From Corallococcus sp. EGB (GTDB lineage: Bacteria; Myxococcota; Myxococcia; Myxococcales; Myxococcaceae): 64,000 nt of DNA. How positions within the stretch are numbered: position 1 is the stretch's first letter; the number at the start of each line of letters is the position of its first letter. Shown piece by piece: positions 1 to 64,000 of the stretch. Under the pieces are notes generated by a model that was not told the origin of the DNA, did not search any database, and worked only from the letters and a program-made list of their open reading frames with translations. A program made the translations under genes and the position numbers. The DNA is taken from positions 6,731,356 through 6,795,355 of the forward strand of contig NZ_CP079946.1 of the NCBI RefSeq assembly GCF_019968905.1, given 5' to 3'.

Positions 1-1250
1 TCGCGGATGGAGTGCATGGACAGCATGGGGTTGCCCACGTCCACCGTGCGGATGCCCAGCTGCCCCGCGGTGATGGGGCCAATGGTGCTGCCGCAGCCCA
101 GGTCCGTGCGCGTGACGAAGTGCTGCGGCGTGACGCCCGCCTCCTTGCACAGCGCCGCGAAGTGCGCCCACGACTCGCCGTCCGTCGCGTAGGACTGGTT
201 GACGTTCGTCTTGATGACCGGGCCGCCGCCGAGCTGCGGCTGGTGCTTGGGCTCGTGCATGGACGCGTAGTTGGGGTGCACCGCGTGGGCCATGTCCGCG
301 CTCACCAGGAACGAACGGCGGATGGCGCGGTGGAACGCGTCCGCGCGCCCGTCCGAGTGAGCCTGGACGATGCGCTCCAGCAGGTCCTTGAGGAACGGCG
401 ACGCGGCGCCCTGCGCGCTGCGGCTGCCGCACTCCTCGTGGTCATAGAGCACCACGCCAACCGTGGCCTCACGCGGGCCGGTGTCCGACAGCAGCGCGGT
501 GAGCCCGGTGTGGCAGCTGGCCAGGTTGTCCAGGCGGGGCGCGTGGAGGAACTCGCCGTGCAGGCCGGAGCGCGTGGACGGCTGCAAATCATAGAGGCAC
601 AGGTCGTAGCCCAGGAGGTCATCCGCGGCGGCCTTCACGCCCGAGCGGCCCAGCTCCTCCACGAGCAACGCGCGCAGCTCCGCGGGCCCCGCGCTCTCCA
701 AACCCAGCACCGGCACCATGTGCTCCTGCGGGTTGAGCTTCAGCCCCTCCGAGTTGACGGAGCGGTTCAGGTGGATGGCCAGGTTGGGCACGCGCAGCAG
801 CGGCCGGCGGAAGTCCACCAGGTGGTGCTGGGGACGGCCGTTGCGCAGCGTCACCACGCGGCCCGCGAGCGACAGGTCGCGGTCCGTCCACGTGTGCAGC
901 AGCACCCCGCCATAGATTTCGACGCCCAGCTGCTGGTAGCCGTGGCGGCTGACGGGCGCGTTCGGCTTGAGGCGCAGGTTGGGCGAGTCCGTGTGCGAGC
1001 CCACCAGCCGGAAGCCCGTGGTGTCCACGGGCTTCGTGCCCAACTGGAAGGCGGCGATGCTCGTGTCGCCGCGGATGACGAAGACCTTGTCCCCGGGCTT
1101 GAGGGACCAGGACTCGCGCTCATCGAGCTCGCGGAAGCCGCGGGCGGTGAGGCGGCGCGCCGTCTCGCGCACGGCGTGGTACGGCGTGGGCGACGCGTCG
1201 ATGTACTGGAGGAGGTCGTTGGCCTGCGTGTCGATGTCGGTCGGGCTCAT
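1..1250 (-). CDS. M18 family aspartyl aminopeptidase (C-terminus cut by window edge)
   Basis: Zinc metallo-aminopeptidase of the M18 (DNPEP/ApeB) family, which removes N-terminal acidic or neutral residues from peptides in the cytoplasm. The start is the ATG at 1250; about 416 codons are visible against a usual 425-440, so only a short C-terminal piece lies outside. Family signatures seen: VGSHTDSPNLRLKP (His-x-Asp metal ligand) near residue 85, YDHEECGSRSAQGA (Glu-Glu metal and catalytic residues) past the middle, and a final GNPMLSMHSIR just before the edge, where the family has a metal-binding His. It is 12 nt downstream of the stop of the next minus-strand gene, so the two are probably co-transcribed. 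The family call is firm; substrate preference is inferred from homologues. Confidence 0.93.
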   Translation of the reverse strand, partial: MSPTDIDTQANDLLQYIDASPTPYHAVRETARRLTARGFRELDERESWSLKPGDKVFVIRGDTSIAAFQLGTKPVDTTGFRLVGSHTDSPNLRLKPNAPVSRHGYQQLGVEIYGGVLLHTWTDRDLSLAGRVVTLRNGRPQHHLVDFRRPLLRVPNLAIHLNRSVNSEGLKLNPQEHMVPVLGLESAGPAELRALLVEELGRSGVKAAADDLLGYDLCLYDLQPSTRSGLHGEFLHAPRLDNLASCHTGLTALLSDTGPREATVGVVLYDHEECGSRSAQGAASPFLKDLLERIVQAHSDGRADAFHRAIRRSFLVSADMAHAVHPNYASMHEPKHQPQLGGGPVIKTNVNQSYATDGESWAHFAALCKEAGVTPQHFVTRTDLGCGSTIGPITAGQLGIRTVDVGNPMLSMHSIR

Positions 1251-1262
1251 GGGCCCGGCACG

Positions 1263-2096
1263 CTAACGCCGTCCGGCCCCGGTGCCACGTCCGACTGTCA
1301 CCGTCCGGACAGGCGGCGGGGCGCCCGCCGGCAGGACGGAGGAGGAGGGGCGCGTCCCGGGGGCAGCGTCCAGGAAGGTCCCCAGGAGCACCCAGCGGCG
1401 CGCCGCGTCCTCCTTGCCCGGCTTCGCGGCGAGCGGCGTCGTGTAGTGCCAGAAGGGCAGCCGGTACACGGTGACGCCGCCCACGGTGCTGACGCGGGTC
1501 AGCTCGGAGAAGTGCCCGTCCTTCGCGTACACAAGGTACTGGTGATCCACGGCCGGCATCGTGAGGCTCACGTGCATGTCCACGTAGCCGTCACGCGCGT
1601 CCGCCTCCTCCGGGTGGTGGTCGTTGTGAGGGCCCGTGTAGTCCCCCGGGCCGTAGCAGAGCACCTGGATGCCCCAGCCCCGCTTGAGCGGCCGGCCGCT
1701 CACCGTCGCCGCGAAGGCCGCGAACGTGTCCGAGCGCAGCAGCGCCGTCAGCCCCACCGCCTCCGCCGCGCGCCACGAGCGCGAGCGCCGGCTCTCCAGC
1801 AGCGCCGTGCGCACGCGCACCGTCTTGGGCAGCGCCTCCGTGTAGTTCTCCACCATGCCGGAGATGGAGTCCTCCGGGATGGGGTCCTCCATGGTGACGA
1901 GCGTGTCACGCAGCGCCGCGTCCAGGAGGTCGCGGGCCTCGGCCGCCTTCTTCACGTCGATGACGCCCTGCAGCGCGATGAAGGGCCGCGTGGGGTCCAG
2001 CAGCGCGCCACACGTCTCGGAGTCTCGGCCTTCGAGAATGCGGCGGCCCTTCGGGGTGAGGAGGTCGGCGAACTGGGTGGGCAGGCGCTGTGACAT
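1263..2096 (-). CDS. Putative 2OG-Fe(II) oxygenase-fold protein
   Basis: 277 residues from the ATG at 2096; in-frame upstream starts at 2108 and 2156 only add an unconserved-looking Arg-rich stretch. The C-terminal half carries an arrangement expected of a double-stranded beta-helix dioxygenase: H157-N-D159, a distal H217 (in LPFWHYTTPL), and Arg233/234 about 16 residues later, a suitable 2-oxoglutarate-binding position. YTGPHNDHHPEE followed by YVDMHVSL resembles the prolyl-hydroxylase-like fold, but I do not recognise a named subfamily and the substrate is unknown. It lies 12 nt upstream of the aminopeptidase and is divergent from the gene at 2216. The fold is an inference from motif spacing only. 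Confidence 0.65.
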   Translation of the reverse strand: MSQRLPTQFADLLTPKGRRILEGRDSETCGALLDPTRPFIALQGVIDVKKAAEARDLLDAALRDTLVTMEDPIPEDSISGMVENYTEALPKTVRVRTALLESRRSRSWRAAEAVGLTALLRSDTFAAFAATVSGRPLKRGWGIQVLCYGPGDYTGPHNDHHPEEADARDGYVDMHVSLTMPAVDHQYLVYAKDGHFSELTRVSTVGGVTVYRLPFWHYTTPLAAKPGKEDAARRWVLLGTFLDAAPGTRPSSSVLPAGAPPPVRTVTVGRGTGAGRR

Positions 2097-2215
2097 GGCG
2101 CGCACCATACCGGGACGGGCGCGGAACGCACGCGCGGTGGGCATGTGGCAAGGCAACTCCCCTGCCCTCCCGGCGATAATCCGGTACTCCGATTTCCCGG
2201 GTAGAAGGTGCCTCC

Positions 2216-2923
2216 ATGACGCAGATCCGCAACCGTCCCACCACCCCCTCCGTCGCTCCGGCTCGCACGCAGGCCCCGGCCGCGCAGCCTGCCCGCGCCA
2301 ATCAGGTCACGGAGGCGTCACGGGCGGACGTGCTCAACCGCGCGGAGCTGGCGCGCATCCGCGCGACGGCCGCGCCGGTGCAGGCGACGCCGGGCTCGTG
2401 GCGCGGCGGTCCCAACACGGAGGTGGGGCGCGCCATCCAGACCATGCGCCAGCGCATGTCGGACGTGAACATCACCATCAAGGGTGACACGCCGCAGAGC
2501 CTGTTCGACCGGGCCATCCTGGACAACAAGCACATCACCAACGAGCAGATCCTGGAGATGTCCCGGGTGACGCTGCCGCAGCTGGCCACCGACCCGGCGA
2601 CGCGCGCCAAGGTGCTGGAGCGCGTGCCCAACGCGCGCGAGCTGCCCGTGCACCACTTCACCGTGGCCATGATGTCCGCGGTGACGGGCATCGACCGCGC
2701 GGCGCTGTCCGAGGCCTGTCCGGACCTGGGCCTCACGGGCGCGCCGAACACGCCGCTGCTCTATGCCGCCAGCTCCGAGCGCATGCAGCGCTCCACCGCC
2801 CTGCACGACTTCACGGACTACATGCGCGGCGCGGGCGTGAAGGGCGTGAACAAGGCCGTCTGGGGCGTGGAGAACCGCGTCCTGTCCGCCATCGTCTCCG
2901 CGCTGGGCGGCGGACGGTACTGA
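2216..2923 (+). CDS. Uncharacterised 235-residue protein
   Basis: Not recognised. Residues 1-60 are rich in Pro, Ala, Thr and Arg and look disordered. From about residue 65 the protein appears helical, with no Cys pair, nucleotide-binding loop or membrane segment except a weakly hydrophobic C-terminal helix ending in a Gly-rich tail. There is no signal peptide. The ATG at 2216 follows a GGTAGAAGG stretch that can act as a ribosome site. It is a single-gene unit: divergent from the oxygenase-like gene on the left and followed by a hairpin overlapping its stop codon. Codon use matches the neighbours. It may be a lineage-restricted myxobacterial protein, which is inference. Confidence 0.7.
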   Translation: MTQIRNRPTTPSVAPARTQAPAAQPARANQVTEASRADVLNRAELARIRATAAPVQATPGSWRGGPNTEVGRAIQTMRQRMSDVNITIKGDTPQSLFDRAILDNKHITNEQILEMSRVTLPQLATDPATRAKVLERVPNARELPVHHFTVAMMSAVTGIDRAALSEACPDLGLTGAPNTPLLYAASSERMQRSTALHDFTDYMRGAGVKGVNKAVWGVENRVLSAIVSALGGGRY

Positions 2924-2963
2924 AGCCTCCGTGGCAACCGGGCCCGCGCGGGGAAGGAGGCTT
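2923..2963 (+). terminator. Hairpin terminator after the 2216-2923 gene
   Basis: An 8-bp perfect stem AAGCCTCC (2923-2930) / GGAGGCTT (2956-2963) begins inside the stop codon and is followed by TGG rather than a T-run. Position between convergent genes supports a terminator role. Confidence 0.5.
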
Positions 2964-3049
2964 TGGCGCCCCTCCCCTCGCGGGCTTCGCATTGCGGGCA
3001 TTGAAGGAGCCGCCTCCGGCGGATGAGCCTGGCGCGCGGCCGCGAGGCG

Positions 3050-3985
3050 TCAGTCGTCGCCCGCGCCGCCGGCCAGCCGCTGCCGCGCCGCTTCCAGCCG
3101 CTTCGCGCGCACCTTGGACGCGAGGTCCAACAGGCGCCGGTCGCGCTGCCAGCGCTCGCGCATCTCCACATCCACGCCCTCCCAGGCCGCCTCGCAGCGC
3201 TCCAGCGCGCGGTGCAGCTGCGTGAGCGCGCCGCCCAGCGCCACGTGCACGGCCGGGTCGCTGGGGTCCTCCAGCGCCAGCGTGCGGATCATCACCGCGA
3301 CAGAGACCAGCTCCTCGCGCAGCGCCACCGGCCAGCCGCACCTGCGGGCCACCTTCACCAGCCAGCCCAGCACCGCCAGGTTGACGTGGCAGTCCTCCAC
3401 CGTGCGGAACGGCTTGAGGTAGCGGGTGTAACCATCGCCGGGCAGCACGTCCTCCGCCGCCACCTCCACGCCGTCCAGGCGCAGCGCCGCGTGCGGCACC
3501 TCCGGGATGAAGCCCAGGGGCGGCAGCGGCTCCACCGTCACCCCAGGCGCCTTCGCGTCCAGCCGCACCATGCGCAGGCGGTTGCGCTCCTGGGCATCCC
3601 GGCCCTCGGAGGCCACCACCAGCAGGACCTCCGCGTGCGTGCCCAGCGAGACGTAGGTCTTCACGCCGTCGAGCGTCCAGCCTGCGCCCCTCGGCGTGAG
3701 CTTCGTCTCCATGGCGCCCGGGTGTCCGCCGCCGGTCTCCGTGGCACAGAGCGCGGCGCGCGTGTCTCGCGGAAGCTGGGGGAAGAGCGAGCGCAGCGCC
3801 GCCTGGTAGCCCGAGGCGAACGCGAACCCCATCCGGTCCATCCGGAAGCCGGCGGAGAGCGCCAGGTCGGCGGGCACCGGGAAGCGCGACGCCAGCGCGA
3901 GGTGCCGGCGCCACCAGGCTTCCACGGAGTCGAGCGAAGGGGAGTCAGGGGCTTCAGTGAGCAGGAAGCGCAGGACGTCTTTCAC
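3050..3985 (-). CDS. Acyl-CoA dehydrogenase-like protein, short form
   Basis: 311 residues, against about 380-400 for a standard acyl-CoA dehydrogenase (FAD enzyme oxidising acyl thioesters at the alpha-beta bond). The middle domain is recognisable: CATETGGGHPGAMETKL corresponds to the family FAD/substrate loop, and WTLDGVKTYVSLGTHAEVLLV to the beta-domain signature. The N-terminal helical domain is much shorter than usual and the C-terminal four-helix domain is only partly present; I do not see the usual catalytic Glu context. It may be a divergent or non-catalytic member. It stands alone on the minus strand between two convergent/codirectional neighbours, with the SET gene 52 nt upstream. 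Confidence 0.75.
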   Translation of the reverse strand: MKDVLRFLLTEAPDSPSLDSVEAWWRRHLALASRFPVPADLALSAGFRMDRMGFAFASGYQAALRSLFPQLPRDTRAALCATETGGGHPGAMETKLTPRGAGWTLDGVKTYVSLGTHAEVLLVVASEGRDAQERNRLRMVRLDAKAPGVTVEPLPPLGFIPEVPHAALRLDGVEVAAEDVLPGDGYTRYLKPFRTVEDCHVNLAVLGWLVKVARRCGWPVALREELVSVAVMIRTLALEDPSDPAVHVALGGALTQLHRALERCEAAWEGVDVEMRERWQRDRRLLDLASKVRAKRLEAARQRLAGGAGDD

Positions 3986-4037
3986 GCCTCCAGTCTAATC
4001 CCCGCCCCCGGCGGTGTGCGCGCCTCCGTGCAGGCCG

Positions 4038-4721
4038 TCAGCTCGCGGCGCGGCGGCCGCGGCCCGGGGACTTCGCGCGCTGGGTGCCCCGCTTCTTCTT
4101 CGCGGCGGCGGGCGGCGCGGCCTTCGCCTTCTTGGCGGCCTTCGTCTTGGAGCTCGACTTGGAGCTCGACTTGGGCTTCGACTTGGGCTTCGTCTTGGAG
4201 TTCGACCTGGGCTTCGACGCGGCCTTCTTCGCGCGCGCGGGGGCCTTCTTCTCCGGGGCAAGGATGGTGCCCCGGCAGCTGGGCTTGCCGCAGCGGCAGA
4301 CGTAGAGCGCCTCGGCGTCCTCGTCCATCTCCGGGGTGCGCTCGTACGCGTAGTCGTACGTCAGCTCCTCCCCCGGTTCGATGGTGCGCAGCGCGTAGAT
4401 GTGGATGTGGCCCTTGTCGATGAGCGACTGGCAGTTGGGCTCGCACGAGTGGTTGATGTAGCGCGACTCGTTGTGGAGGGTCCCCGCGTCCAGCACCGTG
4501 TCGTCATCCAGGTTGAAGAGGAACGTGTGGTGGCGCTCCATCGACTCGTCGTCATAGCGCTTGTCCGCCTCCGCCTGGGTGATGCGCTCACCGATGTATT
4601 CGATGATGCGCGCGCCCTTGCGGATGCGGCGGGTGGCGAAGGCGCCCGTGCCCTGGATGGGGGACTGGCGCAGCTCGAAGGGAATCGACGGGGTCGGCTG
4701 GAAGGAAGGGGAAGTCGTCAT
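4038..4721 (-). CDS. SET-domain protein lysine methyltransferase with basic C-terminal tail
   Basis: 227 residues from the ATG at 4721; longer in-frame starts run into sequence upstream of the divergent DUF423 gene and are unlikely. Residues about 14-125 form a SET domain (SAM-dependent protein-lysine methylation): GTGAFATRRI, the N90-H-S-C-E-P-N-C97 motif and TYDY at 121-124. A post-SET cysteine cluster follows (C142-x-C144-x4-C149), which in eukaryotic SET enzymes binds zinc with the NHSC cysteine. Residues about 157-227 are almost entirely Lys, Ala, Ser, Pro and Arg in short repeats, resembling histone H1 or bacterial H1-like tails and suggesting DNA binding. Substrate unknown. Bacterial SET proteins exist, but the combination with an H1-like tail is notable. 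Confidence 0.85.
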   Translation of the reverse strand: MTTSPSFQPTPSIPFELRQSPIQGTGAFATRRIRKGARIIEYIGERITQAEADKRYDDESMERHHTFLFNLDDDTVLDAGTLHNESRYINHSCEPNCQSLIDKGHIHIYALRTIEPGEELTYDYAYERTPEMDEDAEALYVCRCGKPSCRGTILAPEKKAPARAKKAASKPRSNSKTKPKSKPKSSSKSSSKTKAAKKAKAAPPAAAKKKRGTQRAKSPGRGRRAAS

Positions 4722-4824
4722 CGGGGATGGGGGCGCGGCTGGGGCGGGGTGCGTGTTCAACCAGGACGCTGCCTTGAGGCGCGGTGTAGCGTGCCGCAGA
4801 CAAGCGCGCGAAGAAAGGCACTCG

Positions 4825-5199
4825 ATGATGCGGTGGTGGATCGTGGTGGGCGCGGTGAACGGTTTCCTGTCCGTGGCGGCGGGCGCCTTCGGGGCGCATG
4901 CGCTGAAATCCAGGTTGCCGCAGGACCTGCAGGTCATCTTCGAAACCGGGGCGCGCTACCACATGTACCACGCGCTCGCGCTGGTGGCGGTGGGGCTGCT
5001 GGGCACGGTGCGCCCCTCCCCGCTCCTGGAGTCCGCGGGCTGGGCCATGCTCGCGGGCATCGTCCTGTTCTCTGGCAGTCTGTACGCGCTGTCCCTGTCC
5101 GGGGTGCGCGTGCTGGGCGCCATCACGCCGCTGGGCGGGCTGGGCTTCCTCGCGGGCTGGGCGCTGCTCGCCGTGGCCGCGTGGCGCTCCGCACCGTGA
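4825..5199 (+). CDS. DUF423 family small membrane protein
   Basis: 124 residues with four hydrophobic segments and the DUF423 hallmark near the N-terminus, GAFGAHALKSRL, followed by TGARYHMYHALALV. The family is widespread in bacteria and its function is unknown. The ATG at 4825 is preceded by AAGAAAGG about 8 nt upstream; a second ATG directly follows at 4828. It is divergent from the SET gene, with about 100 nt between the two starts for both promoters. Confidence 0.88.
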   Translation: MMRWWIVVGAVNGFLSVAAGAFGAHALKSRLPQDLQVIFETGARYHMYHALALVAVGLLGTVRPSPLLESAGWAMLAGIVLFSGSLYALSLSGVRVLGAITPLGGLGFLAGWALLAVAAWRSAP

Positions 5200-5217
5200 G
5201 GCGGTGAACATCCCGCG

Positions 5218-5526
5218 TCACTCCCTGAGGAGGGGCGGCAACGGGTAGACGAGGTCCAGGTCGCGGTGGTTGCGCAGGCCACAGGCTTCGCGCTGCACGG
5301 TGAGGTTCCAGCGCAGCCGCTCCGCCTCCTTCCACAGCGCGCGGTACGCCGCATAGCGCTCCATGCGCGCCAGGCCATGCAGGGCGCCCAGCTCCTTCTC
5401 CGCCCGCGCCACCCGGGCGAGGGCCTCCTCCAGCTTGTCGCCGGAGCGGCGCAATCCGGAGGCGCGCTCCTTCATGAGCTCCGCTTCGATGGGCAACAGG
5501 GCGTTGACGTTCACCGGTTGGGCCAT
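5218..5526 (-). CDS. Uncharacterised 102-residue coiled-coil-like protein
   Basis: Small charged protein with a long predicted helix (about residues 10-75) rich in Glu, Arg, Leu and Ala, then a short C-terminus with HRDLDLVYPLPPLLRE. There is no signal peptide or membrane segment. It is convergent with the DUF423 gene, with only 18 nt between stop codons. I do not recognise the family; an HSP90-independent guess at function would be unsupported. Confidence 0.65.
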   Translation of the reverse strand: MAQPVNVNALLPIEAELMKERASGLRRSGDKLEEALARVARAEKELGALHGLARMERYAAYRALWKEAERLRWNLTVQREACGLRNHRDLDLVYPLPPLLRE

Positions 5527-5612
5527 GCCCTTCCTCTAACCCCAGGCGCCCCGCTTCGCAGCGGCACGCGGCCCGGGGGCAAGGCGGGCAGGCAGACAGG
5601 CGCTCCGGAGCG

Positions 5613-6758
5613 TCAGGCCACAGGCGCGGCCGCTTCGGCGGTCAACGCCGCCAGCCGCCGGGCGTCCCCCATCAGCGGATGGCCCGGTATCGCGAGGTCC
5701 GGGGACGCCGCCACCTGGTTGAGCAAAGTGGTCAACGCCTGCGCGTGCGTGGGAAGGGGGGCAAGCTCCGGCTCCCCTTCCACCAGCGCCCCCAGCACCG
5801 CCTTGAGGACCTCCGGGGCGGGACGTCCCCCCGCGTCCGGCGTGGCGACGGGGAGGAGCAGCGCGGTGGCGAGCGCCAGCTGGGACAGGGGCTGCCCGGT
5901 GGCGCGGATGTGGCGGTCCACGGCCTCCACGTGCGTGAGGAGGCGCCGCTCACGCGACGCTCCCCCCTCCTCCAGCCAGCGGGCCACCGGAGGCAACAGC
6001 ACGGACAACCAGCCCATCTTCCGCAGCAGTTGGAGGAACGGGACGCCAGTGCCGGCGCCCACGCCTCGCAGGGTCTCGCTCAGCAGGCGGTAGCGCGAGC
6101 ATCGAGCCAGCGCGTCCCCACAGCGGGACATCGCCTCGCCGGTGTGGGGCTCCAGCTCCATCCCCAGCCGCGTGACGAAGCGGGCCCCCCGGAGCATGAT
6201 GCCGGGGTCGTTGCGCAGCCGTTCCTCCGCGTCCGCGGGCGCCCCGTTGATGCGCAGCAGGTTCGCTTGGAGGTCGCGCTGCCCGCCGGTCGCATCCAGG
6301 ACGCGGCCCTGGACCACGTCGTAGAAGAGCCCATTGACGGTGAAGTCGCGGGACCGGGCATCCTGTTCAGGTGTCCCCGGCTCCGGCAGGTAGTCCGCCA
6401 GCACCTCGTCCCGGATGATCATCGCGTCCGGCCCCGGGTGCTCCCGCGCGGGGTGGGCCCGGAAGGTGGAGATCTCCAGCACCTTGCCTCCCCCCAGGCG
6501 CAGCTGGACCACCAGGAACCGCCGGCCCCCGAACGCCACCCCGTGCGGGAACAGCTCGCGCAGCTGGAGCGCGGAGGCGCTCGACACCAGGTCGAAGTCC
6601 TTGGGCTTGCGTCCCACGAGCAGGTCCCTCACGCACCCGCCCGACAGGTACGCCACGTGACCGTGCGCGTGCAGCTTCTGGAGGACGGCCACTGCGTCCG
6701 GGTCGATGCGCGAGGCATCCACGGGCCGAAGGGTCGGGGCGTTCGAGGGGGGCGTCAT
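5613..6758 (-). CDS. CCA tRNA nucleotidyltransferase / poly(A) polymerase family protein
   Basis: 381-residue class II nucleotidyltransferase. The head domain shows AYLSGGCVRDLLVGRKPKDFDLV near residue 35: the Gly-Gly loop and the D-x-D metal-binding pair that positions nucleotide. Downstream are RDFTVNGLFYD and RFVTRLGMELEPHT, typical of the CCA/PcnB superfamily neck. The role is either 3'-CCA addition/repair on tRNA or RNA polyadenylation; sequence alone does not decide. There is no HD domain visible. It follows the ABC exporter by 31 nt on the same strand and may share its transcript. Confidence 0.9.
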   Translation of the reverse strand: MTPPSNAPTLRPVDASRIDPDAVAVLQKLHAHGHVAYLSGGCVRDLLVGRKPKDFDLVSSASALQLRELFPHGVAFGGRRFLVVQLRLGGGKVLEISTFRAHPAREHPGPDAMIIRDEVLADYLPEPGTPEQDARSRDFTVNGLFYDVVQGRVLDATGGQRDLQANLLRINGAPADAEERLRNDPGIMLRGARFVTRLGMELEPHTGEAMSRCGDALARCSRYRLLSETLRGVGAGTGVPFLQLLRKMGWLSVLLPPVARWLEEGGASRERRLLTHVEAVDRHIRATGQPLSQLALATALLLPVATPDAGGRPAPEVLKAVLGALVEGEPELAPLPTHAQALTTLLNQVAASPDLAIPGHPLMGDARRLAALTAEAAAPVA

Positions 6759-6789
6759 GGGGACTCCAGGTCGGAGGAAGGGAGGGACA

Positions 6790-8427
6790 TCAGGAGACGC
6801 GCTGGATTCCGGCCTCCGGCACCACGATGCGGCCGTCCTCCAGCCGCACCAGCCGGTCCGCGCCCTGGAAGTAGCGGTCGTCGTGGGAGATGACCACCAC
6901 CGCCTTGCCGGCCGCCTTCAGCTCCGGCAGCAGCTCCCGGTAGAAGACGTCCTTGAACACCGGATCCTGGTCCGCCGCCCACTCGTCGAAGACGTAGATG
7001 GGCCGGTCCTCCAGGTACGCGGTGAGCAGCGCCAGCCGCTTGCGCTGCCCCGTGGACAGCTGCGTCGTGGACAGCCGCCCGTCCGTCAGCGTCACCTTAC
7101 GCTCCAGCCGCAGCCGCGCGAGCAGCGCCCGCGCCCGCTCGGCCAGCTCCGGGGAAGACAGGCCCAGCATGCTGTCGAAGAGGTGGAACTCCGCGAACAC
7201 GGTGGAGAACAGCTGGCGGAAGTGCGCGCGGTCCGCGTCGGTGATGGACACGCCGTCCAGCAGCACCCGCCCCGACTCCGGCGCGTACAGGCCGGTGAGC
7301 AGCTTGGCCAACGTCGTCTTCCCGCTGCCGTTGCCCCCGACGATGAAGAGCACCTCCCCGGGCACGATCTCCAGGTGCAGGGGCCCCAGCGTGAAGCGCG
7401 AGTCCTCGTCCTCGCGGTGGTACGAGTGGGTGACCCCCTCGAGCGTCAGCCGCTGGAAGGCGCGGGGCTCCGGCCGCTCGGCGCTGGCGGGCTCCACCCC
7501 TTGCGTGAGCGCCATGCCCGTGCGCTCCACGTTGCGCACCGCCACGTCCGCGCGCATCACGGACTGCATCAGGTTGATGATGGAGTCGAGCGGCTGCTGC
7601 AGGTACAGCACCACCAGCACGTAGCCCACCACCGTGGAGCGCTCGAGCGCGCCGAACGCGGGGAAGGCGAACAGCAGCATGCCGATGAGCGCGAAGACGA
7701 GCAGCGACGCCAGCGCCGCGCTCAGCGCGTTGACGTCCGCGGTGCGCAGGAGCCGGTCGCGGATGAAGGCCGACGTGGGGCCCAGCTGCTCCTCGATGAA
7801 GGCCCGGCCCCGAGACCGGTGCAGCCGCAGCTCCTTCATGCCCGTCCACAGCGAGCGATAGTGCTTGAACAGCTCGTCGATGCGGCCCCGCGCCTGCTGG
7901 AGGCTGTCGCGCGAGCGGGACTGGAGCACCATCAGCCCCGCGAGCCCCAGGCCCAGCACCAGGCAGAACGCGAGGAACGTCCTCCCGGACAGCCACGCCA
8001 GGTACAGCAGGCAGCCGCAGATGAGCGCCACGTTGATGAACATCGTGGGCACCTGCACCAGCGCCTGGGAGATGACGAACGCGTCCTCCTTCAAGACGCC
8101 CATCAGCCGGTGCTCGCCCAACTGCTCCAGCCCGCGCAGGGGCGAGCCCAGGGCCTGCCGGCTCAGCTCCACCCGCAGGCGGTGCAGCGTCCCGAAGTTC
8201 AGCCGGCTCAGGACCATCTGCGAGCCCACCCGTGAGCCCAGCGCCAGCGCCACCACCCCGGCGAACACCCACGCGCCGCCAGCCCCGGCCTCCAGGGCGC
8301 GTCCACCAACGGCGTCGTTGATGAGCGCGATGAGCCGGGCGTTGGCCGCGCCGGACACGAGCCCCAACAGGACCGCGAGCGCGAAGAGCCCCCGCGAGGT
8401 TCGCAGCAACAGCGTGAAGACCGTCAT
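6790..8427 (-). CDS. Cyclic-peptide-type ABC exporter (SyrD/PvdE-like), fused TM and ATPase
   Basis: 545 residues: an N-terminal half with about six hydrophobic helices (first near residues 12-35), then an ATP-binding cassette. Seen motifs: Walker A GGNGSGKTTLAK, signature STGQRKRLAL, and Walker B YVFDEWAADQDP. The DEWAADQDP form is characteristic of the family that includes PvdE, SyrD and YojI, which move nonribosomal or ribosomal peptides across the inner membrane. It is the probable exporter for the adjacent NRPS-PKS product. It reads away from the core genes, 96 nt from the next minus-strand gene, so it may have its own promoter. Assignment to the cluster is inference from family and location. 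Confidence 0.9.
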   Translation of the reverse strand: MTVFTLLLRTSRGLFALAVLLGLVSGAANARLIALINDAVGGRALEAGAGGAWVFAGVVALALGSRVGSQMVLSRLNFGTLHRLRVELSRQALGSPLRGLEQLGEHRLMGVLKEDAFVISQALVQVPTMFINVALICGCLLYLAWLSGRTFLAFCLVLGLGLAGLMVLQSRSRDSLQQARGRIDELFKHYRSLWTGMKELRLHRSRGRAFIEEQLGPTSAFIRDRLLRTADVNALSAALASLLVFALIGMLLFAFPAFGALERSTVVGYVLVVLYLQQPLDSIINLMQSVMRADVAVRNVERTGMALTQGVEPASAERPEPRAFQRLTLEGVTHSYHREDEDSRFTLGPLHLEIVPGEVLFIVGGNGSGKTTLAKLLTGLYAPESGRVLLDGVSITDADRAHFRQLFSTVFAEFHLFDSMLGLSSPELAERARALLARLRLERKVTLTDGRLSTTQLSTGQRKRLALLTAYLEDRPIYVFDEWAADQDPVFKDVFYRELLPELKAAGKAVVVISHDDRYFQGADRLVRLEDGRIVVPEAGIQRVS

Positions 8428-8523
8428 CCGTCGTCATCCAAGGAGGCCCTCCCGCGCGCGGTGGGCGGCCTCCCGCAAGGGGGCTGGCGGACGGCCGGTG
8501 CGACCCGGGCCGGCGCCGGGAAC

Positions 8524-9576
8524 TCAGTCGCGCAGGCCGGGGTGCGTGCGCACGCGCGCCGCCGCGGCCTCGGTGAACTTCTGGAGCAGGGACTCGTAGC
8601 GGTCGAAGCGGTCCGCCCAGTCGCTCGTGGGCAGCAGGTCCAGCGTCTGGAAGAGCTCCACCAGCCGCTCCAGGTGCGGCTGCTGCTGCTCATCCGTCGC
8701 GTCGCTCAGCAGCACCAGCCACGCCTGATACGCATAGCCGATGATCCAGAACATCGCCTCGCGGTGCCGGCCCGCGTCGATCATCTCCCGGGTGCCGTCC
8801 ACGTAGTAGGGCCGCAGGTGGCCACGGAACTTGAAGTCGTAGTGCACCGGCTGGCGCTTGATCCGCGTGGCCAGCTCGAACGCCTCGTCGAAGTGCGACA
8901 GGAAGCGCTCCGTGTCCGCGCGCGTCAGCTTCGCGGTGCCAATGAGCGCCAGCGCCTCCTCGTGCAGATCCGCGCGGCCCTGGGCCTCCAGGATCTCCCC
9001 GGTGCGCATGAAGCAACGCCGCAGGGTCAGGGGCGTCGCGTTCGCCAACGAGGAGAGGTTCACCAGCTGCGCCGTGCCGACATAGAAGTGCATCAGCACC
9101 GCGGCCAGGTCTCCGGCCTCCAGCGCCTTGCGCCCCGCCACCAGCCGCTTGGTCACCACCCGGGCGCTGCTGTCGACCCGCGCCTGCACCCAGCGGCGCC
9201 GGAAGTACTCCTCCGCCACCGTCTTGTGCAGCCGGCCCAGCGCGCCCGTCGGGTCCGCCAGGATGACGCCCGCGGCCAGGTTGTCCGCGTGCTCCGGCTC
9301 GCTCAGGATGGTCTCCGCGGAGCGGAAGCCCTCGTCCCCCAGCAGGCCGCACTCCAGGATGACGCCCTCGTGGATCAGCTCCAGCCGGTCCTCCTTCACG
9401 GCGGCGCGGTCCGTGGTCACCATCACCACGTCCACGTCCCGCCAGGGCTCCAGCGGCGTGTCGTGCGGCAACTGCGTCAGGCTCCCGGCCAGGAAGGCAC
9501 CGTGAAAGCCGGGGATGCGGGCGGACTCCTCCGCGACCCAGTCTCGGGCGCGTTGGATGGCCTGGCGTACGTTCAT
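8524..9576 (-). CDS. Nucleotidyltransferase-fold protein of unknown function
   Basis: 350 residues from the ATG at 9576. Residues 28-52 carry G31-S32 followed by D47-x-D49 (AGSLTQLP, then WRDVDVVMV), the G-S-x(9-14)-D-x-D pattern of the nucleotidyltransferase superfamily that includes aminoglycoside nucleotidyltransferases and minimal NTases. The rest is helical with no second recognised domain; the long C-terminal part could bind a nucleotide-accepting substrate. It sits between the exporter and the GST, all minus strand (36 nt from the GST), so it is plausibly part of the cluster as a self-resistance or tailoring activity. That role is speculative. Confidence 0.7.
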   Translation of the reverse strand: MNVRQAIQRARDWVAEESARIPGFHGAFLAGSLTQLPHDTPLEPWRDVDVVMVTTDRAAVKEDRLELIHEGVILECGLLGDEGFRSAETILSEPEHADNLAAGVILADPTGALGRLHKTVAEEYFRRRWVQARVDSSARVVTKRLVAGRKALEAGDLAAVLMHFYVGTAQLVNLSSLANATPLTLRRCFMRTGEILEAQGRADLHEEALALIGTAKLTRADTERFLSHFDEAFELATRIKRQPVHYDFKFRGHLRPYYVDGTREMIDAGRHREAMFWIIGYAYQAWLVLLSDATDEQQQPHLERLVELFQTLDLLPTSDWADRFDRYESLLQKFTEAAAARVRTHPGLRD

Positions 9577-9611
9577 TGGCGGTGTCCTCGGGCGCGCGGA
9601 GCAGGGGCGCG

Positions 9612-10295
9612 TCAGCCGTTGAGCAGCTGCACCGGCGGGAAGCGCTTCGGATCCGCCAGCCACCGCGCGATGCCGGGCCGCGCCCGCATGCGCTCGAAGA
9701 AGGCGCGCAGCCGGGGGTAGCCCTCGATGACCTCCATCAGCCCGTTGTCCACCAGCATCTCCAGCATGCCGAAGACGCAGGTGTCCGCCACGCTCACCCT
9801 CTCTCCCACGAAGAAGCCCTCACCGCCGTGGTTGTGCGCGATGAAGCGCTCGAACAGGCGCAGCCACGCCGGCAGCTCCTCGCCCAGCACCACCGGCAGC
9901 ATCTCTCCCAACTCATCCGGCGACATGTTGCTCAGGCTCAGCGCGCGAGCGGAGACCTCCTCCACGCTCTCGATCATCATGTCGCACGCCGCCGCCTCGC
10001 GGTCGTTGGCGCCATACAGCCCCCGCGTGCGCGCCACGTGACGCAGGATGGCGCGGCTCTGCACCACGCAGAACCCGTCTGGCTCCTCCCACAACGGAAC
10101 CTTGTCAAAGGCAAGAATGCCCGTGGCCTTGAGGGCCTCGAACTCCGGTGTCTTCACCTTCGCCTTCGCGTCATAGACGCCCAGGTCGCGGTACTCATAC
10201 GCGACCCCGGCCTCCGCGAGCAGCAGGTGGATCTTCTCCGCCAGGCCGCGGGCGTGGAAGTACGTCAGGCGTGGCAGGGGGGTCTCGGCGCTCAT
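9612..10295 (-). CDS. Glutathione S-transferase family protein
   Basis: 227 residues from the ATG at 10295, with GAGAG about 10 nt upstream; the longer start at 10355 would run through the divergent regulatory region. The N-terminal thioredoxin-like domain (about 1-85) contains LTYFHARGLAEKIHLLLAEAG, with Tyr/Arg in the glutathione-site position of sigma-like GSTs, and VPLWEEPDGFCVVQSRAILRHVA, the cis-Pro and Gln-Ser pair that binds glutathione. A helical C-terminal domain follows, ending in a YPRLRAFFERMRARPGI motif. It probably conjugates or isomerises thiols. The gene is divergent from the ATP-grasp-like gene and may be coordinately controlled with it. Confidence 0.9.
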   Translation of the reverse strand: MSAETPLPRLTYFHARGLAEKIHLLLAEAGVAYEYRDLGVYDAKAKVKTPEFEALKATGILAFDKVPLWEEPDGFCVVQSRAILRHVARTRGLYGANDREAAACDMMIESVEEVSARALSLSNMSPDELGEMLPVVLGEELPAWLRLFERFIAHNHGGEGFFVGERVSVADTCVFGMLEMLVDNGLMEVIEGYPRLRAFFERMRARPGIARWLADPKRFPPVQLLNG

Positions 10296-10324
10296 CGGTC
10301 GCGAATCACTCTCAAGTTGTGATG

Positions 10325-10337
10325 AAGGGGGATTGTT
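10325..10337 (+). repeat. Direct repeat copy 1, AAGGGGGATTGTT
   Basis: Exact 13-nt match to 10422-10434, 97 nt apart, inside the divergent control region. Possible binding site or duplicated translation-start region; it is not followed by a start codon. Confidence 0.6.
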
Positions 10338-10421
10338 GCAAACTACAACGCCCAAAACAGAGGCTCGGAACGTAACACAATTGATATGATGTTAGGACTG
10401 GATTACAAGCTCAACAAGCTT

Positions 10422-10434
10422 AAGGGGGATTGTT
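10422..10434 (+). repeat. Direct repeat copy 2, AAGGGGGATTGTT
   Basis: Exact second copy; its G-run is the likely Shine-Dalgarno for the ATG at 10438, so a protein bound here would also cover the ribosome site. Confidence 0.6.
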
Positions 10435-10437
10435 TCC

Positions 10438-11907
10438 ATGCTGCCGCCCGAGTCCAACACCCTTCCTCGATTCAGTCCGGAGCTGAAAGCGCTGCATGCG
10501 GGGCTGTCTGCCGCGTTCGCGGCGTTCCTGGACTTCGCGGAGAGGGATCCGGAGGTCTACGCGCTGCACAAATTCAACAAGTTCGAAGAGTCCCCGCTGA
10601 TGCACTACGACCTGCATCGGTGGCCCACGCTCATCGACTTGCGTCGCAGCCAGCTCCTGGAAGAGATGTCGCTCGGGGTCTGCCGCCTCATCAAGCGCGC
10701 GCCCCGGCGCCTGTTCGGCGGGGACGCGGGGCGCGCGGCCGCGTACTACGGCCTTCCCCTGGAGCGGGCCCAGGTGGCGATGGAGGCGCTCGCGCTCACG
10801 GATGACGCGCGGGGCGCCATCAGCCGGGGGGACTTCATCGACTCCGCCGGGGGCATGAAGTGCCTGGAGTTCAACCTCACCGCCGGCCTGGGTGGCTGGG
10901 AGACGGCGCTCCAGGCCCAGCTGGTGATGGAGCAGCCGGCGCTCCAGCGCTTCGCGAAGGAGCGGGGCCTGGTGGTCCACGCGCAGGACACGCTGCACGT
11001 CCTCTTCAAGCACCTGCTGGAGGACATGCGCCGCAGCGTCGTCCCGTGGGAGGGCGAGTGCAACCTGGGCGTGCTCTTCCCAGACAACGACACGCCCGAC
11101 GCGGTGGGCATCGAGATGGCCACCATCCTGCTCAACCACCACCTGAAGGAGGTGTGGGAGCCGGAGGGCGTCAAGGGCGAGGTGCTCATCGGCACCTACA
11201 GCGAGGTGCTGGACGCCGACGGGCAGCGCCTCACCCTTCGCGGCAAGCGGCTCCACGGGGTGCTGGAGCATGACGCGCGGGACCGGCTCAAGCTCGCGGG
11301 ACCGGAGTTCGACGCCCGTGCCCGGAGCGCGCTCGGCGCGCGCACCCTCTGCCTCTACAACGGCCCCGCGCAGGAGCTCCTCGACGACAAGCGAAACATC
11401 ACGCTGCTGTCGGAGCACGCGGAGTCCCCGCTGCTGAGCGACGCCGAGCGCGAGCTCATCCGCCGGCACATCCCCTGGTCGCGCAAACTGGAGCGCGCGC
11501 ACACCACTCGCGGCGGCGAGCGGGTGTGGCTGCCGGACCTGGCCTCCGCGCGGCGCGAGGAGCTGGTGCTCAAGGCGGGCCGCGACTACGCGGGCCGCTC
11601 CGTGCGCATGGGCTGGGCCACGCCCGCCGCGGAGTGGGACGAGGCCATCCGCGCCGCGCTCGACTCAGGCGGCTGGGTGCTCCAGGAGCGGGTGGAATCC
11701 CAGCCCTACCACTACCTGCGCGCGGACGGTGGCGTGGGCCCCCACAACCTCATCTGGGGCCCCTTTGTCTTTGGCGACCTCTACGGTGGGACCATGGTGC
11801 GCATGAACCCGGCGGGCCGCGGCACGGGCATCGTGAATACACGCCAGGGCGCCACCATGTGCGCGCTCGTCATCGCGGAAGAAACACAGCAGGCCGCGAA
11901 GGGCTGA
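10438..11907 (+). CDS. ATP-grasp-like ligase of unknown substrate
   Basis: 489 residues from the ATG at 10438, preceded by a G-rich ribosome site. The C-terminal third resembles the nucleotide- and carboxylate-binding part of ATP-grasp enzymes: VLKAGRDYAGRSVRMGW followed by GGWVLQERVES, then a conserved-looking HNLIWGPFVFGDLYGG segment and VNTRQGATM. An upstream KCLEFNLTAGLGGW segment resembles the acidic/Asn metal site of glutathionylspermidine-synthase-like ligases. If so, it joins a carboxylate to an amine using ATP. Family placement is tentative. It is followed by its own terminator, and lies between the GST and the NRPS core, so it could make or attach a building block. Confidence 0.65.
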   Translation: MLPPESNTLPRFSPELKALHAGLSAAFAAFLDFAERDPEVYALHKFNKFEESPLMHYDLHRWPTLIDLRRSQLLEEMSLGVCRLIKRAPRRLFGGDAGRAAAYYGLPLERAQVAMEALALTDDARGAISRGDFIDSAGGMKCLEFNLTAGLGGWETALQAQLVMEQPALQRFAKERGLVVHAQDTLHVLFKHLLEDMRRSVVPWEGECNLGVLFPDNDTPDAVGIEMATILLNHHLKEVWEPEGVKGEVLIGTYSEVLDADGQRLTLRGKRLHGVLEHDARDRLKLAGPEFDARARSALGARTLCLYNGPAQELLDDKRNITLLSEHAESPLLSDAERELIRRHIPWSRKLERAHTTRGGERVWLPDLASARREELVLKAGRDYAGRSVRMGWATPAAEWDEAIRAALDSGGWVLQERVESQPYHYLRADGGVGPHNLIWGPFVFGDLYGGTMVRMNPAGRGTGIVNTRQGATMCALVIAEETQQAAKG

Positions 11908-11947
11908 AGACACACCGCGTCGTCTTCAGCAGCCCCCTTTTCAATCT

Positions 11948-11977
11948 CAATTCCAGTCCCATTGGAATTGCTTGTTT
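11948..11977 (+). terminator. Rho-independent terminator after the ATP-grasp-like gene
   Basis: Perfect 8-bp inverted repeat CAATTCCA (11948-11955) / TGGAATTG (11963-11970), 7-nt loop, followed by CTTGTTTT. The palindrome overlaps a candidate promoter on its right and could double as an operator. Confidence 0.65.
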
Positions 11978-11997
11978 TGCCGCGTATCATCTATTTT
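11968..11997 (+). promoter_or_regulatory. Candidate promoter for the luciferase-like monooxygenase and cluster core
   Basis: TTGCTT (11968-11973), 18-nt spacer, TATTTT (11992-11997), in an AT-rich island. A start site near 12005 would leave a leader of about 70 nt. Pattern match only. Confidence 0.4.
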
Positions 11998-12077
11998 CAG
12001 GCTGACGCGAATAATTGCCTCCGGGCGCGTATCTTCGCGCCCTGGCCCCTGGGACCCCGCCCCAAAGGACCTCCACC

Positions 12078-13130
12078 GTGAACCTCAGTGTGCTCGATCA
12101 TTCCATCGTCGTTCGTGGCGGAAGTCCGCGTGAGGCATTCCAGAACACCCTGGAGCTGGCCCGTGCCGCCGAGCAGCTCGGGTATCACCGTTTCTGGGTC
12201 GCGGAGCACCACGGCTCGGGGCACTTCGCGGGGGTGGCGCCGGAGATCATGGTCTCGCATGTCGCGTCGGCGACGTCGCGGATCCGGGTGGGCACCGGCG
12301 GCGTGCTGCTGACGAACTACAGCCCCTTCAAGGTGGCGGAGGTCTTCCGCCTGCTGGAGACGCTGTATCCGGGCCGCATCGACCTGGGCATCGGGCGGGC
12401 GTCGGGCAGCTCGGACCTGGTGGCGAAGGCGCTGGCGTACGGCGGGCCGGTGAACCCGGAGGCGTTCCCCCAGAAGCTGGAGGACCTCATCGCGTTCCTG
12501 TCCGGCGCGACGCCCGCGACGGCGGAGCTGAAGGGGCTGTCGCTCCGGACCATGGCGCCGGGCATGCCCCAGCTGTGGGCGCTGGGGTCGGGTGAGCAGA
12601 GCTCCCTGCTCGCGGCCCGGCTGGGCATCTCCTTCTGCTTCGCGCACTTCTTCAACCCGGTGAACGGCGCCCCGGTGACGCGTGGCTACCGTGCGAAGTT
12701 CCAGGGCTCGCACGTGCAGTCCGCGCCCCGCTCGGCGCTCAGCGTGTACGTCATCTGTGGGAGGACCGAAGCGGAGGCGCATCGAATAGCGCGAAGCAGC
12801 GACCTCTTGACGGTGAACACCCGCAAGGGGCGCAACGAGGAGCCCATCCCCTCCATCGAGGAGGCGGAGGCCTACCCCTACACGCCCGAGGACCTGGCGG
12901 TGCTGGAGTTCGACCGCCAGCGCGTCGTCTGCGGCGACCCGTCCCAGGTGAAGGCGCGGCTGCTGGCCATGGCCGAGGACTTCCAGGCCGACGAGCTGAT
13001 TCTCACCACGCTCTGCCACGACCACCGGGCCCGCATGCGCTCGTACGAGCTGCTGGCGGAGGCCTTCGGGCTGGACCGGGTGGGAGCGCCGCCCGGAGCC
13101 GTCCGGACCGAGCCCCAGCCCCGCGCCTGA
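12078..13130 (+). CDS. Luciferase-like (LLM) flavin-dependent oxidoreductase
   Basis: 350 residues. The GTG at 12078 is chosen because AAAGGA lies 8 nt upstream and homology-like sequence (NLSVLDHSIV) begins there; a TTG at 12015 is in frame but lacks a site. The protein is a single TIM-barrel of the bacterial luciferase superfamily: RFWVAEHHGSGHFAGVAPE, IRVGTGGVLLTNYSPFKVAEVF and GRIDLGIGRASGS are group-1 LLM signatures. Members use reduced FMN or F420 for monooxygenation or hydride transfer; which one cannot be read here. It precedes the NRPS and is separated from it by two strong hairpins. It is the second LLM activity of the cluster, the other being built into the NRPS. Confidence 0.88.
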   Translation: MNLSVLDHSIVVRGGSPREAFQNTLELARAAEQLGYHRFWVAEHHGSGHFAGVAPEIMVSHVASATSRIRVGTGGVLLTNYSPFKVAEVFRLLETLYPGRIDLGIGRASGSSDLVAKALAYGGPVNPEAFPQKLEDLIAFLSGATPATAELKGLSLRTMAPGMPQLWALGSGEQSSLLAARLGISFCFAHFFNPVNGAPVTRGYRAKFQGSHVQSAPRSALSVYVICGRTEAEAHRIARSSDLLTVNTRKGRNEEPIPSIEEAEAYPYTPEDLAVLEFDRQRVVCGDPSQVKARLLAMAEDFQADELILTTLCHDHRARMRSYELLAEAFGLDRVGAPPGAVRTEPQPRA

Positions 13131-13138
13131 AGCGCCAT

Positions 13139-13160
13139 TCCCGGGGCACGGGCCCCGGGA
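13139..13160 (+). terminator. Strong GC hairpin after the LLM gene
   Basis: 9-bp perfect stem TCCCGGGGC (13139-13147) / GCCCCGGGA (13152-13160) with a 4-nt loop, no T-run. It starts 8 nt after the stop codon. May terminate, attenuate or protect the upstream mRNA end. Confidence 0.5.
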
Positions 13161-13176
13161 CCGTGACCTCCCCGAC

Positions 13177-13204
13177 GGGGGCGTGAGCCGCGGGCTCCGC
13201 CCCC
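13177..13204 (+). terminator. Second strong hairpin in the LLM-NRPS gap
   Basis: GGGGGCG (13177-13183) pairs with CGCCCCC (13198-13204), with an inner GAGCC/GGCTC stem, making a nearly continuous 12-bp helix. It covers the GTG at 13183, which argues against that codon as the NRPS start. Confidence 0.5.
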
Positions 13205-13275
13205 ATCAGCCATTCCATTCCCACGAACCCCGGGCCTCGTGTCTCCGGGCGTTCCCAGCCCTTGTCGAGCTCCCC

Positions 13276-16200
13276 ATGAACTCCACGGCCCGGAGTCCCT
13301 CCGCCCCGCCCTCCTTCCCCACGCTGGTGGACCTGCTGCGCTCGCGCGCGGCCACCCAGGGCGAGGACCTGCTCTACCGCTTCCTGGAGACGGGCGACGT
13401 CGATGGGCCCGTGGAGACGTGGAGCTACGCGCGCCTGGATGCGCGGGCGCGCGCGGTGGGGGCGCTGCTTTCGGCGGACGGGGGCTGGGGTGAGCGAGCG
13501 CTGCTGCTGTACCCGCCGGGCCTGGAGTTCGTCGCCGGCTTCATGGGCTGTCTCTACGGCGGCGTGGTGGCCGTGCCCTGTTACCCCCCGGACCCCACCC
13601 GGCTGGAGCGGACGCTGCCGCGCCTGCGCGCCATCGCGAAGGACTGCGGCGCGCGCTACGTGCTCACGACGCAGGCCATCCAGGAGATGGCGGAGTTCTT
13701 CACCCCGCAGGCGCCGGAGCTCGGGGAGCTGCGCTGGGTGGCCACCGACGCGGTGCCCGAAGGCCGCGCGGCGGAGTGGGCGCGGCCCGACGTGGACGCG
13801 GACACGCTCGCGTTCCTCCAGTACACCTCCGGCTCCACCGGGACGCCCAAGGGCGTGAAGGTGAGCCACCACAACATCCTCAGCAACGAGGCGCTCATCA
13901 CCCGGGGCTTCGGGCTGGACGCGGCGCGCTCGTCCGGCATGGGCTGGCTGCCCATGTTCCATGACATGGGCCTCATCGGGAAGGTGCTCCAGCCGCTCTA
14001 CCTGGGCTTCCCGTGCACGCTGATGTCGCCCATCGCGTTCCTCCAGCGCCCCCTGCGCTGGCTGGAGGCCATCTCGCACTTCCGCGCGACGTGCAGCGGC
14101 GGGCCCAACTTCGCGTATGACCTGTGTGTACGGAAGGCCACCGACGCGGACCGCGGGCGGCTGGACCTGAGCAGTTGGGACCTGGCGTTCAACGGCGCGG
14201 AGCCGGTGCGGCGCGAGACGCTGGAGCGCTTCGCGGACACCTTCGCCCGCTGTGGGTTCCGCAAGACGGCGTTCTACCCATGTTATGGCCTCGCCGAAGC
14301 GACCCTCATCGTCAGCGGAGGCTCGAAGGGCGAGCCGTATCACCACGGCCGCTTCGACTCGGACTCCGTCGCGCGGGGGCGGCCGGTGGAGGCGGCGGCG
14401 GACGGCCGCGCGCTGACGCTGGTGTCCTCGGGCCGCGCCGCGCCGGGGCACCAGGTGCGCGTGGTGCATCCGGAGACGCTGGACACGTGCTCCGCCGGGA
14501 CGGTGGGGGAGATCTGGACCACGGGCCCCAGCGTGGCGCAGGGCTACTGGAACCGGCCGGAGGAGTCCGAGCGGGCCTTCGGCGCGCGGCTCGTGGGGAG
14601 CGCGGAGTCGTGGCTGCGCACGGGCGACCTGGGCTTCCTGAACGCGGAGGGTGAGCTGTTCGTCACCGGCCGGCTCAAGGACCTCATCATCGTCCGGGGC
14701 CGCAACCTCTACCCGCAGGACCTGGAGCAGTCCGTGGAGCGGGCGCACCGCGCGGTGCGTCCGGGCTGCGTGGCCGCCTTCAGCGTGGAGGAGGCGGGCG
14801 AGGAGCGGTTGGTGGTGGCCGCAGAGGTGGACGCGCGCGACGACTTCGACGCGGCGGCCGTGGTGGACGCCGTGCGCCGGGCGCTGGCCGACGAGCACGC
14901 GGTGCACGCTCACGGCGTGGTGCTGCTCCAGGCGCGCAGCATCCCCAAGACGTCCAGCGGGAAGATTCAACGCCGCGCCTGCCGCGACGGCTACCTCGCG
15001 GGGGAGCTGGAGGTGGTGGGCGCCTCCGTCGTCGCGACCGGCGTGGACGCGCCCGAGGTCCCCGCCGTGTCCCTGCGCGAGGCCCTGGCGACGTCCGGGC
15101 CGGAGCGCCGCGCGCGCGTGGAGGACGCCCTGCGCGGCGCCGTGGCGCGGCAGCTGGGCGTGGCGCCCGGGCAGGTGAGGTCCGACGCGGCCCTGGCCAG
15201 CCTGGGGCTGGATTCGCTGATGGCGCTGGAGCTGCATGGCGAGTTGGAGGCCTCGCTGGGCGCGTCGCTGCCCGTCGCCTTCCTGTGGCAGCACCCCACG
15301 CTCGCGGACTGCGCCGGACAGCTGCTGGAGGCGGGAGCCCGCGCGCGGAGCCAGCCGCCGCTCCAGGCCGGGACGCTGGAGGGAACGCTGCCGCTGTCCC
15401 CCGGCCAGCAGCGCCTGTGGTTCCTGGACCGGCTGGTGCCGGGCACGCCGCTGTACCATGTGCACTTCCAGCTGCGGCTCTTTGGCCCGCTGGATGAGCC
15501 GGCGCTGCGCCACGCGCTGGAGGCGCTCGTCGCGCGGCACGCGGTGCTGCGCACGCGCTTCCCGGAGGCCGGAGGCCAGCCGCACGCGGTGGTCCAGCCC
15601 ACCGGGAGCGTGGAGCTGGCCCGGGCCGACCTGCGCGGGCTGTCCGTCTCGCAGCAGGACGCGAGGCTTCGCGAGCTGGCGCTGGCCCAGGCGCGGGAGC
15701 CCTTCCAGTTGGAGTCCGGCCCGCTCATGCGCACCGCGCTGGTGGCGCAGGATGAGCGGGAGCACGTGCTCCTGATGACGCAGCACCACATCATCACGGA
15801 CGGCTGGTCCACGGGCGTACTGGCCCGCGAGCTGGCCTCGCTCTACCGCGCCCGGGTGGAGGGCACGGCCAGCGCGCTGAAGCCCGTCGCGTTGCAGTAC
15901 CCGGACGTCGCGCGGTGGCAGCACGCATGGGGTCCGCTGCTGGACGCTCAGCGCGAGTTCTGGTCGCGCAAGCTCCAGGGCATGCCCCGGCTGGAGCTGC
16001 CCACGGACCACGCGCGGCCGCGGACGCCCGGCTTCCAGGGCGCGCTCCACCGGCTCACCCTGCCCCGCGACCTGGTGGAGCGCGTGAAGGCGGCGGGCCG
16101 CGAGGAGGGGTGTACCCTCTTCGTCACGCTGGCGGCGGCGTGGGCCGCCCTCATGGCGCGCTACAGCGGACAGGCGGACTTCGGCCTGGGTACCGTCGTG

Positions 16201-19200
16201 TCCCAGCGCGAGCGCTCGGAGCTGCGCGACGTGGTGGGCTTCCTCGCCCACACCCTGGTGCTGCGCTGTGACGTGTCCGGAGCGCCTTCATTCCGGGAGC
16301 TGCTCGCGCGCACGCGGCGCACCTTCCACGAGGCGCTGGCGAACGCGGAGCTGCCCTTCGAGGAGGTGGTGGGCGCCTCGCGCGCGGTGCGCGGCGTGGA
16401 CAACCCGCTCTTCCAGACGAACCTCCTGCTGGAGGCGCTGCCCCCCACGAGCCTGGACGTGCCCGGCATGACGTGGCGGCCCGTGCTGCCCGTGCCGGAT
16501 GGCGCGGTGGAGGGCACGGCGAAGTTCGACCTCCAGCTCTCCCTCGCGGAGACGCCCGAGGGTCTGGAGGGCGCGCTGGAGTACCGCACCGACCTCTTCG
16601 AGCCCGCCACCGTGGCGCGGCTGGCCGGACACCTGGAGCGGCTGTTGCGCGCGGCCGTGGACGCGCCCGGCGTGAGCGTGGCGGACCTGCCCCTGCTCAC
16701 CCCGGACGAGGCGCGCACCGTGCTGCGCGACTGGAACGACTTCACCCCGCCCCCGGAGGCCACCCGGGACGTGAGCATCCCCGGCCAGCTCCGCGCGCAG
16801 GCCGCGCGCACGCCGGACGCGGTGGCCGTGGTGGGCGACGACGAGGCGCTCACCTACGCGCAGTTGGACGCGCGCAGCGACGCGTGGGCCTGGCGCCTGA
16901 GGGAGCGCGGCGTGGGCCCCGAGTCGCGCGTGGGGCTGTGCGTGGAGCGCTCCGCGGGCATGGTGGTGGCCATGCTCGGCGTGCTCAAGGCCGGGGCGGC
17001 TTACGTGCCCTTGGATCCGGACTACCCGCGAGAGCGCCTGGCGTACGTGCTGGAGGACTCCGGCGCGGCGCTGCTGCTGACGCAGACGCACCTGGCGGAG
17101 CTGCTGCCCACGGCCGGACTGCCGGTGGTGTGCCTGGACGGTCCGGACGCGCCGTCCCCGGCGGACGCGCGCGGCGCGCCTCCCCTGCGCGTGGGACCGG
17201 GCGACCTCGCCTACGTCATCTACACGTCGGGCTCCACGGGCAGGCCCAAGGGCGTGATGGTGCCCCACGGCGCGGTGGACAACTTCTTCACCGCCATGGA
17301 CGCGCGCGTGGGGCCGTCACCCGCGGGCTCGTGGCTGGCCGTCACCAGCATCTCCTTCGACATCTCCGTGCTGGAGCTGCTGTGGACGCTCACGCGCGGC
17401 TTCAAGGTCGTGGTGCAGGGCGAGGACGCGGTGATGAAGGCGCCCTCTCGCGCGTCCGCCACGCGCCGCAAGCCGCTGGAGTTCAGCCTCTTCTACTTCG
17501 CGGATGACGCGGACGGCGCCTCCGGCGCGGACCGCTACCGGCTGCTCATGGAGGGCGCGAAGTTCGCGGACCGCCACGGCTTCGCGGCGGTGTGGACGCC
17601 CGAGCGGCACTTCCACGCCTTCGGTGGCCTGTACCCCAACCCGGCCGTGGCCGGCGCGGCCATCGCCGCCGTCACCGAGCGGGTGGGCATCCGCGCGGGC
17701 AGCGTGGTGCTCCCGCTGCACCACCCGGTGCGCGTGGCGGAGGACTGGGCCCTGGTGGACAACTTCTCCCGGGGGCGCGCGGGCATCTCCGTGGCGTCGG
17801 GCTGGCACGCGAACGACTTCGTCTTCGCTCCGGACGCCTACGCGCGGCGGCGCGAGCAGATGCTGGAGGGCATCGACACCGTGCGCAGGCTGTGGCGCGG
17901 CGAGACATTGCGCATGCCCGGCGGCGGGGGCGCGCAGGTGGACGTGACGCTGCGGCCCAGGCCCGTGCAGGCGGAGCTGCCGGTATGGCTCACCGCGGCC
18001 GGCAACCCGGACACCTTCATCACCGCGGGCAGGCTGGGCTGCCGCGTCCTCACCCACCTGCTGGGCCAGTCCTGGGAGGACCTGGAGCAGAAGCTGGCGC
18101 TCTACCGGGACGCGTGGCGCGGCGCGGGCCACCCGGGCGACGGCCACGTCACCCTGATGCTGCACACCTTCATCGGGGAGGACCCGGGCGCGGTGCGCGC
18201 GGCGGCGGAGCGCCCCTTCCGCGACTACCTCAAGAGCTCCGCGGACCTGATGCGCGGCCTGGGTCGCACGCTGGGCGTGGACATGGACGCGGCCACGGAG
18301 GCGGACCTGGAGCGGCTGGCCGGCCACGCCTTCGAGCGCTACTTCGAGACGAGCGGCCTCTTCGGGACGCCGCGCGGCGTGCGCGAGCGCGTGGAGCAGC
18401 TGCGCTCGGGCGGCGTGGACGAGGTGGGCTGCCTCATTGACTTCGGCATCCCCACCGACACGGTGCTCGCGAGCCTGCCCCGGCTCCACGAGGTGAAGAC
18501 GCGGAGCGACCGCGACGGCCGGCGCGCCGGCACCGGAAGGCCCCTGGCCGAGCGGCTGCGGGAGCATGCCATCACCCACCTCCAGTGCACCCCGTCGCTG
18601 GCGCGCACCCTGCTCGCCGACGCGGCCCCCTCGGAGGCCCTGGGCAGCGTGCGCCGGATGATGGTGGGCGGCGAGGCCCTGCCTGTCGCGCTGGCCACGT
18701 CGCTCCAGCAGGCGCTGTCCCCGGACGCGGCGCTGCTCAACATGTACGGCCCCACGGAGACCACCGTCTGGTCCTCCACCCACCGCGTGTCGGCCGAGGA
18801 GGCGGGAGCGGTGGCCTCCATCGGCGCGCCGCTCACGCGCACGCGCTTCTACGTGCTCGACGCGCGACGGGGGCCGGTGCCGGTGGGCGTGCCCGGTGAG
18901 CTCTACATCGGCGGCGCGGGCGTGGTGCGCGGCTACCTGCGCCGGCCGGACCTCACCGCGGAGCGCTTCGTGCCGGATCCGTTCAGCGAGGAGCCCGGCG
19001 CCCGCATGTACCGTACGGGGGACCGGGTGCGCTGGCGCACCGACGGCACGGTGGAGTTCCTGGGCCGGGTGGACTTCCAGCTCAAGGTGCGCGGCTTCCG
19101 CATCGAAGCCGGCGAGGTGGAAGCGGCCCTCACCGCCCACCCCACCGTGCGCGAGGCCGTGGCCGTAGCGCGCGAGGACGTGCCCGGTGACGTACGCCTG

Positions 19201-19722
19201 GTCGCCTACGTCGCCGCCCACGCCGGACAGGAGGTGGATCCCGCCGCGCTGCGGGACTTCGTGGCGCGGCGGCTGCCCGAGCACATGGTGCCGTCGCTGG
19301 TGGTGGCGCTGCCCGTGCTGCCGCTGACGCCCAACGGCAAGGTGGACCGCCAGGCGCTGCCCGCCCCCACGCAGACGCGCGTGGCGAAGGCCGCGTACGT
19401 GGCCCCGCAGGGACAGGTGGAGGAGCAGGTCGCCCAGGTGTGGCGCGAGGTCCTCCGGGTAGACCAGGTGGGCGTGCACGACAACTTCTTCGACCTGGGC
19501 GGCCACTCGCTGCTCATGGTGCAGGTGCACGCGCGGCTCAAGGTCGCGCTGGACCAGGACCTGCCCCTGCTGAAGCTGCTGGAGCACCCGACCATCCACA
19601 CGCTGTCGCGCTACCTGCGCCAGCCCTCCACCGCGAAGAACCAACCGGTGGAGGCGGCGCAGGACCGCGCACGGCGTCAGATGGAGAGCCTGCGCCGCCA
19701 GCGCCAGCGGGACCGGCGTTAG
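13276..19722 (+). CDS. FAAL-ACP-C-A(with embedded monooxygenase)-PCP synthetase
   Basis: 2148 residues from the ATG at 13276. Domains: fatty-acyl-AMP ligase (about 14-590; phosphate loop YTSGSTGTPKG near 182, GMGWLPMFHDMGLIG, C-terminal PKTSSGKIQRR near 557); ACP with GLDSL, phosphopantetheine Ser647; condensation domain (about 700-1130) with active HHIITDG (H837, H838, D842); adenylation domain (about 1165-2030) with YTSGSTGRPKG near 1316, A4 at D1362, A5 NMYGPTE at 1822, A10 Lys2022; PCP with GGHSL, Ser2078. A complete luciferase-like monooxygenase (about 1398-1738) is inserted between A4 and A5. The ten-residue specificity code, aligned by me to GrsA, is DILQMGMVWK, close to the glycine code. 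Thus it should load a fatty acid, condense it with Gly and oxidise the tethered glycine. No epimerase or thioesterase. Confidence 0.95.
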   Translation: MNSTARSPSAPPSFPTLVDLLRSRAATQGEDLLYRFLETGDVDGPVETWSYARLDARARAVGALLSADGGWGERALLLYPPGLEFVAGFMGCLYGGVVAVPCYPPDPTRLERTLPRLRAIAKDCGARYVLTTQAIQEMAEFFTPQAPELGELRWVATDAVPEGRAAEWARPDVDADTLAFLQYTSGSTGTPKGVKVSHHNILSNEALITRGFGLDAARSSGMGWLPMFHDMGLIGKVLQPLYLGFPCTLMSPIAFLQRPLRWLEAISHFRATCSGGPNFAYDLCVRKATDADRGRLDLSSWDLAFNGAEPVRRETLERFADTFARCGFRKTAFYPCYGLAEATLIVSGGSKGEPYHHGRFDSDSVARGRPVEAAADGRALTLVSSGRAAPGHQVRVVHPETLDTCSAGTVGEIWTTGPSVAQGYWNRPEESERAFGARLVGSAESWLRTGDLGFLNAEGELFVTGRLKDLIIVRGRNLYPQDLEQSVERAHRAVRPGCVAAFSVEEAGEERLVVAAEVDARDDFDAAAVVDAVRRALADEHAVHAHGVVLLQARSIPKTSSGKIQRRACRDGYLAGELEVVGASVVATGVDAPEVPAVSLREALATSGPERRARVEDALRGAVARQLGVAPGQVRSDAALASLGLDSLMALELHGELEASLGASLPVAFLWQHPTLADCAGQLLEAGARARSQPPLQAGTLEGTLPLSPGQQRLWFLDRLVPGTPLYHVHFQLRLFGPLDEPALRHALEALVARHAVLRTRFPEAGGQPHAVVQPTGSVELARADLRGLSVSQQDARLRELALAQAREPFQLESGPLMRTALVAQDEREHVLLMTQHHIITDGWSTGVLARELASLYRARVEGTASALKPVALQYPDVARWQHAWGPLLDAQREFWSRKLQGMPRLELPTDHARPRTPGFQGALHRLTLPRDLVERVKAAGREEGCTLFVTLAAAWAALMARYSGQADFGLGTVVSQRERSELRDVVGFLAHTLVLRCDVSGAPSFRELLARTRRTFHEALANAELPFEEVVGASRAVRGVDNPLFQTNLLLEALPPTSLDVPGMTWRPVLPVPDGAVEGTAKFDLQLSLAETPEGLEGALEYRTDLFEPATVARLAGHLERLLRAAVDAPGVSVADLPLLTPDEARTVLRDWNDFTPPPEATRDVSIPGQLRAQAARTPDAVAVVGDDEALTYAQLDARSDAWAWRLRERGVGPESRVGLCVERSAGMVVAMLGVLKAGAAYVPLDPDYPRERLAYVLEDSGAALLLTQTHLAELLPTAGLPVVCLDGPDAPSPADARGAPPLRVGPGDLAYVIYTSGSTGRPKGVMVPHGAVDNFFTAMDARVGPSPAGSWLAVTSISFDISVLELLWTLTRGFKVVVQGEDAVMKAPSRASATRRKPLEFSLFYFADDADGASGADRYRLLMEGAKFADRHGFAAVWTPERHFHAFGGLYPNPAVAGAAIAAVTERVGIRAGSVVLPLHHPVRVAEDWALVDNFSRGRAGISVASGWHANDFVFAPDAYARRREQMLEGIDTVRRLWRGETLRMPGGGGAQVDVTLRPRPVQAELPVWLTAAGNPDTFITAGRLGCRVLTHLLGQSWEDLEQKLALYRDAWRGAGHPGDGHVTLMLHTFIGEDPGAVRAAAERPFRDYLKSSADLMRGLGRTLGVDMDAATEADLERLAGHAFERYFETSGLFGTPRGVRERVEQLRSGGVDEVGCLIDFGIPTDTVLASLPRLHEVKTRSDRDGRRAGTGRPLAERLREHAITHLQCTPSLARTLLADAAPSEALGSVRRMMVGGEALPVALATSLQQALSPDAALLNMYGPTETTVWSSTHRVSAEEAGAVASIGAPLTRTRFYVLDARRGPVPVGVPGELYIGGAGVVRGYLRRPDLTAERFVPDPFSEEPGARMYRTGDRVRWRTDGTVEFLGRVDFQLKVRGFRIEAGEVEAALTAHPTVREAVAVAREDVPGDVRLVAYVAAHAGQEVDPAALRDFVARRLPEHMVPSLVVALPVLPLTPNGKVDRQALPAPTQTRVAKAAYVAPQGQVEEQVAQVWREVLRVDQVGVHDNFFDLGGHSLLMVQVHARLKVALDQDLPLLKLLEHPTIHTLSRYLRQPSTAKNQPVEAAQDRARRQMESLRRQRQRDRR

Positions 19723-19737
19723 CCGCCTTCCGCGTCA

Positions 19738-19771
19738 GGGGGCTCTGCTCTCATCCAGAGCGGAAGCCCCC
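19738..19771 (+). terminator. Hairpin between the NRPS and first PKS genes
   Basis: GGGGGCT (19738-19744) / AGCCCCC (19765-19771) with inner GCTCT (19747-19751) / AGAGC (19757-19761), followed by TTCAAG. Terminator-like, yet inside an apparent operon; may tune the ratio of NRPS to PKS transcripts. Confidence 0.5.
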
Positions 19772-19841
19772 TTCAAGACCTCGTTGCTTCCGTCCCCCCG
19801 CCTCCCCGCGCCCGCCTTCCAAGGGGGCGCCCGCCAACGCC

Positions 19842-22800
19842 ATGAACGAAACCACCCTGGATGAGGGCAACGACCTGCTCATCGCCATTGTCGGAATGGC
19901 CGGACGCTTTCCGGGCTCCCCGGACGTGGACGCCTTCTGGCGCAACCTCTGCGCGGGCGTGGAGGGCATCCGCCACTTCACCGACGAGGAGCTGCTGGCC
20001 CGGGGCGTGCCACCGGAGCGCCTGAAGGAGCCGGGCTTCGTGCGCGCGGGCGCGGTGCTGGACGGCGTGGATCAGTTCGACGCGGCCTTCTTCGGCTACT
20101 CGCCGCGCGAGGCCATGTTGATGGACCCGCAGCACCGCCTGTTCCTGGAGTGCGCCTGGGAGGCGCTGGAGCGGGCCGCGCACGGGCTGGACGGGGACTC
20201 GCGCTCGGTGGGCGTCTTCGCGGGCACCAGCCTGAGCACCTACCTGCTCTTCAACCTGCGCACGCACCCGGAGCTGCTCACCTCGGAGGAGACCTTCCAG
20301 GTGATGATTGGCAACGACAAGGACTTCCTCGCCACCCGGCTGGCATACCACCTGGACCTGAAGGGGCCGGCGCTGGATGTACAGACGGGCTGTTCCACCT
20401 CGCTCGTCGCCACCCACCTGGCGTGTCAGGCCCTGCTCGGCTTCCAGTGCGACGTGGCCATCGCGGGCGGCGTGTCCGTCGACGTCCCGCAGCGCACCGG
20501 CTACGTGCACCAGGCCGGCGGCATCGCGTCGCCGGACGGGCACTGCCGCCCCTTCGACGCGCAGGGCCAGGGCACGCTGTTCGGCAGCGGCGTGGGCGTG
20601 GTGGTGCTCAAGCGGCTGTCGGATGCGCTCGCGGACGGCAGCCCCATCCACGCCGTCATCCGCGCCTCCGCCATCAACAACGACGGCGCGGCGAAGCTGG
20701 GCTTCACCGCCCCCAGCGCGGAGGGCCAGGCGGAGGTCATCGCCCGGACGCATGCGCTGGCGGACGTGACGCCCGATACCGTGGGCTACGTGGAGACGCA
20801 CGGCACCGGCACGCTGCTGGGCGACCCGGTGGAGGTCTCCGCGCTGACCACCGCCTTCCGCGCGGGGACGGAGGCCCATGGCTTCTGCGCGCTGGGGTCG
20901 GTGAAGTCCAACATCGGCCACCTGGACGCGGCGGCGGGCGTGGCGGGCCTCATCAAGACCGCCCTGGTGGTGGAGCACGGGCGCATCCCGCCCACGCTGC
21001 ACTTCCGCACGCCCAATCCCAACATCGCCTGGGAGGACAACCCCTTCTACGTCAACGCGGAGCTGAAGGCGTGGGACACCGCGGGGGCCCCGCGCCGCGC
21101 GGGCGTCAGCTCGTTCGGCATCGGCGGCACCAACGCGCATGCCCTGCTGGAGCAGGCGCCAGCGCGCCCGCCGTCCGGTCCGTCGCGGCCGTGGAAGCTG
21201 CTGGCGCTCTCCGCGCGGACGCCGGGCGCGCTGGACGCGCTCACCCGCAACCTGGGCGCGCACCTGGACGCGAACCCCGGCCTGGACCTGGCGGACGTGG
21301 CGTACACGCTCCAGGTAGGCCGCAAGGCCTTCCCCCGGCGCCGGGTGCTGGTCTGCGCGGCCTCCGAGGACGCGGTCCGGCTGCTCGAGGACGTGGATCC
21401 GGAGTTCGTGCACACCGGCGAGGCGAAGGACGGCGGCCGCGCCGTCACGTTCCTCTTCCCGGGCGGCGGCGCCCAGCACCTGCGCATGGGGCAGGAGCTG
21501 TACGAAACGGAGTCCGCCTTCCGCGAGGCCTTCGATGCCTGCGCCGCCATCCTCAGCCGGCTCGGCGGCCCGTCGCTGCGCGCCGTCCTCTACCCCGCGG
21601 GCGACGCGGACGGCGGGGCGCCCCTGCCGCGCCCGTCCGTGGGGCTGCCCGCGCTCTTCAGCGTGGAGTACGCGCTGGGCCGGCTGTGGGAGGCGTGGGG
21701 AATCCAGCCGGAGTCCCTGATTGGCCACAGCATGGGCGAGTACGTGGCCGCGTGCCTCGCGGGCGTCTTCAGCCTGGAGGACGCGCTGGCGCTGGTGACG
21801 GAGCGCGGACGTCTGTTCGAGAAGCTGCCCCCGGGCGGCATGGTGAGCGTGGCGCTGCCGGAGCAGGACGTCCGCCCCCTGCTGGGCGCGCACCTGTCGC
21901 TGGCCGCGGTGAACGCGCCGTCGCAGTGCGTGGTGGCCGGCGACAGCGCGGCGGTGGAGGCCCTGGTCGCGGACCTCGCGGCCCGGGGCGTGGAGCACCG
22001 GCGCATCCACATCGACGTGGCCGCGCACTCGCACCTCATCGACTCCATCCTCCCGGCGTTCGCGTCCTGCGTGGGGCGGCTGAAGCTGAGTCCCCCGAAG
22101 CTGCCCATCGTGTCCGGCGTGACGGGCACCTGGCTGACGGCGGAGGAGGCCACGAGCCCCGCGTACTGGGTGAAGCACCTGCGGCAGCCCGTGCGCTTCG
22201 GCCAGGGCGTGCGCACGCTGCTGGAGGACCCGTCGCGCGTCCTCCTGGAGGTGGGCCCGGGCCGCACGCTGGGGTCGCTCGCACGGCTCCAGGTGGAGCG
22301 CGGCCAGCCCACCGTGGTCCTCACGTCGATGCGGGCCCCTCGCGAGCCCGGCTCCGACCTGCGCTTCGCGCTGACCACCCTCGGCCGCCTGTGGGTCGCG
22401 GGCGTGCCCGTGGACTGGCGCAAGCTCTCCCAGGGCGAGGAGCGGCGGCGCGTGGTGTTGCCCACCTACCCCTTCGAGCGCAAGCGGCACTGGCTGGAGC
22501 CGCGCGCGGAGGGCGCGTCCGTCAGCGCGCCGGGACCGCTCGCCCGCCGCGAGGACCGGGCGCAGTGGTTCTACCTGCCGTCCTGGAAGCGCACGGTGGC
22601 CCCGCCCCGGGACGCCGCCGCGAGCCCGCCGGGCTGGCTCGTCTTCATCGACGCGGGCGGGCTGGGGGATGCCCTGGCGGCGCGGCTCACGCAGGAGGGC
22701 GGCCACGTCCTGCGCGTGCGGCCGGGCACCGGGTTCCTCCGCCACGAGGACGGCACCTTCGAGGTGGCTCCGGAGCAGGCGGAGACGTACGCGGCGCTGG

Positions 22801-24434
22801 TGGCCGCGCTGGCCGGGGACGGCGCGCGCCCCTCGCGCATCATCCACCTGTGGGGTGTGGACGCGGCCGGACCGGACACGGCCGGCGTGGAGCATGCCCA
22901 GCGCCTGGGCCTGCACAGCCTGCTGTTCCTGGCGCAGGCGCTGGAGGGGCAGGGCTCGCGCGGGCCGGTGCACCTCACGGTGGTGTCCACGGGCGTGCAG
23001 GCCGTCACCGGCCACGAGGCGCTCACGCCGGCCAAGGCCACCGTGCTGGGCGCGTGTCGCGTGCTGCCCAACGAGGTGCGGGGCCTGACGTGTCAGGCCA
23101 TCGACGTGGAGCCCGCCGTCAGCCCCGACGCGCTCCAGGCCCTGGCCGCGCGCCTGGCCGTGGAGGTGTCCGCCGCGCCCGCCAACGGCATCACGGCGCT
23201 GCGCGGGGCCTACCGGTGGGAGCAGACCTTCGAGCCGGTGCGGATGGAGGCCCCCGCCCCCAACGCCTCCCGCCTGCGCCCGCGCGGCACGTACCTCATC
23301 ACCGGCGGCCTGGGCGGCATCGGCCTGGTGCTGGCGGAGCACCTCGCCCGCCAGGTGCAGGCGCGGCTGGTGCTGGTGGGCCGCGGCGCCCTGCCGGAGC
23401 GCGCCACCTGGGAGGGCTGGCTCGCGTCCTCGGCCGCGAACGACGCCACGGCGCAGCGGATCCGCCAGGTGCTGGCGCTGGAGGCGCTGGGCGCGGAGGT
23501 GCTCGTGCTCCAAGCGGACGTGGGCTCCTCGGAGCAGATGGCGCGCGTGCTCCACCACGCTCGCGAGGCGTTCGGCCCCCTGCATGGCGTCATCCACGCC
23601 GCGGGCGTGCCCGCCGGAGGACTGGCCCAGCTGCGCACCCGTGACGCGGTGGACGCCGTGCTCAGGCCCAAGGTGCTGGGCACGTGGGTGCTGCATGAGC
23701 TGCTGCGCGGCGTGCCGCTCGACTTCTTCCTGCTGTGCTCCTCGCGCACCGCGTACACGGCCGAGCCCGGGCAGATCGACCACTGCGCCGCGTGCGGCTT
23801 CCAGGACGCCTTCGCCCACCACGCCGCCCTCCAGGGGGACACGAAGGTGCTGTCGCTGGGCTGGGACACCTGGCGCGAGGTGGGCCAGGCCGTCTCCACC
23901 GCCCTGCCCGACGCGGCCCGGGGCCTCCGCGACGCCACGCTCGCGCACGCGCTCACGTCCGCGGAGGGCGTGGACGTCTTCGAGCGCGTCCTCGCCCACC
24001 CCAGCCCCAGCATCATCGTCTCCACGCGGGAGCTGGGCGCGGCCATCGCCAGCAGCGCGGCCCTGCTGGACACGCTGATGGGCGGGGCCCCCTCCGACGC
24101 GGTCCCCGGCGAGGCCCCCGTCCACCTGGACGACGCCGAGCGCGCGCTGATGGAGATCTGGCAGCGCCTGCTGGGCGTGGAGGAGGTGGGCCTGCACGAG
24201 AACTTCTTCGAGCTGGGGGGCAACTCGCTCATCGGCCTGAAGGTCCTCCATGAGGTGAAGCGGCGCTTCGACCGGGACCTGCCCGTCGTGGCCCTCTTCG
24301 AGAATCCCACCCTGGGGGCCATGGCCCGGCTGCTCACGCCGCAGGCGTCGGCCGCGCCCGCGGCCCAGGACCGGCGCGGGCGCGGTGCTCGCCGCCGCGA
24401 ACAGCTGCAGCAGCGCCGCCCCACGGGCCGCTGA
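19842..24434 (+). CDS. Type I PKS module: KS-AT-KR(probably inactive)-ACP
   Basis: 1530 residues from the ATG at 19842. KS (about 13-440) with Cys184 (GCSTSL), His320 (HGTGT) and His360 (NIGHLDA): active-looking. AT (about 540-850) with GHSMG, Ser630; the substrate motif reads VAAHS where malonyl-type has HAFHS and methylmalonyl-type YASHS, so extender choice is unclear, malonyl more likely. KR (about 920-1390) binds NADPH by TGGLGGIG at 1154, and Ser1301 is present, but the catalytic Tyr is His1314 and the Asn is Cys1318. No DH or ER is seen. ACP has GGNSL, Ser1462. The C-terminus ends in a charged Arg/Gln tail, as does the preceding NRPS, possibly docking segments. Expected output: one C2 unit added, beta-keto kept. 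Confidence 0.94.
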   Translation: MNETTLDEGNDLLIAIVGMAGRFPGSPDVDAFWRNLCAGVEGIRHFTDEELLARGVPPERLKEPGFVRAGAVLDGVDQFDAAFFGYSPREAMLMDPQHRLFLECAWEALERAAHGLDGDSRSVGVFAGTSLSTYLLFNLRTHPELLTSEETFQVMIGNDKDFLATRLAYHLDLKGPALDVQTGCSTSLVATHLACQALLGFQCDVAIAGGVSVDVPQRTGYVHQAGGIASPDGHCRPFDAQGQGTLFGSGVGVVVLKRLSDALADGSPIHAVIRASAINNDGAAKLGFTAPSAEGQAEVIARTHALADVTPDTVGYVETHGTGTLLGDPVEVSALTTAFRAGTEAHGFCALGSVKSNIGHLDAAAGVAGLIKTALVVEHGRIPPTLHFRTPNPNIAWEDNPFYVNAELKAWDTAGAPRRAGVSSFGIGGTNAHALLEQAPARPPSGPSRPWKLLALSARTPGALDALTRNLGAHLDANPGLDLADVAYTLQVGRKAFPRRRVLVCAASEDAVRLLEDVDPEFVHTGEAKDGGRAVTFLFPGGGAQHLRMGQELYETESAFREAFDACAAILSRLGGPSLRAVLYPAGDADGGAPLPRPSVGLPALFSVEYALGRLWEAWGIQPESLIGHSMGEYVAACLAGVFSLEDALALVTERGRLFEKLPPGGMVSVALPEQDVRPLLGAHLSLAAVNAPSQCVVAGDSAAVEALVADLAARGVEHRRIHIDVAAHSHLIDSILPAFASCVGRLKLSPPKLPIVSGVTGTWLTAEEATSPAYWVKHLRQPVRFGQGVRTLLEDPSRVLLEVGPGRTLGSLARLQVERGQPTVVLTSMRAPREPGSDLRFALTTLGRLWVAGVPVDWRKLSQGEERRRVVLPTYPFERKRHWLEPRAEGASVSAPGPLARREDRAQWFYLPSWKRTVAPPRDAAASPPGWLVFIDAGGLGDALAARLTQEGGHVLRVRPGTGFLRHEDGTFEVAPEQAETYAALVAALAGDGARPSRIIHLWGVDAAGPDTAGVEHAQRLGLHSLLFLAQALEGQGSRGPVHLTVVSTGVQAVTGHEALTPAKATVLGACRVLPNEVRGLTCQAIDVEPAVSPDALQALAARLAVEVSAAPANGITALRGAYRWEQTFEPVRMEAPAPNASRLRPRGTYLITGGLGGIGLVLAEHLARQVQARLVLVGRGALPERATWEGWLASSAANDATAQRIRQVLALEALGAEVLVLQADVGSSEQMARVLHHAREAFGPLHGVIHAAGVPAGGLAQLRTRDAVDAVLRPKVLGTWVLHELLRGVPLDFFLLCSSRTAYTAEPGQIDHCAACGFQDAFAHHAALQGDTKVLSLGWDTWREVGQAVSTALPDAARGLRDATLAHALTSAEGVDVFERVLAHPSPSIIVSTRELGAAIASSAALLDTLMGGAPSDAVPGEAPVHLDDAERALMEIWQRLLGVEEVGLHENFFELGGNSLIGLKVLHEVKRRFDRDLPVVALFENPTLGAMARLLTPQASAAPAAQDRRGRGARRREQLQQRRPTGR

Positions 24435-24458
24435 ACCCCATCCAAGGAACGACATCCC

Positions 24459-27400
24459 GTGTCCCAGACCCCAGCAGGTACGGAGATCGCAATCGTCGGC
24501 ATGGCCGGACGCTTCCCGGGAGCCCGCTCCCTGGAGGAGTTCTGGCGCAACGTGTGCGACGGCGTGGAGTCCATCGAGCCCCTCACGGACGAGGAGGCGC
24601 TCAAGGCGGGGGTGGCCCCCGCGGCGCTGGCGGACCCCCGGTTCATCAAGGTGGCCTCCCGGCTGGAGGACGTCGCCGGCTTCGACGCGGCCTTCTTCGG
24701 CTACACGCCGCGCGAGGCGGAGCTGATGGACCCGCAGCACCGCCTCTTCCTGGAGTGCGCGCTGGAGGCCCTGGAGGACTCCGGTCACGCGTCCCCGCCG
24801 GAGGACCTGCTGGTGGGCGTCTTCGGCGGCCAGGCCCTGAGCACCTACCTGGTGCTGAACCTGCTGGGCAACTCGGAGCTGATGCGCACGGCGGATCCGC
24901 TCCAGCTCAACCTGGGCAACGCGGGCAGCTTCCTCACCACGCGCGCCTCCTACAAGCTGGACCTGAAGGGCCCCAGCTTCAACGTGGAGAGCGCCTGTTC
25001 CACCTCGCTCGTCGCGGTGCACGTCGCGTGTCAGAGCCTGCTCAACCACGAATGCGACGTGGCGCTGGCGGGCGGCGTGTCCATCAACCTGGGCATCCAG
25101 GGCGGCTACCGCTACGTCGAGGGCGGCATCCTCTCCCCGGACGGGCACTGCCGGCCCTTCGACGCGCACGCGCGCGGCATCGTCTTCGGCAGCGGCGCGG
25201 GCGTGGTGGCGTTGCAGCGGCTGGAGGACGCGCTGGCGAGCGGCAGCCCCATCCACGCCATCATCCGCGGCTCCGCGGTGAACAACGACGGCGGCGCGCG
25301 CGTGGGCTACACCGCCCCGGGCGTGGAGGGCCAGGCGTCCGTCATCTCCGAGGCCCTGGGCAACGCGGGCGTGTCCGCGGGCAGCATCGGCTATGTGGAG
25401 GCGCACGGCACGGGCACGCCGCTGGGCGACCCCATCGAGGTCCAGGCGCTCACGCGCGCCTTCGGTGACGAGGCCGTGGGGCCGCGCACCTGCGCGCTGG
25501 GCTCGCTCAAGGCGAACGTGGGCCACCTGGACGCGGCCGCGGGCATCGCGGGGCTCATCAAGGCGGCGCTCGCGCTCAAGCACCGCAAGCTGCCGCCCAG
25601 CCTGAACTGCGACACGCCCAACCCCAACATCCCCTGGGAGAAGAGCCCCTTCTACGTCAACACCGCGCTGCGCGAGTGGAAGGCCTCCCCCCACGGCCCC
25701 CGCCGCGCGGGCGTGAGCAGCTTCGGCATGGGCGGCACCAACGCCCATGTCATCCTGGAGGAGCCCCCCGCGCGCGCCCCCCGGCCCGCGGCGGCGGAGG
25801 CGCCGGAGGTGCTGGTGCTGTCGGCGCGCACGGCCACCGCGCTCGCGGCGCAGACGGAGCGGCTCTCGGAGCACCTGCGCGCCCACCCCCACCTCGCGCT
25901 GGCGGACGTGGCCCACACGCTCCAGGTGGGCCGGCGCCGCCACGCCCACCGCCGGACGGTGGTGTGTCAGGGCCGCGAGGACGCGCTGGCCGCGCTGGGC
26001 GACCCGTCGCGCCTGCTCACGGAGTTCGAGGAGCGCTCGCGGCGCGGCGTGGTCTTCATGTTCCCCGGCCAGGGCTCGCAGCACGTGGGCATGGGCCGGG
26101 GCCTGTACGGCGGCGAGCGCGCCTTCCGCGCGGAGGTGGACGCCTGCGCGACGAAGCTGGCGCCCCACCTGGGCCTGGACCTGCGCACGGTCCTCTACCC
26201 GGCCGCCAGGGATGAGGAGGCCGCCGCCGCCCAGCTGCGGCAGACGCGCCTGGCCCAGCCCGCGCTGTTCACCATCGAGTACGCGCTGGCGAAGCTGTGG
26301 ATGTCCTGGGGCATCCAGCCGGAGGCGATGGTGGGCCACAGCATTGGCGAGTACGTGGCCGCGTGCCTCGCGGGCGTGTTCAGCCTGGACGACGCGCTGG
26401 CCCTGGTGGCCGCGCGCGGTCAGCTCATGCAGGAGCTGCCGCCGGGCGCCATGCTCTCCGTCGCGCTGGCCGAGGAGGAGCTGGCCCCCCTGCTGGACGC
26501 GCGGCTGTCGGTAGCGGCGGTGAACGCGCCGGGCCTGACGGTGGTCGCGGGGCCGGTGGACGCGGTGGAGGGGCTGAAGGGCCGGCTCCAGGCGCGCGGC
26601 GTCGCGCACCGGCCGCTGCACACCTCCCACGCGTTCCACTCGCAGCTGATGGACCCCATCCTCGCGCCCTTCACCGAGCGGGTGCGCCGGGTGAGGCTGT
26701 CGGCGCCGCGCATCCCGTACCTGTCCAACGTCACCGGCACCTGGGTCACGGCCCAGGAGGCGACGAACCCCACCGCGTGGGCGAACCACCTGCGCCAGCC
26801 GGTGCGCTTCGCGGCGGGGCTCCAGACGCTGGGCGCGAGCCCCGTGCTGCTGGAGGTCGGCCCCGGCCGGACGCTCGCCACCTTCGCGTCGCGGCACACC
26901 GGCCTGCGCGTCCCCGCCACCACCGTGACGTCCCTGCCCCACCCGGAGGAGAAGACGCCGGACGCGCTCGTCGCGCGCGCCGCGCTGGGGCGGCTGTGGA
27001 TGGCGGGCGTGGACGTGGACTGGGCCGCCGTGCACGCGGGCGCGCCCCGCCAGCGCGTGTCCCTGCCCACCTACCCCTTCGAGCGAAAGCGCTACTGGGT
27101 GTCGCCGGACGGCCCGCGCACGCACGCGGCCGCGCACGCGCCCGAGGAGGCGCGGGCGTCCGAGGCCCCCGAGGCCGCCCCGGACCCGGGCCACACGCGC
27201 CCCGCGCTGCGCACGGAGTTCGTGGCGCCCTCCACCGAGGACGAGCGGGCCCTGGCGCGCGTCTGGGAGGAGGTGCTGGGCGTGCGGCCGGTGGGCGTCC
27301 ACGACGACTTCTTCGCGCTGGGCGGGCACTCGCTGCTGGCCACCACGCTGGTGGGCCGGCTGCGGGACACCTTCGGCGCGGCCCTGCCGCTGCAAGCGCT

Positions 27401-27548
27401 GTTCGAGGCCCCCACCATCCACCGGCTCGCGGCCCTCGTCGAACGGCAGCGGGTCCACCCCGGGCACAGCGACCCGGAGGTGGCCGCGCTGCTGCGAGTG
27501 CTGGAGGAGCTGACCACCCGGAAGGAAGCGGCGCCCCGCACGCCGTAG
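24459..27548 (+). CDS. Type I PKS module: KS-AT-ACP, no reduction
   Basis: 1029 residues from the GTG at 24459, with AAGGA 11 nt upstream and only 24 nt after the previous stop. KS (about 8-430) has Cys180 (ACSTSL), HGTGTPLGDP and NVGHLDA, all intact. AT (about 530-850) has GHSIG, Ser628, and SHAFHSQ, the malonyl-CoA pattern. After a Pro/Ala/Glu linker the ACP carries GGHSL, Ser958. No KR, DH, ER or thioesterase is present, so it should add an unreduced malonyl unit and hand a 3,5-dioxo chain to an off-loading step encoded elsewhere or occurring spontaneously. It is the last assembly-line protein in gene order. Confidence 0.95.
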   Translation: MSQTPAGTEIAIVGMAGRFPGARSLEEFWRNVCDGVESIEPLTDEEALKAGVAPAALADPRFIKVASRLEDVAGFDAAFFGYTPREAELMDPQHRLFLECALEALEDSGHASPPEDLLVGVFGGQALSTYLVLNLLGNSELMRTADPLQLNLGNAGSFLTTRASYKLDLKGPSFNVESACSTSLVAVHVACQSLLNHECDVALAGGVSINLGIQGGYRYVEGGILSPDGHCRPFDAHARGIVFGSGAGVVALQRLEDALASGSPIHAIIRGSAVNNDGGARVGYTAPGVEGQASVISEALGNAGVSAGSIGYVEAHGTGTPLGDPIEVQALTRAFGDEAVGPRTCALGSLKANVGHLDAAAGIAGLIKAALALKHRKLPPSLNCDTPNPNIPWEKSPFYVNTALREWKASPHGPRRAGVSSFGMGGTNAHVILEEPPARAPRPAAAEAPEVLVLSARTATALAAQTERLSEHLRAHPHLALADVAHTLQVGRRRHAHRRTVVCQGREDALAALGDPSRLLTEFEERSRRGVVFMFPGQGSQHVGMGRGLYGGERAFRAEVDACATKLAPHLGLDLRTVLYPAARDEEAAAAQLRQTRLAQPALFTIEYALAKLWMSWGIQPEAMVGHSIGEYVAACLAGVFSLDDALALVAARGQLMQELPPGAMLSVALAEEELAPLLDARLSVAAVNAPGLTVVAGPVDAVEGLKGRLQARGVAHRPLHTSHAFHSQLMDPILAPFTERVRRVRLSAPRIPYLSNVTGTWVTAQEATNPTAWANHLRQPVRFAAGLQTLGASPVLLEVGPGRTLATFASRHTGLRVPATTVTSLPHPEEKTPDALVARAALGRLWMAGVDVDWAAVHAGAPRQRVSLPTYPFERKRYWVSPDGPRTHAAAHAPEEARASEAPEAAPDPGHTRPALRTEFVAPSTEDERALARVWEEVLGVRPVGVHDDFFALGGHSLLATTLVGRLRDTFGAALPLQALFEAPTIHRLAALVERQRVHPGHSDPEVAALLRVLEELTTRKEAAPRTP

Positions 27549-27567
27549 AGAGCGAGAGACGACACAC

Positions 27568-28869
27568 ATGGCTCCTCCCAACTCCCCGCCCATCCGGGCG
27601 CTCATCCTGGCCATGGAGTACACGCCCAACATCGCCGGCGGCGTGGGCACGTACGTGTACGAGCTGGCGCGCGGCCTGGTGCAGGAAGGCTGCGAGGTCG
27701 AGGTCGTCGCGTACACGCCGGGCGAGCCCGCGGTGCTGCGCGAGCCCCGGCTCACGGTGCACCTGGTGCCGCCCAGCCGCGAGAGCCTGTCCCAGGCGGC
27801 GAAGCTGTCGCTCGTGGGCGGCCTCCGCCTCTTCAACGAGGACCTGCTGCGCGCCGCGCGCGAGCGCCTGCGCGAGGCGAAGCCGGACATCATCCACTTC
27901 CACCAGTGGCACACGCACCGCGCCGCGCGGGCGCTGGGCCAGGAGGCCGGCGTGCCCGTGCTGGGCACCAGCCACTACATCTCCGAGCCCGCCGAGCGCT
28001 GGTGGGGCCAGACGCCCGACCCCGAAATCCTGGAGGAGGAGCGGAGCCTCTACGACGGCTCCAACCCCATCATCTCCGTGAGCGCGTCCATGAGCCGGCT
28101 CATCCAGGAGACGTACGGCCTGTCCCCGGCGCTGCTGCACACCATCCACTGCGCCATGGACGCCGAGCCCTTCCGCAAGCCATCCCACTCGCCGGACGAC
28201 TACGCGCGGCTGCGCGCCACCGTGGCCACGCCCCAGGACCCCATCGTCCTCTACACGGGCCGGCTCCATCAGATGAAGGGCATCAGCGCCATCTTCGGCG
28301 CGGCGGAGCGGGTGCTGGCGAAGCGGCCGCAGGTGCGGTTCCTGCTCACGGGCGGCACCGACTCGCGCGAGTCCACGAAGATGGTGCAGGAGCTGTCCCA
28401 GCGCTACGCGCCGCTGCTCCACCGCATCAAGCTCTTGGGCAAGCTGCCGCGCGAGCACCTGGGCCTGCTCCACCGCATCGCGGACATCGCGGTGGTGCCC
28501 TCGCTGTACGAGCCCTTCGGCTACACCGTCATCGAGGCCATGGCCTCGGGCCTGCCGCTCGTCGTCACGGACTCCGGAGGCCCCGCGGAGATCGTCGTGC
28601 CCGGAGAGACGGGCCTCATCGTCCCCGTGAAGCCGGGCGCGCCGGGCGGCCCCCGCGAGGTGGACGTGGACGCGTTCGCGGACGCGCTGCTGGAGCTGCT
28701 GGCGGACCCCGCCCGGGCCCGCCGCATGGGGGAGACGGGACAGCGCCGCGTCGTGGAGGTGTTCAACCTTCCGCGCATGGTCGCCGCGAACCTCGCCGTG
28801 TATCACCAGGTGCTGCGCGCCCCCGCGAGGCCCGCGCCCCACGCCGTCGCGCACGAGGCCCGGTCATGA
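27568..28869 (+). CDS. Glycosyltransferase family 4
   Basis: 433 residues, GT-B fold retaining glycosyltransferase. N-terminal acceptor domain begins with MEYTPNIAGGVGTYVYELARGL, the family Gly-rich loop; the C-terminal donor domain has YTGRLHQMKGI and SLYEPFGYTVIEAMASGLPLV, with the E-x7-E pair that binds nucleotide sugar. It overlaps the thioesterase gene by ATGA, tying it to the cluster, and so probably attaches a sugar to the lipid-glycine-polyketide product. Donor sugar unknown. A GAGAG ribosome site lies about 10 nt upstream. Confidence 0.92.
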   Translation: MAPPNSPPIRALILAMEYTPNIAGGVGTYVYELARGLVQEGCEVEVVAYTPGEPAVLREPRLTVHLVPPSRESLSQAAKLSLVGGLRLFNEDLLRAARERLREAKPDIIHFHQWHTHRAARALGQEAGVPVLGTSHYISEPAERWWGQTPDPEILEEERSLYDGSNPIISVSASMSRLIQETYGLSPALLHTIHCAMDAEPFRKPSHSPDDYARLRATVATPQDPIVLYTGRLHQMKGISAIFGAAERVLAKRPQVRFLLTGGTDSRESTKMVQELSQRYAPLLHRIKLLGKLPREHLGLLHRIADIAVVPSLYEPFGYTVIEAMASGLPLVVTDSGGPAEIVVPGETGLIVPVKPGAPGGPREVDVDAFADALLELLADPARARRMGETGQRRVVEVFNLPRMVAANLAVYHQVLRAPARPAPHAVAHEARS

Positions 28870-29654
28870 GCACGACGGCGCCCTCCCGGGGCCTGGCCTT
28901 CCACGAGCCCCCGCCGTCCGCGTGGGCGCGGCTGTTCTGCCTGCCACACGCGGGCGGCAGCGCCTCGCTCTTCCGCGCCTGGCAGAAGGAGCTGGGACCG
29001 GACATCGAGGTCTGTCCCGTGCAGCTGCCCGGCCGGGAGAACCGGCTGCGCGAGCCGCCGCTGCGCGAGCTGCCCCGGATGATGGACTTGCTGGTGGACG
29101 TCGTCTCCGCGCTCCCGGACAAGCCCTTCGCCCTCTTCGGGCACAGCATGGGCGCCCTGCTCGCCTATGAGCTGGCGCGCGCGCTGCGCGAGCGGGGGCT
29201 ACCCGCGCCGCTGCACCTCTTCGTCGCCAGCTACCGCGCGCCCCAGACGCTCGCGACGGCGCCGGCCACGCCGTCCACCCACGACATCGACGTGGCCGAG
29301 GCCCGGCGCCTGGGCGCGGCGCTGTCGCTGTCCGGGGAGATGGCGGAGGAGATGCTTGCGCTGATGCGCGGCACCCTGCTGGCGGACACCGCCCTGTGCG
29401 AGTCCTACCGCTTCCAGCCGGGGCCGCCGCTGACGTGTCCCGTGTCCGCCTTCCGGGGCATCGACGACTACGTCCCCGAGGACGCCACGGAGGCGTGGCG
29501 CGAGCTGAGCACCGGCCGCTTCGCCACCCAGACCTTCCTGGGCGACCACTTCTTCCTGCGAAACACCCCGCGCGGGCTCATCCAGAACCTGCGCCGGAGC
29601 CTCGTGAAACGTCCCGCATCCCCTCATCCGCAAGCCCAGGAGCCACACCGATGA
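28866..29654 (+). CDS. Type II thioesterase
   Basis: 262 residues, alpha/beta-hydrolase of the NRPS/PKS editing thioesterase family. Seen: LFCLPHAGGSASLFRAW, PVQLPGRENR, GHSMG with nucleophile Ser94, and a late GDHFFL with the catalytic His. Such enzymes hydrolyse stalled or misloaded acyl groups from carrier proteins; here it could also release the final chain, since none of the three synthases ends in a thioesterase. The ATG overlaps the glycosyltransferase stop (ATGA) and its own stop overlaps the next start. Confidence 0.95.
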   Translation: MSTTAPSRGLAFHEPPPSAWARLFCLPHAGGSASLFRAWQKELGPDIEVCPVQLPGRENRLREPPLRELPRMMDLLVDVVSALPDKPFALFGHSMGALLAYELARALRERGLPAPLHLFVASYRAPQTLATAPATPSTHDIDVAEARRLGAALSLSGEMAEEMLALMRGTLLADTALCESYRFQPGPPLTCPVSAFRGIDDYVPEDATEAWRELSTGRFATQTFLGDHFFLRNTPRGLIQNLRRSLVKRPASPHPQAQEPHR

Positions 29655-29983
29655 AGTACCTCGTCTACGTCAAGGACCGTCCCTCCGGCGTCCAGCCCCC
29701 GGACCCCGTCGCGCTCAACCGCGCCGTGCGCGCGTGGGTGGAGGCGCGGCTCATGGACCGCACCATGGACTGCGCCTACTACGTCCTGCCCAAGATGGGG
29801 CTGTGCATCATCAACGCGGACTCGCACGAGGCCCTGCTGTCGCTGCTGCGCGCGTGGCCGTCGTTCGCGTACCAGGAGTTCGAGATCCACATGCTGGCGG
29901 ACGTGCGCCACGGCATCGACGACAACTTCGACCGGATGCAGCGCGACGCCACGAAGGGCGCTCCGGCCGCGGAGGCGTCATGA
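29651..29983 (+). CDS. Small cluster-embedded protein, 110 residues, unknown
   Basis: Starts at the ATG overlapping the thioesterase stop and ends in an ATGA overlap with the hydroxylase gene, so it is clearly part of the biosynthetic operon. The pattern of an opening beta strand (MKYLVYVKD), a helix, a Cys-containing strand (GLCIINADS), a second helix (HEALLSLLRAW) and a strand (YQEFEIHMLAD) fits a dimeric alpha+beta barrel such as the muconolactone-isomerase/YCII group, which includes small cyclases and monooxygenases. No named family is recognised. A cyclase or isomerase acting on the released diketo chain is a reasonable but untested idea. Confidence 0.8.
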   Translation: MKYLVYVKDRPSGVQPPDPVALNRAVRAWVEARLMDRTMDCAYYVLPKMGLCIINADSHEALLSLLRAWPSFAYQEFEIHMLADVRHGIDDNFDRMQRDATKGAPAAEAS

Positions 29984-30852
29984 GCACCGCGACGCCCCTC
30001 ACCGGCGACGCCGCGCGCTCGCCGGCGCGCAGGGCGCTGCCGGCCGACAACCGGCGGGCCTTCTTCGACGCGCTGGAAGCCGACGACCTGCCCGTCATCC
30101 TCACCGACGGCATGAAGGGCTGGCCCGCGGAGAAGCAGTGGACCTTCGACTGGTTCGCCCGGGAGCTGGGCGAGACGCGCGTCCCCGTGGAGTGGCTGCG
30201 CTACAGCCGCAAGGACGGGGGCGGCGTGGAGCGCGTGGGCCGGGTGCGCGAGCAGACGCTGCGCGAGTACGTCCAGACGGTGAAGGGCCCGGGCGCGAAG
30301 GACGCGGGCTACCTCATCGGCAACGACATGTTCCGCATCCTCCCCCAGCTGCGCGGCGACGTGCGCTTCCAGGACTACGACGTCCCGCACCGGCTCACCG
30401 AGCAGCTCTTCTTCATGGGCCCCAAGGGCTGCTTCACCCAGCTGCACCTGGACCGCGCCCACAACCTGCACGCGGTGATGGTGGGCCGCAAGCAGTGGCA
30501 GTTGTACTCGCCCCGGCGCGACAAGGACCTGAGGCCCACGAAGCTGGGCCACGTCTGGTCGGTGATGAGCGAGCACGACCTGGCGCCCGACGGCGGATTC
30601 CCGGAGCAGCTGCCCGGGGGCCAGCGGCCCGACTACGACTTCGTGCTGGAGGCCGGGGAGATCCTCTTCCTGCCGTACGGCTGGTGGCACCGCGTGCTCA
30701 CCGTGGAGGACGCCATCGCCACCAACTACTGGTGGTGGACCTGGTCCATGCTGGCGCGCATCGGGCCCCGGCTCATCCCGTCCATCACCTTGAGCGCGCT
30801 CAGCCGCATGCGCAAGCAGCGCGTGCTGGGCCGCGAGTTCAAGGAGCAGTGA
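29980..30852 (+). CDS. JmjC/cupin-8 2-oxoglutarate-Fe(II) hydroxylase
   Basis: 290 residues. The jelly-roll core has H156-x-D158 in TQLHLDRAHN, GRKQWQLYSP (the Lys/Arg-Trp strand typical of cupin-8 proteins), FLPYGWWHRV with H237 as third iron ligand, and ATNYWWW. Homologues hydroxylate side chains of proteins or small molecules with O2 and 2-oxoglutarate. Its ATG overlaps the preceding stop, so it is the last gene of the biosynthetic operon and likely tailors the product. It ends 19 nt before the stop of a convergent gene. Confidence 0.9.
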   Translation: MSTATPLTGDAARSPARRALPADNRRAFFDALEADDLPVILTDGMKGWPAEKQWTFDWFARELGETRVPVEWLRYSRKDGGGVERVGRVREQTLREYVQTVKGPGAKDAGYLIGNDMFRILPQLRGDVRFQDYDVPHRLTEQLFFMGPKGCFTQLHLDRAHNLHAVMVGRKQWQLYSPRRDKDLRPTKLGHVWSVMSEHDLAPDGGFPEQLPGGQRPDYDFVLEAGEILFLPYGWWHRVLTVEDAIATNYWWWTWSMLARIGPRLIPSITLSALSRMRKQRVLGREFKEQ

Positions 30853-30870
30853 GCCCGCCCTCCCGGAGCC

Positions 30871-32127
30871 TCAAGGCCCGGAATGAGGGACCACGTCCGC
30901 GGACGCCCCGCTCACCGGCGCGGGGCGTCCCCGCCGCCAGGCCTCGCGGGCCCAGACGAGCCCCACGCCCAGCACCATCGCGTTGCGCGCCAGGAGCAGC
31001 ACCGTGAAGGACGGCTGGAAGCCCGTGCGGTAGGTGCTGCCCGCGAAGAGGCCCCGGGTGATGGCGGCGGCCACGAGCAGCACGGCGGACGGCCCCACGG
31101 CGCCGGACAGCAGCGCGAGCGCGGCGGCCCCGGTGAGCCAGATGAGGTACTGCGGGCTCAGCACCGGGTTGAGGATGACGAAGGCCACGAGCGGCACCAG
31201 CGCCAGCCGGGCCACGTCCTCGATGAGCACCGGGGGCCTGCGCCACGCGGCGCGCACCGACACCGCCGCGGCCAGCAGCGAGCCCACGACCCACAGCTTC
31301 CGGGTGATGTCGCGCACGGCCTCCGCGGCCGCGCCGTGCAGCTCGTAGGCGGCGGGGGCATGGACCCACTGGACGTCGGCGAAGCCCAGCAGGTGCGCGG
31401 CCCAGAGCAGGCCCGCGGAGAAGGCCTCCACCTGCAGGCCCCGCTCGACGTGGAAGGACGCGAACCGCCACCACGGCCACACGAGGCTCAGCGGCAGGAG
31501 CGGCAGCACGCCCGCGACCAGGCCGGTGACCAGGGCCCGCGTGGGCTTCGCGCCCCGGCGCCAGCTCACGGCCAGGGCCAGCGGCACGAGCACGGCCGGG
31601 AACAGCTTGGTGACGGTGCCCACCGCGAGCGCCGCGCCCGCCCAGCCTTCGCGCCGGCGCATCAGGGCCACCAGCGCGCCCAGCGCGAGCGCGGCCGGAA
31701 TCAGGTCATAGCGCTTGAGGGCGTGAACACTCTGGATCCACCCGACGACGAAGTACGCCGCGAACGGCGCCCACGCGCGCCGGGCCGTGCCCCAGCGGCG
31801 CACGCCTTCCGACAGCAGCAGCCACTTGATGAACGCGTCGAAGAGCGTGAGCTCCAGGCCGAACGCGACGACGAAGCCGCGCACGTCGCCGCCCAACCAC
31901 GCCGCGGGAACGAACCACAGCATCGCGTAGGGCGGGTACTCGAAGCGGAAGTCGCGGTTGGGCACCGCGCCGTCCAGGAACGCGCGGGACGTCTGGAAGT
32001 ACAGCGGCAGGTCGCCTTCGCGGCTGGAGAAGGCCGCGTAGAGCACGAGCGGCACCACGCTCACGGCGAGCGCGACCCAGTGCCTGGGCATGAGCCGGTG
32101 CGAAGCGGACGGAGTCGAAGCGGACAC
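30871..32127 (-). CDS. Integral-membrane GT87-like (DUF2029) glycosyltransferase
   Basis: 418 residues with about ten hydrophobic segments. An early periplasmic-loop region has GDLPLYFQTSRAFLDGAVPNRDFRFEYPP, where Asp/Glu residues and the FEYPP element match polyprenol-phosphate-mannose-dependent mannosyltransferases of the GT-C fold. Later, LKRYDLIPAALAL and NPVLSPQYLIWL are also typical of GT87. It would transfer a sugar from a lipid carrier on the outer face of the inner membrane. Convergent with the biosynthetic operon, so not part of that transcript. Confidence 0.85.
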   Translation of the reverse strand: MSASTPSASHRLMPRHWVALAVSVVPLVLYAAFSSREGDLPLYFQTSRAFLDGAVPNRDFRFEYPPYAMLWFVPAAWLGGDVRGFVVAFGLELTLFDAFIKWLLLSEGVRRWGTARRAWAPFAAYFVVGWIQSVHALKRYDLIPAALALGALVALMRRREGWAGAALAVGTVTKLFPAVLVPLALAVSWRRGAKPTRALVTGLVAGVLPLLPLSLVWPWWRFASFHVERGLQVEAFSAGLLWAAHLLGFADVQWVHAPAAYELHGAAAEAVRDITRKLWVVGSLLAAAVSVRAAWRRPPVLIEDVARLALVPLVAFVILNPVLSPQYLIWLTGAAALALLSGAVGPSAVLLVAAAITRGLFAGSTYRTGFQPSFTVLLLARNAMVLGVGLVWAREAWRRGRPAPVSGASADVVPHSGP

Positions 32128-32257
32128 GAAGCGGGACTCTGCCCGGGTGGGCCGGGCGCTGTCGCCGGGGAAAGGCGTCCGTCCCCTCCCCTGCCCGGTG
32201 CGCGTCCGGGCGCATCACCGTGCGATGTGCGACCCGACCCGCTAGGTTCCGGCCGGG

Positions 32258-32824
32258 ATGTCCCGCGCCATGAAGCTCCACCGCCCCACGAAGGACGAGC
32301 TGTTCGCCGCCACCGGCCGCACCATGAAGGACCTGCTGGCCCCGGGCCTGCGCGTGCTCTTCTGCGGCATCAACCCCAGCCTCTACTCCGCGGTGGTGGG
32401 CGTGCACTTCGCGCGGCCGGGCAACCGCTTCTGGCCCTCGCTGCATGCGTCGGGCTTCACGCCGCGCCGCCTGGACCCGTCCGAACAGGAGGAGCTGCTG
32501 GCCCTGGGCCTGGGCATCACCAACGTGGTGGACCGGGCCACCGCGAGCGCGGACATGCTGGCCCCGGAGGAGTACGCGGGGGGCGCGAAGTCACTGGAGC
32601 GCAAGGTGAAGCGCTACCGCCCCAGGTACCTCGCGGTGCTGGGGCTGGGCGCGTACCGCACCGCCTTCGCGCGGCCGAAGGCGAGGTTCGGACCGCAGGA
32701 GCAGACGCTGGGTGGCACGCGGCTGTGGGTGCTGCCCAATCCCAGCGGGCTCAACGCCAGCTACCAGCTGCCGGACCTGGCGCGGCTGTACGGCGAGCTG
32801 CGCCGCGCGGCCGAAGCGCCCTGA
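32258..32824 (+). CDS. mug: Mismatch-specific uracil/thymine DNA glycosylase (Mug/TDG family)
   Basis: 188 residues, usual size for Mug. GINPSLYSAVVGVHFARPGNRFWP contains the family active-site segment (GINP, with the Asn that activates water) and LPNPSGLN is the DNA-intercalation/His-replacing loop. The enzyme removes U or ethenocytosine opposite G in double-stranded DNA. The next gene on the opposite strand begins its stop codon directly after this stop (32824/32825). Confidence 0.93.
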   Translation: MSRAMKLHRPTKDELFAATGRTMKDLLAPGLRVLFCGINPSLYSAVVGVHFARPGNRFWPSLHASGFTPRRLDPSEQEELLALGLGITNVVDRATASADMLAPEEYAGGAKSLERKVKRYRPRYLAVLGLGAYRTAFARPKARFGPQEQTLGGTRLWVLPNPSGLNASYQLPDLARLYGELRRAAEAP

Positions 32825-33658
32825 CTACTTGAGCAGGCCGGCCTCGCGGGCCACCTGCGAGGCGACGGGCAGCACCTTGTCGAAGGCGGCGGCGTTGCAC
32901 GCGAGCAGGCCGCGGCGGTTCTGGAGCTCGGAGCCGTCGTACAGGTACGCGTCGCCCGCCAGGTCCGTGAGCACGCCGCCCGCGGAGCGGATGACGGCCT
33001 CCGGCGCGCAGTTGTCCCAGCGGTAGCTCTTGTCGCTCACGTGCACGTAGAGGTCGCAGCGCGCCTCCGCCAGGAGGCCGCACTTGAGGCCCACCGAACC
33101 GGACTCCGTCTCCTTCGTGATGCCCAGCCGCTGCACCACCGCGTCCGTCGTCTTCGAGCGGTGCGAGCGCGACACCACGAGCCGCAGCGCCGCGGGGTCC
33201 GCCACGTCCGACACGCGCAGCGCGCGGCGCCCCCGCGGGTCCTCGACATGGCCCTGCTCGCCCACCACGCCCGAGTACAGCACGTCCCCCACCGCGCGGT
33301 AGACGACGCCCAGCGCGGCCCGGCCCTCCACCGCCAGGCCGATGTGGATGGCGAACTCGCCGTTGCGGTTGACGAACTCCTGCGTCCCGTCGAGCGGATC
33401 CACGAACCAGCAGCGATTGAAGCGCTTCGCGTCGGAGGCGTCCTCGCTCTCCTCCGCCACCACGCCGTCCGAGGGGAAGGCCTTGCGCAGCTCGCCCACG
33501 ATGAAGGCGTTGGCCCGCTCGTCCGCCAACGTGACGGGCCCCGCGCCTCCGGCCTTGTCCGTGACGGAGAAGTCCGTGGCGTAGACCTGCAGGAGGATGT
33601 CACCAGCCTGGCGCGCGATGCGCCGGGCCACTTCGAGCTCTGGGGCGAGTGCGGGCAT
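32825..33658 (-). CDS. Inositol-monophosphatase superfamily phosphatase, CysQ-like
   Basis: 277 residues from the ATG at 33658. Lithium-sensitive Mg-dependent phosphatase signatures: VVAEESED (metal Glu), FVDPLDGTQEFVNRNGEFAIHIGL (D-P-x-D-G-T motif), and YRWDNCAPEAVIRSAGG (second motif). The TQEF form favours 3'(2'),5'-bisphosphate nucleotidase (CysQ), which clears PAP from sulfate assimilation, over inositol monophosphatase. It is convergent with mug with zero spacing and divergent from the DUF3592 gene. Confidence 0.88.
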   Translation of the reverse strand: MPALAPELEVARRIARQAGDILLQVYATDFSVTDKAGGAGPVTLADERANAFIVGELRKAFPSDGVVAEESEDASDAKRFNRCWFVDPLDGTQEFVNRNGEFAIHIGLAVEGRAALGVVYRAVGDVLYSGVVGEQGHVEDPRGRRALRVSDVADPAALRLVVSRSHRSKTTDAVVQRLGITKETESGSVGLKCGLLAEARCDLYVHVSDKSYRWDNCAPEAVIRSAGGVLTDLAGDAYLYDGSELQNRRGLLACNAAAFDKVLPVASQVAREAGLLK

Positions 33659-33822
33659 GGAGGCTCCGGAGTCTACTGGGGCGAATTGCCCCTCGTGGGG
33701 AAATCTGCCCCGCCTCGCGGCCCCGTGCCTCCAGGCGCAAGGCCCTGGCCCGGTGGCTGCAATCCCTGGGGGTTTCGTCTTCCGCGCCCGGACCGCGCGG
33801 TCGGCAAGCAAGGACTCGAACG

Positions 33823-34326
33823 ATGATGAAGTGGCTGATGGGACTGGCACTGCTGGGCTTCGGCGTGGCGCTGGCGTTCGCGGGCGGGCGGATGGTGTAC
33901 CGCTCGAAGGCGAGCAAGGACTGGCCCACCGTGCAGGGCACCGTGGTCAGCTCCCGCGTGGAGACGCTGCGCAGCAAGCGCGCGGTGAGCTTCCGCCCGG
34001 ACGTGAGCTACCGCTACGAGGTGAACGGCGTGCCCTACACCTCCGACACGGTGGCCTTCGACGGCCACGGCTCCGGCGGGCTCGCGGAGGCGCAGGCTGT
34101 GTCGCGCCACTACGTGGCCGGCGCTCCGGTGACGCTGCACTACGAGCCGGGGGACCCGTCCGTGGCGTGCCTCCAGTGCGGCGACACGGGCTTCGTGAAC
34201 TACATCGTGACGGCGGTCGGCGCGGTGTTCGCCCTCGTGGCCGGCTGGGGCCTCCTGGAGATGGCCCGCACCAGCGCGCGAGACGGCAAGAGCACCGTGC
34301 CCCAGATGCGCGCGAAGGCCCGCTAG
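33823..34326 (+). CDS. DUF3592-like membrane protein
   Basis: 167 residues from the ATG at 33823 (AAGGA about 10 nt upstream). N-terminal and C-terminal membrane helices (about 4-22 and 122-142) flank a soluble beta-rich region with VQGTVVSSRVE, YRYEVNGVPYTSD and VTLHYEPGDPSVAC, the DUF3592 layout. A Cys-x-x-Cys pair is present (CLQC). Function unknown for the family. Confidence 0.82.
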   Translation: MMKWLMGLALLGFGVALAFAGGRMVYRSKASKDWPTVQGTVVSSRVETLRSKRAVSFRPDVSYRYEVNGVPYTSDTVAFDGHGSGGLAEAQAVSRHYVAGAPVTLHYEPGDPSVACLQCGDTGFVNYIVTAVGAVFALVAGWGLLEMARTSARDGKSTVPQMRAKAR

Positions 34327-34420
34327 GCAACGCCGGGCGGGCATTTTCCTCCAGAAGCCTTCGACAGACGCGGCCCGCGGTGCGCAAGTTGGGGCGGAAG
34401 ACCTGCCTCCTGGAGAACGC

Positions 34421-34909
34421 ATGCCCGTCACCATCCGCCCCGCCAAGGACCCGGACGCGCCCGCCCTTGGCCGCATGGGCGCGGCGCTCGCACGTCAACA
34501 CCACGGCTTCGACCCCCGACGCTTCATGGTCCCGGACGACGTGGAGTCCGGCTACCGCTGGTGGCTGGGCAAGGAGGCGCGCCGTCCGCAGGAGGCCGTG
34601 GTGCTCGTGGCGGAGCTGGACGGCGAGGTCGTGGGCTACTGCTACGGCCGGCTGGAGGGCGTGGACTGGAACATGCTCCTCGACCGGCACGGCGCGCTGC
34701 ACGACATCTGGGTGGACGAGAAGGCGCGCGGCACCGGCACCGGCCGGCTGCTCGCGGAGGCCATGGTGGAGCGGCTCGCGGAGCTGGGGGCGCCGCGCGT
34801 CGTGCTCCACACCGCCGCGAAGAACGAAGCCGCGCAACGGCTGTTCGCGCGCCTGGGCTGGCGCCCCACCATGGTGGAGATGACCCGCGAGGCGCCGCGC
34901 GGCTCCTAG
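34421..34909 (+). CDS. GNAT family N-acetyltransferase
   Basis: 162 residues, a complete single GNAT domain: VLVAELDGEVVGYCYGRLE (beta4), HDIWVDEKARGTGTGRLLAEAM containing the acetyl-CoA pyrophosphate loop R/Q-x-x-G-x-G/A as ARGTGTGR, and TAAKNEAAQRLFARLGWRP. Acceptor unknown. It lies 95 nt after the DUF3592 gene on the same strand and is convergent with the next gene. Confidence 0.9.
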   Translation: MPVTIRPAKDPDAPALGRMGAALARQHHGFDPRRFMVPDDVESGYRWWLGKEARRPQEAVVLVAELDGEVVGYCYGRLEGVDWNMLLDRHGALHDIWVDEKARGTGTGRLLAEAMVERLAELGAPRVVLHTAAKNEAAQRLFARLGWRPTMVEMTREAPRGS

Positions 34910-34915
34910 CCCGGC

Positions 34916-36055
34916 TCACAACCTCCCGGCGGGCATCCGGCCCTGCTGGAAGGCCTCCACCTGCGCGGGCGTGAAGGGCGGCTGGGAGAGGACGCGGTCC
35001 TGCTGGCGGGAGCGGAACAGGTCCACGACGAGGTTCATCCGGTCCTTCAACGAGCCCCAGTCCCGCGCCGCGCTGCCCGCCGTGTCGTCCGGCGTCCGGT
35101 CCAGCTGCTTCATCAGGGCGCGCAGCTCCGGGTGCTCCAGCCTCATGAGGTCCGCCGGGAAGTCCGCCGAGGGCGTCAGCGCCGGGATGTCCTCGCCCAA
35201 CCGCAGCGCGCGGTCCGGCAGCTCCAGGGTCATCAGCTCGCGCGTCATCAGCTCGCGCCAGCAGCGCTCCAGCTGGTCCGCCACGGGCGTGAAGGCCGCG
35301 AGCAGCCACGTCTCCGGCATCCTGCTGCCCCGCAGCAGCTCCCGCAGGTGGTCCAGGAACAGCGCCTTCAGCGGCGCCCGCAGCGCCCCGATGATGGGCT
35401 CCTGGAGCCGCGTCTGCTCGTGGTAGCCCACCAGCGCGTTGGCCAGGAACACGCGCTCCGCCCGGTCCTTGGCGCGCGGGAGGCTCAAGGCCTCGTGGTA
35501 CGCGCGCACCGCGCGGATGAGCAGGTCCTGGCCCCCGGACTCCAGCGGCCCCGGCTTCAGCCGCGCCAGCACGCGCTCCAGCGCGGCGGGGCTCGTCGCG
35601 CCGGGGCCGGTGAAGTGGTCCAGCATCGCCGTGTAGAGCGGGCCCAGCTCCTGGAACACCCACAGGTTGCCCCGCGCGACGTGCTCCGCCACCGCGCTCA
35701 TCACCGGATCCATGATGCTCGTCACCACGGTGGCCACGCCCGACGGCAGGCCCCACGACCCCAGGAGCCGGGCCTGCGTCACGCCCAGCCCGCGCATCAC
35801 CGCGTCCGCGCGGGACAGCATGTCGCGCTCCAGCGAGGCCACCATCTCCTTGCGGATGAACGCCCCCGCCGTCTTCGACGCCCAGGTGGCGAAGACGCAC
35901 CAGGATTGATCCACCTCCCCCAGCACGCCCGCGAAGCACACCCTCAGCACGTAGTACGTGTGGGTGATGTGGAGGTTGCGCAGGGGCGCGTCCTCCATGC
36001 GGACAATCGCATCCACCTCGGCGTACGTCGGCGGCGGCAGCGGGTGGGGCGCCAT
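34916..36055 (-). CDS. Uncharacterised 379-residue protein
   Basis: Start placed at the ATG at 36055 (MAPHPLPPPTYAEVD); the in-frame region upstream to 36238 is Arg/Pro/Gly-rich and covers the glnS terminator, so it is unlikely to be coding. The protein looks almost fully helical, with no signal peptide, Cys cluster or nucleotide loop. A moderately hydrophobic stretch near residues 100-135 (GLPSGVATVVTSIMDPVMSAV) could contact membrane. Not recognised. It follows glnS on the same strand but the terminator between them implies separate transcription. Confidence 0.65.
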   Translation of the reverse strand: MAPHPLPPPTYAEVDAIVRMEDAPLRNLHITHTYYVLRVCFAGVLGEVDQSWCVFATWASKTAGAFIRKEMVASLERDMLSRADAVMRGLGVTQARLLGSWGLPSGVATVVTSIMDPVMSAVAEHVARGNLWVFQELGPLYTAMLDHFTGPGATSPAALERVLARLKPGPLESGGQDLLIRAVRAYHEALSLPRAKDRAERVFLANALVGYHEQTRLQEPIIGALRAPLKALFLDHLRELLRGSRMPETWLLAAFTPVADQLERCWRELMTRELMTLELPDRALRLGEDIPALTPSADFPADLMRLEHPELRALMKQLDRTPDDTAGSAARDWGSLKDRMNLVVDLFRSRQQDRVLSQPPFTPAQVEAFQQGRMPAGRL

Positions 36056-36157
36056 GGAGGGACGAGCTCCGGGAGACAGGGCGGCAGTGCCCGCTCCAGC
36101 ATGGGCCCCGCGGGCCGAGGCCCACCATCGCCCCCGGGGGAGGGGCGGAAACGAAGA

Positions 36158-36183
36158 AGCCCCGGGCGCTGCCACCCGAGGCT
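36158..36183 (-). terminator. Rho-independent terminator of glnS
   Basis: On the minus strand a 9-bp stem AGCCTCGGG / CCCGGGGCT (one G-U pair) with an 8-nt loop is followed by TTCTTCGTTT. Lies 31 nt downstream of the glnS stop. Confidence 0.7.
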
Positions 36184-36213
36184 CCGCGAGACGTGACCGC
36201 GGACAGCAGCCGC

Positions 36214-37896
<1,683 letters not shown>

Positions 37897-37991
37897 GATG
37901 GGTGTGAATCCTCGTGAAGCGGGACCAGGGGGGCAAGGTTTTCCTGGCCTGTCCCCCCAGGGCCCCTCCCTGGAGTGAGCGCGAACCGGCT

Positions 37992-39128
37992 TCAAACCTG
38001 CGCCAGCAGCGACTCCCAGGCCTTGAGCGCCCGTTCCGCGGACAGCTCGTCCGCCCGGTCCAGGGCCCGCTGGCGCAGGCTGTCGCGCCAGCCCTCGTCC
38101 GTCACCACCCGCGTCAGCGCCTGGGCCAGGGCCCTGTCATCCCCCATGGGGACCAGCACGCCTGCCCGCCCCCCGGCCAGCGCCTCCGCCGGGCCGGAGG
38201 GACAGTCCGTGCTGACGATGGGACAGCCCAGGGCCAGCGCCTCCAGCATCACCATGGGCAGACCCTCGAAGCGCGAGGACAGGGCGAACGCCGTGGCCCG
38301 CCGCATCAACGCGTGCGGATTGTCCGCGTAGCCCGGCATGAACACGGAAGACCCCACCCCGAGTTCCGCCGTCAGCGCCTTCAGCTCCGCCTCCAGCGAG
38401 CCCACTCCCAGGATGAGCAGGTGGGTGTCCGTCCCCGCCGCCCGCATCCGGGCGTGCGCGCGGATGAGCACGTCGAACGACTTCTGGGGCTCCAGCCGGC
38501 CCACCGCGATGACCACCGGCTTCTGGAACACCGGCACCGCCCAGGCGGGCAGGGGCGCGTCCGCCGCGGCGCGAATGCGGTTCGCGTCCACGAAGTTGGG
38601 GATGACCTCCAGCCGCTCGCGGTCCACGTTCACCAGCTCCGCGAACGCCTTCGCGGAGTCGTAGCCGCACGCCACGATGCGGTCCATGCCCGGGTACAGG
38701 ACCTTCAGGCCCCACAGCTGACGCCGGGGCTGCTCGCGGTGGAAGGCCCCCCAGTCGAAGTGCACCATCCCCAACACCGGCTTGCCCAGGAGAGCCCCCG
38801 CCATCCGCGCCAGCAGGGCCGCCCTCCCCTCCTGTCCGGAGACGATGATGTCCGCCTTGCGCGCCTCGTGGAACAGCCGCCAGAACATCCGCGGCAGCTC
38901 CCACCGCCGGTACGCCTCCACGCCCACGCCCCAGGAGATGGGCACGTCCGCGGGGATGCGCCCGCGCGTGTCCGGCGGCGGAGGCCCGTGGTGGAAGAAC
39001 AGCGAGGGATTGAACCGCTCCCGGTCCAGGCCCGCCAGCACGTTGCACACGGAGCGCTCGATGCCGCCCGTCCCCATGAAGACGAGCGTGAACAACACGC
39101 GCCGCCGCCCGGTGGCAGGGACCGCCAT
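37992..39128 (-). CDS. Glycosyltransferase family 4
   Basis: 378 residues from the ATG at 39128. GT-B fold: [22 protein letters not shown] is the N-terminal Gly loop; [21 protein letters not shown] and [22 protein letters not shown] form the donor-sugar domain with the E-x7-E pair. It resembles glycosyltransferases of O-antigen and exopolysaccharide clusters. First-named member of a minus-strand set with the FemAB-like and GT2 genes (50 nt from the former). Acceptor and sugar unknown. Confidence 0.92.
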
Positions 39129-39178
39129 CTCTCGCGCCTGCAATTCCAATGTCTGGGATTCCCGGTAAGAAACGATTT

Positions 39179-40345
39179 TTATTCTCCCGCCCTGCGTCCG
39201 AGCGTCCGGCGGGCCCACCCCTGGAGCTGCTCGTTGCTCAATAGCTCACGCACCTTGCGATAGGTAGCGAAGGCCAGGCGGCCCCGCCACTCTGGAGACA
39301 GTTGAACAGCGTCGTGCTTGAGGATCTCCCGGGGCCCCCAGCGCAGCTTCGAAACATCCCTCCCCGAGGACAGATGTGCCACTTTCAATCCGTGCGAGAT
39401 GCCGTATTGCAGGGCCTCCGCCACGGTGGTGGTCATCACGCTGTAGTCACCCCAGCGGGGGAGATAACCGGAATAGTAGAGATACAAGGTCTCGCCCAGG
39501 ACAAAGCCCACGCGGGTGGCGACCACGGCCCCGCCAATACACAGTTGAAACACCCGGACCGCGTCCTGCCGGGCGAAGTCCTGACACAGGTCCATGAGGA
39601 ACCCGCGGGCCTGCTCCGAGCCGAACACGTCGCGGTGACGCACCGCCGCGTCCTGCGCCTCCGCGCGGGCCTGGTGCAGTTGGAAGAACGTGGCGAGCGC
39701 CGGGGCGACCTCCTCCGGCGTGCGCGCGACCTGGAAGGTGAAGGACAGGCCGTCGCGCTTGAGTGAGTTGTAGCACTTGCGCAGCGACTCCTTGATGTTG
39801 CGCGAGCGGCCCGCCTTGAACACCTCCCACGTGGGCGCAAGCTCCAGCACGTACGCGGGCACTTCATGCACCGGCGTGAGCGGCGACATGCGGGAGAGCT
39901 CGGCCGCCGCCGGCCCCTGCAGGTCCACTCCGTTCCAGAGGATCCAATCCCATTCGGACGCGTGCTCGCGCAGATGGCGCGTGACGGCCGCGTAGGCGGG
40001 GGCCTCCAGCTCCGGCGCGCAGATGAGCCCGCGAAGCTCCGTGACGTTGGGGTCCGCCCCCAGGAACTGGAGCACCCGCACGCGCACCGGCCCCGAGCTC
40101 GGGCGCTCCGTGCGCATGAGCGGCGCCACGGCGCGCAGCGCTCCCTCCGCGCTCCGCAGCGCGAGCACGAAGAGGTGATCCGTCACGCTGCGGCGCTGCT
40201 CCCGGAAGTGGCGCCACCAGGTGACGTTCCACTCCCAGGTGGCGAAGGGCAGCCCCTGCCCCACCCGGGCGGCCAGCGCGCGCCACTCCGGCCCCAGCGC
40301 GCGCAGCCCCTCCACCGTGTCCACCTGTTCGACGGTCAGGCGCAT
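39179..40345 (-). CDS. FemAB/BioF2-like GNAT acyltransferase
   Basis: 388 residues from the ATG at 40345. LPFATWEWNVTWWRHF near residue 33 and, in the second half, FKAGRSRNIKESLRKCYNSLKR, FFQLHQAR and LYLYYSGYLPRWGDYSVMTTTVAEALQYGI match the BioF2-like/FemAB group (double-GNAT fold) often found in polysaccharide export clusters. Likely transfers an acyl or aminoacyl group to a glycan or lipid. Its start codon shares one base with the upstream GT2 stop (TGATG at 40343-40347), so translation is coupled. Confidence 0.85.
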   Translation of the reverse strand: MRLTVEQVDTVEGLRALGPEWRALAARVGQGLPFATWEWNVTWWRHFREQRRSVTDHLFVLALRSAEGALRAVAPLMRTERPSSGPVRVRVLQFLGADPNVTELRGLICAPELEAPAYAAVTRHLREHASEWDWILWNGVDLQGPAAAELSRMSPLTPVHEVPAYVLELAPTWEVFKAGRSRNIKESLRKCYNSLKRDGLSFTFQVARTPEEVAPALATFFQLHQARAEAQDAAVRHRDVFGSEQARGFLMDLCQDFARQDAVRVFQLCIGGAVVATRVGFVLGETLYLYYSGYLPRWGDYSVMTTTVAEALQYGISHGLKVAHLSSGRDVSKLRWGPREILKHDAVQLSPEWRGRLAFATYRKVRELLSNEQLQGWARRTLGRRAGE

Positions 40346-41160
40346 CAGAGCCACCGCAGGAAGGTGCGCGCGGCCAGCCGGAGCGCGGTGTGTTCCGCCG
40401 CGCCCCACTCGCGCCGGTAGCGTTCATGGATGAGCCGGTACGCGCTGACCGCCTTGCTCGCGTCGCGCTCGTTGTGCATCAGCGACGGCGCGCCCGTGCG
40501 GTACTCCAGCACCACCCGGTCCAGGAACACCGCGCCCCCGCGGCGGATGGCCCGCAGGTAGAAGTCCACGTCCTCCACCAGGGGCAGCCGCGTGTCGTAG
40601 CCGCCCAGCGCGGGCAACAGCTCCCGGCGGACGAGGCACGCGGAGTTCACCAGCACCGTGGGGCGGAACAGCATGTTCGCCACCATCCAGCGCCGCGAAC
40701 CGAGCCGCGCGGCCACGCGGGCCCGGCGCGCCGCGTCCTCGAAGTAGGCCGTCTGTTGGGCCAGCACCGCGGCGTCGTCACCGAAGGGCGCCACCCGGCC
40801 AAAGGCCACGCCCCTGCCGGGGTGCCCATCGAGCGCCACCATGAGCGCCCGGTACGCGCCGGGGGCCACGCGGTCGTCGTCGTCCAGGAAGTGCAGGTAG
40901 CGGCCGGTGGTGAGCGGCCAGCCCTCGTTGCGCACCGTGGCGGGGTTGCCGCCGGTGGGCACGTCCCGCTTCACGTAATGCACGCGCGCGTCGCCCAGCG
41001 CCAGGACGGGCTCGCGCGCGGAGCCCTCCGGGCTGTCGTCCAGCACGCGCACCTCCACGCGCACCCCGTCGTCCCCCTGGGACAGCGCGCTTCGCACGGC
41101 CTCCACCACCAGCGCGGGACGGCGAAAGGTGGGCACCACCACCGACACATCGGGCGTCAT
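40345..41160 (-). CDS. Glycosyltransferase family 2
   Basis: 271 residues from the ATG at 41160. GT-A fold: VSVVVPTFRRPALVVEAV at the start, LDDSPEGSARE, and YLHFLDDDDRVAPGA, with the D-x-D-type metal site; VEDVDFYLRAIRRGG carries the catalytic acid region. It is clearly paralogous to the GT2 at 43612 (same LDDSPEG, RYLHFLDDDD and VNSACxVRRE blocks). The pair probably adds successive sugars to one glycan. Coupled to the FemAB-like gene by a one-base overlap. Confidence 0.92.
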   Translation of the reverse strand: MTPDVSVVVPTFRRPALVVEAVRSALSQGDDGVRVEVRVLDDSPEGSAREPVLALGDARVHYVKRDVPTGGNPATVRNEGWPLTTGRYLHFLDDDDRVAPGAYRALMVALDGHPGRGVAFGRVAPFGDDAAVLAQQTAYFEDAARRARVAARLGSRRWMVANMLFRPTVLVNSACLVRRELLPALGGYDTRLPLVEDVDFYLRAIRRGGAVFLDRVVLEYRTGAPSLMHNERDASKAVSAYRLIHERYRREWGAAEHTALRLAARTFLRWL

Positions 41161-41296
41161 TGTCAGCACCTCCAGCCCGGGCACCCCCACGTGCGCCAGG
41201 CGAGGCAGGGCTCGGGCCTCATTGCTTGGAAGCGCAACGAGCCCGGGGCCTCCTGCCAGGGACCGGATTCCGGGTATAGGCTCACATTCCATCCTC

Positions 41297-42196
41297 GTGA
41301 AGAAACCCATCCATCCCCGTCCCGCCCGTCTCATCGCGCTCGCCCTCGTGGGCGTGCTCGCGGTGGCGGCCGTCATCGCGTCCCGCAACGTCCGCACCGC
41401 GCGCGCCGTAATGCACCCCGCGCGCCAGCCGCTGAAGCCGGTCGGGCCGGGGGCGCTCGCGGAGCGCGCGGACGTGTCGCTGCGCACGCGGGACGGCCTG
41501 ACGCTGCGCGGCTGGTACCTGCCGTCGCGCAACCGCGCGGCGGTGGTGGTGATGCACGGCTTCGCGGAGAACCGCACGCAGATGCTCTTCGAGGCGGAGG
41601 TGCTCTCACGCGCGGGCTACGGCGTGCTGCTCTTCGACTCGCGCGGCCACGGCGAGAGCGAGGGCGACCTGGTGACGTGGGGCGACCGCGAGCGCGAGGA
41701 CCTGCGCGCGGCGGTGGATTTCGTCTCCCACCGCGACGACGTGGACCCGTCCCGTCTGGGCGTCCTGGGCTTCTCCATGGGGGGCACCACCGCGATGCTC
41801 GGGGCGCTGGAGGATCCACGGCTCAAGGCGGTGGCCGCCGCGGGCGCGTACCCGTCGCTGGTGGCGGACACGCGCTACAGCTACGGCAAGTGGGGGCCCC
41901 TGAGCGCCGAGCCGGTGCTCTGGACGCTGCGCCTGTCCGGCGTGGACGTGGAGGCGGTGGACCCCATGAAGCGCCTGTGCGACTTGAAGGGCCGGCCGCT
42001 CCTGCTGATCAACGGCGACGTCGACGAGTACGCGCCCGCGTTCCTCCAGGACGCACTCTTCCAGGCCGCGTGCGAACCCAAGTCCTACTGGGTGGTGCCC
42101 GGCGCGCACCACGGCGAGTACGCGAAGAAGGCCCCGGAGGCGTACGCGCACCACCTGCGCAGCTTCTTCGACGCGGCGCTGCTCAGCGGCTCCTGA
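41297..42196 (+). CDS. Membrane-anchored alpha/beta hydrolase
   Basis: 299 residues from the GTG at 41297; the frame is open back to 41129 but that would overlap the divergent GT2 gene. Residues 9-27 are a single hydrophobic segment, a signal anchor. The hydrolase core shows VVVMHGFAENRTQM, LFDSRGHGESEGD, nucleophile elbow GFSMGG, acid DVDEY and a late HH (GAHHGEY). It resembles the BEM46/FrsA-like serine hydrolases facing the periplasm; substrate unknown. Its last 14 nt overlap the convergent bpt gene. Confidence 0.88.
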   Translation: MKKPIHPRPARLIALALVGVLAVAAVIASRNVRTARAVMHPARQPLKPVGPGALAERADVSLRTRDGLTLRGWYLPSRNRAAVVVMHGFAENRTQMLFEAEVLSRAGYGVLLFDSRGHGESEGDLVTWGDREREDLRAAVDFVSHRDDVDPSRLGVLGFSMGGTTAMLGALEDPRLKAVAAAGAYPSLVADTRYSYGKWGPLSAEPVLWTLRLSGVDVEAVDPMKRLCDLKGRPLLLINGDVDEYAPAFLQDALFQAACEPKSYWVVPGAHHGEYAKKAPEAYAHHLRSFFDAALLSGS

Positions 42197-42998
42197 CGGC
42201 CGCCAACGGCGCGGGGGCCGGCTCCTGCTCTGGCGCGTCAGCCGCGGCTTCTGGCGCGTCAACCGCGGCGCGCCACACGGGCGGCGCATCCAGCGCGGGG
42301 CGGCCCTCCAGCAGCTCGTGCGGACGGAAGCCGGCCTTGTAGCGGAGCGAGTCGCACGCGAGCACCCGGTAGCCCAGGTACACGTAGGGGATGCCCCGCT
42401 CGCGCGCCAGCTCCACCTGGAACAGCACGCTCGCCTTTCCCAGCGACAGCCGCGCGTAGGCCGGGTCGTAGAAGAAGTACACCGCGCTCCACGCGTGCGG
42501 CGTCTCGTCGCAGATGCCCAGGCCCACCAGCTTCGGGCCCGCCGGGTCGGTGTCGTCGTACCAGGCCACCTCGCGCGCGGACGGGTGCGGGAAGGCGAAC
42601 TGGAGCGAGTACTCGCGCGGGCCCAGCTCGGATGGAGCCCACTCGCGCGACGACTCCCGCTCCGCGTGCCACGCGCGGTACAGCGCCAGGCGCTCCTCGT
42701 CCACGCGCGGCGGGCCCACCTCCACGCGCAGGTGCGCGCACGCGGCGCGGGCCCGGCGCTGGCTGCGGTTGGGCGTGAAGCCCGCCACCGGCACGCGCAG
42801 GGACACGCACTCGTGGCACGCCGCGCACGCGGGCCGGAAGTACTGCGGCCCGAAGCGGCGCCACCCGCGCACCAGCAGGTGCTCGTACTCCTGCGCCGTG
42901 ACGTTGCGCATCACCAGCGTCTCCAGGGACGCCTCCCGCTCCGGCAGGTAGCTGCACGGGCGCGGGTCTTCGATTTCATGTGCCAGAAGGACCGCCAT
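42183..42998 (-). CDS. bpt: Aspartate/glutamate leucyltransferase (bacterial ATE family)
   Basis: 271 residues. CSYLPEREASLE and ACHECVSLRVPVAGF are the conserved N-terminal Cys motifs of the ATE/Bpt family, with the GNAT-like C-terminal half SAVYFFYDPAYARLSLGKASVLFQ and YVYLGYRV. Bpt transfers Leu from Leu-tRNA to N-terminal Asp or Glu, marking proteins for ClpS/ClpAP. The C-terminus carries an extra Ala/Pro/Glu tail of about 35 residues. The 3' end overlaps the convergent hydrolase by 14 nt. Confidence 0.93.
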   Translation of the reverse strand: MAVLLAHEIEDPRPCSYLPEREASLETLVMRNVTAQEYEHLLVRGWRRFGPQYFRPACAACHECVSLRVPVAGFTPNRSQRRARAACAHLRVEVGPPRVDEERLALYRAWHAERESSREWAPSELGPREYSLQFAFPHPSAREVAWYDDTDPAGPKLVGLGICDETPHAWSAVYFFYDPAYARLSLGKASVLFQVELARERGIPYVYLGYRVLACDSLRYKAGFRPHELLEGRPALDAPPVWRAAVDAPEAAADAPEQEPAPAPLAAVRSR

Positions 42999-43175
42999 GG
43001 GGTGTTCCCTTCCTGTCGGCCCCGGGCTCCGGCGTCAAGCCATGCCTGGCCGTCCGGCGACCCACCCTCCGTCGGAAGCGACCCGTGCACGAGGGCCGCT
43101 TCGTCACCAGAAATGGCACAACGGCTGCAGGACTGGGGGTGAAGCCGTACCGTTTGCGGAAGAGGAGTCACGCAC

Positions 43176-43346
43176 ATGGCTCGCGAGGAACTGCATCCCG
43201 GATGGCTGCCGCAGGAACCGGAGGAGGCCGACGGCGCCCCTCTGGAGGACGCCCCTTCCGAGGAGGACGAAGCCTCGCCGTACTCCGCCGGAGCGGATGG
43301 CCGGGACGACGTGGACGCGTACGACTTCGCCATCGCCAGCTACTGA
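43176..43346 (+). CDS. Acidic 56-residue small protein
   Basis: Short frame ATG 43176 to TGA 43346 with an AGAGGAGT ribosome site 8 nt upstream and a hairpin directly downstream. Third codon positions are mostly G or C as in neighbouring genes. About 18 of 56 residues are Asp or Glu (predicted pI very low), only a few are basic, and it ends in an aromatic, hydrophobic motif, YDFAIASY. No Cys and no signal peptide. It is divergent from bpt. Not recognised; it could be a small regulator, DNA mimic or precursor peptide, none of which is demonstrated. Confidence 0.6.
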   Translation: MAREELHPGWLPQEPEEADGAPLEDAPSEEDEASPYSAGADGRDDVDAYDFAIASY

Positions 43347-43351
43347 AAACC

Positions 43352-43371
43352 CCGTGGCCCGGCAGCCACGG
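43352..43371 (+). terminator. Hairpin after the small acidic gene
   Basis: Perfect 7-bp stem CCGTGGC (43352-43358) / GCCACGG (43365-43371), 6-nt loop, six bases after the stop codon, preceded by AAAAC. No T-run. The remaining 240 nt to the next gene hold nothing I can support. Confidence 0.5.
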
Positions 43372-43611
43372 TGTGGCAGCCCTGTCGCGCTCCGACCGTG
43401 ATTTCTTCCGGTCCACTTCATGACGGGCACGTAGAAAGTTCCGAACCACCGTGAGCCCGCCGTTCGCGTTCGCTTCCCCGGACAGCGGGCGGGTAGCTGA
43501 GGACACAGGGGGGCACCGGGGCGGAATGCCCCTCGGAGGCGGAATGCCCCGGGCGCGGGGGGCCTGGCTGGCTTCTCAGTCGTGGGGCGCCACCGGTATA
43601 AACCGGGGCAT

Positions 43612-44463
43612 ATGTCCCCAGTCGACGTCTCGGTGGTGATGCCCACGTACAAGCGCGAGAAGGAAGTGGTGGAGGCCATCCACTCCGCGCTGCGTCAAGA
43701 AGGCGTCCAGGTGGAGGTGATCGTCCTGGATGACTCGCCGGAGGGCACGGCCCGCGACGCGGTGCAGGGCATTGGCGATCCGCGCGTGCGCTACTTCAAG
43801 CAGGAGGTGCCGTCGAAGGGGCGCCCCGCGCTGGTGCGCAACCACGGCGCCACGCTGGCGAAGGGCCGCTACCTGCACTTCCTGGATGACGACGACACGC
43901 TCGCGGAAGGGGCGCTGCACGCGATGGTGTCCGCGCTGGACGCGCGGCCGGAGGCGGGCGTCGCGGTGGGCTGGGTGGTGCCCTTCAGCGAGGACCCCGA
44001 GTGGCTGGAGGACAAGAGCAGCTACTTCGAGCGCGTGGCGAAGGTGGGAGCCACCACGCCCAGCAGCGCGTGGACGGTGGCGCACATCCTGTTCCTGGGC
44101 ACGCTGTACGTGAACTCCGCGTGCATGGTGCGCCGCGAGTACTTCCAGCCGCTGGGCGGGTTCGACCCCAACATCCCCGTCTACGAGGACGTGGACTTCT
44201 ACATGCGCGGCATCCGCCGCTACGGCCACGTCTACGTGGACCGGCCCATCCTCAACTACCGGGTGGGCAAGCCGTCGCTGATGAACGACCTGGGCAAGAC
44301 GGGAGCGAAGGTGGAGAAGTCCGTGGCGGAGTCCAACGCCATCATCCACAACAAGTACCGGCGCGAGCACGGCGAGCTGGAGTACCGGCTCCTGCAGGTG
44401 GCCACGCGCGCGCTGAAGGGCCGCTTCGGCCTCACGCGCTACCTCCCCCTCAAGCTGCCTTGA
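43612..44463 (+). CDS. Glycosyltransferase family 2 (paralog of 40345-41160)
   Basis: 283 residues from the ATG at 43612. VSVVMPTYKREKEVVEAI, YLHFLDDDDTLAEGAL (metal site) and YEDVDFYMRGIRRYG are GT-A features. The acceptor half differs more from its paralog than the donor half, suggesting different acceptors. It is followed after 25 nt by the PLP decarboxylase, same strand, so a two-gene operon. No membrane segments. Confidence 0.92.
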   Translation: MSPVDVSVVMPTYKREKEVVEAIHSALRQEGVQVEVIVLDDSPEGTARDAVQGIGDPRVRYFKQEVPSKGRPALVRNHGATLAKGRYLHFLDDDDTLAEGALHAMVSALDARPEAGVAVGWVVPFSEDPEWLEDKSSYFERVAKVGATTPSSAWTVAHILFLGTLYVNSACMVRREYFQPLGGFDPNIPVYEDVDFYMRGIRRYGHVYVDRPILNYRVGKPSLMNDLGKTGAKVEKSVAESNAIIHNKYRREHGELEYRLLQVATRALKGRFGLTRYLPLKLP

Positions 44464-44488
44464 GCGATTCCTGAAAGGGCCTCTCCCC

Positions 44489-45934
44489 GTGAGCCTGCGT
44501 CGTCGTCTCGTTGGAACCGCCAAGCGCCAGTTGAAGCAGACCCTGGGCCCCGTCGTGCAGCGCGCGATGGCCCCCGCGAGAGCCTTCCTCCCCCCGGAGA
44601 CGTGGAGCCTGGAGTCGCGCGCCGGCCAGGGCCTCTTCCTGGAGGGCGTGTCGCTGGCCCAGCTGGCCCGGGAGTACGGCTCGCCGCTGCACGTGGTGCA
44701 CCTGGCGGCGCTGCACCGCAACGCGGACGCGTTCCAGGCGGTGCCTCCGGGCGCGGCGGGCGGCTGCGAGGTGTATTACTCATACAAGACCAACCCCGTG
44801 CCGGGCGTCCTGTCCGCGCTGCACGCGCGGGGCGTGGGCGCGGAGGTCATCTCCGCCTATGAGCTGTGGCTCGCGCTCAAGCTGGGCGTGGCGCCGGAGC
44901 GCATCGTCTACAACGGCCCGGTGAAGTCGGACGCGTCCATCCGCGAGTCCATCACCCGGGGCATCGGCCTGCTGGCAGCGAACCACCGCGAGGAGCTGGA
45001 CGTCTTCTCCCGCCACGCGGCGGAGCTGGGCAAGCGCCCGCGCGTGGCCGTGCGGGTGACGACGATGGCGGGCTGGACGTCGCAGTTCGGCACGCCCATC
45101 GCGGGGGGCCAGGCGCTGGCGGCGTACCGGCAGGCGCTGGCCCTGGGCAACCTGGACGTGGTGGGCCTGCACGCGCACCGGGGCGAGCTGATCCGCACGG
45201 AGGCGGAGCTGGAGGCGTTCGTCGGCGCGGTGCTGGACTTCGCGGACGCGCTGCACCGCGAGCTGGGGCTGGACCTGGAGGTGCTGGACCTGGGCGGCAG
45301 CCTCTGCACGCCGACGGTGGAGCACATCGAGCAGCGGGACTGGCGGCTCAACCTCACGTTCCAGCGCGACCTGCCCGCGCCGGACTTCGCGGCGGCGCTC
45401 TCCATCGAGCGGTACGTGGCGAAGGTGGTGGCCCGGGTGGAGGCGCACTACGCGAAGCAGGGCCGCAAGCGCCCGCGCATCTTCCTGGAGCCCGGCCGCG
45501 CGATGACGGGCAACACGCAGCTGCTGCTGGGCCGCGTGCACGCGCTCAAGGAGGGCGGCGAGCGGACGTGGGCGGTGCTCGACATGGGCATCAACCACGC
45601 CGAATGCGTGCGCAACGAGTACCACCAGCTCTTCCACGTGGAGCAGCCGTCCGCGCCGTCGCATCGCGCGTACACGGTGGTGGGTCCCATCTGCACGCCG
45701 GCCGACACGCTGTACCACGCGGTGCGGCTGCCGGAGCTGAAGGTGGGCGACACGCTGGCCATCATGGACGCGGGCGCGTACTTCGTGCCCTTCGGCACGT
45801 CCTTCTCCTTCCCGCAGCCGGCCATCGTGGCCGTGGACGGCGGGAAGGTGCGGCGCCTGCGCCGGGCGGAGACGCACGAGGACCTGATCACCTTCGATGA
45901 GCCGGTGCCTCTGGCCCCTCGCGCCGCGGGCTGA
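44489..45934 (+). CDS. Fold-type III PLP-dependent decarboxylase (LysA/ornithine decarboxylase-like)
   Basis: 481 residues from the GTG at 44489. Alanine-racemase-like barrel with Schiff-base Lys100 in YYSYKTN, HAHRGE, LDLGGSLCTP (Gly-rich PLP phosphate loop), FLEPGRAM near 333, and C402-T-P-A-D-T-L, the catalytic Cys region contributed across the dimer. A basic, amphipathic 40-residue N-terminal extension precedes the domain. Related enzymes decarboxylate diaminopimelate or ornithine/arginine; the SLCTP and TMAGWTSQFG segments differ from classical LysA, so the substrate is open. Grouping with glycosyltransferases, a FemAB-like protein and an ATP-grasp ligase resembles exopolysaccharide clusters carrying such a decarboxylase. 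Confidence 0.88.
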   Translation: MSLRRRLVGTAKRQLKQTLGPVVQRAMAPARAFLPPETWSLESRAGQGLFLEGVSLAQLAREYGSPLHVVHLAALHRNADAFQAVPPGAAGGCEVYYSYKTNPVPGVLSALHARGVGAEVISAYELWLALKLGVAPERIVYNGPVKSDASIRESITRGIGLLAANHREELDVFSRHAAELGKRPRVAVRVTTMAGWTSQFGTPIAGGQALAAYRQALALGNLDVVGLHAHRGELIRTEAELEAFVGAVLDFADALHRELGLDLEVLDLGGSLCTPTVEHIEQRDWRLNLTFQRDLPAPDFAAALSIERYVAKVVARVEAHYAKQGRKRPRIFLEPGRAMTGNTQLLLGRVHALKEGGERTWAVLDMGINHAECVRNEYHQLFHVEQPSAPSHRAYTVVGPICTPADTLYHAVRLPELKVGDTLAIMDAGAYFVPFGTSFSFPQPAIVAVDGGKVRRLRRAETHEDLITFDEPVPLAPRAAG

Positions 45935-45941
45935 CGGCCCT

Positions 45942-47261
45942 TCAGCGGTTGAGCACCATCATCCGAAGGAAGGCACGGGGGTGGCGCGCGGCGCCGTAGG
46001 AGATGGTGGCCAGCTCCACCGCCGCGGGCATCATGTCGTCCCGGTCGATGAGCGGATCCACCGCCGTCTCCTTGTGGGTGTTGAACCACTGGCGCCACTG
46101 CCGGGCCTCGTCCGCGGGCAGCGCGCCGGACAGCCGCTGGAGGTTGAGCAGCATCTCCAGCGCGATGCGGTTGCAGAACACCGCGTCCTCGTGCGCCGCG
46201 CAGGCGTCGCGCGCGTCCTCCACCGCTCGCGTGAGCGCGTCCCGGTCCCCGGTGGCCGCGTGGTACGCGAGCAGCGGCAGGGGCAGCCCCCGCGCGATGT
46301 CGAAGCCCATCTGCCCGTAGAAGCGCGGGTTGAAGTCGATGAGCAGGTAGGAGTCCTTCGTCTGGATGAACTCCACCTCGAAGACGCCGTGGTAGCCCAG
46401 CCTCTTGCACAGCCGGGTGAGGCCCGCGACGAGGTCCGGGCGCAGCGGCGCTGACTCGAAGCACACGCCCACGCCCAGGCGGCGCGGACGCTGGAGGACC
46501 TTCATCGCCGCGCGGGCCTCGAAGAGCTCACCGGATTCGTCCACGAAGCCGGAGAGGCTGTAGATGCCCTCCGCCGCCTCCGGGTGGAACTCCTGCACCA
46601 TGGGGTTCACCACGGCCGGATCGAACTTCACGAGCATGGGCGCGTAGGTGTCGCGCGCGAACTCGCGGTACTCGCGCGCCAGGTCGTCCGGCGACGACAC
46701 CGGCTGGCCCTTGCGGTGCGTGGCGTGGAGGATCTGCGTGGTGGGCTTGAGCAGCACCGGGAAGTTCGCCTCGCGGCGCACCTGCTCCAGGTCCTCCTCG
46801 GACTGGGGGAACCAGGTGCGCGGCAGGTGCAGGCCCACCTCCGTGCCCACTTCATAGAGGCGGCGCTTGTTGAGCAGGCCGTACACCGCGTCCACGCCCG
46901 GGTCGTAGAGGTGGAAGAGGTCCTCCAGCTTGGAGCGGTGCGCGGAGATGAGCCACGCCAGCTCGTCGCTCGTCGGGTAGAGCACGTGCTTGACGGGCTC
47001 GCGCAGGCCGAAGTCCACCAGCCACTGGAGGAAGGCCTCCGGCTGGGACTCCGGCGGGCACTGCACGCGGCGGCTGACGAAGCGCGAGTAGCTGGCGGGC
47101 CCCAACCGGCCCGTGTCCGCCACCGTCACGTCCACGCCATGGCGGCCCAGACAGCGGGCGGCGGCCAGGGTGCCGTAGAAGTTGGCGGAGAACAGCAACG
47201 CGGGGGGCCGGGCAGCGATGACGGCCGCGGGGGCATCATCGGAGTAAACGGCCTCTTCCAT
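45942..47261 (-). CDS. ATP-grasp carboxylate-amine ligase family protein
   Basis: 439 residues from the ATG at 47261, chosen because GGAG lies 6 nt upstream. N-terminal Rossmann-like part (ALLFSANFYGTLAAARCLGRHGVDVTV), then the ATP-grasp fold: FPVLLKPTTQ (nucleotide Lys), MVQEFHPEAAEG, and FEVEFIQTKDSYLLIDFNPRFYGQ with the metal-binding Glu and Asn. It would ligate a carboxylate to an amine; similar genes decorate glycans or make dipeptides. The frame is open upstream to 47438 and there encodes a signal-peptide-like start (see findings). It is convergent with the decarboxylase, 7 nt apart. Confidence 0.88.
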   Translation of the reverse strand: MEEAVYSDDAPAAVIAARPPALLFSANFYGTLAAARCLGRHGVDVTVADTGRLGPASYSRFVSRRVQCPPESQPEAFLQWLVDFGLREPVKHVLYPTSDELAWLISAHRSKLEDLFHLYDPGVDAVYGLLNKRRLYEVGTEVGLHLPRTWFPQSEEDLEQVRREANFPVLLKPTTQILHATHRKGQPVSSPDDLAREYREFARDTYAPMLVKFDPAVVNPMVQEFHPEAAEGIYSLSGFVDESGELFEARAAMKVLQRPRRLGVGVCFESAPLRPDLVAGLTRLCKRLGYHGVFEVEFIQTKDSYLLIDFNPRFYGQMGFDIARGLPLPLLAYHAATGDRDALTRAVEDARDACAAHEDAVFCNRIALEMLLNLQRLSGALPADEARQWRQWFNTHKETAVDPLIDRDDMMPAAVELATISYGAARHPRAFLRMMVLNR

Positions 47262-47562
47262 CTCATGCTCCAGTTTCGCGGTGTCGGACTCGCGGCGCGG
47301 GCGCGCCGACGAACGACGGGATTGGCGAGGGGGGCGCTGCGCGAGACGACCGCCCCCGAGGTCAGGGGTCGACGGGCCGGCGACAGCGGTGCTGGCCATC
47401 AGCGCCGCGGCGAGAAGCGTCAGAAGGTGCCTGTTCATGTCGAGCCGTCTGCTTCCAGCGGTTCGGGGGGCGCCGGAAGCCCGATTCCCGGGAGAATACC
47501 TTTTTCCTGCCGCACTTGGGATCAGCCCCCGTGACGATTACAGCCCCCGGGAGTGACCGGGC

Positions 47563-48381
47563 TCAGGCCGGAGTGCCGCCGGGCGGGCTCCAGCGCAGGC
47601 AGCCCCGGGTCAGCAGCCCCGCGTCCGTGGCGACCCCTGGGGTCATCCGCGCGAGCCGCACGACGGACTCCGCGAAGGCCTCCGGCGGCGCGGTGTGGCC
47701 CGCCTCGCGCGCGGCCTTCCACGCCGCCTCCCACGCCTGGAAGAAGGCGTGCATGGGGTCGACAGGGCGGACGCGGCGGCGCAGGTCCCGGGGCAGCCAG
47801 TCGCGCAGCAGCCACGGAGCGAAGCCGCGGGAGAAGTCGGTGTGGAAGAGGAGCCCCTCGCGCGCGGGGACCTCCGCCCCGGAGGTCCGGCGCAGCAGGT
47901 GGGCCACCAGCACCGCGCCATCCGTGTCGGACGAGCCCTCCACGAGCAGCCCGCCGGGCAGCAGGTGCCGCGACATCGCGCGGTGGGCCTCTGGGATGCG
48001 CTCCGGCGGGCCCTGGCGCAGCAGGTTCATGGCGCGCACCAGCCGGGCGGGCTCGTCCGGTGACAGCGGGAGCGCGAAGCCGCCCTCGCGAAAGTGCGTG
48101 CGCGCCTCCGGGTGATGGCGCGCGGCGGCCGCGGCGCGCTCGGGGTCCAGCTCCACGCCCACCACGGACAGCTCCGGGTTCAGCGCGCGGAAGGCGGTGG
48201 CGCTCTCCAGCGTGGTCCACGGGTGCTCGCCGAAGCCCACGTCCACGAAGACCGCCCGGGCCCAGGGGCCGTCCCCACGCGTGAGGAGCGGGGCCTCGAA
48301 GTGGCAAAGGTATGCGTCGAGTGCGCGCAGACGCCCGCGCGCGGTCCGACCTCGGGTGTGGGCATCCAGCTCGGCGGCCAT
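47563..48381 (-). CDS. Putative class I SAM-dependent methyltransferase
   Basis: 272 residues from the ATG at 48381. FVDVGFGEHPWTTLES then LSVVGVELDPERAAAAARH look like the SAM-binding Gly loop and the acidic residue that binds the ribose, and LLPGGLLVEGSSD fits strand 5. The Gly loop (DVGFGEHP) is divergent, so activity is less certain than the fold. Substrate unknown. Upstream 144 nt separate it from the MBL gene on the same strand. Confidence 0.72.
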   Translation of the reverse strand: MAAELDAHTRGRTARGRLRALDAYLCHFEAPLLTRGDGPWARAVFVDVGFGEHPWTTLESATAFRALNPELSVVGVELDPERAAAAARHHPEARTHFREGGFALPLSPDEPARLVRAMNLLRQGPPERIPEAHRAMSRHLLPGGLLVEGSSDTDGAVLVAHLLRRTSGAEVPAREGLLFHTDFSRGFAPWLLRDWLPRDLRRRVRPVDPMHAFFQAWEAAWKAAREAGHTAPPEAFAESVVRLARMTPGVATDAGLLTRGCLRWSPPGGTPA

Positions 48382-48525
48382 GGGACGACATGGGCGCTCC
48401 GGGCCGGGGACGTCAAGCCCGCGCCGCGGCGGAGCGGAGCGCGGGAGCTCATCGCCGGGCGTGGGCCGCAACCCGGCGGGTCACAACCCGTGTCCCACGT
48501 TCGTGTCGCACATGGAGCCGCCGCT

Positions 48526-50118
48526 CTACGTCTTCTCGCGCTGGCGTGCCCGCGACGCACTGCGCGGCCGAGGTCCGGCCTCGCGCCAGTGGCCGAAGGG
48601 CCACTCGAAGCCCGGCGTGCTCAGCACCTCCGGGTTGCGCGCGCCCCGCCAGCGCAGGGACTCGCCGGGCCGCAGGAGGAGCGCTCGCGGCCCACTGCCC
48701 TGCTCCTTGCGCACCTGGGCCAGCCGCTCCGGATACGGATCCGCGTCCGGGTTCTCGTCCATCTGGCTCGCGCCCGCGACAGGCTCGCCCGGATAGCCCT
48801 CGTAGCGGGGGCCCATGCCTTCGCGCCAGTACCAGGGGGCGCCGCCGTCCGCGCAGGGCACCACGTAGCGCGCGCCCAGGAGCGCGCCGTAGCGCAGCGC
48901 CTCCTCCGGCCCCGCCATCAGGCGCTGCGGCGTGGTGAGCGCACCGCGCGGCACGTTGACCAGGAACGCATCCAGCGTGGTGAAGCCGAAGAAGATGGGC
49001 GGCAGCCGGAAGCCGCGCACGCCGCAGAAGAGCACGTCCACCGGCCCCTGCTGCTTGCGCACGCGGCGGCACACCGCGGCCATGTCCCCGCGCACATCAT
49101 GGCCCGCGTCCGCGAAGAAGGCGGCGGAGAAGTCCTTGGAGCGCACCAGCCACGTGTTGCCCTCGTTGAAGAGGTCCGGATGGGGCCCCTCGCCGTCGGT
49201 GGGCTGCTCGCCATGGAAGGGCAGCGCGTGCACCGTCACGTCGCCCACCTGCCGCGTCTCGCCCCAGCGCAGGGGCTCCACGCGCGTGAAGCCCAGCTGC
49301 GTCAGCCGCAGCGCGCAGTCCGTGGAGAAGAGGCTCTCGCGCGCCACCGCCGGCACGAAGATGCGCGTGTCGCGAGGCAGCGGCAGCAGCGAGCCCAGGT
49401 GGAAGTGGTCCCCATGCGAGTGGGTGATGACCACCGCGTCCACGCGGCCCAGGTCTCCGGCCTGCACCGGCCCATAACCGGGCAGGTCCACCTCGCCCAT
49501 GGGGCGGAAGTACGGGTCCACCAGCACGCGCCCCTCCCTGCCCGACACCAGCACCGTGTTGTGTCCCACGAAGAGCGCGCCCGGCCCCGGCACGGCCACC
49601 GGCCCCGCATGGCGCGCGAGCCAGCCCGCCTGCGACAGCTCCCCGAGCAGCCCGTCCACGACGGGCGCGGCGGCCAGCGCGCCCAACTCCTCGCGCGTCG
49701 CGCCCCGGGCGAGCGACGCGAACAGGTCCGCCACCACCGGCCAGTCCTTCGCGCGCACCGGCACGTCCAGCCCCAGCGAGCCCTGGCGCAGGTGCAGCAC
49801 GCGCGGCCGGTGGCGCAGCGGATCCGGGAAGAGGACGTCCTCGCGCAGCACGCGCCGGCCCATGCGCCGCTTCGTGCCCTGGCAGAGCGCGGCGTAGCGC
49901 GGCGTGTCCTCCAGCCAGCGGATGAGCGCGTCCGCCTCGCGCAACGCCCCCTCGCGGCCGAGCGCGGCGATGTGGCGCTTCAGCGGCACCTGCGCGCGGC
50001 GCACCGGCCGCGCGGTGGGGCCCTGGATGCTGCACCCCAGGTCCTCGTGGTGGTCGGCCTCCGTGCGGGCGGAGGCGAGGACGGCCAGGCTCACGCCTCG
50101 GTGCAGGGTGAATCGCAT
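48526..50118 (-). CDS. MBL-fold metallohydrolase with N-terminal extension
   Basis: 530 residues from the ATG at 50118. The metallo-beta-lactamase domain begins near residue 190: LFVGHNTVLVSGREGRVLVDP, then ITHSHGDHFHLG (H-x-H-x-D-H zinc motif), FFADAGHD (bridging Asp) and a late acidic/His region. About 185 residues precede it, helical, with no recognised domain, and a 130-residue tail follows the core. The layout recalls UlaG/NAPE-PLD-like phosphodiesterases, but I cannot assign a substrate. Divergent from the OPT transporter gene. Confidence 0.8.
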   Translation of the reverse strand: MRFTLHRGVSLAVLASARTEADHHEDLGCSIQGPTARPVRRAQVPLKRHIAALGREGALREADALIRWLEDTPRYAALCQGTKRRMGRRVLREDVLFPDPLRHRPRVLHLRQGSLGLDVPVRAKDWPVVADLFASLARGATREELGALAAAPVVDGLLGELSQAGWLARHAGPVAVPGPGALFVGHNTVLVSGREGRVLVDPYFRPMGEVDLPGYGPVQAGDLGRVDAVVITHSHGDHFHLGSLLPLPRDTRIFVPAVARESLFSTDCALRLTQLGFTRVEPLRWGETRQVGDVTVHALPFHGEQPTDGEGPHPDLFNEGNTWLVRSKDFSAAFFADAGHDVRGDMAAVCRRVRKQQGPVDVLFCGVRGFRLPPIFFGFTTLDAFLVNVPRGALTTPQRLMAGPEEALRYGALLGARYVVPCADGGAPWYWREGMGPRYEGYPGEPVAGASQMDENPDADPYPERLAQVRKEQGSGPRALLLRPGESLRWRGARNPEVLSTPGFEWPFGHWREAGPRPRSASRARQREKT

Positions 50119-50239
50119 GCGTGCGGACTCGCATGGCGGCCCGGGGCTTCGCAAGGGCTTGCGCTTGCGACCGGCCGCCGGGCCGCTCGCGCCCGGACGG
50201 GTTGTGGCCCTCCAGCGGGGCCGATACCCTCCCACACTC

Positions 50240-52087
50240 ATGGCCCACCCCGCCGAGCCGCTCCTGCCGGAGCCTTCCGTCCCCCGCTCCTCCGCGCCCG
50301 ACGCCGTCGCGCCGCGCTTCCGCTTCCTGCCCGCCGTGGGCACGTGGAAGTATCACGCGCTGCTCGCGTCGGTGGCCATCTTCTTCCTGGGCCCGCTGGG
50401 CGGCGTGGCCGCGTCGTACATGAACTTCAGCCTGGGCTTCTTCGTCGCCAGCCAGGTGCTGTCCGGCATCCTCGGCAGCGTCGTCACCTACGGCTACGGC
50501 GCGGAGGGCAAGCACGGCGCCAACTACATGCAGACGATGGCCGCGTCCGTCGCCTCGCTGTGCGCCATGTCCGTGCTCATCCAGTCCATGGTGTGGCTGG
50601 GCATGCCCCAGCCGCCCGCATGGCAGCTGATGCTCTTCGTGGGCTGCGTGGGCATGTTCGGCGTGGGCGTGGGCATGCTCTACACGCCGCTCCTGGTGGA
50701 CAAGCTCCAGTTGGACTACCCGTCCGGCTACGCGGTGGCCAACATCCTGCGCGCGCTCACGGACAAGCGCCTGCTCAAGGCCTCCATCGCGAAGCTGGGC
50801 GGCGGCACCGGCCTGGGCATCCTGGCCGCGTGGCTCACGGAGAAGGTGGCGGCCATCGCCGCGCTGGGCATCAGCAGCTCCACGGTGGGCGCCGGCATGG
50901 TCGTGGGCAGCCGCATCACCGTGCCCGCCATGCTCATGGGCGTCATCGGCTTCGCCATCACGCCCGCGCTGCAGCGCATGGGTTGGCTGGGGCCCCAGGA
51001 TCCCTACCGGAAGATCGGCTTCCTCGTCTCGCTGGCGATGATCTGCGGCGCGGCGCTGGTGGACCTGGCGCTGCTCGCGGTGCAGGCGGTGGACCGCATC
51101 CGGGGCCGCGCGCAGGCCCCTGCGGACGACGAGCCCGCGTGGAAGAAGGTCAACGTGCCCCGGCTCATCGCCTGGGTGGTCGGCTGGGGCGCGGCCGTCG
51201 TCGTGGTGGCCACGCAGGTGCTGCACCAGCCCGCGGGCTTCATCATCTTCGGGCTCGCGCTGTCGCTGTTGTTCGTGCTGATCAACGGCATCGCATACGG
51301 CATCAGCGACAACAACCCCATCTCCAGCGCCTTCGTGATGTCGGTGCTGCTGATGTCGCTGCTGGGCCTGAAGGATCCGCTGGTGGGCCTGATGGCGTCC
51401 TCCATCCTGCTCATCTCCACGTCGGTGGGCTGCGACATGCAGCAGGACCGCTCCACCGGGTGGCGCCTGGGCACCAACCGCGTGGTGCAGTTCCGCTACC
51501 AGGTGCTGGGCATCTTCATGGGCGCGGTGCTGTGCGTGGTGCTGGCGCGCGTGTTCATGGGCGCCTACCCGGTGCTGTCCGTCAACCAGCTGGACCACCC
51601 GGAGGTGAAGGTGGCCCAGTGGAGCTCCGCGATGACGTACAAGTTCGTGGGCGCCATCCGCGACCTGGGCACGCTGTCCGCGCACAAGGTGACGGCGCTG
51701 CTCGTGGGCCTGGGCATCGGCTTCACGCTGGAGGTCATCCGCAAGGTGGTGCGCCGCCACCCCGCCTACCTGCGCTACGTGCAGGGTTCGCGCACGGGGT
51801 TCGGCGTGGGCTGGGCCATGGACTCGCTGGTGCTGGCCAGTCCCTACGCGTACGCGTTCGGCGGCTTCATCGCGCTGCCCGCGGCCGTCTGGTTCGGCGT
51901 CGGCGGCATCCTCACGTCCGCCTTCAACACCGTGTCCAAGCGCTTCCGGAAGGAGCCCGCGCCCGGGGAGACGGTGCTGCCGGAGGACATGAGCACCATG
52001 TCGCTGGTGGGCGGCGGCCTCATCGCGGGCGAGTCGCTCTTCTACCTCTTCGTGGGGCTCGCCGGCCTGCTGTCCCTGTTGGGCTGA
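50240..52087 (+). CDS. OPT family oligopeptide transporter
   Basis: 615 residues from the ATG at 50240, with about 14 hydrophobic segments filling the protein after a 40-residue soluble N-terminus. NFSLGFFVASQVLSGILGS, LQLDYPSGYAVANILRAL and STSVGCDMQQDRSTGWRLG are OPT-family loops. OPT proteins take up small peptides or metal-chelator complexes by proton symport. The threonine attenuator and ThrRS gene begin 23-60 nt after its stop, so readthrough into that unit is possible. Confidence 0.9.
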   Translation: MAHPAEPLLPEPSVPRSSAPDAVAPRFRFLPAVGTWKYHALLASVAIFFLGPLGGVAASYMNFSLGFFVASQVLSGILGSVVTYGYGAEGKHGANYMQTMAASVASLCAMSVLIQSMVWLGMPQPPAWQLMLFVGCVGMFGVGVGMLYTPLLVDKLQLDYPSGYAVANILRALTDKRLLKASIAKLGGGTGLGILAAWLTEKVAAIAALGISSSTVGAGMVVGSRITVPAMLMGVIGFAITPALQRMGWLGPQDPYRKIGFLVSLAMICGAALVDLALLAVQAVDRIRGRAQAPADDEPAWKKVNVPRLIAWVVGWGAAVVVVATQVLHQPAGFIIFGLALSLLFVLINGIAYGISDNNPISSAFVMSVLLMSLLGLKDPLVGLMASSILLISTSVGCDMQQDRSTGWRLGTNRVVQFRYQVLGIFMGAVLCVVLARVFMGAYPVLSVNQLDHPEVKVAQWSSAMTYKFVGAIRDLGTLSAHKVTALLVGLGIGFTLEVIRKVVRRHPAYLRYVQGSRTGFGVGWAMDSLVLASPYAYAFGGFIALPAAVWFGVGGILTSAFNTVSKRFRKEPAPGETVLPEDMSTMSLVGGGLIAGESLFYLFVGLAGLLSLLG

Positions 52088-52110
52088 GGCGCCCTGTCCC
52101 GGAGCACGGC

Positions 52111-52140
52111 TTGACTTTCCGTGCCTTCAGGCGCACTTGT
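52111..52140 (+). promoter_or_regulatory. Candidate promoter for the threonine leader
   Basis: TTGACT (52111-52116) is a good -35 element; the -10 position at 17-18 nt reads CACTTG/ACTTGT, a poor match. If used, the transcript would begin at or next to the leader GTG at 52147, making the leader mRNA leaderless. Confidence 0.4.
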
Positions 52141-52146
52141 TGTCGC

Positions 52147-52230
52147 GTGAACCTCGTCATCACCACCACCGCGACCCAGACCACCACCGCTTCGGCGGGT
52201 GTGGGTTCGGTGCGCGTGTCGGTGGCCTGA
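52147..52230 (+). CDS. Threonine-rich leader peptide (27 residues)
   Basis: GTG 52147 to TGA 52230. The peptide opens MNLVITTTATQTTTASAG: seven Thr, all ACC codons, within residues 6-14, then a Val/Ser/Gly tail. This is the layout of amino-acid attenuator leaders such as E. coli thrL, and the downstream gene is a threonyl-tRNA synthetase, so sensing of charged tRNA-Thr by ribosome stalling is the direct reading. An alternative in-frame TTG at 52111 (GGAG 6 nt upstream) would give 39 residues. The Thr block and stop are the same either way. Confidence 0.75.
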   Translation: MNLVITTTATQTTTASAGVGSVRVSVA

Positions 52231-52235
52231 CGAGC

Positions 52236-52279
52236 GCACGGTTTCCCGCCCCGCCGAGTTCCGGCCGGGGCGACCGTGC
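52236..52279 (+). promoter_or_regulatory. Attenuator hairpin A (candidate antiterminator)
   Basis: GCACGGT (52236-52242) pairs with ACCGTGC (52273-52279), and GCCCCG (52248-52253) with CGGGGC (52266-52271), 13 bp in all, starting 6 nt after the leader stop. Its right arm is shared with hairpin B, so both cannot form together. Confidence 0.65.
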
Positions 52280-52308
52280 ACCTCACACGCCCCGTGTCCG
52301 GCCCCGGC
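52264..52308 (+). promoter_or_regulatory. Attenuator hairpin B (candidate terminator or start-blocking stem)
   Basis: GCCGGGGC (52264-52271) is perfectly complementary to GCCCCGGC (52301-52308); the loop holds a small ACACG (52285-52289) / CGTGT (52293-52297) stem. Competes with hairpin A for 52266-52271. It is followed by TGCTTC rather than a U-tract, so a true intrinsic terminator is uncertain. It ends 33 nt before the synthetase start. Confidence 0.6.
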
Positions 52309-52340
52309 TGCTTCATCCCGACCGACACACGGAGACGACG

Positions 52341-53543
52341 ATGCTCGACGAACACGACCACCGCGCGCTGGGCCAGCGCCTGGACCTCTTCCACCTGCAG
52401 GAGGAGGCCCCGGGCATGGTGTTCTGGCACCCGCGCGGGCTGATGCTGTACCGGCTGCTGGAGGACCACGTCCGCCAGCGCATGCGCGAGGAGGGCTACC
52501 GCGAAGTCCGTACGCCGCAGCTGTGCTCCCAACCGCTCTGGGAGCAGAGCGGCCACTGGGAGAACTTCCGCGAGAACATGTTCTGCCTGCCTGACGGCGA
52601 GCGGAACCTGGCGCTCAAGCCGGTGAGCTGCCCGGGCCACATCCAGCTCGTGCAGCGCATGAATCCCAGCCACCGCGACCTGCCCCTGCGCCTGGGGGAG
52701 TTCGGGCTGGTGCACCGCAGCGAGCCCAGCGGCGCGCTGCACGGGCTGTTCCGCCTGCGCCAGTTCACGCAGGACGACGGCCACATCTTCTGCGCGGCGG
52801 AGCAGGTGGAGGCGGAGGTGATCCGCTTCGTGCGCTCGCTCAAGGCGTTCTACGCGGGCTTCGGCTTCGACGACGTGCAGGTGGCCTTCTCCAGCCGTCC
52901 GGCGATGCGCGCCGGCAGTGACGCGCTGTGGGACCAGGCGGAGGCGTGGCTGCAATCCGCGGCGAAGCAGGCGGGCCTCCAGTACGAGGACCAGCCCGGC
53001 CAGGGCGCCTTCTACGGGCCCAAGCTGGAGTTCGTGCTGAAGGACCGGCTGGGCCGTGCGTGGCAGTGCGGCACGATCCAATTGGACCTGGTGCTGCCCG
53101 AGCGCTTCGACCTGCACTACGCCGGGGCGTCCGGAGAGCGCCTGCGCCCGGTGATGCTTCACCGCGCGCTGTTCGGCAGCCTGGAGCGCTTCATCGGCAT
53201 GCTGCTGGAGCACCACGGGGGCGCGCTACCGGCGTGGCTCGCGCCCGAGCAGGTGGTGGTGGCCTCCGTGGGCGCGGGGGCCGCCGCGTACGCGGAAGCG
53301 CTGGCGGCGCGGCTGCGGCTGGCGGGCTGCCGCGCGCGAGCGGACGTGCGCGATGAGTCGCTGTCGAAGAAGGTCCTGGGCTCGCACGAGGACGGCGTGG
53401 CGTTCCTCGCGGTGGTGGGGGGTCGCGAGGTGGAGTCCAAGGGCGTGCGCCTGCGCATGCGCGATGGCTCGCAGCGTGACCTGCCCTGGGATGACGCGGT
53501 GGCGTGGCTGTCCGCCGCGTGCCAGCCGGCCGTGGTGGGATGA
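52341..53543 (+). CDS. thrS: Threonyl-tRNA synthetase, short form without TGS and editing domains
   Basis: 400 residues from the ATG at 52341 (GGAG 6 nt upstream), against about 640 for standard bacterial ThrRS. The class II catalytic core is complete: zinc ligands Cys97 (KPVSCPGH), His148 (QDDGHIFC) and His274 (MLHRALFGS), motif 2 around LVHRSEPSGALHGLFRLRQF, motif 3 ALFGSLERFIGMLLEHHGG. The anticodon-binding domain follows (about 305-395; DVRDESLSKKV). The N-terminal TGS and the H-x3-H/Cys-His editing domain are absent, so mischarged Ser-tRNA-Thr would not be cleared in cis. It is preceded by a Thr leader and competing hairpins. Short ThrRS forms are known in cyanobacteria and archaea; a full-length thrS may exist elsewhere. 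Confidence 0.93.
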   Translation: MLDEHDHRALGQRLDLFHLQEEAPGMVFWHPRGLMLYRLLEDHVRQRMREEGYREVRTPQLCSQPLWEQSGHWENFRENMFCLPDGERNLALKPVSCPGHIQLVQRMNPSHRDLPLRLGEFGLVHRSEPSGALHGLFRLRQFTQDDGHIFCAAEQVEAEVIRFVRSLKAFYAGFGFDDVQVAFSSRPAMRAGSDALWDQAEAWLQSAAKQAGLQYEDQPGQGAFYGPKLEFVLKDRLGRAWQCGTIQLDLVLPERFDLHYAGASGERLRPVMLHRALFGSLERFIGMLLEHHGGALPAWLAPEQVVVASVGAGAAAYAEALAARLRLAGCRARADVRDESLSKKVLGSHEDGVAFLAVVGGREVESKGVRLRMRDGSQRDLPWDDAVAWLSAACQPAVVG

Positions 53544-53550
53544 CCAAAGG

Positions 53551-53584
53551 GGCCGGGGTGTGGGCCGCTGCTCGCACCCCGGCC
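53551..53584. terminator. Bidirectional hairpin between thrS and the FAD monooxygenase gene
   Basis: Perfect 10-bp stem GGCCGGGGTG (53551-53560) / CACCCCGGCC (53575-53584) with a 14-nt loop, between two convergent stop codons. Preceded by AAAG; no T-run on the plus strand. Confidence 0.65.
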
Positions 53585-53610
53585 TCGTGGTGGAGCGCGG
53601 GGATGAACCG

Positions 53611-55113
53611 TCAGGGGGCCGGGAACCAGCGCTCGAGCGCGGGGCGCAGCCCGCCTTCGCGCCCGGCCCATGCGATGCAGCCATCGGGGCGGACCAGCAT
53701 CGAGCGCGCTCCGGGAGCCTTCACCACTCGAAGCTGGGGTGGCCACGCGGCGCCTTGCCCGGATGCCACGCCGTCGCCATCGACGATGAGCCCGCGGCCA
53801 TCGCGCATCAGCGAGTACAGGCGCGTGCGCTCTCCATCGACCGTCAGCTCGGTATCGGCGATGAGGCGCCCGACGAGCGGATCCTCATCACCGAGGTCGT
53901 AGCGCGTCGCGATGCCACTGATCATCTCGCCGAAGTGGCGATTGACGTCCGCGTAGGTGGTCAGCAACTCGGCCATGAGCTGACGCATCGCGGTCGTCTG
54001 GGGGTCGGGGCGCATGAGCGCGAGCTGCGCGCGGGTGTTGTCGAGCACGCGCGCCGCCACCGGGTGGCGCTCGGAGGTGTACGTGGCGAGGAGGCTGTCG
54101 GGGGCGCGCCCCCGCACCGTGGCCGCCAGCTTCCAGCCGAGGTTGACCGCGTCGAGCAGGCCGAGGTTCAGCCCCTGCCCTCCGAAGGGAGAGTGGACGT
54201 GGGCGGCATCCCCCGCCAGCAGCACGCGCCCCCGCTGGTAGGTCGACACGAGCCGCGCGTGGTCGCTGAAGCGCGTCGCCGAGTGCAGGGCCGTGATGCG
54301 CACGTCCGCCCCGCTGACGCGCCGCAGGCTCCGCTCGACCTCCGCCGCCGTCACGGGCGCATCGCGATGGGCCGGCGGTCCGTCGAACTCCAACACGGCC
54401 ACGCGCCCGGGGATCGGACCATAGGACATCATCCCCCCGGCCGTGCGCCGCCAGCCGAGTGGAAGGAGCCGCTCGGGGTAATCGATCTCCACGAGGGCCT
54501 GGTGGCCGGTGAGGGTCGGCTCCGTGCCGGGGAAGTCGAAGCCGGCCTGCTTGCGCACCGTGCTCCGGCCTCCGTCGCAGCCCACCAGGAATGCCGCCTC
54601 GAGCAACCGCCGACCGTCAGGGCCCCGTGCCTCGACCCGCACTCGAGCGCCGGTGTCCTCGAACGATTCGACGGCATGGCCACGCCACACCTCGACCCCG
54701 AGCGCATGCGCGTGCCCGGCCAGGATGCGCTCGACTCCAGCCTGCGGGACCCCACGCAACCTCCGGCCGGGCTCGCGTTGCAAGGCCTGGTCGATCAGCG
54801 ACAGCCCGGCGAAGTGGCCACCGCCGCGACGTGCCCCCACGGCCTGTGGACTCTCCTGCCCTCCCAATGACCGCGACAAGGCCTTCATCACCTCGAGCGC
54901 CGCGGCCTCCTCCGCGTCGAGCGCCGGGCCCAGCCCCCGCCGCTGGAGCGCCTCGCTGGCCACGGCCCCGATGCCGCCTGCCTTGAGGACCGGATCGGGC
55001 TCGCTGCGCCGCTCGAGCACCACCGCTCGCACTCCATTGAGTGCCAGCTCGCTCGCCAGCAGCAGGCCCGTGGGCCCCGCCCCCACCACCACATCGACTC
55101 CACGCTGTTCCAT
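53611..55113 (-). CDS. FAD-dependent aromatic-type monooxygenase
   Basis: 500 residues from the ATG at 55113; an in-frame start at 55149 adds 12 residues from the AT-rich control region. Class A flavoprotein hydroxylase (PHBH/RdmE type): VVVGAGPTGLLLASELA (FAD Gly loop), LVGCDGGRSTVRK (DG motif), GRVLLAGDAAHVHSPFGGQGLNLG (GD motif), and a C-terminal thioredoxin-like region ending in MLVRPDGCIAWA. Such enzymes hydroxylate phenols, polyketides or antibiotics (including rifampicin and tetracycline) using NAD(P)H. It is divergent from a TetR gene that probably represses it. Codon use includes more TCG/CTC than neighbours, a weak hint of transfer. Confidence 0.92.
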   Translation of the reverse strand: MEQRGVDVVVGAGPTGLLLASELALNGVRAVVLERRSEPDPVLKAGGIGAVASEALQRRGLGPALDAEEAAALEVMKALSRSLGGQESPQAVGARRGGGHFAGLSLIDQALQREPGRRLRGVPQAGVERILAGHAHALGVEVWRGHAVESFEDTGARVRVEARGPDGRRLLEAAFLVGCDGGRSTVRKQAGFDFPGTEPTLTGHQALVEIDYPERLLPLGWRRTAGGMMSYGPIPGRVAVLEFDGPPAHRDAPVTAAEVERSLRRVSGADVRITALHSATRFSDHARLVSTYQRGRVLLAGDAAHVHSPFGGQGLNLGLLDAVNLGWKLAATVRGRAPDSLLATYTSERHPVAARVLDNTRAQLALMRPDPQTTAMRQLMAELLTTYADVNRHFGEMISGIATRYDLGDEDPLVGRLIADTELTVDGERTRLYSLMRDGRGLIVDGDGVASGQGAAWPPQLRVVKAPGARSMLVRPDGCIAWAGREGGLRPALERWFPAP

Positions 55114-55175
55114 GTCGATGAACCTGGCACAAACTTTTACCAAGTACAAATTTGAACCCAGTATATGATTCAGAC
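55114..55175. promoter_or_regulatory. AT-rich divergent operator/promoter region
   Basis: 62 nt between the monooxygenase and TetR starts, strikingly AT-rich. Minus-strand reading shows TTTGTAC and TTTGTGC 16 nt apart, and the plus strand has ACTTTTACCAAGT, an imperfect dyad. Probable site for the adjacent TetR protein; exact operator not defined. Confidence 0.5.
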
Positions 55176-55853
55176 ATGCCCCAGAATGACCGCCAGCGCG
55201 AACGCCGGCCGCGTGCGCCGAGCCCCCATCCCGATGGACTGCGTGAGCGCAAGAAGAGGGAGACGCGCCAGCTCATCTCGAATATCGCCACGGAGCTGTT
55301 CAAAGAACGCGGCTTCGAGCACGTCACCGTCGACGACGTGGCCGCCGCGGCCGACGTCTCGAAGGTGACGGTGTTCAACTACTTCCCCCGGAAGGAGGAC
55401 CTCTTCTTCGACCGGAGCGACGATGTGCAGAAGCTCTTGCGCGACGCACTGGACAGCCGGGGGCGCCGCGCACCGGTGGCGGCGCTGCGGGCGCTGGCGC
55501 ACACGTTGGTCGAGCAGCGCCACGGGTTCGTGAAGATGACTCCCGGCATCGCCGGCTTCTGGAAGGTCGTGGCCGACAGCCCCGCCCTCCGGGCCCGCGC
55601 GCGCGAGCTGTCCGACGAGGTGGAGCGGGATCTCGGCCGGATGCTCGCCGCGAGCGCCAGCGCCCCGGAAGGCGACCCGCTCGCGCGTCTGGTCGCCGCG
55701 CTGCTGGTCGGTACCTGGCGCGTGGCCTTTCGTGAGGCCCTGCGCCGCCAGCGGTCAGCCCGTGCCGCCATCTCCCCCGAGCCGTTCCTCGAGCTGCTCG
55801 AGCGCGGCTTCACCGCGGCCAGCGCCGCGGCCCGAGGAAGCGCCTACGTGTGA
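55176..55853 (+). CDS. TetR family transcriptional regulator
   Basis: 225 residues from the ATG at 55176; a TTG at 55152 is in frame but weaker. Residues about 25-75 form the HTH: RQLISNIATELFKERGFEHVTVDDVAAAADVSKVTVFNYF, the canonical TetR recognition helix, followed by PRKEDLFF. The C-terminal ligand domain is helical, with GFWKVVADSP near the middle. By divergent arrangement it most likely represses the FAD monooxygenase and itself, relieved by the monooxygenase substrate. The stop is 16 nt from the convergent CBS gene stop. Confidence 0.93.
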   Translation: MPQNDRQRERRPRAPSPHPDGLRERKKRETRQLISNIATELFKERGFEHVTVDDVAAAADVSKVTVFNYFPRKEDLFFDRSDDVQKLLRDALDSRGRRAPVAALRALAHTLVEQRHGFVKMTPGIAGFWKVVADSPALRARARELSDEVERDLGRMLAASASAPEGDPLARLVAALLVGTWRVAFREALRRQRSARAAISPEPFLELLERGFTAASAAARGSAYV

Positions 55854-55869
55854 GTGCGCCAGCGGTCCA

Positions 55870-56289
55870 TCAGGAGTAGAGGCTCAGGTGCTCCAGCGGC
55901 TCGCCGGGCCGCAAGAGCGTGAGGGGCTCCGAGGCGACGTCGTCCAGGCGGAGCAGCCCCACCGCGTGGTGCTCGGCGTCCACGACGACCAGGCGGTTGA
56001 GGTGGTGCTCCTCCATCAGGCGCTCGCCAGTCTCCAGCGGCGCGTCCTCCGGACAGGTGACGAGCGGAGCCGTCATCGCCTCGCGCACCGGGGTGCTGTC
56101 GGGGTCGTGTCCGTGGACCGTGGAGCACAGGAAGAGCTCGGAGTCGGTGAGCAGGCCCACCACCCGGCCGTGCTCGGTGACGGGCAGCGCGCCCAGGCTG
56201 GCGGTGTCCAGCCGCTCGGCGGCGGAGCGCAGGCACTCATCCGCGTCGATGGTCTTCACGTCCCTCTGCATCAGCTCGGAAATCCGCAT
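55870..56289 (-). CDS. CBS-pair domain protein
   Basis: 139 residues from the ATG at 56289: two CBS motifs and little else. CBS1 about 5-60 (MQRDVKTIDADECLRSAAERL ... ALPVTEHGRVVGLLTDSEL), CBS2 about 75-125 (MTAPLVTCPEDAPLETGERLMEE ... RLVVVDAEHHAVGLLRLDDV). Such pairs bind adenosine nucleotides and signal energy state; no effector domain is attached here. The 217 nt upstream to msrB hold no gene I can support. Confidence 0.9.
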   Translation of the reverse strand: MRISELMQRDVKTIDADECLRSAAERLDTASLGALPVTEHGRVVGLLTDSELFLCSTVHGHDPDSTPVREAMTAPLVTCPEDAPLETGERLMEEHHLNRLVVVDAEHHAVGLLRLDDVASEPLTLLRPGEPLEHLSLYS

Positions 56290-56506
56290 GGGCAGGCCTC
56301 CTGGTGACGCGTGCACCGCGTCTCGGTGAAGTACAACCGGCGCACGGCCATCCAACCCATCGTCCACAAGGGTCGTCGTGTCGCGCGGAGGACGGTTGGG
56401 GGGCCGGCCCCATGCCTGCCTCCCTGGTATAGGGTGCGACGCGAAGGCTCGCGGTGCATCCAAGGCCGTGCTCCGGGCCCCTGGCCCGAAACGTGGAGGA
56501 GGACCC

Positions 56507-56929
56507 ATGGCGGACAAGCTCATTCTTTCCAACGACGAGTGGCGCAAGCGCCTCACCCCCGAGGAGTTCCAGGTGCTGCGCCAGCACGGCACCGAGTACC
56601 CGGGGACGGGCTGTTTCCTCGGCACGAAGACGCCGGGCACCTACGTGTGCGCGGGGTGCCACAACCCGCTGTTCAAGGCCGGCACGAAGTTCGAGTCCGG
56701 CACCGGCTGGCCGTCCTTCACGCAGACGCTGTCGAAGGACTCCGTCACGGAGATCCGCGACGTGTCGCACGGCATGATTCGCACCGAGGTCCGCTGCGCG
56801 CGCTGCGACGGCCACCTGGGCCACGTGTTCCCGGACGGTCCGCCGCCCACGGGGCTGCGCTACTGCATGAACTCCGTGGCGATGAAGCACGTCCCCGAAG
56901 GCAGCCCCATCGAGCTGGTCCAGGCCTGA
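56507..56929 (+). CDS. msrB: Peptide-methionine (R)-S-oxide reductase
   Basis: 140 residues from the ATG at 56507, with GGAGGAGGA 4-12 nt upstream. Two zinc-binding CxxC pairs (CAGC and CARC), SGTGWPSF, GHLGHVFPDG and the catalytic Cys in RYCMNSVAM: a complete MsrB that reduces methionine-R-sulfoxide in proteins with thioredoxin. No signal peptide, so cytoplasmic. It lies 36 nt upstream of the first GH18 gene and may be co-transcribed with it. Confidence 0.96.
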   Translation: MADKLILSNDEWRKRLTPEEFQVLRQHGTEYPGTGCFLGTKTPGTYVCAGCHNPLFKAGTKFESGTGWPSFTQTLSKDSVTEIRDVSHGMIRTEVRCARCDGHLGHVFPDGPPPTGLRYCMNSVAMKHVPEGSPIELVQA

Positions 56930-56965
56930 AGACGCGTCTCCCCTCCTCTGCGAGGATGGGAGGCC

Positions 56966-58648
56966 ATGCGACGACTTCCCGCCCTGCTCACCGCGCTTCT
57001 GCTGGGAGGTGTTTCCCAGGCGGCCCCGCCCCCGAAGGCCGCACCTCCCGCGGCGCCCCAGGTGACGTGGCTCTATCAGGACCGGCTGGCCCCGCCCTGG
57101 GAGGACCTGACCTGGGCGGGCACGCACGCGCTGAACGCCAGCGTGGCGGGGGCCTCGGGCAGCCACGCCATCTCCGCGACGCTGGGGCCCTGGGAGGCGC
57201 TGTATTTCGGCCACCCGGGCTTCGATGTGTCACCGGACGACACGCTGGTGCTGAAGGTGAACGGCGGAAGGGGCGGCGCGAACGCGGCGGTGCGTGCGCG
57301 CGTCGTCATCGGCTCCGAGCAGCCCGTCGGCGTCCCCCTGGGCCCCACCTGCGAGGGCGGCGCCATCCCGGCCCGGAAGTGGGTCACGTGCCGCGTGTCG
57401 CTCGCGAAGCTGCTGCCTGAAGGCCGCTCGCGGATCACCGGGCTGTGGCTCCAGGAGGACAGCGGCAAGACGCTGCCGCCCCTCTTCTTCGACGACATCG
57501 GCATCGAGCGCTCGAAGGGCCCCAAGCCGGCCCCGAGCCAGGTGGCCGTGGCCAGCGTGGCGGTGAGCGCGGCGCCGGCCGTGAAGAGCGCCCCGGGCCA
57601 GGGTGGCAAGTGGGTGTCGGGCTATTACACGGGCTGGAACGCGGACGACTATCCGCCGGAGAAGGTGGACTTCAGCGCGCTCACGCACATCCTCGTGGGC
57701 CGCGTCACGCCCAGGGCCGATGGCACGCTGAGCACGAAATTCGACAACGACCGGGGGCCGGAGATTGCCCGCACGCTGTCCAGGCGTGCGCATGCGGCGG
57801 GCCGCAAGGCACTCATCATGGTGGGCGGCTCCGGTGAGCACGACGGCTGGGTGGGCGCCGCGTCCGACGCGAACCGCGCGAAGTTCGTCCAGGCGCTGCT
57901 CAAGGCAATGGACGACTTCGGCTACGACGGGCTGGACCTGGACTGGGAGCCCGTGGAGGTGCAGGACCGGCCCAAGCTGCTGGCCCTGGCGAAGGCCCTG
58001 CGCGAGGCGCGGCCGAAGATGCTCCTCACCTTCCCCCTGCATTGGATCAACACCAACTTCCCCGCGGACGCGGATCCCTGGTTCGCGGAGCTGGCGACGT
58101 CCTTTGATCAGATGAACCTGATGTCCTACGAGATGATTGGCGCGTGGGACGGCTGGAAGTCCTGGCACACGTCCGCGTTGCGCGGCGAACAGGGGCTGCA
58201 CCCCACGTCCATCTCCTCCAGCCTGGCGCTGTGGGTGAAGGCAGGCATCCCCAAGGCGAAGCTGGGCATCGGCATCCCCTTCTACGGGCTCGCGTGGCGC
58301 CACATCACCGGGCCCTACCAGCCCTTCACGGACTGGTCCGACTACGTGGGCGGCGACAACTCGTTCACCTACAAGAAAATTCTCCGCTTCGCGAAGCAGG
58401 GGACGTACCAGTGGGATGAGAAGGCCCAGGCCAGCTACGTGACGTTCGCGAAGGACAAGGCCGTGGAGGACGGCACGGTGACGTGGATCTCCTACGACAG
58501 TCCGCAGGCCATCGCCGCGAAGGGCGCCTTCGTGAAGCAGGAAGGCTACGGCGGCACCATCATCTGGACGCTCAACCAGGGGTGCATCGACCCTGAGTCC
58601 GGCGCCAATCCACTGCTGGACGCGGTGAGGGCTGCCTTCCTCCCGTAG
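56966..58648 (+). CDS. Secreted GH18 (chitinase-like) protein, copy 1
   Basis: 560 residues. Signal peptide about 1-19 (RLPALLTALLLGGVSQA). Residues about 30-190 form a beta-rich N-terminal module (carbohydrate-binding or Gal-binding-like fold, ending FFDDIGIE). A Pro/Ala/Val linker leads to the GH18 barrel (about 210-560): YGYDGLDLDWEP-type motif with D324-x-D326-x-E328 (catalytic acid Glu328), MVGGSGEHDGW, MSYEMIGAWDG and a late IIWTLNQGC. It should cleave beta-1,4-linked GlcNAc polymers outside the cell, fitting predatory or chitin-degrading habit. Very similar to the next gene. Confidence 0.92.
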   Translation: MRRLPALLTALLLGGVSQAAPPPKAAPPAAPQVTWLYQDRLAPPWEDLTWAGTHALNASVAGASGSHAISATLGPWEALYFGHPGFDVSPDDTLVLKVNGGRGGANAAVRARVVIGSEQPVGVPLGPTCEGGAIPARKWVTCRVSLAKLLPEGRSRITGLWLQEDSGKTLPPLFFDDIGIERSKGPKPAPSQVAVASVAVSAAPAVKSAPGQGGKWVSGYYTGWNADDYPPEKVDFSALTHILVGRVTPRADGTLSTKFDNDRGPEIARTLSRRAHAAGRKALIMVGGSGEHDGWVGAASDANRAKFVQALLKAMDDFGYDGLDLDWEPVEVQDRPKLLALAKALREARPKMLLTFPLHWINTNFPADADPWFAELATSFDQMNLMSYEMIGAWDGWKSWHTSALRGEQGLHPTSISSSLALWVKAGIPKAKLGIGIPFYGLAWRHITGPYQPFTDWSDYVGGDNSFTYKKILRFAKQGTYQWDEKAQASYVTFAKDKAVEDGTVTWISYDSPQAIAAKGAFVKQEGYGGTIIWTLNQGCIDPESGANPLLDAVRAAFLP

Positions 58649-58780
58649 GCTGTCATCACGGGCCATCCCGCCCCTCCTTCCGGGTGGGGTGACTGGCGAT
58701 GCCCCCGTCCCGAATCTCCTTGGCACCCGCCATCCCGGCGCGGCGTGTGAGCGCGAGCGCTTACGTTCCGAGGGAGTGCC

Positions 58781-60685
58781 ATGCGAAGTTCGTTCAGACA
58801 GTGGTCGCCCGTCATGCTGGCCTTCGCGCTGTTCGCGAGGCTGGCGCTGGCGGCTGCTCCCAGCGCACCACCAACGCCCGAGTCCCCTGGACTCGAGGGC
58901 TTCGAGATCGGCTCCACGACGTGGATCTACCGCGACCAGATGGAGTCACCCTGGCTGGATTATTCCTGGGGTCAGCACTCACTGCGCGCCACCAACCCCG
59001 TGGCCTCCGGCACCTACTCCATCTCCGTGAAGATGGGCCCCTGGGATGCGCTGTACTTCGCGCACCCGGGCTTGGACGTGGTGCCCGGGGACATGCTGGT
59101 GCTGAAGGTGCACGGAGGGACCGAGGGTGAGGACGCGCCGGTGCGCGTGCGCGCCGTCATCGGCACCGAGCAGCCCATTGGCGTTCTCCTGGGCCCCACC
59201 TGCGATGGCGGCGCCATCCGCGCCGGGCGCTGGACCACGTGCCGGGTGCCGCTCGAGCAGCTCCTGTCCGGGGGCAGGACGCGGATCACGGGCCTCTGGC
59301 TCCAGGAGAGCCGGGGGCGCGCGCTGCCGATGCTCTTCTTCGACGACATCGGCGTGACGCACCGGGAAGTGCCCCCGGTGCGCATCACCGTGAGCCCGGA
59401 GAGCGCCGTGCTGACGCCTGGTGCCTCACGGACGTTCACCGCCACCGTGACCGGTACGAACGACACCGCGGTGGAGTGGAGCGTCGAGCCGCCCGGGACC
59501 GGTGGCACCATCACGGCCACGGGCGTCTACACCGCGCCCTCGGCGCCGGGGACCTACCGCGTGGCCGCGCGGAGCCACGCGGATCCGAGCCAGGTGGCGA
59601 GGGCCGCCATCCAGGTCGTGCCCGACACGAACCCAGGGACGGGCAAGTGGGTGTCGGGCTACTACACGGGCTGGAACGCGGACCTCTACCCTCCGGAAAA
59701 GGTGGACTTCAGCGCCATCACCCACCTGTTGGTCGGCCGCGCCACGCCGAGACCGGATGGAACGTTGAGCACGCAGTTCGACAACGACCAGGGGCCGCAG
59801 ATCGCCCGCACGCTCTCGCAGCGCGCGCACGCCGCGGGCCGCAAGGCGCTCATCATGGTGGGCGGCTCCGGCGAGCATGACGGCTGGGTGGGCGCCGCGT
59901 CCGACGCGAACCGCGCGAAGTTCGTCCAGGCGCTGCTCAAGGCCCTGGATGACTTCGGCTACGACGGGCTGGACCTGGACTGGGAGCCCGTGGAGGTGCA
60001 GGACCGGCCCAAGCTGCTGGCCCTGGTCCAGGCCCTGCGCAGCGCACGCCCGGCGATGCTCCTCACCTTCCCCATCCATTGGATCAACACCAACTTCCCA
60101 GAGGACGCGGACCCCTGGTACGCGCAGCTCGCCCCGTACCTGAACCAGGTGAACGTCATGACCTACGAGATGGTCGGTCCCTGGGACGGCTGGCAGTCCT
60201 GGTACACGTCCGCGCTGCGCGGCGAACAGGGGCTGCACCCCTCGTCCGTCTCCTCCAGCCTGGCGCTGTGGGTGCAGGCGGGCATCCCCAAGGCGAAGCT
60301 GGGCATGGGCATCCCGTTCTACGGGCTCGCGTGGCGCCACATCACCGGGCCCTACCAGCCCTTCACGGACTGGTCCGACTACGTGGGCGGCGACAACTCG
60401 TTCACCTACAAGAAGATCCTCGACTACTCGCCGTGGGGGACCCTCCAGTGGGACAGCGTGGCCCAGGCTGACTACATCACCTTCCCGCCGAACACGCCCA
60501 TCGAGGACGGCACGGTGCGATGGATCTCCTATGACGGCCCCCGGGCCATCGCCGCGAAGGGCGCGTTCGCGAAGCAGCAGGGCTACGGGGGCACCATCAT
60601 CTGGACCGTCAACCAGGGGTGCACCAATCCCGCGACGGGCGCCAACCCGCTGTTGGACGCCGTGCGGAAGGCCTTCCTGGAGTGA
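58781..60685 (+). CDS. Secreted GH18 (chitinase-like) protein, copy 2, with Ig-like insert
   Basis: 634 residues. Signal peptide about 1-26. The N-terminal beta-rich module (about 40-195) matches copy 1, then an extra bacterial Ig-like (BIG2-type) domain at about 201-285 (RITVSPESAVLTPGASRTF, with GVYTAPSAPGTYRVAA) replaces the short linker of copy 1. The GH18 barrel (about 290-634) has catalytic Glu402 in LDLDWEP and the same MTYEMVGPWDG and IIWTVNQGC segments. Over long stretches it is nearly identical to copy 1 at the DNA level, indicating recent tandem duplication or gene conversion. 132 nt separate the two genes. Confidence 0.92.
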   Translation: MRSSFRQWSPVMLAFALFARLALAAAPSAPPTPESPGLEGFEIGSTTWIYRDQMESPWLDYSWGQHSLRATNPVASGTYSISVKMGPWDALYFAHPGLDVVPGDMLVLKVHGGTEGEDAPVRVRAVIGTEQPIGVLLGPTCDGGAIRAGRWTTCRVPLEQLLSGGRTRITGLWLQESRGRALPMLFFDDIGVTHREVPPVRITVSPESAVLTPGASRTFTATVTGTNDTAVEWSVEPPGTGGTITATGVYTAPSAPGTYRVAARSHADPSQVARAAIQVVPDTNPGTGKWVSGYYTGWNADLYPPEKVDFSAITHLLVGRATPRPDGTLSTQFDNDQGPQIARTLSQRAHAAGRKALIMVGGSGEHDGWVGAASDANRAKFVQALLKALDDFGYDGLDLDWEPVEVQDRPKLLALVQALRSARPAMLLTFPIHWINTNFPEDADPWYAQLAPYLNQVNVMTYEMVGPWDGWQSWYTSALRGEQGLHPSSVSSSLALWVQAGIPKAKLGMGIPFYGLAWRHITGPYQPFTDWSDYVGGDNSFTYKKILDYSPWGTLQWDSVAQADYITFPPNTPIEDGTVRWISYDGPRAIAAKGAFAKQQGYGGTIIWTVNQGCTNPATGANPLLDAVRKAFLE

Positions 60686-60703
60686 CGCGACGCCCGCGTC
60701 ACC

Positions 60704-63700
60704 TCAGCCCAGGGCGACGCGGGCGTTGCGGAACATGCGCATCCAGGGGCCGTCCTCGCCCCACTCCGCCGGGTGCCAGGAGTGCTGCACGGTGCGGTGC
60801 ACGCGCTCCGGGTGCGGCATGGTGATGGTGAAGCGCCCGTCCTTCGTGGTGACCCCGGCGATGGCGTGCGGCGAGCCGTTGGGGTTGGCCGGGTACTTCG
60901 TGGCCACCTGGCCCCGGTTGTCCACCCAGCGCGTCGACACCAGCCCGGAGGCGTTGAAGCGCGCGGCGGCCTCCGCGTTGGCGAACTCCGCCCGCCCCTC
61001 GCCGTGCGACACGACGATGAGCATCCGGCTGCCCTCCATGCCCTTGTAGAAGAGCGAAGGCGACGGCGCGATCTCGACGGTGCCCAGGCGGGCCTCGAAC
61101 TGCTCGGACGCGTTGCGCACGAAGCGGGGCCAGCCCTCCGCGCCGGGGATGAGCTCGCGCAGCTGCGCGAACATCTGGCAGCCGTTGCACGCGCCCAGGC
61201 CGAAGCTGTCCGGCCGCGCGAAGAACTCCGAGAACGCGTCGCGCGTGCGTGGGTTGAAGAGGATGGATTTGGCCCACCCGCCGCCCGCGCCCAGCACGTC
61301 GCCGTAGCTGAAGCCGCCGCACGCCATCACGCCGTGGAAGTCCTTCAGCGACGCGCGGCCCGACAGCAGGTCGCTCATGTGCACGTCCACCGCGGTGAAG
61401 CCCGCGCGCGTGAACGCCGCCGCCATCTCCTGCTGGCTGTTGACGCCCTGCTCGCGCAGCACCGCCACGCGGGGCCGCGCCCCCTTCGCGATGTACGGCG
61501 CCGCCACGTCCACCGCCGGGTCGAACGTGAGCTTCGGCGACAGGCCCGGGTCCTGCGCGTCGCACCTGGCGGCGTACTCCTCCTCCGCGCAGGAGGGGTT
61601 GTCGCGCAGCTTCTGGATCTCGTAGCTCACGCGGGACCAGGTGCGCTTGAGCGCCATTGTCTCCTCCGCGAGGAGCTCCCGGCCGCCGTGCCGCACGCGC
61701 ACCACCTGCTCGGGCGTGGGCCGTCCCAGCTCGTGGACGTGAGAGCCCAGGCCGTGGCGGGCGAGCACCTCCCGCACGCGCGCCACGCCGGACGCGCGCA
61801 CCTGCACCACCGCGCCCAGCTCCTCGTTGAAGAGGGCCGCCACCGCGTCGTTGCCCAGCGCGGACAGGTCCACGTCCAGGCCGCAGTGGCCCGCGAAGGC
61901 CATCTCCGTGAGCGTGGACCAGAGGCCACCGTCGGAGCGGTCGTGGTACGCGAGCAGCACTCGCGCCGCCTGGAGCTCCTGCACCGCCAGGAAGAAGCCC
62001 TTCAGCGCCGCCGCATCATCCACGTCCGGGCACTCGGGCCCCACCTGCTGGTGCACCTGCGCCAGCACGGACGCGCCCAGCCGCTGGCGGCCCTTCGCGA
62101 TGTCCAGGAACAGCAGGCGCGTGTCCCCCGCCACGTCCACCGGCTGCGGCGTCAGCGTGACGCGCGCGTCGAGCACCGGCGCGAACGCGGTGATGATGAG
62201 CGACAGGGGCGCCGTCACCGCCTTCTTCTGGCCGTCCTCCTGCCACTGCGTGCGCATGGACATGGAGTCCTTGCCCACCGGGATGGCGATGCCCAGCGCA
62301 GGGCACAGCTCCATGCCCACCGCGTGCACCGCCGCGTAGAGGTTCGCGTCCTCGCCGGGGCTGCCCGCCGCCGCCATCCAGTTGGCGGACAGCTTCACGT
62401 CCGACAGCTTCGCGATCCGCGCCGAGGCGATGTTGGTGAGCGCCTCGCCCACCGCCATGCGCGCGGAGGCGGCCGCGTCCACCAGCGCCACCGGGGTGCG
62501 CTCCCCCAGCGCCATGGCCTCGCCCGTGTCCGACATCAGCGAGGACAGCGTCACCGCGCAGTCCGCCACCGGCACCTGCCACGGGCCCACCATCTGGTCG
62601 CGCGCCGTGTGGCCGCCCACGGAGCGGTCGCCAATGGTGATGAGGAACGACTTGTCCGCCACCGTCGGGTGCGACAGCACCGCGTGCGCCACGGCCTTCA
62701 GGTCTGTCGGGATGCTCAGCGGCGCGTGCCTCAGCGGGCGCGACGCGAAGTCGCGGTGCATGCGCGGCGCCTTGCCGAAGAGGACGTCCATGGGCAGCGC
62801 GATGGGCGTGTCCCCCAACTCGCGGTCCGTCAGCGTGAGCACCTGCTCCTGGGTGGCCTCGCCCAGCACGGCGAAGGGGGCGCGCTCGCGCTCGCACAGC
62901 GCGGCGAAGCGCGGCAGGTCCTCCGGCGCCACGCCCAGCACGTAGCGCTCCTGCGCCTCGTTGCACCAGATTTCGACCGGGGACATGCCCGGCTCGTCGT
63001 TGGGCACCTCGCGCAATTCCAGCCGGCCGCCCAGCCCGTTGTCGTGCGCCAGCTCCGGCAGCGCGTTGGACAGGCCGCCCGCGCCCACGTCGTGGATGGA
63101 GCGCACGGGGTTCTTCTCGCCCAGCATCCAGCACTGGTCGATGACCTCCTGGCAGCGGCGCTCCATCTCCGCGTTGTCCCGCTGCACGGAGGCGAAGTCC
63201 AGGTCCGCCGCGCTCGCGCCCTGCGCCATGGAGGACGCCGCGCCGCCGCCCAGGCCGATGAGCATCGCCGGGCCGCCCAGCACGATGAGCTTGTCGCCCG
63301 CGCGCAGCGGGGCCTTCTTCACGTGGTCCGCGCGGATGTTGCCCAGGCCGCCCGCCAGCATGATGGGCTTGTGGTAGCCGCGCACCTCCACGCCCTCGGG
63401 CGTGGGCACGTGCTGCTCGAAGCTGCGGAAGTAGCCGGTGAGGTTGGGCCGGCCGAACTCGTTGTTGAACGCGGCGCCGCCCAGCGGCCCGTCCACCATG
63501 ATGTCCAGCGCGGACACGATGCGGTCCGGCTTGCCGTAGGGCACCTCCCACGGCCGCGCGAAGTCCGGCAGGCGCAGGTGGCTGACGGAGAAGCCGGTGA
63601 GCCCCGCCTTGGGCTTCGCGCCGCGTCCGGTGGCGCCCTCGTCGCGGATTTCACCGCCCGCGCCCGTGGCCGCGCCCGGGTACGGCGAGATGGCGGTGGG

Positions 63701-64000
63701 GTGGTTGTGCGTCTCCACCTTCATCATGATGTGGGCCGGCTCGCGCACGGTGCTCCACTCGCGCGCCTCGCCCTGCGGGAAGAAGCGCTCCACCTCGAAG
63801 CCCTCGATGACGGCGGCGTTGTCCTTGTACGCGGACAGCACGCCGCCCGGGCTCTGGGCGTAGGTGTTCTTGATGGCCTGGAACAGCGAGCGCTCGCGCG
63901 GCTGGCCATCCACCGTCCACGACGCGTTGAAGATCTTGTGGCGGCAGTGCTCGCTGTTCGCCTGCGCGAACATCATCAACTCCACGTCGGTGGGGTTGCG
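60704..64000 (-). CDS. purL: Phosphoribosylformylglycinamidine synthase, long form (N-terminus beyond window)
   Basis: About 1099 C-terminal residues are visible of a usual ~1300-residue single-chain PurL. It makes FGAM from FGAR, Gln and ATP in purine synthesis. Seen: [15 protein letters not shown] at the right edge, [34 protein letters not shown] (ATP/active-site segment in two adjacent blocks), a second AIR-synthetase-like half with [12 protein letters not shown], and the C-terminal glutaminase with [20 protein letters not shown], nucleophile Cys in GACNGCQMF, and the His/Glu pair in MPHPERVHR. It is convergent with the second GH18 gene, 18 nt apart. Confidence 0.97.

Follow-up and report, generated by a model that had tools for sequence, protein, structure and literature searches.

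Gene content, extent and conservation of the cluster

The window, that is, the whole 64,000-nucleotide stretch of DNA that was analysed, lies in a 9.43-Mb genome of Corallococcus type. Positions 12078-30852 carry, in order, genes for a free luciferase-like monooxygenase (LLM), an NRPS synthetase, two polyketide synthases (PKS1 and PKS2), a GT4 glycosyltransferase (GT), a thioesterase (TE), a 110-aa protein and a JmjC oxygenase (Table 1). The frames are all open, and 4-base overlaps link the successive GT, TE, 110-aa and JmjC genes. Because the open frames are long and the domain matches reach an E value of 1e-152 (synthetase), these frames are not due to chance. The domain search bore out the parts listed in an earlier note on this DNA (FAAL, ACP, C, LLM-split A, PCP, two KS-AT-ACP modules, GT4, TE, the 110-aa gene and JmjC). 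The gene order, strand and limits given there were also confirmed, but the limits omit the ATP-grasp gene and probably also the genes at 6790-10355.

Table 1. Features of the cluster and its upstream flank in window coordinates
Feature	Length (aa)	Position	Strand	Evidence
ABC transporter, probable exporter		6790..8427	-	PF00005 E 1.6e-27
379-aa protein, nucleotidyltransferase-like by eye only	379	8524..9663	-	no Pfam match
Glutathione-S-transferase (GST)-like		9612..10355	-	PF14497 E 3.6e-18
ATP-grasp ligase, predicted glutathione-synthetase/glutathionylspermidine-synthetase fold	489	10438..11907	+	predicted structure and Foldseek
Free luciferase-like monooxygenase, MsnO8 family	350	12078..13130	+	TIGR03558 E 1.1e-111
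Synthetase FAAL-ACP-C-A[MOx]-PCP	2148	13276..19722	+	domain matches
MupA/Atu3671-type flavin monooxygenase domain (MOx), inserted between A4 and A5 of glycine A domain		17482..18498	+	TIGR04020 E 1.1e-154, residues 1403-1741
PKS1: KS-AT-KR-ACP	1530	19842..24434	+	domain matches
KR domain of PKS1, His for catalytic Tyr		23286..23879	+	PF08659 E 1.1e-46
PKS2: KS-AT-ACP, no TE	1029	24459..27548	+	domain matches
GT4 glycosyltransferase	433	27568..28869	+	PF00534 E 8.1e-33, PF13439 E 3.3e-26
Discrete thioesterase	262	28866..29654	+	PF00975 E 3.3e-42
Muconolactone-isomerase-like protein (candidate), cluster marker	110	29651..29983	+	weak profile and fold signs
JmjC/Cupin_8 oxygenase, HxD and His ligand motifs by eye	290	29980..30852	+	PF13621 E 1.7e-31

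The cluster is real and is conserved in Corallococcus and its relatives. Its marker, the 110-aa gene, was found in 18 of 195 Myxococcota genomes from three genera, across which the gene order is kept, and the synthetase was present in all 18 marker-positive genomes (one partial) vs 14 of the 177 others. Within Myxococcus only, this co-occurrence was 12/12 vs 11/15 and not significant (p 0.11), and in several genomes of that genus the synthetase lies apart from the PKS genes. The sole close synthetase found in G132, G138, G140 and G133 adjoins a different PKS pair. There is also a well-supported conflict between the synthetase tree and the PKS1 tree over which lies closer to Myxococcus, the window pair or G139/G015. 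The core-adjacent FAAL synthetase (about 55% identity) of G038, G153, G141, G151, G152 and G150 was rejected as the orthologue because closer ones occur elsewhere: full-length identity is 72-73% in G038 and G150, and the FAAL is 75-76% identical in the remaining four. For these comparisons, a 67% limit for the FAAL was chosen by eye, with FAALs of 60-65% occurring in other settings; the context of the G038 synthetase was read over 11 kb downstream and 0.2 kb upstream, and the G015 synthetase is cut at its 5' end. No relative was found in viral contigs, and plasmids gave generic PKS matches in one search and two matches of E 0.3 in another.

On the distribution of its homologues, the cluster is taken to extend upstream to the ATP-grasp gene. 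Homologues of at least 53% identity occurred in 12 of the 195 genomes, all of them marker-positive (12/18 vs 0/177 others), which rules out an unrelated neighbour. The protein is predicted to have a glutathione-synthetase-like ATP-grasp fold: its model is of moderate confidence (pLDDT 62, pTM 0.67), and Foldseek gave 33 matches below 0.001 (best E 3.0e-12; TM 0.47 to 0.51 for the best), while a sequence search of solved structures gave one match only (E 0.044). The three genes at 6790-10355, for the GST-like protein, the 379-aa protein and the ABC exporter, probably belong to the cluster as well. A 90% homologue of the transporter adjoins the core in G012, and a 76% homologue directly follows JmjC, GST-like and 379-aa genes in Pyxidicoccus fallax contig G133:C324. 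Among the regions searched, homologues of the 379-aa protein were found in G012 and G133 only, and the GST-like gene is a neighbour of the core in G012 as well as in Myxococcus/Pyxidicoccus regions.

The free LLM is present in 11 core regions and was not found in those of G007, G009, G115 and G139 by the neighbour listing, whose identity floors of 35-42% may miss distant homologues.

A glycine-type synthetase with an inserted monooxygenase

The assembly line is a FAAL-initiated NRPS-PKS hybrid, in which FAAL-ACP is followed by C-A-PCP and KS-AT-ACP modules. The A domain matches as two pieces, one on each side of the MOx, and the nearest solved structure to the MOx is PuwE (6ket, E 2.3e-116). 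A ten-position code, D-I-L-Q-M/L-G-M-V/I-W-K, was kept in all 15 A domains compared (14 of the synthetase type and one more distant). With the A-domain motifs assigned to code positions as we presume, we take this code to specify glycine, which supports the residue proposed earlier. All 14 synthetases carry basic tails, and PKS1 starts acidic.

A flavin monooxygenase between A4 and A5 of a glycine A domain is shared with MtaG and MelG of myxothiazol and melithiazol. In the available parts of PMC10204066 and PMC11342130, their glycine module is described as terminal and TE-linked, and its monooxygenase as cleaving to an amide and a glyoxyl thioester. This placement makes a serious rival of the reading that the MOx acts as in MtaG, so that hydroxylated N-acyl-glycine would release a primary fatty acid amide and leave a glyoxylyl thioester on the PCP as the primer for PKS elongation; the insertion site and the amino acid are the same as in the reported cleaving enzymes (same partial sources). 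We nevertheless regard it as unlikely. Unlike MtaG/MelG, the synthetase here is the first elongation module after FAAL, it ends in PCP with no TE in the same protein, and it is followed by the KS of PKS1 and by two PKS modules in all. An unextended fatty amide would need neither these modules nor a GT and a ring enzyme.

The placement also differs from that in solanimycin SolF, where, according to the accessible text of PMC10204066, the glycine MOx lies between A8 and A9, no cleavage occurs and the chain goes on through NRPS and PKS modules. SolF has in common with the present line a glycine module with a flavin monooxygenase and later extension; it differs, apart from the insertion site, in making a long polyene peptide, and the same partial text reports no FAAL-glycine start. 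Puwainaphycin PuwE and other FAAL hybrids share the FAAL start and a related monooxygenase domain (6ket); in puwainaphycin, however, the monooxygenase and an aminotransferase stand between PKS and NRPS modules and not inside a glycine A domain (PMC4219810, in the part available).

A probably inactivated ketoreductase, and the tailoring enzymes

The comparison of PKS1 and PKS2 covered 15 of the 18 marker-positive genomes, contig ends interrupting PKS1 in the other three (G133, G150 and G154). In the alignment, the catalytic Tyr of the KR was replaced by His in all 15 core PKS1 proteins and kept in 5/5 paralogues. Ketoreduction was therefore probably lost by KR inactivation. The complete PF08659 domain rules out absence of the KR, and of the 'no ketoreduction' stated in the earlier note the unreduced carbonyls are supported, through a dead-looking KR rather than a missing one. 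The KR glycine pattern missed 2/15 proteins, in both of which the alignment shows the motif with one change, and the second AT motif pattern missed 4/15 PKS1 and 7/15 PKS2. PKS2 and GT4 are fused as a single ORF in G007, G009 and G115 (3/15). The inactivated KR, together with the location of the synthetase elsewhere in some genomes, might indicate a decayed or chance neighbourhood instead of a working cluster; this is very improbable, as the open frames, the order kept in three genera, the 4-base overlaps, the fusion and the co-occurrence argue against it.

The nearest solved structure to the JmjC oxygenase is JMJD5 (E 2.4e-21). The 110-aa protein, previously called an orphan, has relatives, and two weak agreeing lines suggest that it is muconolactone-isomerase-like. 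Pfam MIase did not reach its curated cut-off on this family; 4/6 members matched below threshold (best E 0.048), and the window's own member gave no match. The best 12 Foldseek matches of its model (pLDDT 59) are all chains of ClcF/5-chloromuconolactone isomerase (E 6.4e-4 to 3.1e-3). On these signs a wholly unrelated gene was rejected. The family profile gave one match only against the sequences of solved structures (E 0.76), and Pfam MIase matched in 3 of 59 genomes, above the cut-off in 2, too few for a profile comparison. The protein may have its predicted fold in common with ClcF-type isomerases, whereas its sequence similarity to them is very weak and the aromatic-degradation context is absent. 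Its presence hints at a furanone or butenolide-type step rather than at the pyrone or tetramic-acid-like ring that the earlier note put forward as a possibility.

Proposed pathway and significance

From the genes, domains, motifs, conservation and co-occurrence observed, we infer the chemical steps, the tailoring order, the sugar and the ring as follows. FAAL would adenylate a fatty acid and load it on the first ACP, the C domain would couple the fatty acyl group to glycine, and the MOx would hydroxylate the alpha-carbon of the PCP-bound glycine. PKS1 would then extend the chain by a C2 unit and PKS2 by another, both probably malonyl and both left unreduced, with the PKS1 KR taken to be dead. 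GT4 may attach a sugar, possibly with the chain on or at PKS2, and the discrete TE would free the chain. The muconolactone-isomerase-like protein may close or isomerise a small ring, the JmjC enzyme would hydroxylate, and the exporter, GST-like protein and ATP-grasp ligase, where present, may finish or cap the product.

We give about an even chance to the cluster making a short glycosylated N-acyl-glycine diketide in this way, with the carrier-bound acyl-glycine oxidised and then extended. The domains, the glycine-type code (15/15), the dead KR, the gene order, the co-occurrence, the basic tails and acidic starts and the PKS2-GT fusion support it, as does, by analogy, the SolF precedent of a glycine MOx with a continuing chain (PMC10204066, as far as its available text goes). 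Against it stand the MOx placement at A4-A5, as in cleaving MtaG/MelG and not at A8-A9 as in non-cleaving SolF (same partial source), the separation of synthetase and PKS genes in several Myxococcus, the tree conflict and the non-significant Myxococcus co-occurrence. The domain anatomy agrees best with the earlier proposal of acyl-Gly(oxidised)-C2-C2 that receives a sugar and is acted on by a 2OG-type oxygenase. As a name, 'glycolipo-polyketide' suits it better than the earlier 'glycolipopeptide', because one amino acid is used.

Three other products were weighed. Tentatively, and with rather low probability, a minimal line may consist of a glycine-oxidising acyl-glycine starter synthetase serving distant PKS genes in some Myxococcus (perhaps two PKS pairs), a last PKS module with built-in GT (KS-AT-ACP-GT), by which glycosylation would take place on or at the carrier, and a MIase-like ring-former, giving an undescribed acylamino-furanone or related glycoside. 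It is quite unlikely that this or a sister cluster makes the myxofacyclines (or myxadazoles). The present line includes a GT4, whereas myxofacyclines are not known to carry a sugar; in favour of identity, their producer is presumably Corallococcus sp. MCy9049, and ring closure of an acyl-Gly-C2 chain could give a dihydropyrrol-3-one. In the available part of PMC8868522, they are described as small heterocycles with a fatty chain, made by a single PKS-NRPS system of related myxobacteria; the ring types are isoxazole, '4-pyrimidinolide' and 1,2-dihydropyrrol-3-one. Finally, the fatty acid could be a temporary cap removed on export, leaving a small glycyl-diketide glycoside, as proposed for the myxobacterial and likewise FAAL-started vioprolide and corramycin (PMC10099666, in part). 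The upstream ABC exporter gene agrees with such a pre-drug, but a scan of the cluster genes revealed none of deacylase type, and we consider it improbable.

A literature search, with most subscription journals outside its reach, found no matching product or characterised cluster of the same architecture, and the accessible parts of PMC8400222 and PMC11619377 held nothing on the oxygenase or FAAL.

The glycosylated acyl-glycine diketide reading would make the product, probably, a small sugar-decorated fat-glycine-polyketide built by familiar antibiotic-type assembly-line logic. With its small size (about 19-24 kb) and its recurrence across Myxococcaceae, the cluster offers an accessible product. 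It would reveal the role of an A4-A5 glycine monooxygenase when the chain must continue. The PKS-fused GT would show whether a glycosyltransferase acts on carrier-bound chains, and the 110-aa protein whether a muconolactone-isomerase fold can form polyketide rings.

Gene content and layout of the cluster

The domain search recovered the eight genes that the earlier note had described at 12078-30852, in the same order. The intergenic distances along the genes are 145, 119, 24, and 19 bases, followed by three 4-base overlaps. The window (G000:C1:6731356-6795355) belongs to a genome that comprises 9.43 Mb in one contig and contains 125 AMP-binding matches, some in frames of >10,000 aa. Outside the cluster, two further TIGR04020 domains above the cut-off were observed in frames of 11,005 and 12,349 aa.

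Features of the cluster and its surroundings (window coordinates)
Feature	Positions	Strand	Content
ATP-grasp gene	10438-11907		ATP-grasp ligase (predicted from model)
Gene 1, free LLM	12078-13130	+	MsnO8-family LLM (luciferase-like flavin monooxygenase)
Gene 2, synthetase	13276-19722	+	FAAL, ACP, C, A split by MupA/Atu3671-family LLM domain (MOx), PCP
Gene 3, PKS1	19842-24434	+	KS-AT-KR-ACP
Gene 4, PKS2	24459-27548	+	KS-AT-ACP
Gene 5		+	GT4
Gene 6		+	Thioesterase (TE)
Gene 7, K	29651-29983	+	110-aa protein, no Pfam hit
Gene 8		+	Cupin_8/JmjC
Gene directly past cluster	30871-32127	-	GT87-type membrane glycosyltransferase (E 1.2e-8); 85% homologue in G012
Two adjoining genes	56966-60685	+	Family-18 glycosyl hydrolases

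Glycine module and ketoreductase

The ten specificity positions of the A domain read D-I-L-Q-M/L-G-M-V/I-W-K in all 15 A domains compared, which we take to be a glycine-type code. The MOx domain lies after A4 and before A5. MtaG and MelG reportedly also contain such a domain at A4-A5 (PMC10204066), where it hydroxylates the glycine alpha-carbon and the chain is then cleaved into an amide and a glyoxyl thioester (PMC10204066, PMC11342130). Cleavage as in MtaG, leaving a glyoxylyl primer, is the main rival to a retained hydroxyglycine. The window module shares the MOx position with MtaG/MelG, but it forms the first elongation step and is followed by a KS. In SolF, as described in PMC10204066, hydroxyglycine is retained and chain extension continues; however, its MOx lies at A8-A9.

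The claim of no ketoreduction was wrong about the domain and probably right about the activity, since PKS1 carries a KR (PF08659, E 1.1e-46 in the window) whose catalytic Tyr is replaced by His in 15/15 core PKS1. The Ser motif is intact, and the KS, HGTGT, GHSxGE, and ACP motifs are present in all 15. Five paralogous PKS1, located after related synthetases at other loci, kept the Tyr. The simplest reading of these sequences is that the core KR is redox-dead and fixed in this line.

Distribution and history of the synthetase

A profile search found the 110-aa protein, our cluster marker, in 18 of 195 Myxococcota genomes from three genera. The ten named loci in genome contigs belong to Myxococcus, Pyxidicoccus, Corallococcus, Archangium, and one Myxococcaceae MAG. 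The core order PKS1-PKS2-GT-TE-K-JmjC was kept in the 15 genomes with the whole stretch read; G015 and G139 have additional sequence separating TE from JmjC. The free LLM occurs in 11 core regions but is missing from the regions of G007, G009, G115, and G139, and is therefore not universal. In G007, G009, and G115 (3/15), the PKS2 ORF continues without a stop through GT4, a fusion that links glycosylation to the assembly line.

In the window, G012, G007, G009, and G115, the core is immediately preceded by the synthetase, and in G139 the two are about 1.2 kb apart in the same order. The synthetase does not have this position in G038, G153, G141, G151, G152, G140, G132, and G138. G038 and G150 carry a 72-73% homologue elsewhere, with no PKS within 10-11 kb downstream, and a partial homologue in G015 sits at the end of a contig. 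A different PKS pair follows the synthetase in G132, G138, G140, G133, and a second G115 locus. This sister cluster (L092-L096, L098-L099; synthetase 72-74%) retains the Tyr in the first KR of the pair and has different tailoring genes. A second, larger FAAL-glycine-MOx synthetase of Myxococcus (about 55% identical, in reading frames of about 5,740-5,840 aa, divergent beside the core) was observed in G038, G153, G141, G151, G152, and G150 (L009-L010, L043-L046, L055-L058, L102).

The PKS1 and synthetase trees agree that G007/G009/G115 branch first and that the window pairs with G012 and G139 with G015. With good support in both, however, the PKS1 tree places the window pair next to Myxococcus, whereas the synthetase tree groups G139/G015 with stand-alone Myxococcus copies. 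This conflict indicates that the synthetase evolved in part separately, either via exchange or via duplication and loss. Synthetase-type FAALs (identity of at least 67%) occurred in 18/18 marker-positive genomes, G015 being counted from its partial gene, versus 14/177 others. In tests that take no account of relatedness, the counts were 5/5 versus 1/11 within Corallococcus (p 0.0014) and 12/12 versus 11/15 within Myxococcus (p 0.11).

Each of the 14 synthetases has a basic C-terminal tail (net +4 to +7), and core PKS1 N-termini are acidic, with a net charge of -3 to -5 in 14/15 rows (including G009 without its first residues; G015, outside the rows computed, is acidic by eye). Paralogue PKS1 starts have a net charge of 0 in five rows, three of them cut short. 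These tails and starts suggest that the synthetase may dock with PKS1 in cis or in trans.

Accessory proteins and predicted product

The 110-residue protein, called an orphan in the earlier note, has no Pfam hit in the window but shows weak signs of being muconolactone-isomerase-like. Its AlphaFold model from six sequences has a pLDDT of 59, a level at which fold matches need care; the best 12 Foldseek matches all fall on chains of a single enzyme, ClcF/5-chloromuconolactone isomerase (E 6.4e-4 to 3.1e-3). Rank 17 is a second muconolactone isomerase, 1mli. Independently of Foldseek, Pfam MIase matched 4/6 family members weakly (best E 0.048), the window member not among them. The protein may act on a lactone or furanone, as an isomerase or a cyclase.

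The upstream ATP-grasp model (pLDDT 62, pTM 0.67) is of the glutathione-synthetase kind (Foldseek E 3.0e-12). Homologues of at least 53% occurred in 12/195 genomes, all 12 marker-positive, and 10 of these carry the gene twice; in G038, G132, G138, and G140 the second copy follows JmjC and adjoins a 768-778-aa protein. The ATP-grasp enzyme might use an amine to cap a carboxylate. Among these adjoining proteins (L051, L047, L049, and L009 in G138, G140, G132, and G038), the G138 one, the sole one scanned, matches a lantibiotic-dehydratase N-terminal domain. Two other upstream genes, the GST-like gene and the ABC exporter, recur near core or sister loci elsewhere, differently arranged.

In our best reading, an N-acyl-(alpha-hydroxy)glycyl start would be extended by two unreduced C2 units and glycosylated, the discrete TE would free the chain, and the product would be ring-closed or isomerised, hydroxylated, and then exported. 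No characterised cluster with matching architecture was found in the literature searched, whose coverage left out the primary myxofacycline report; the myxofacycline cluster is presumably the most plausible known counterpart. Altogether, while the product is predicted, the cluster itself is solid, conserved across genomes, and tractable.
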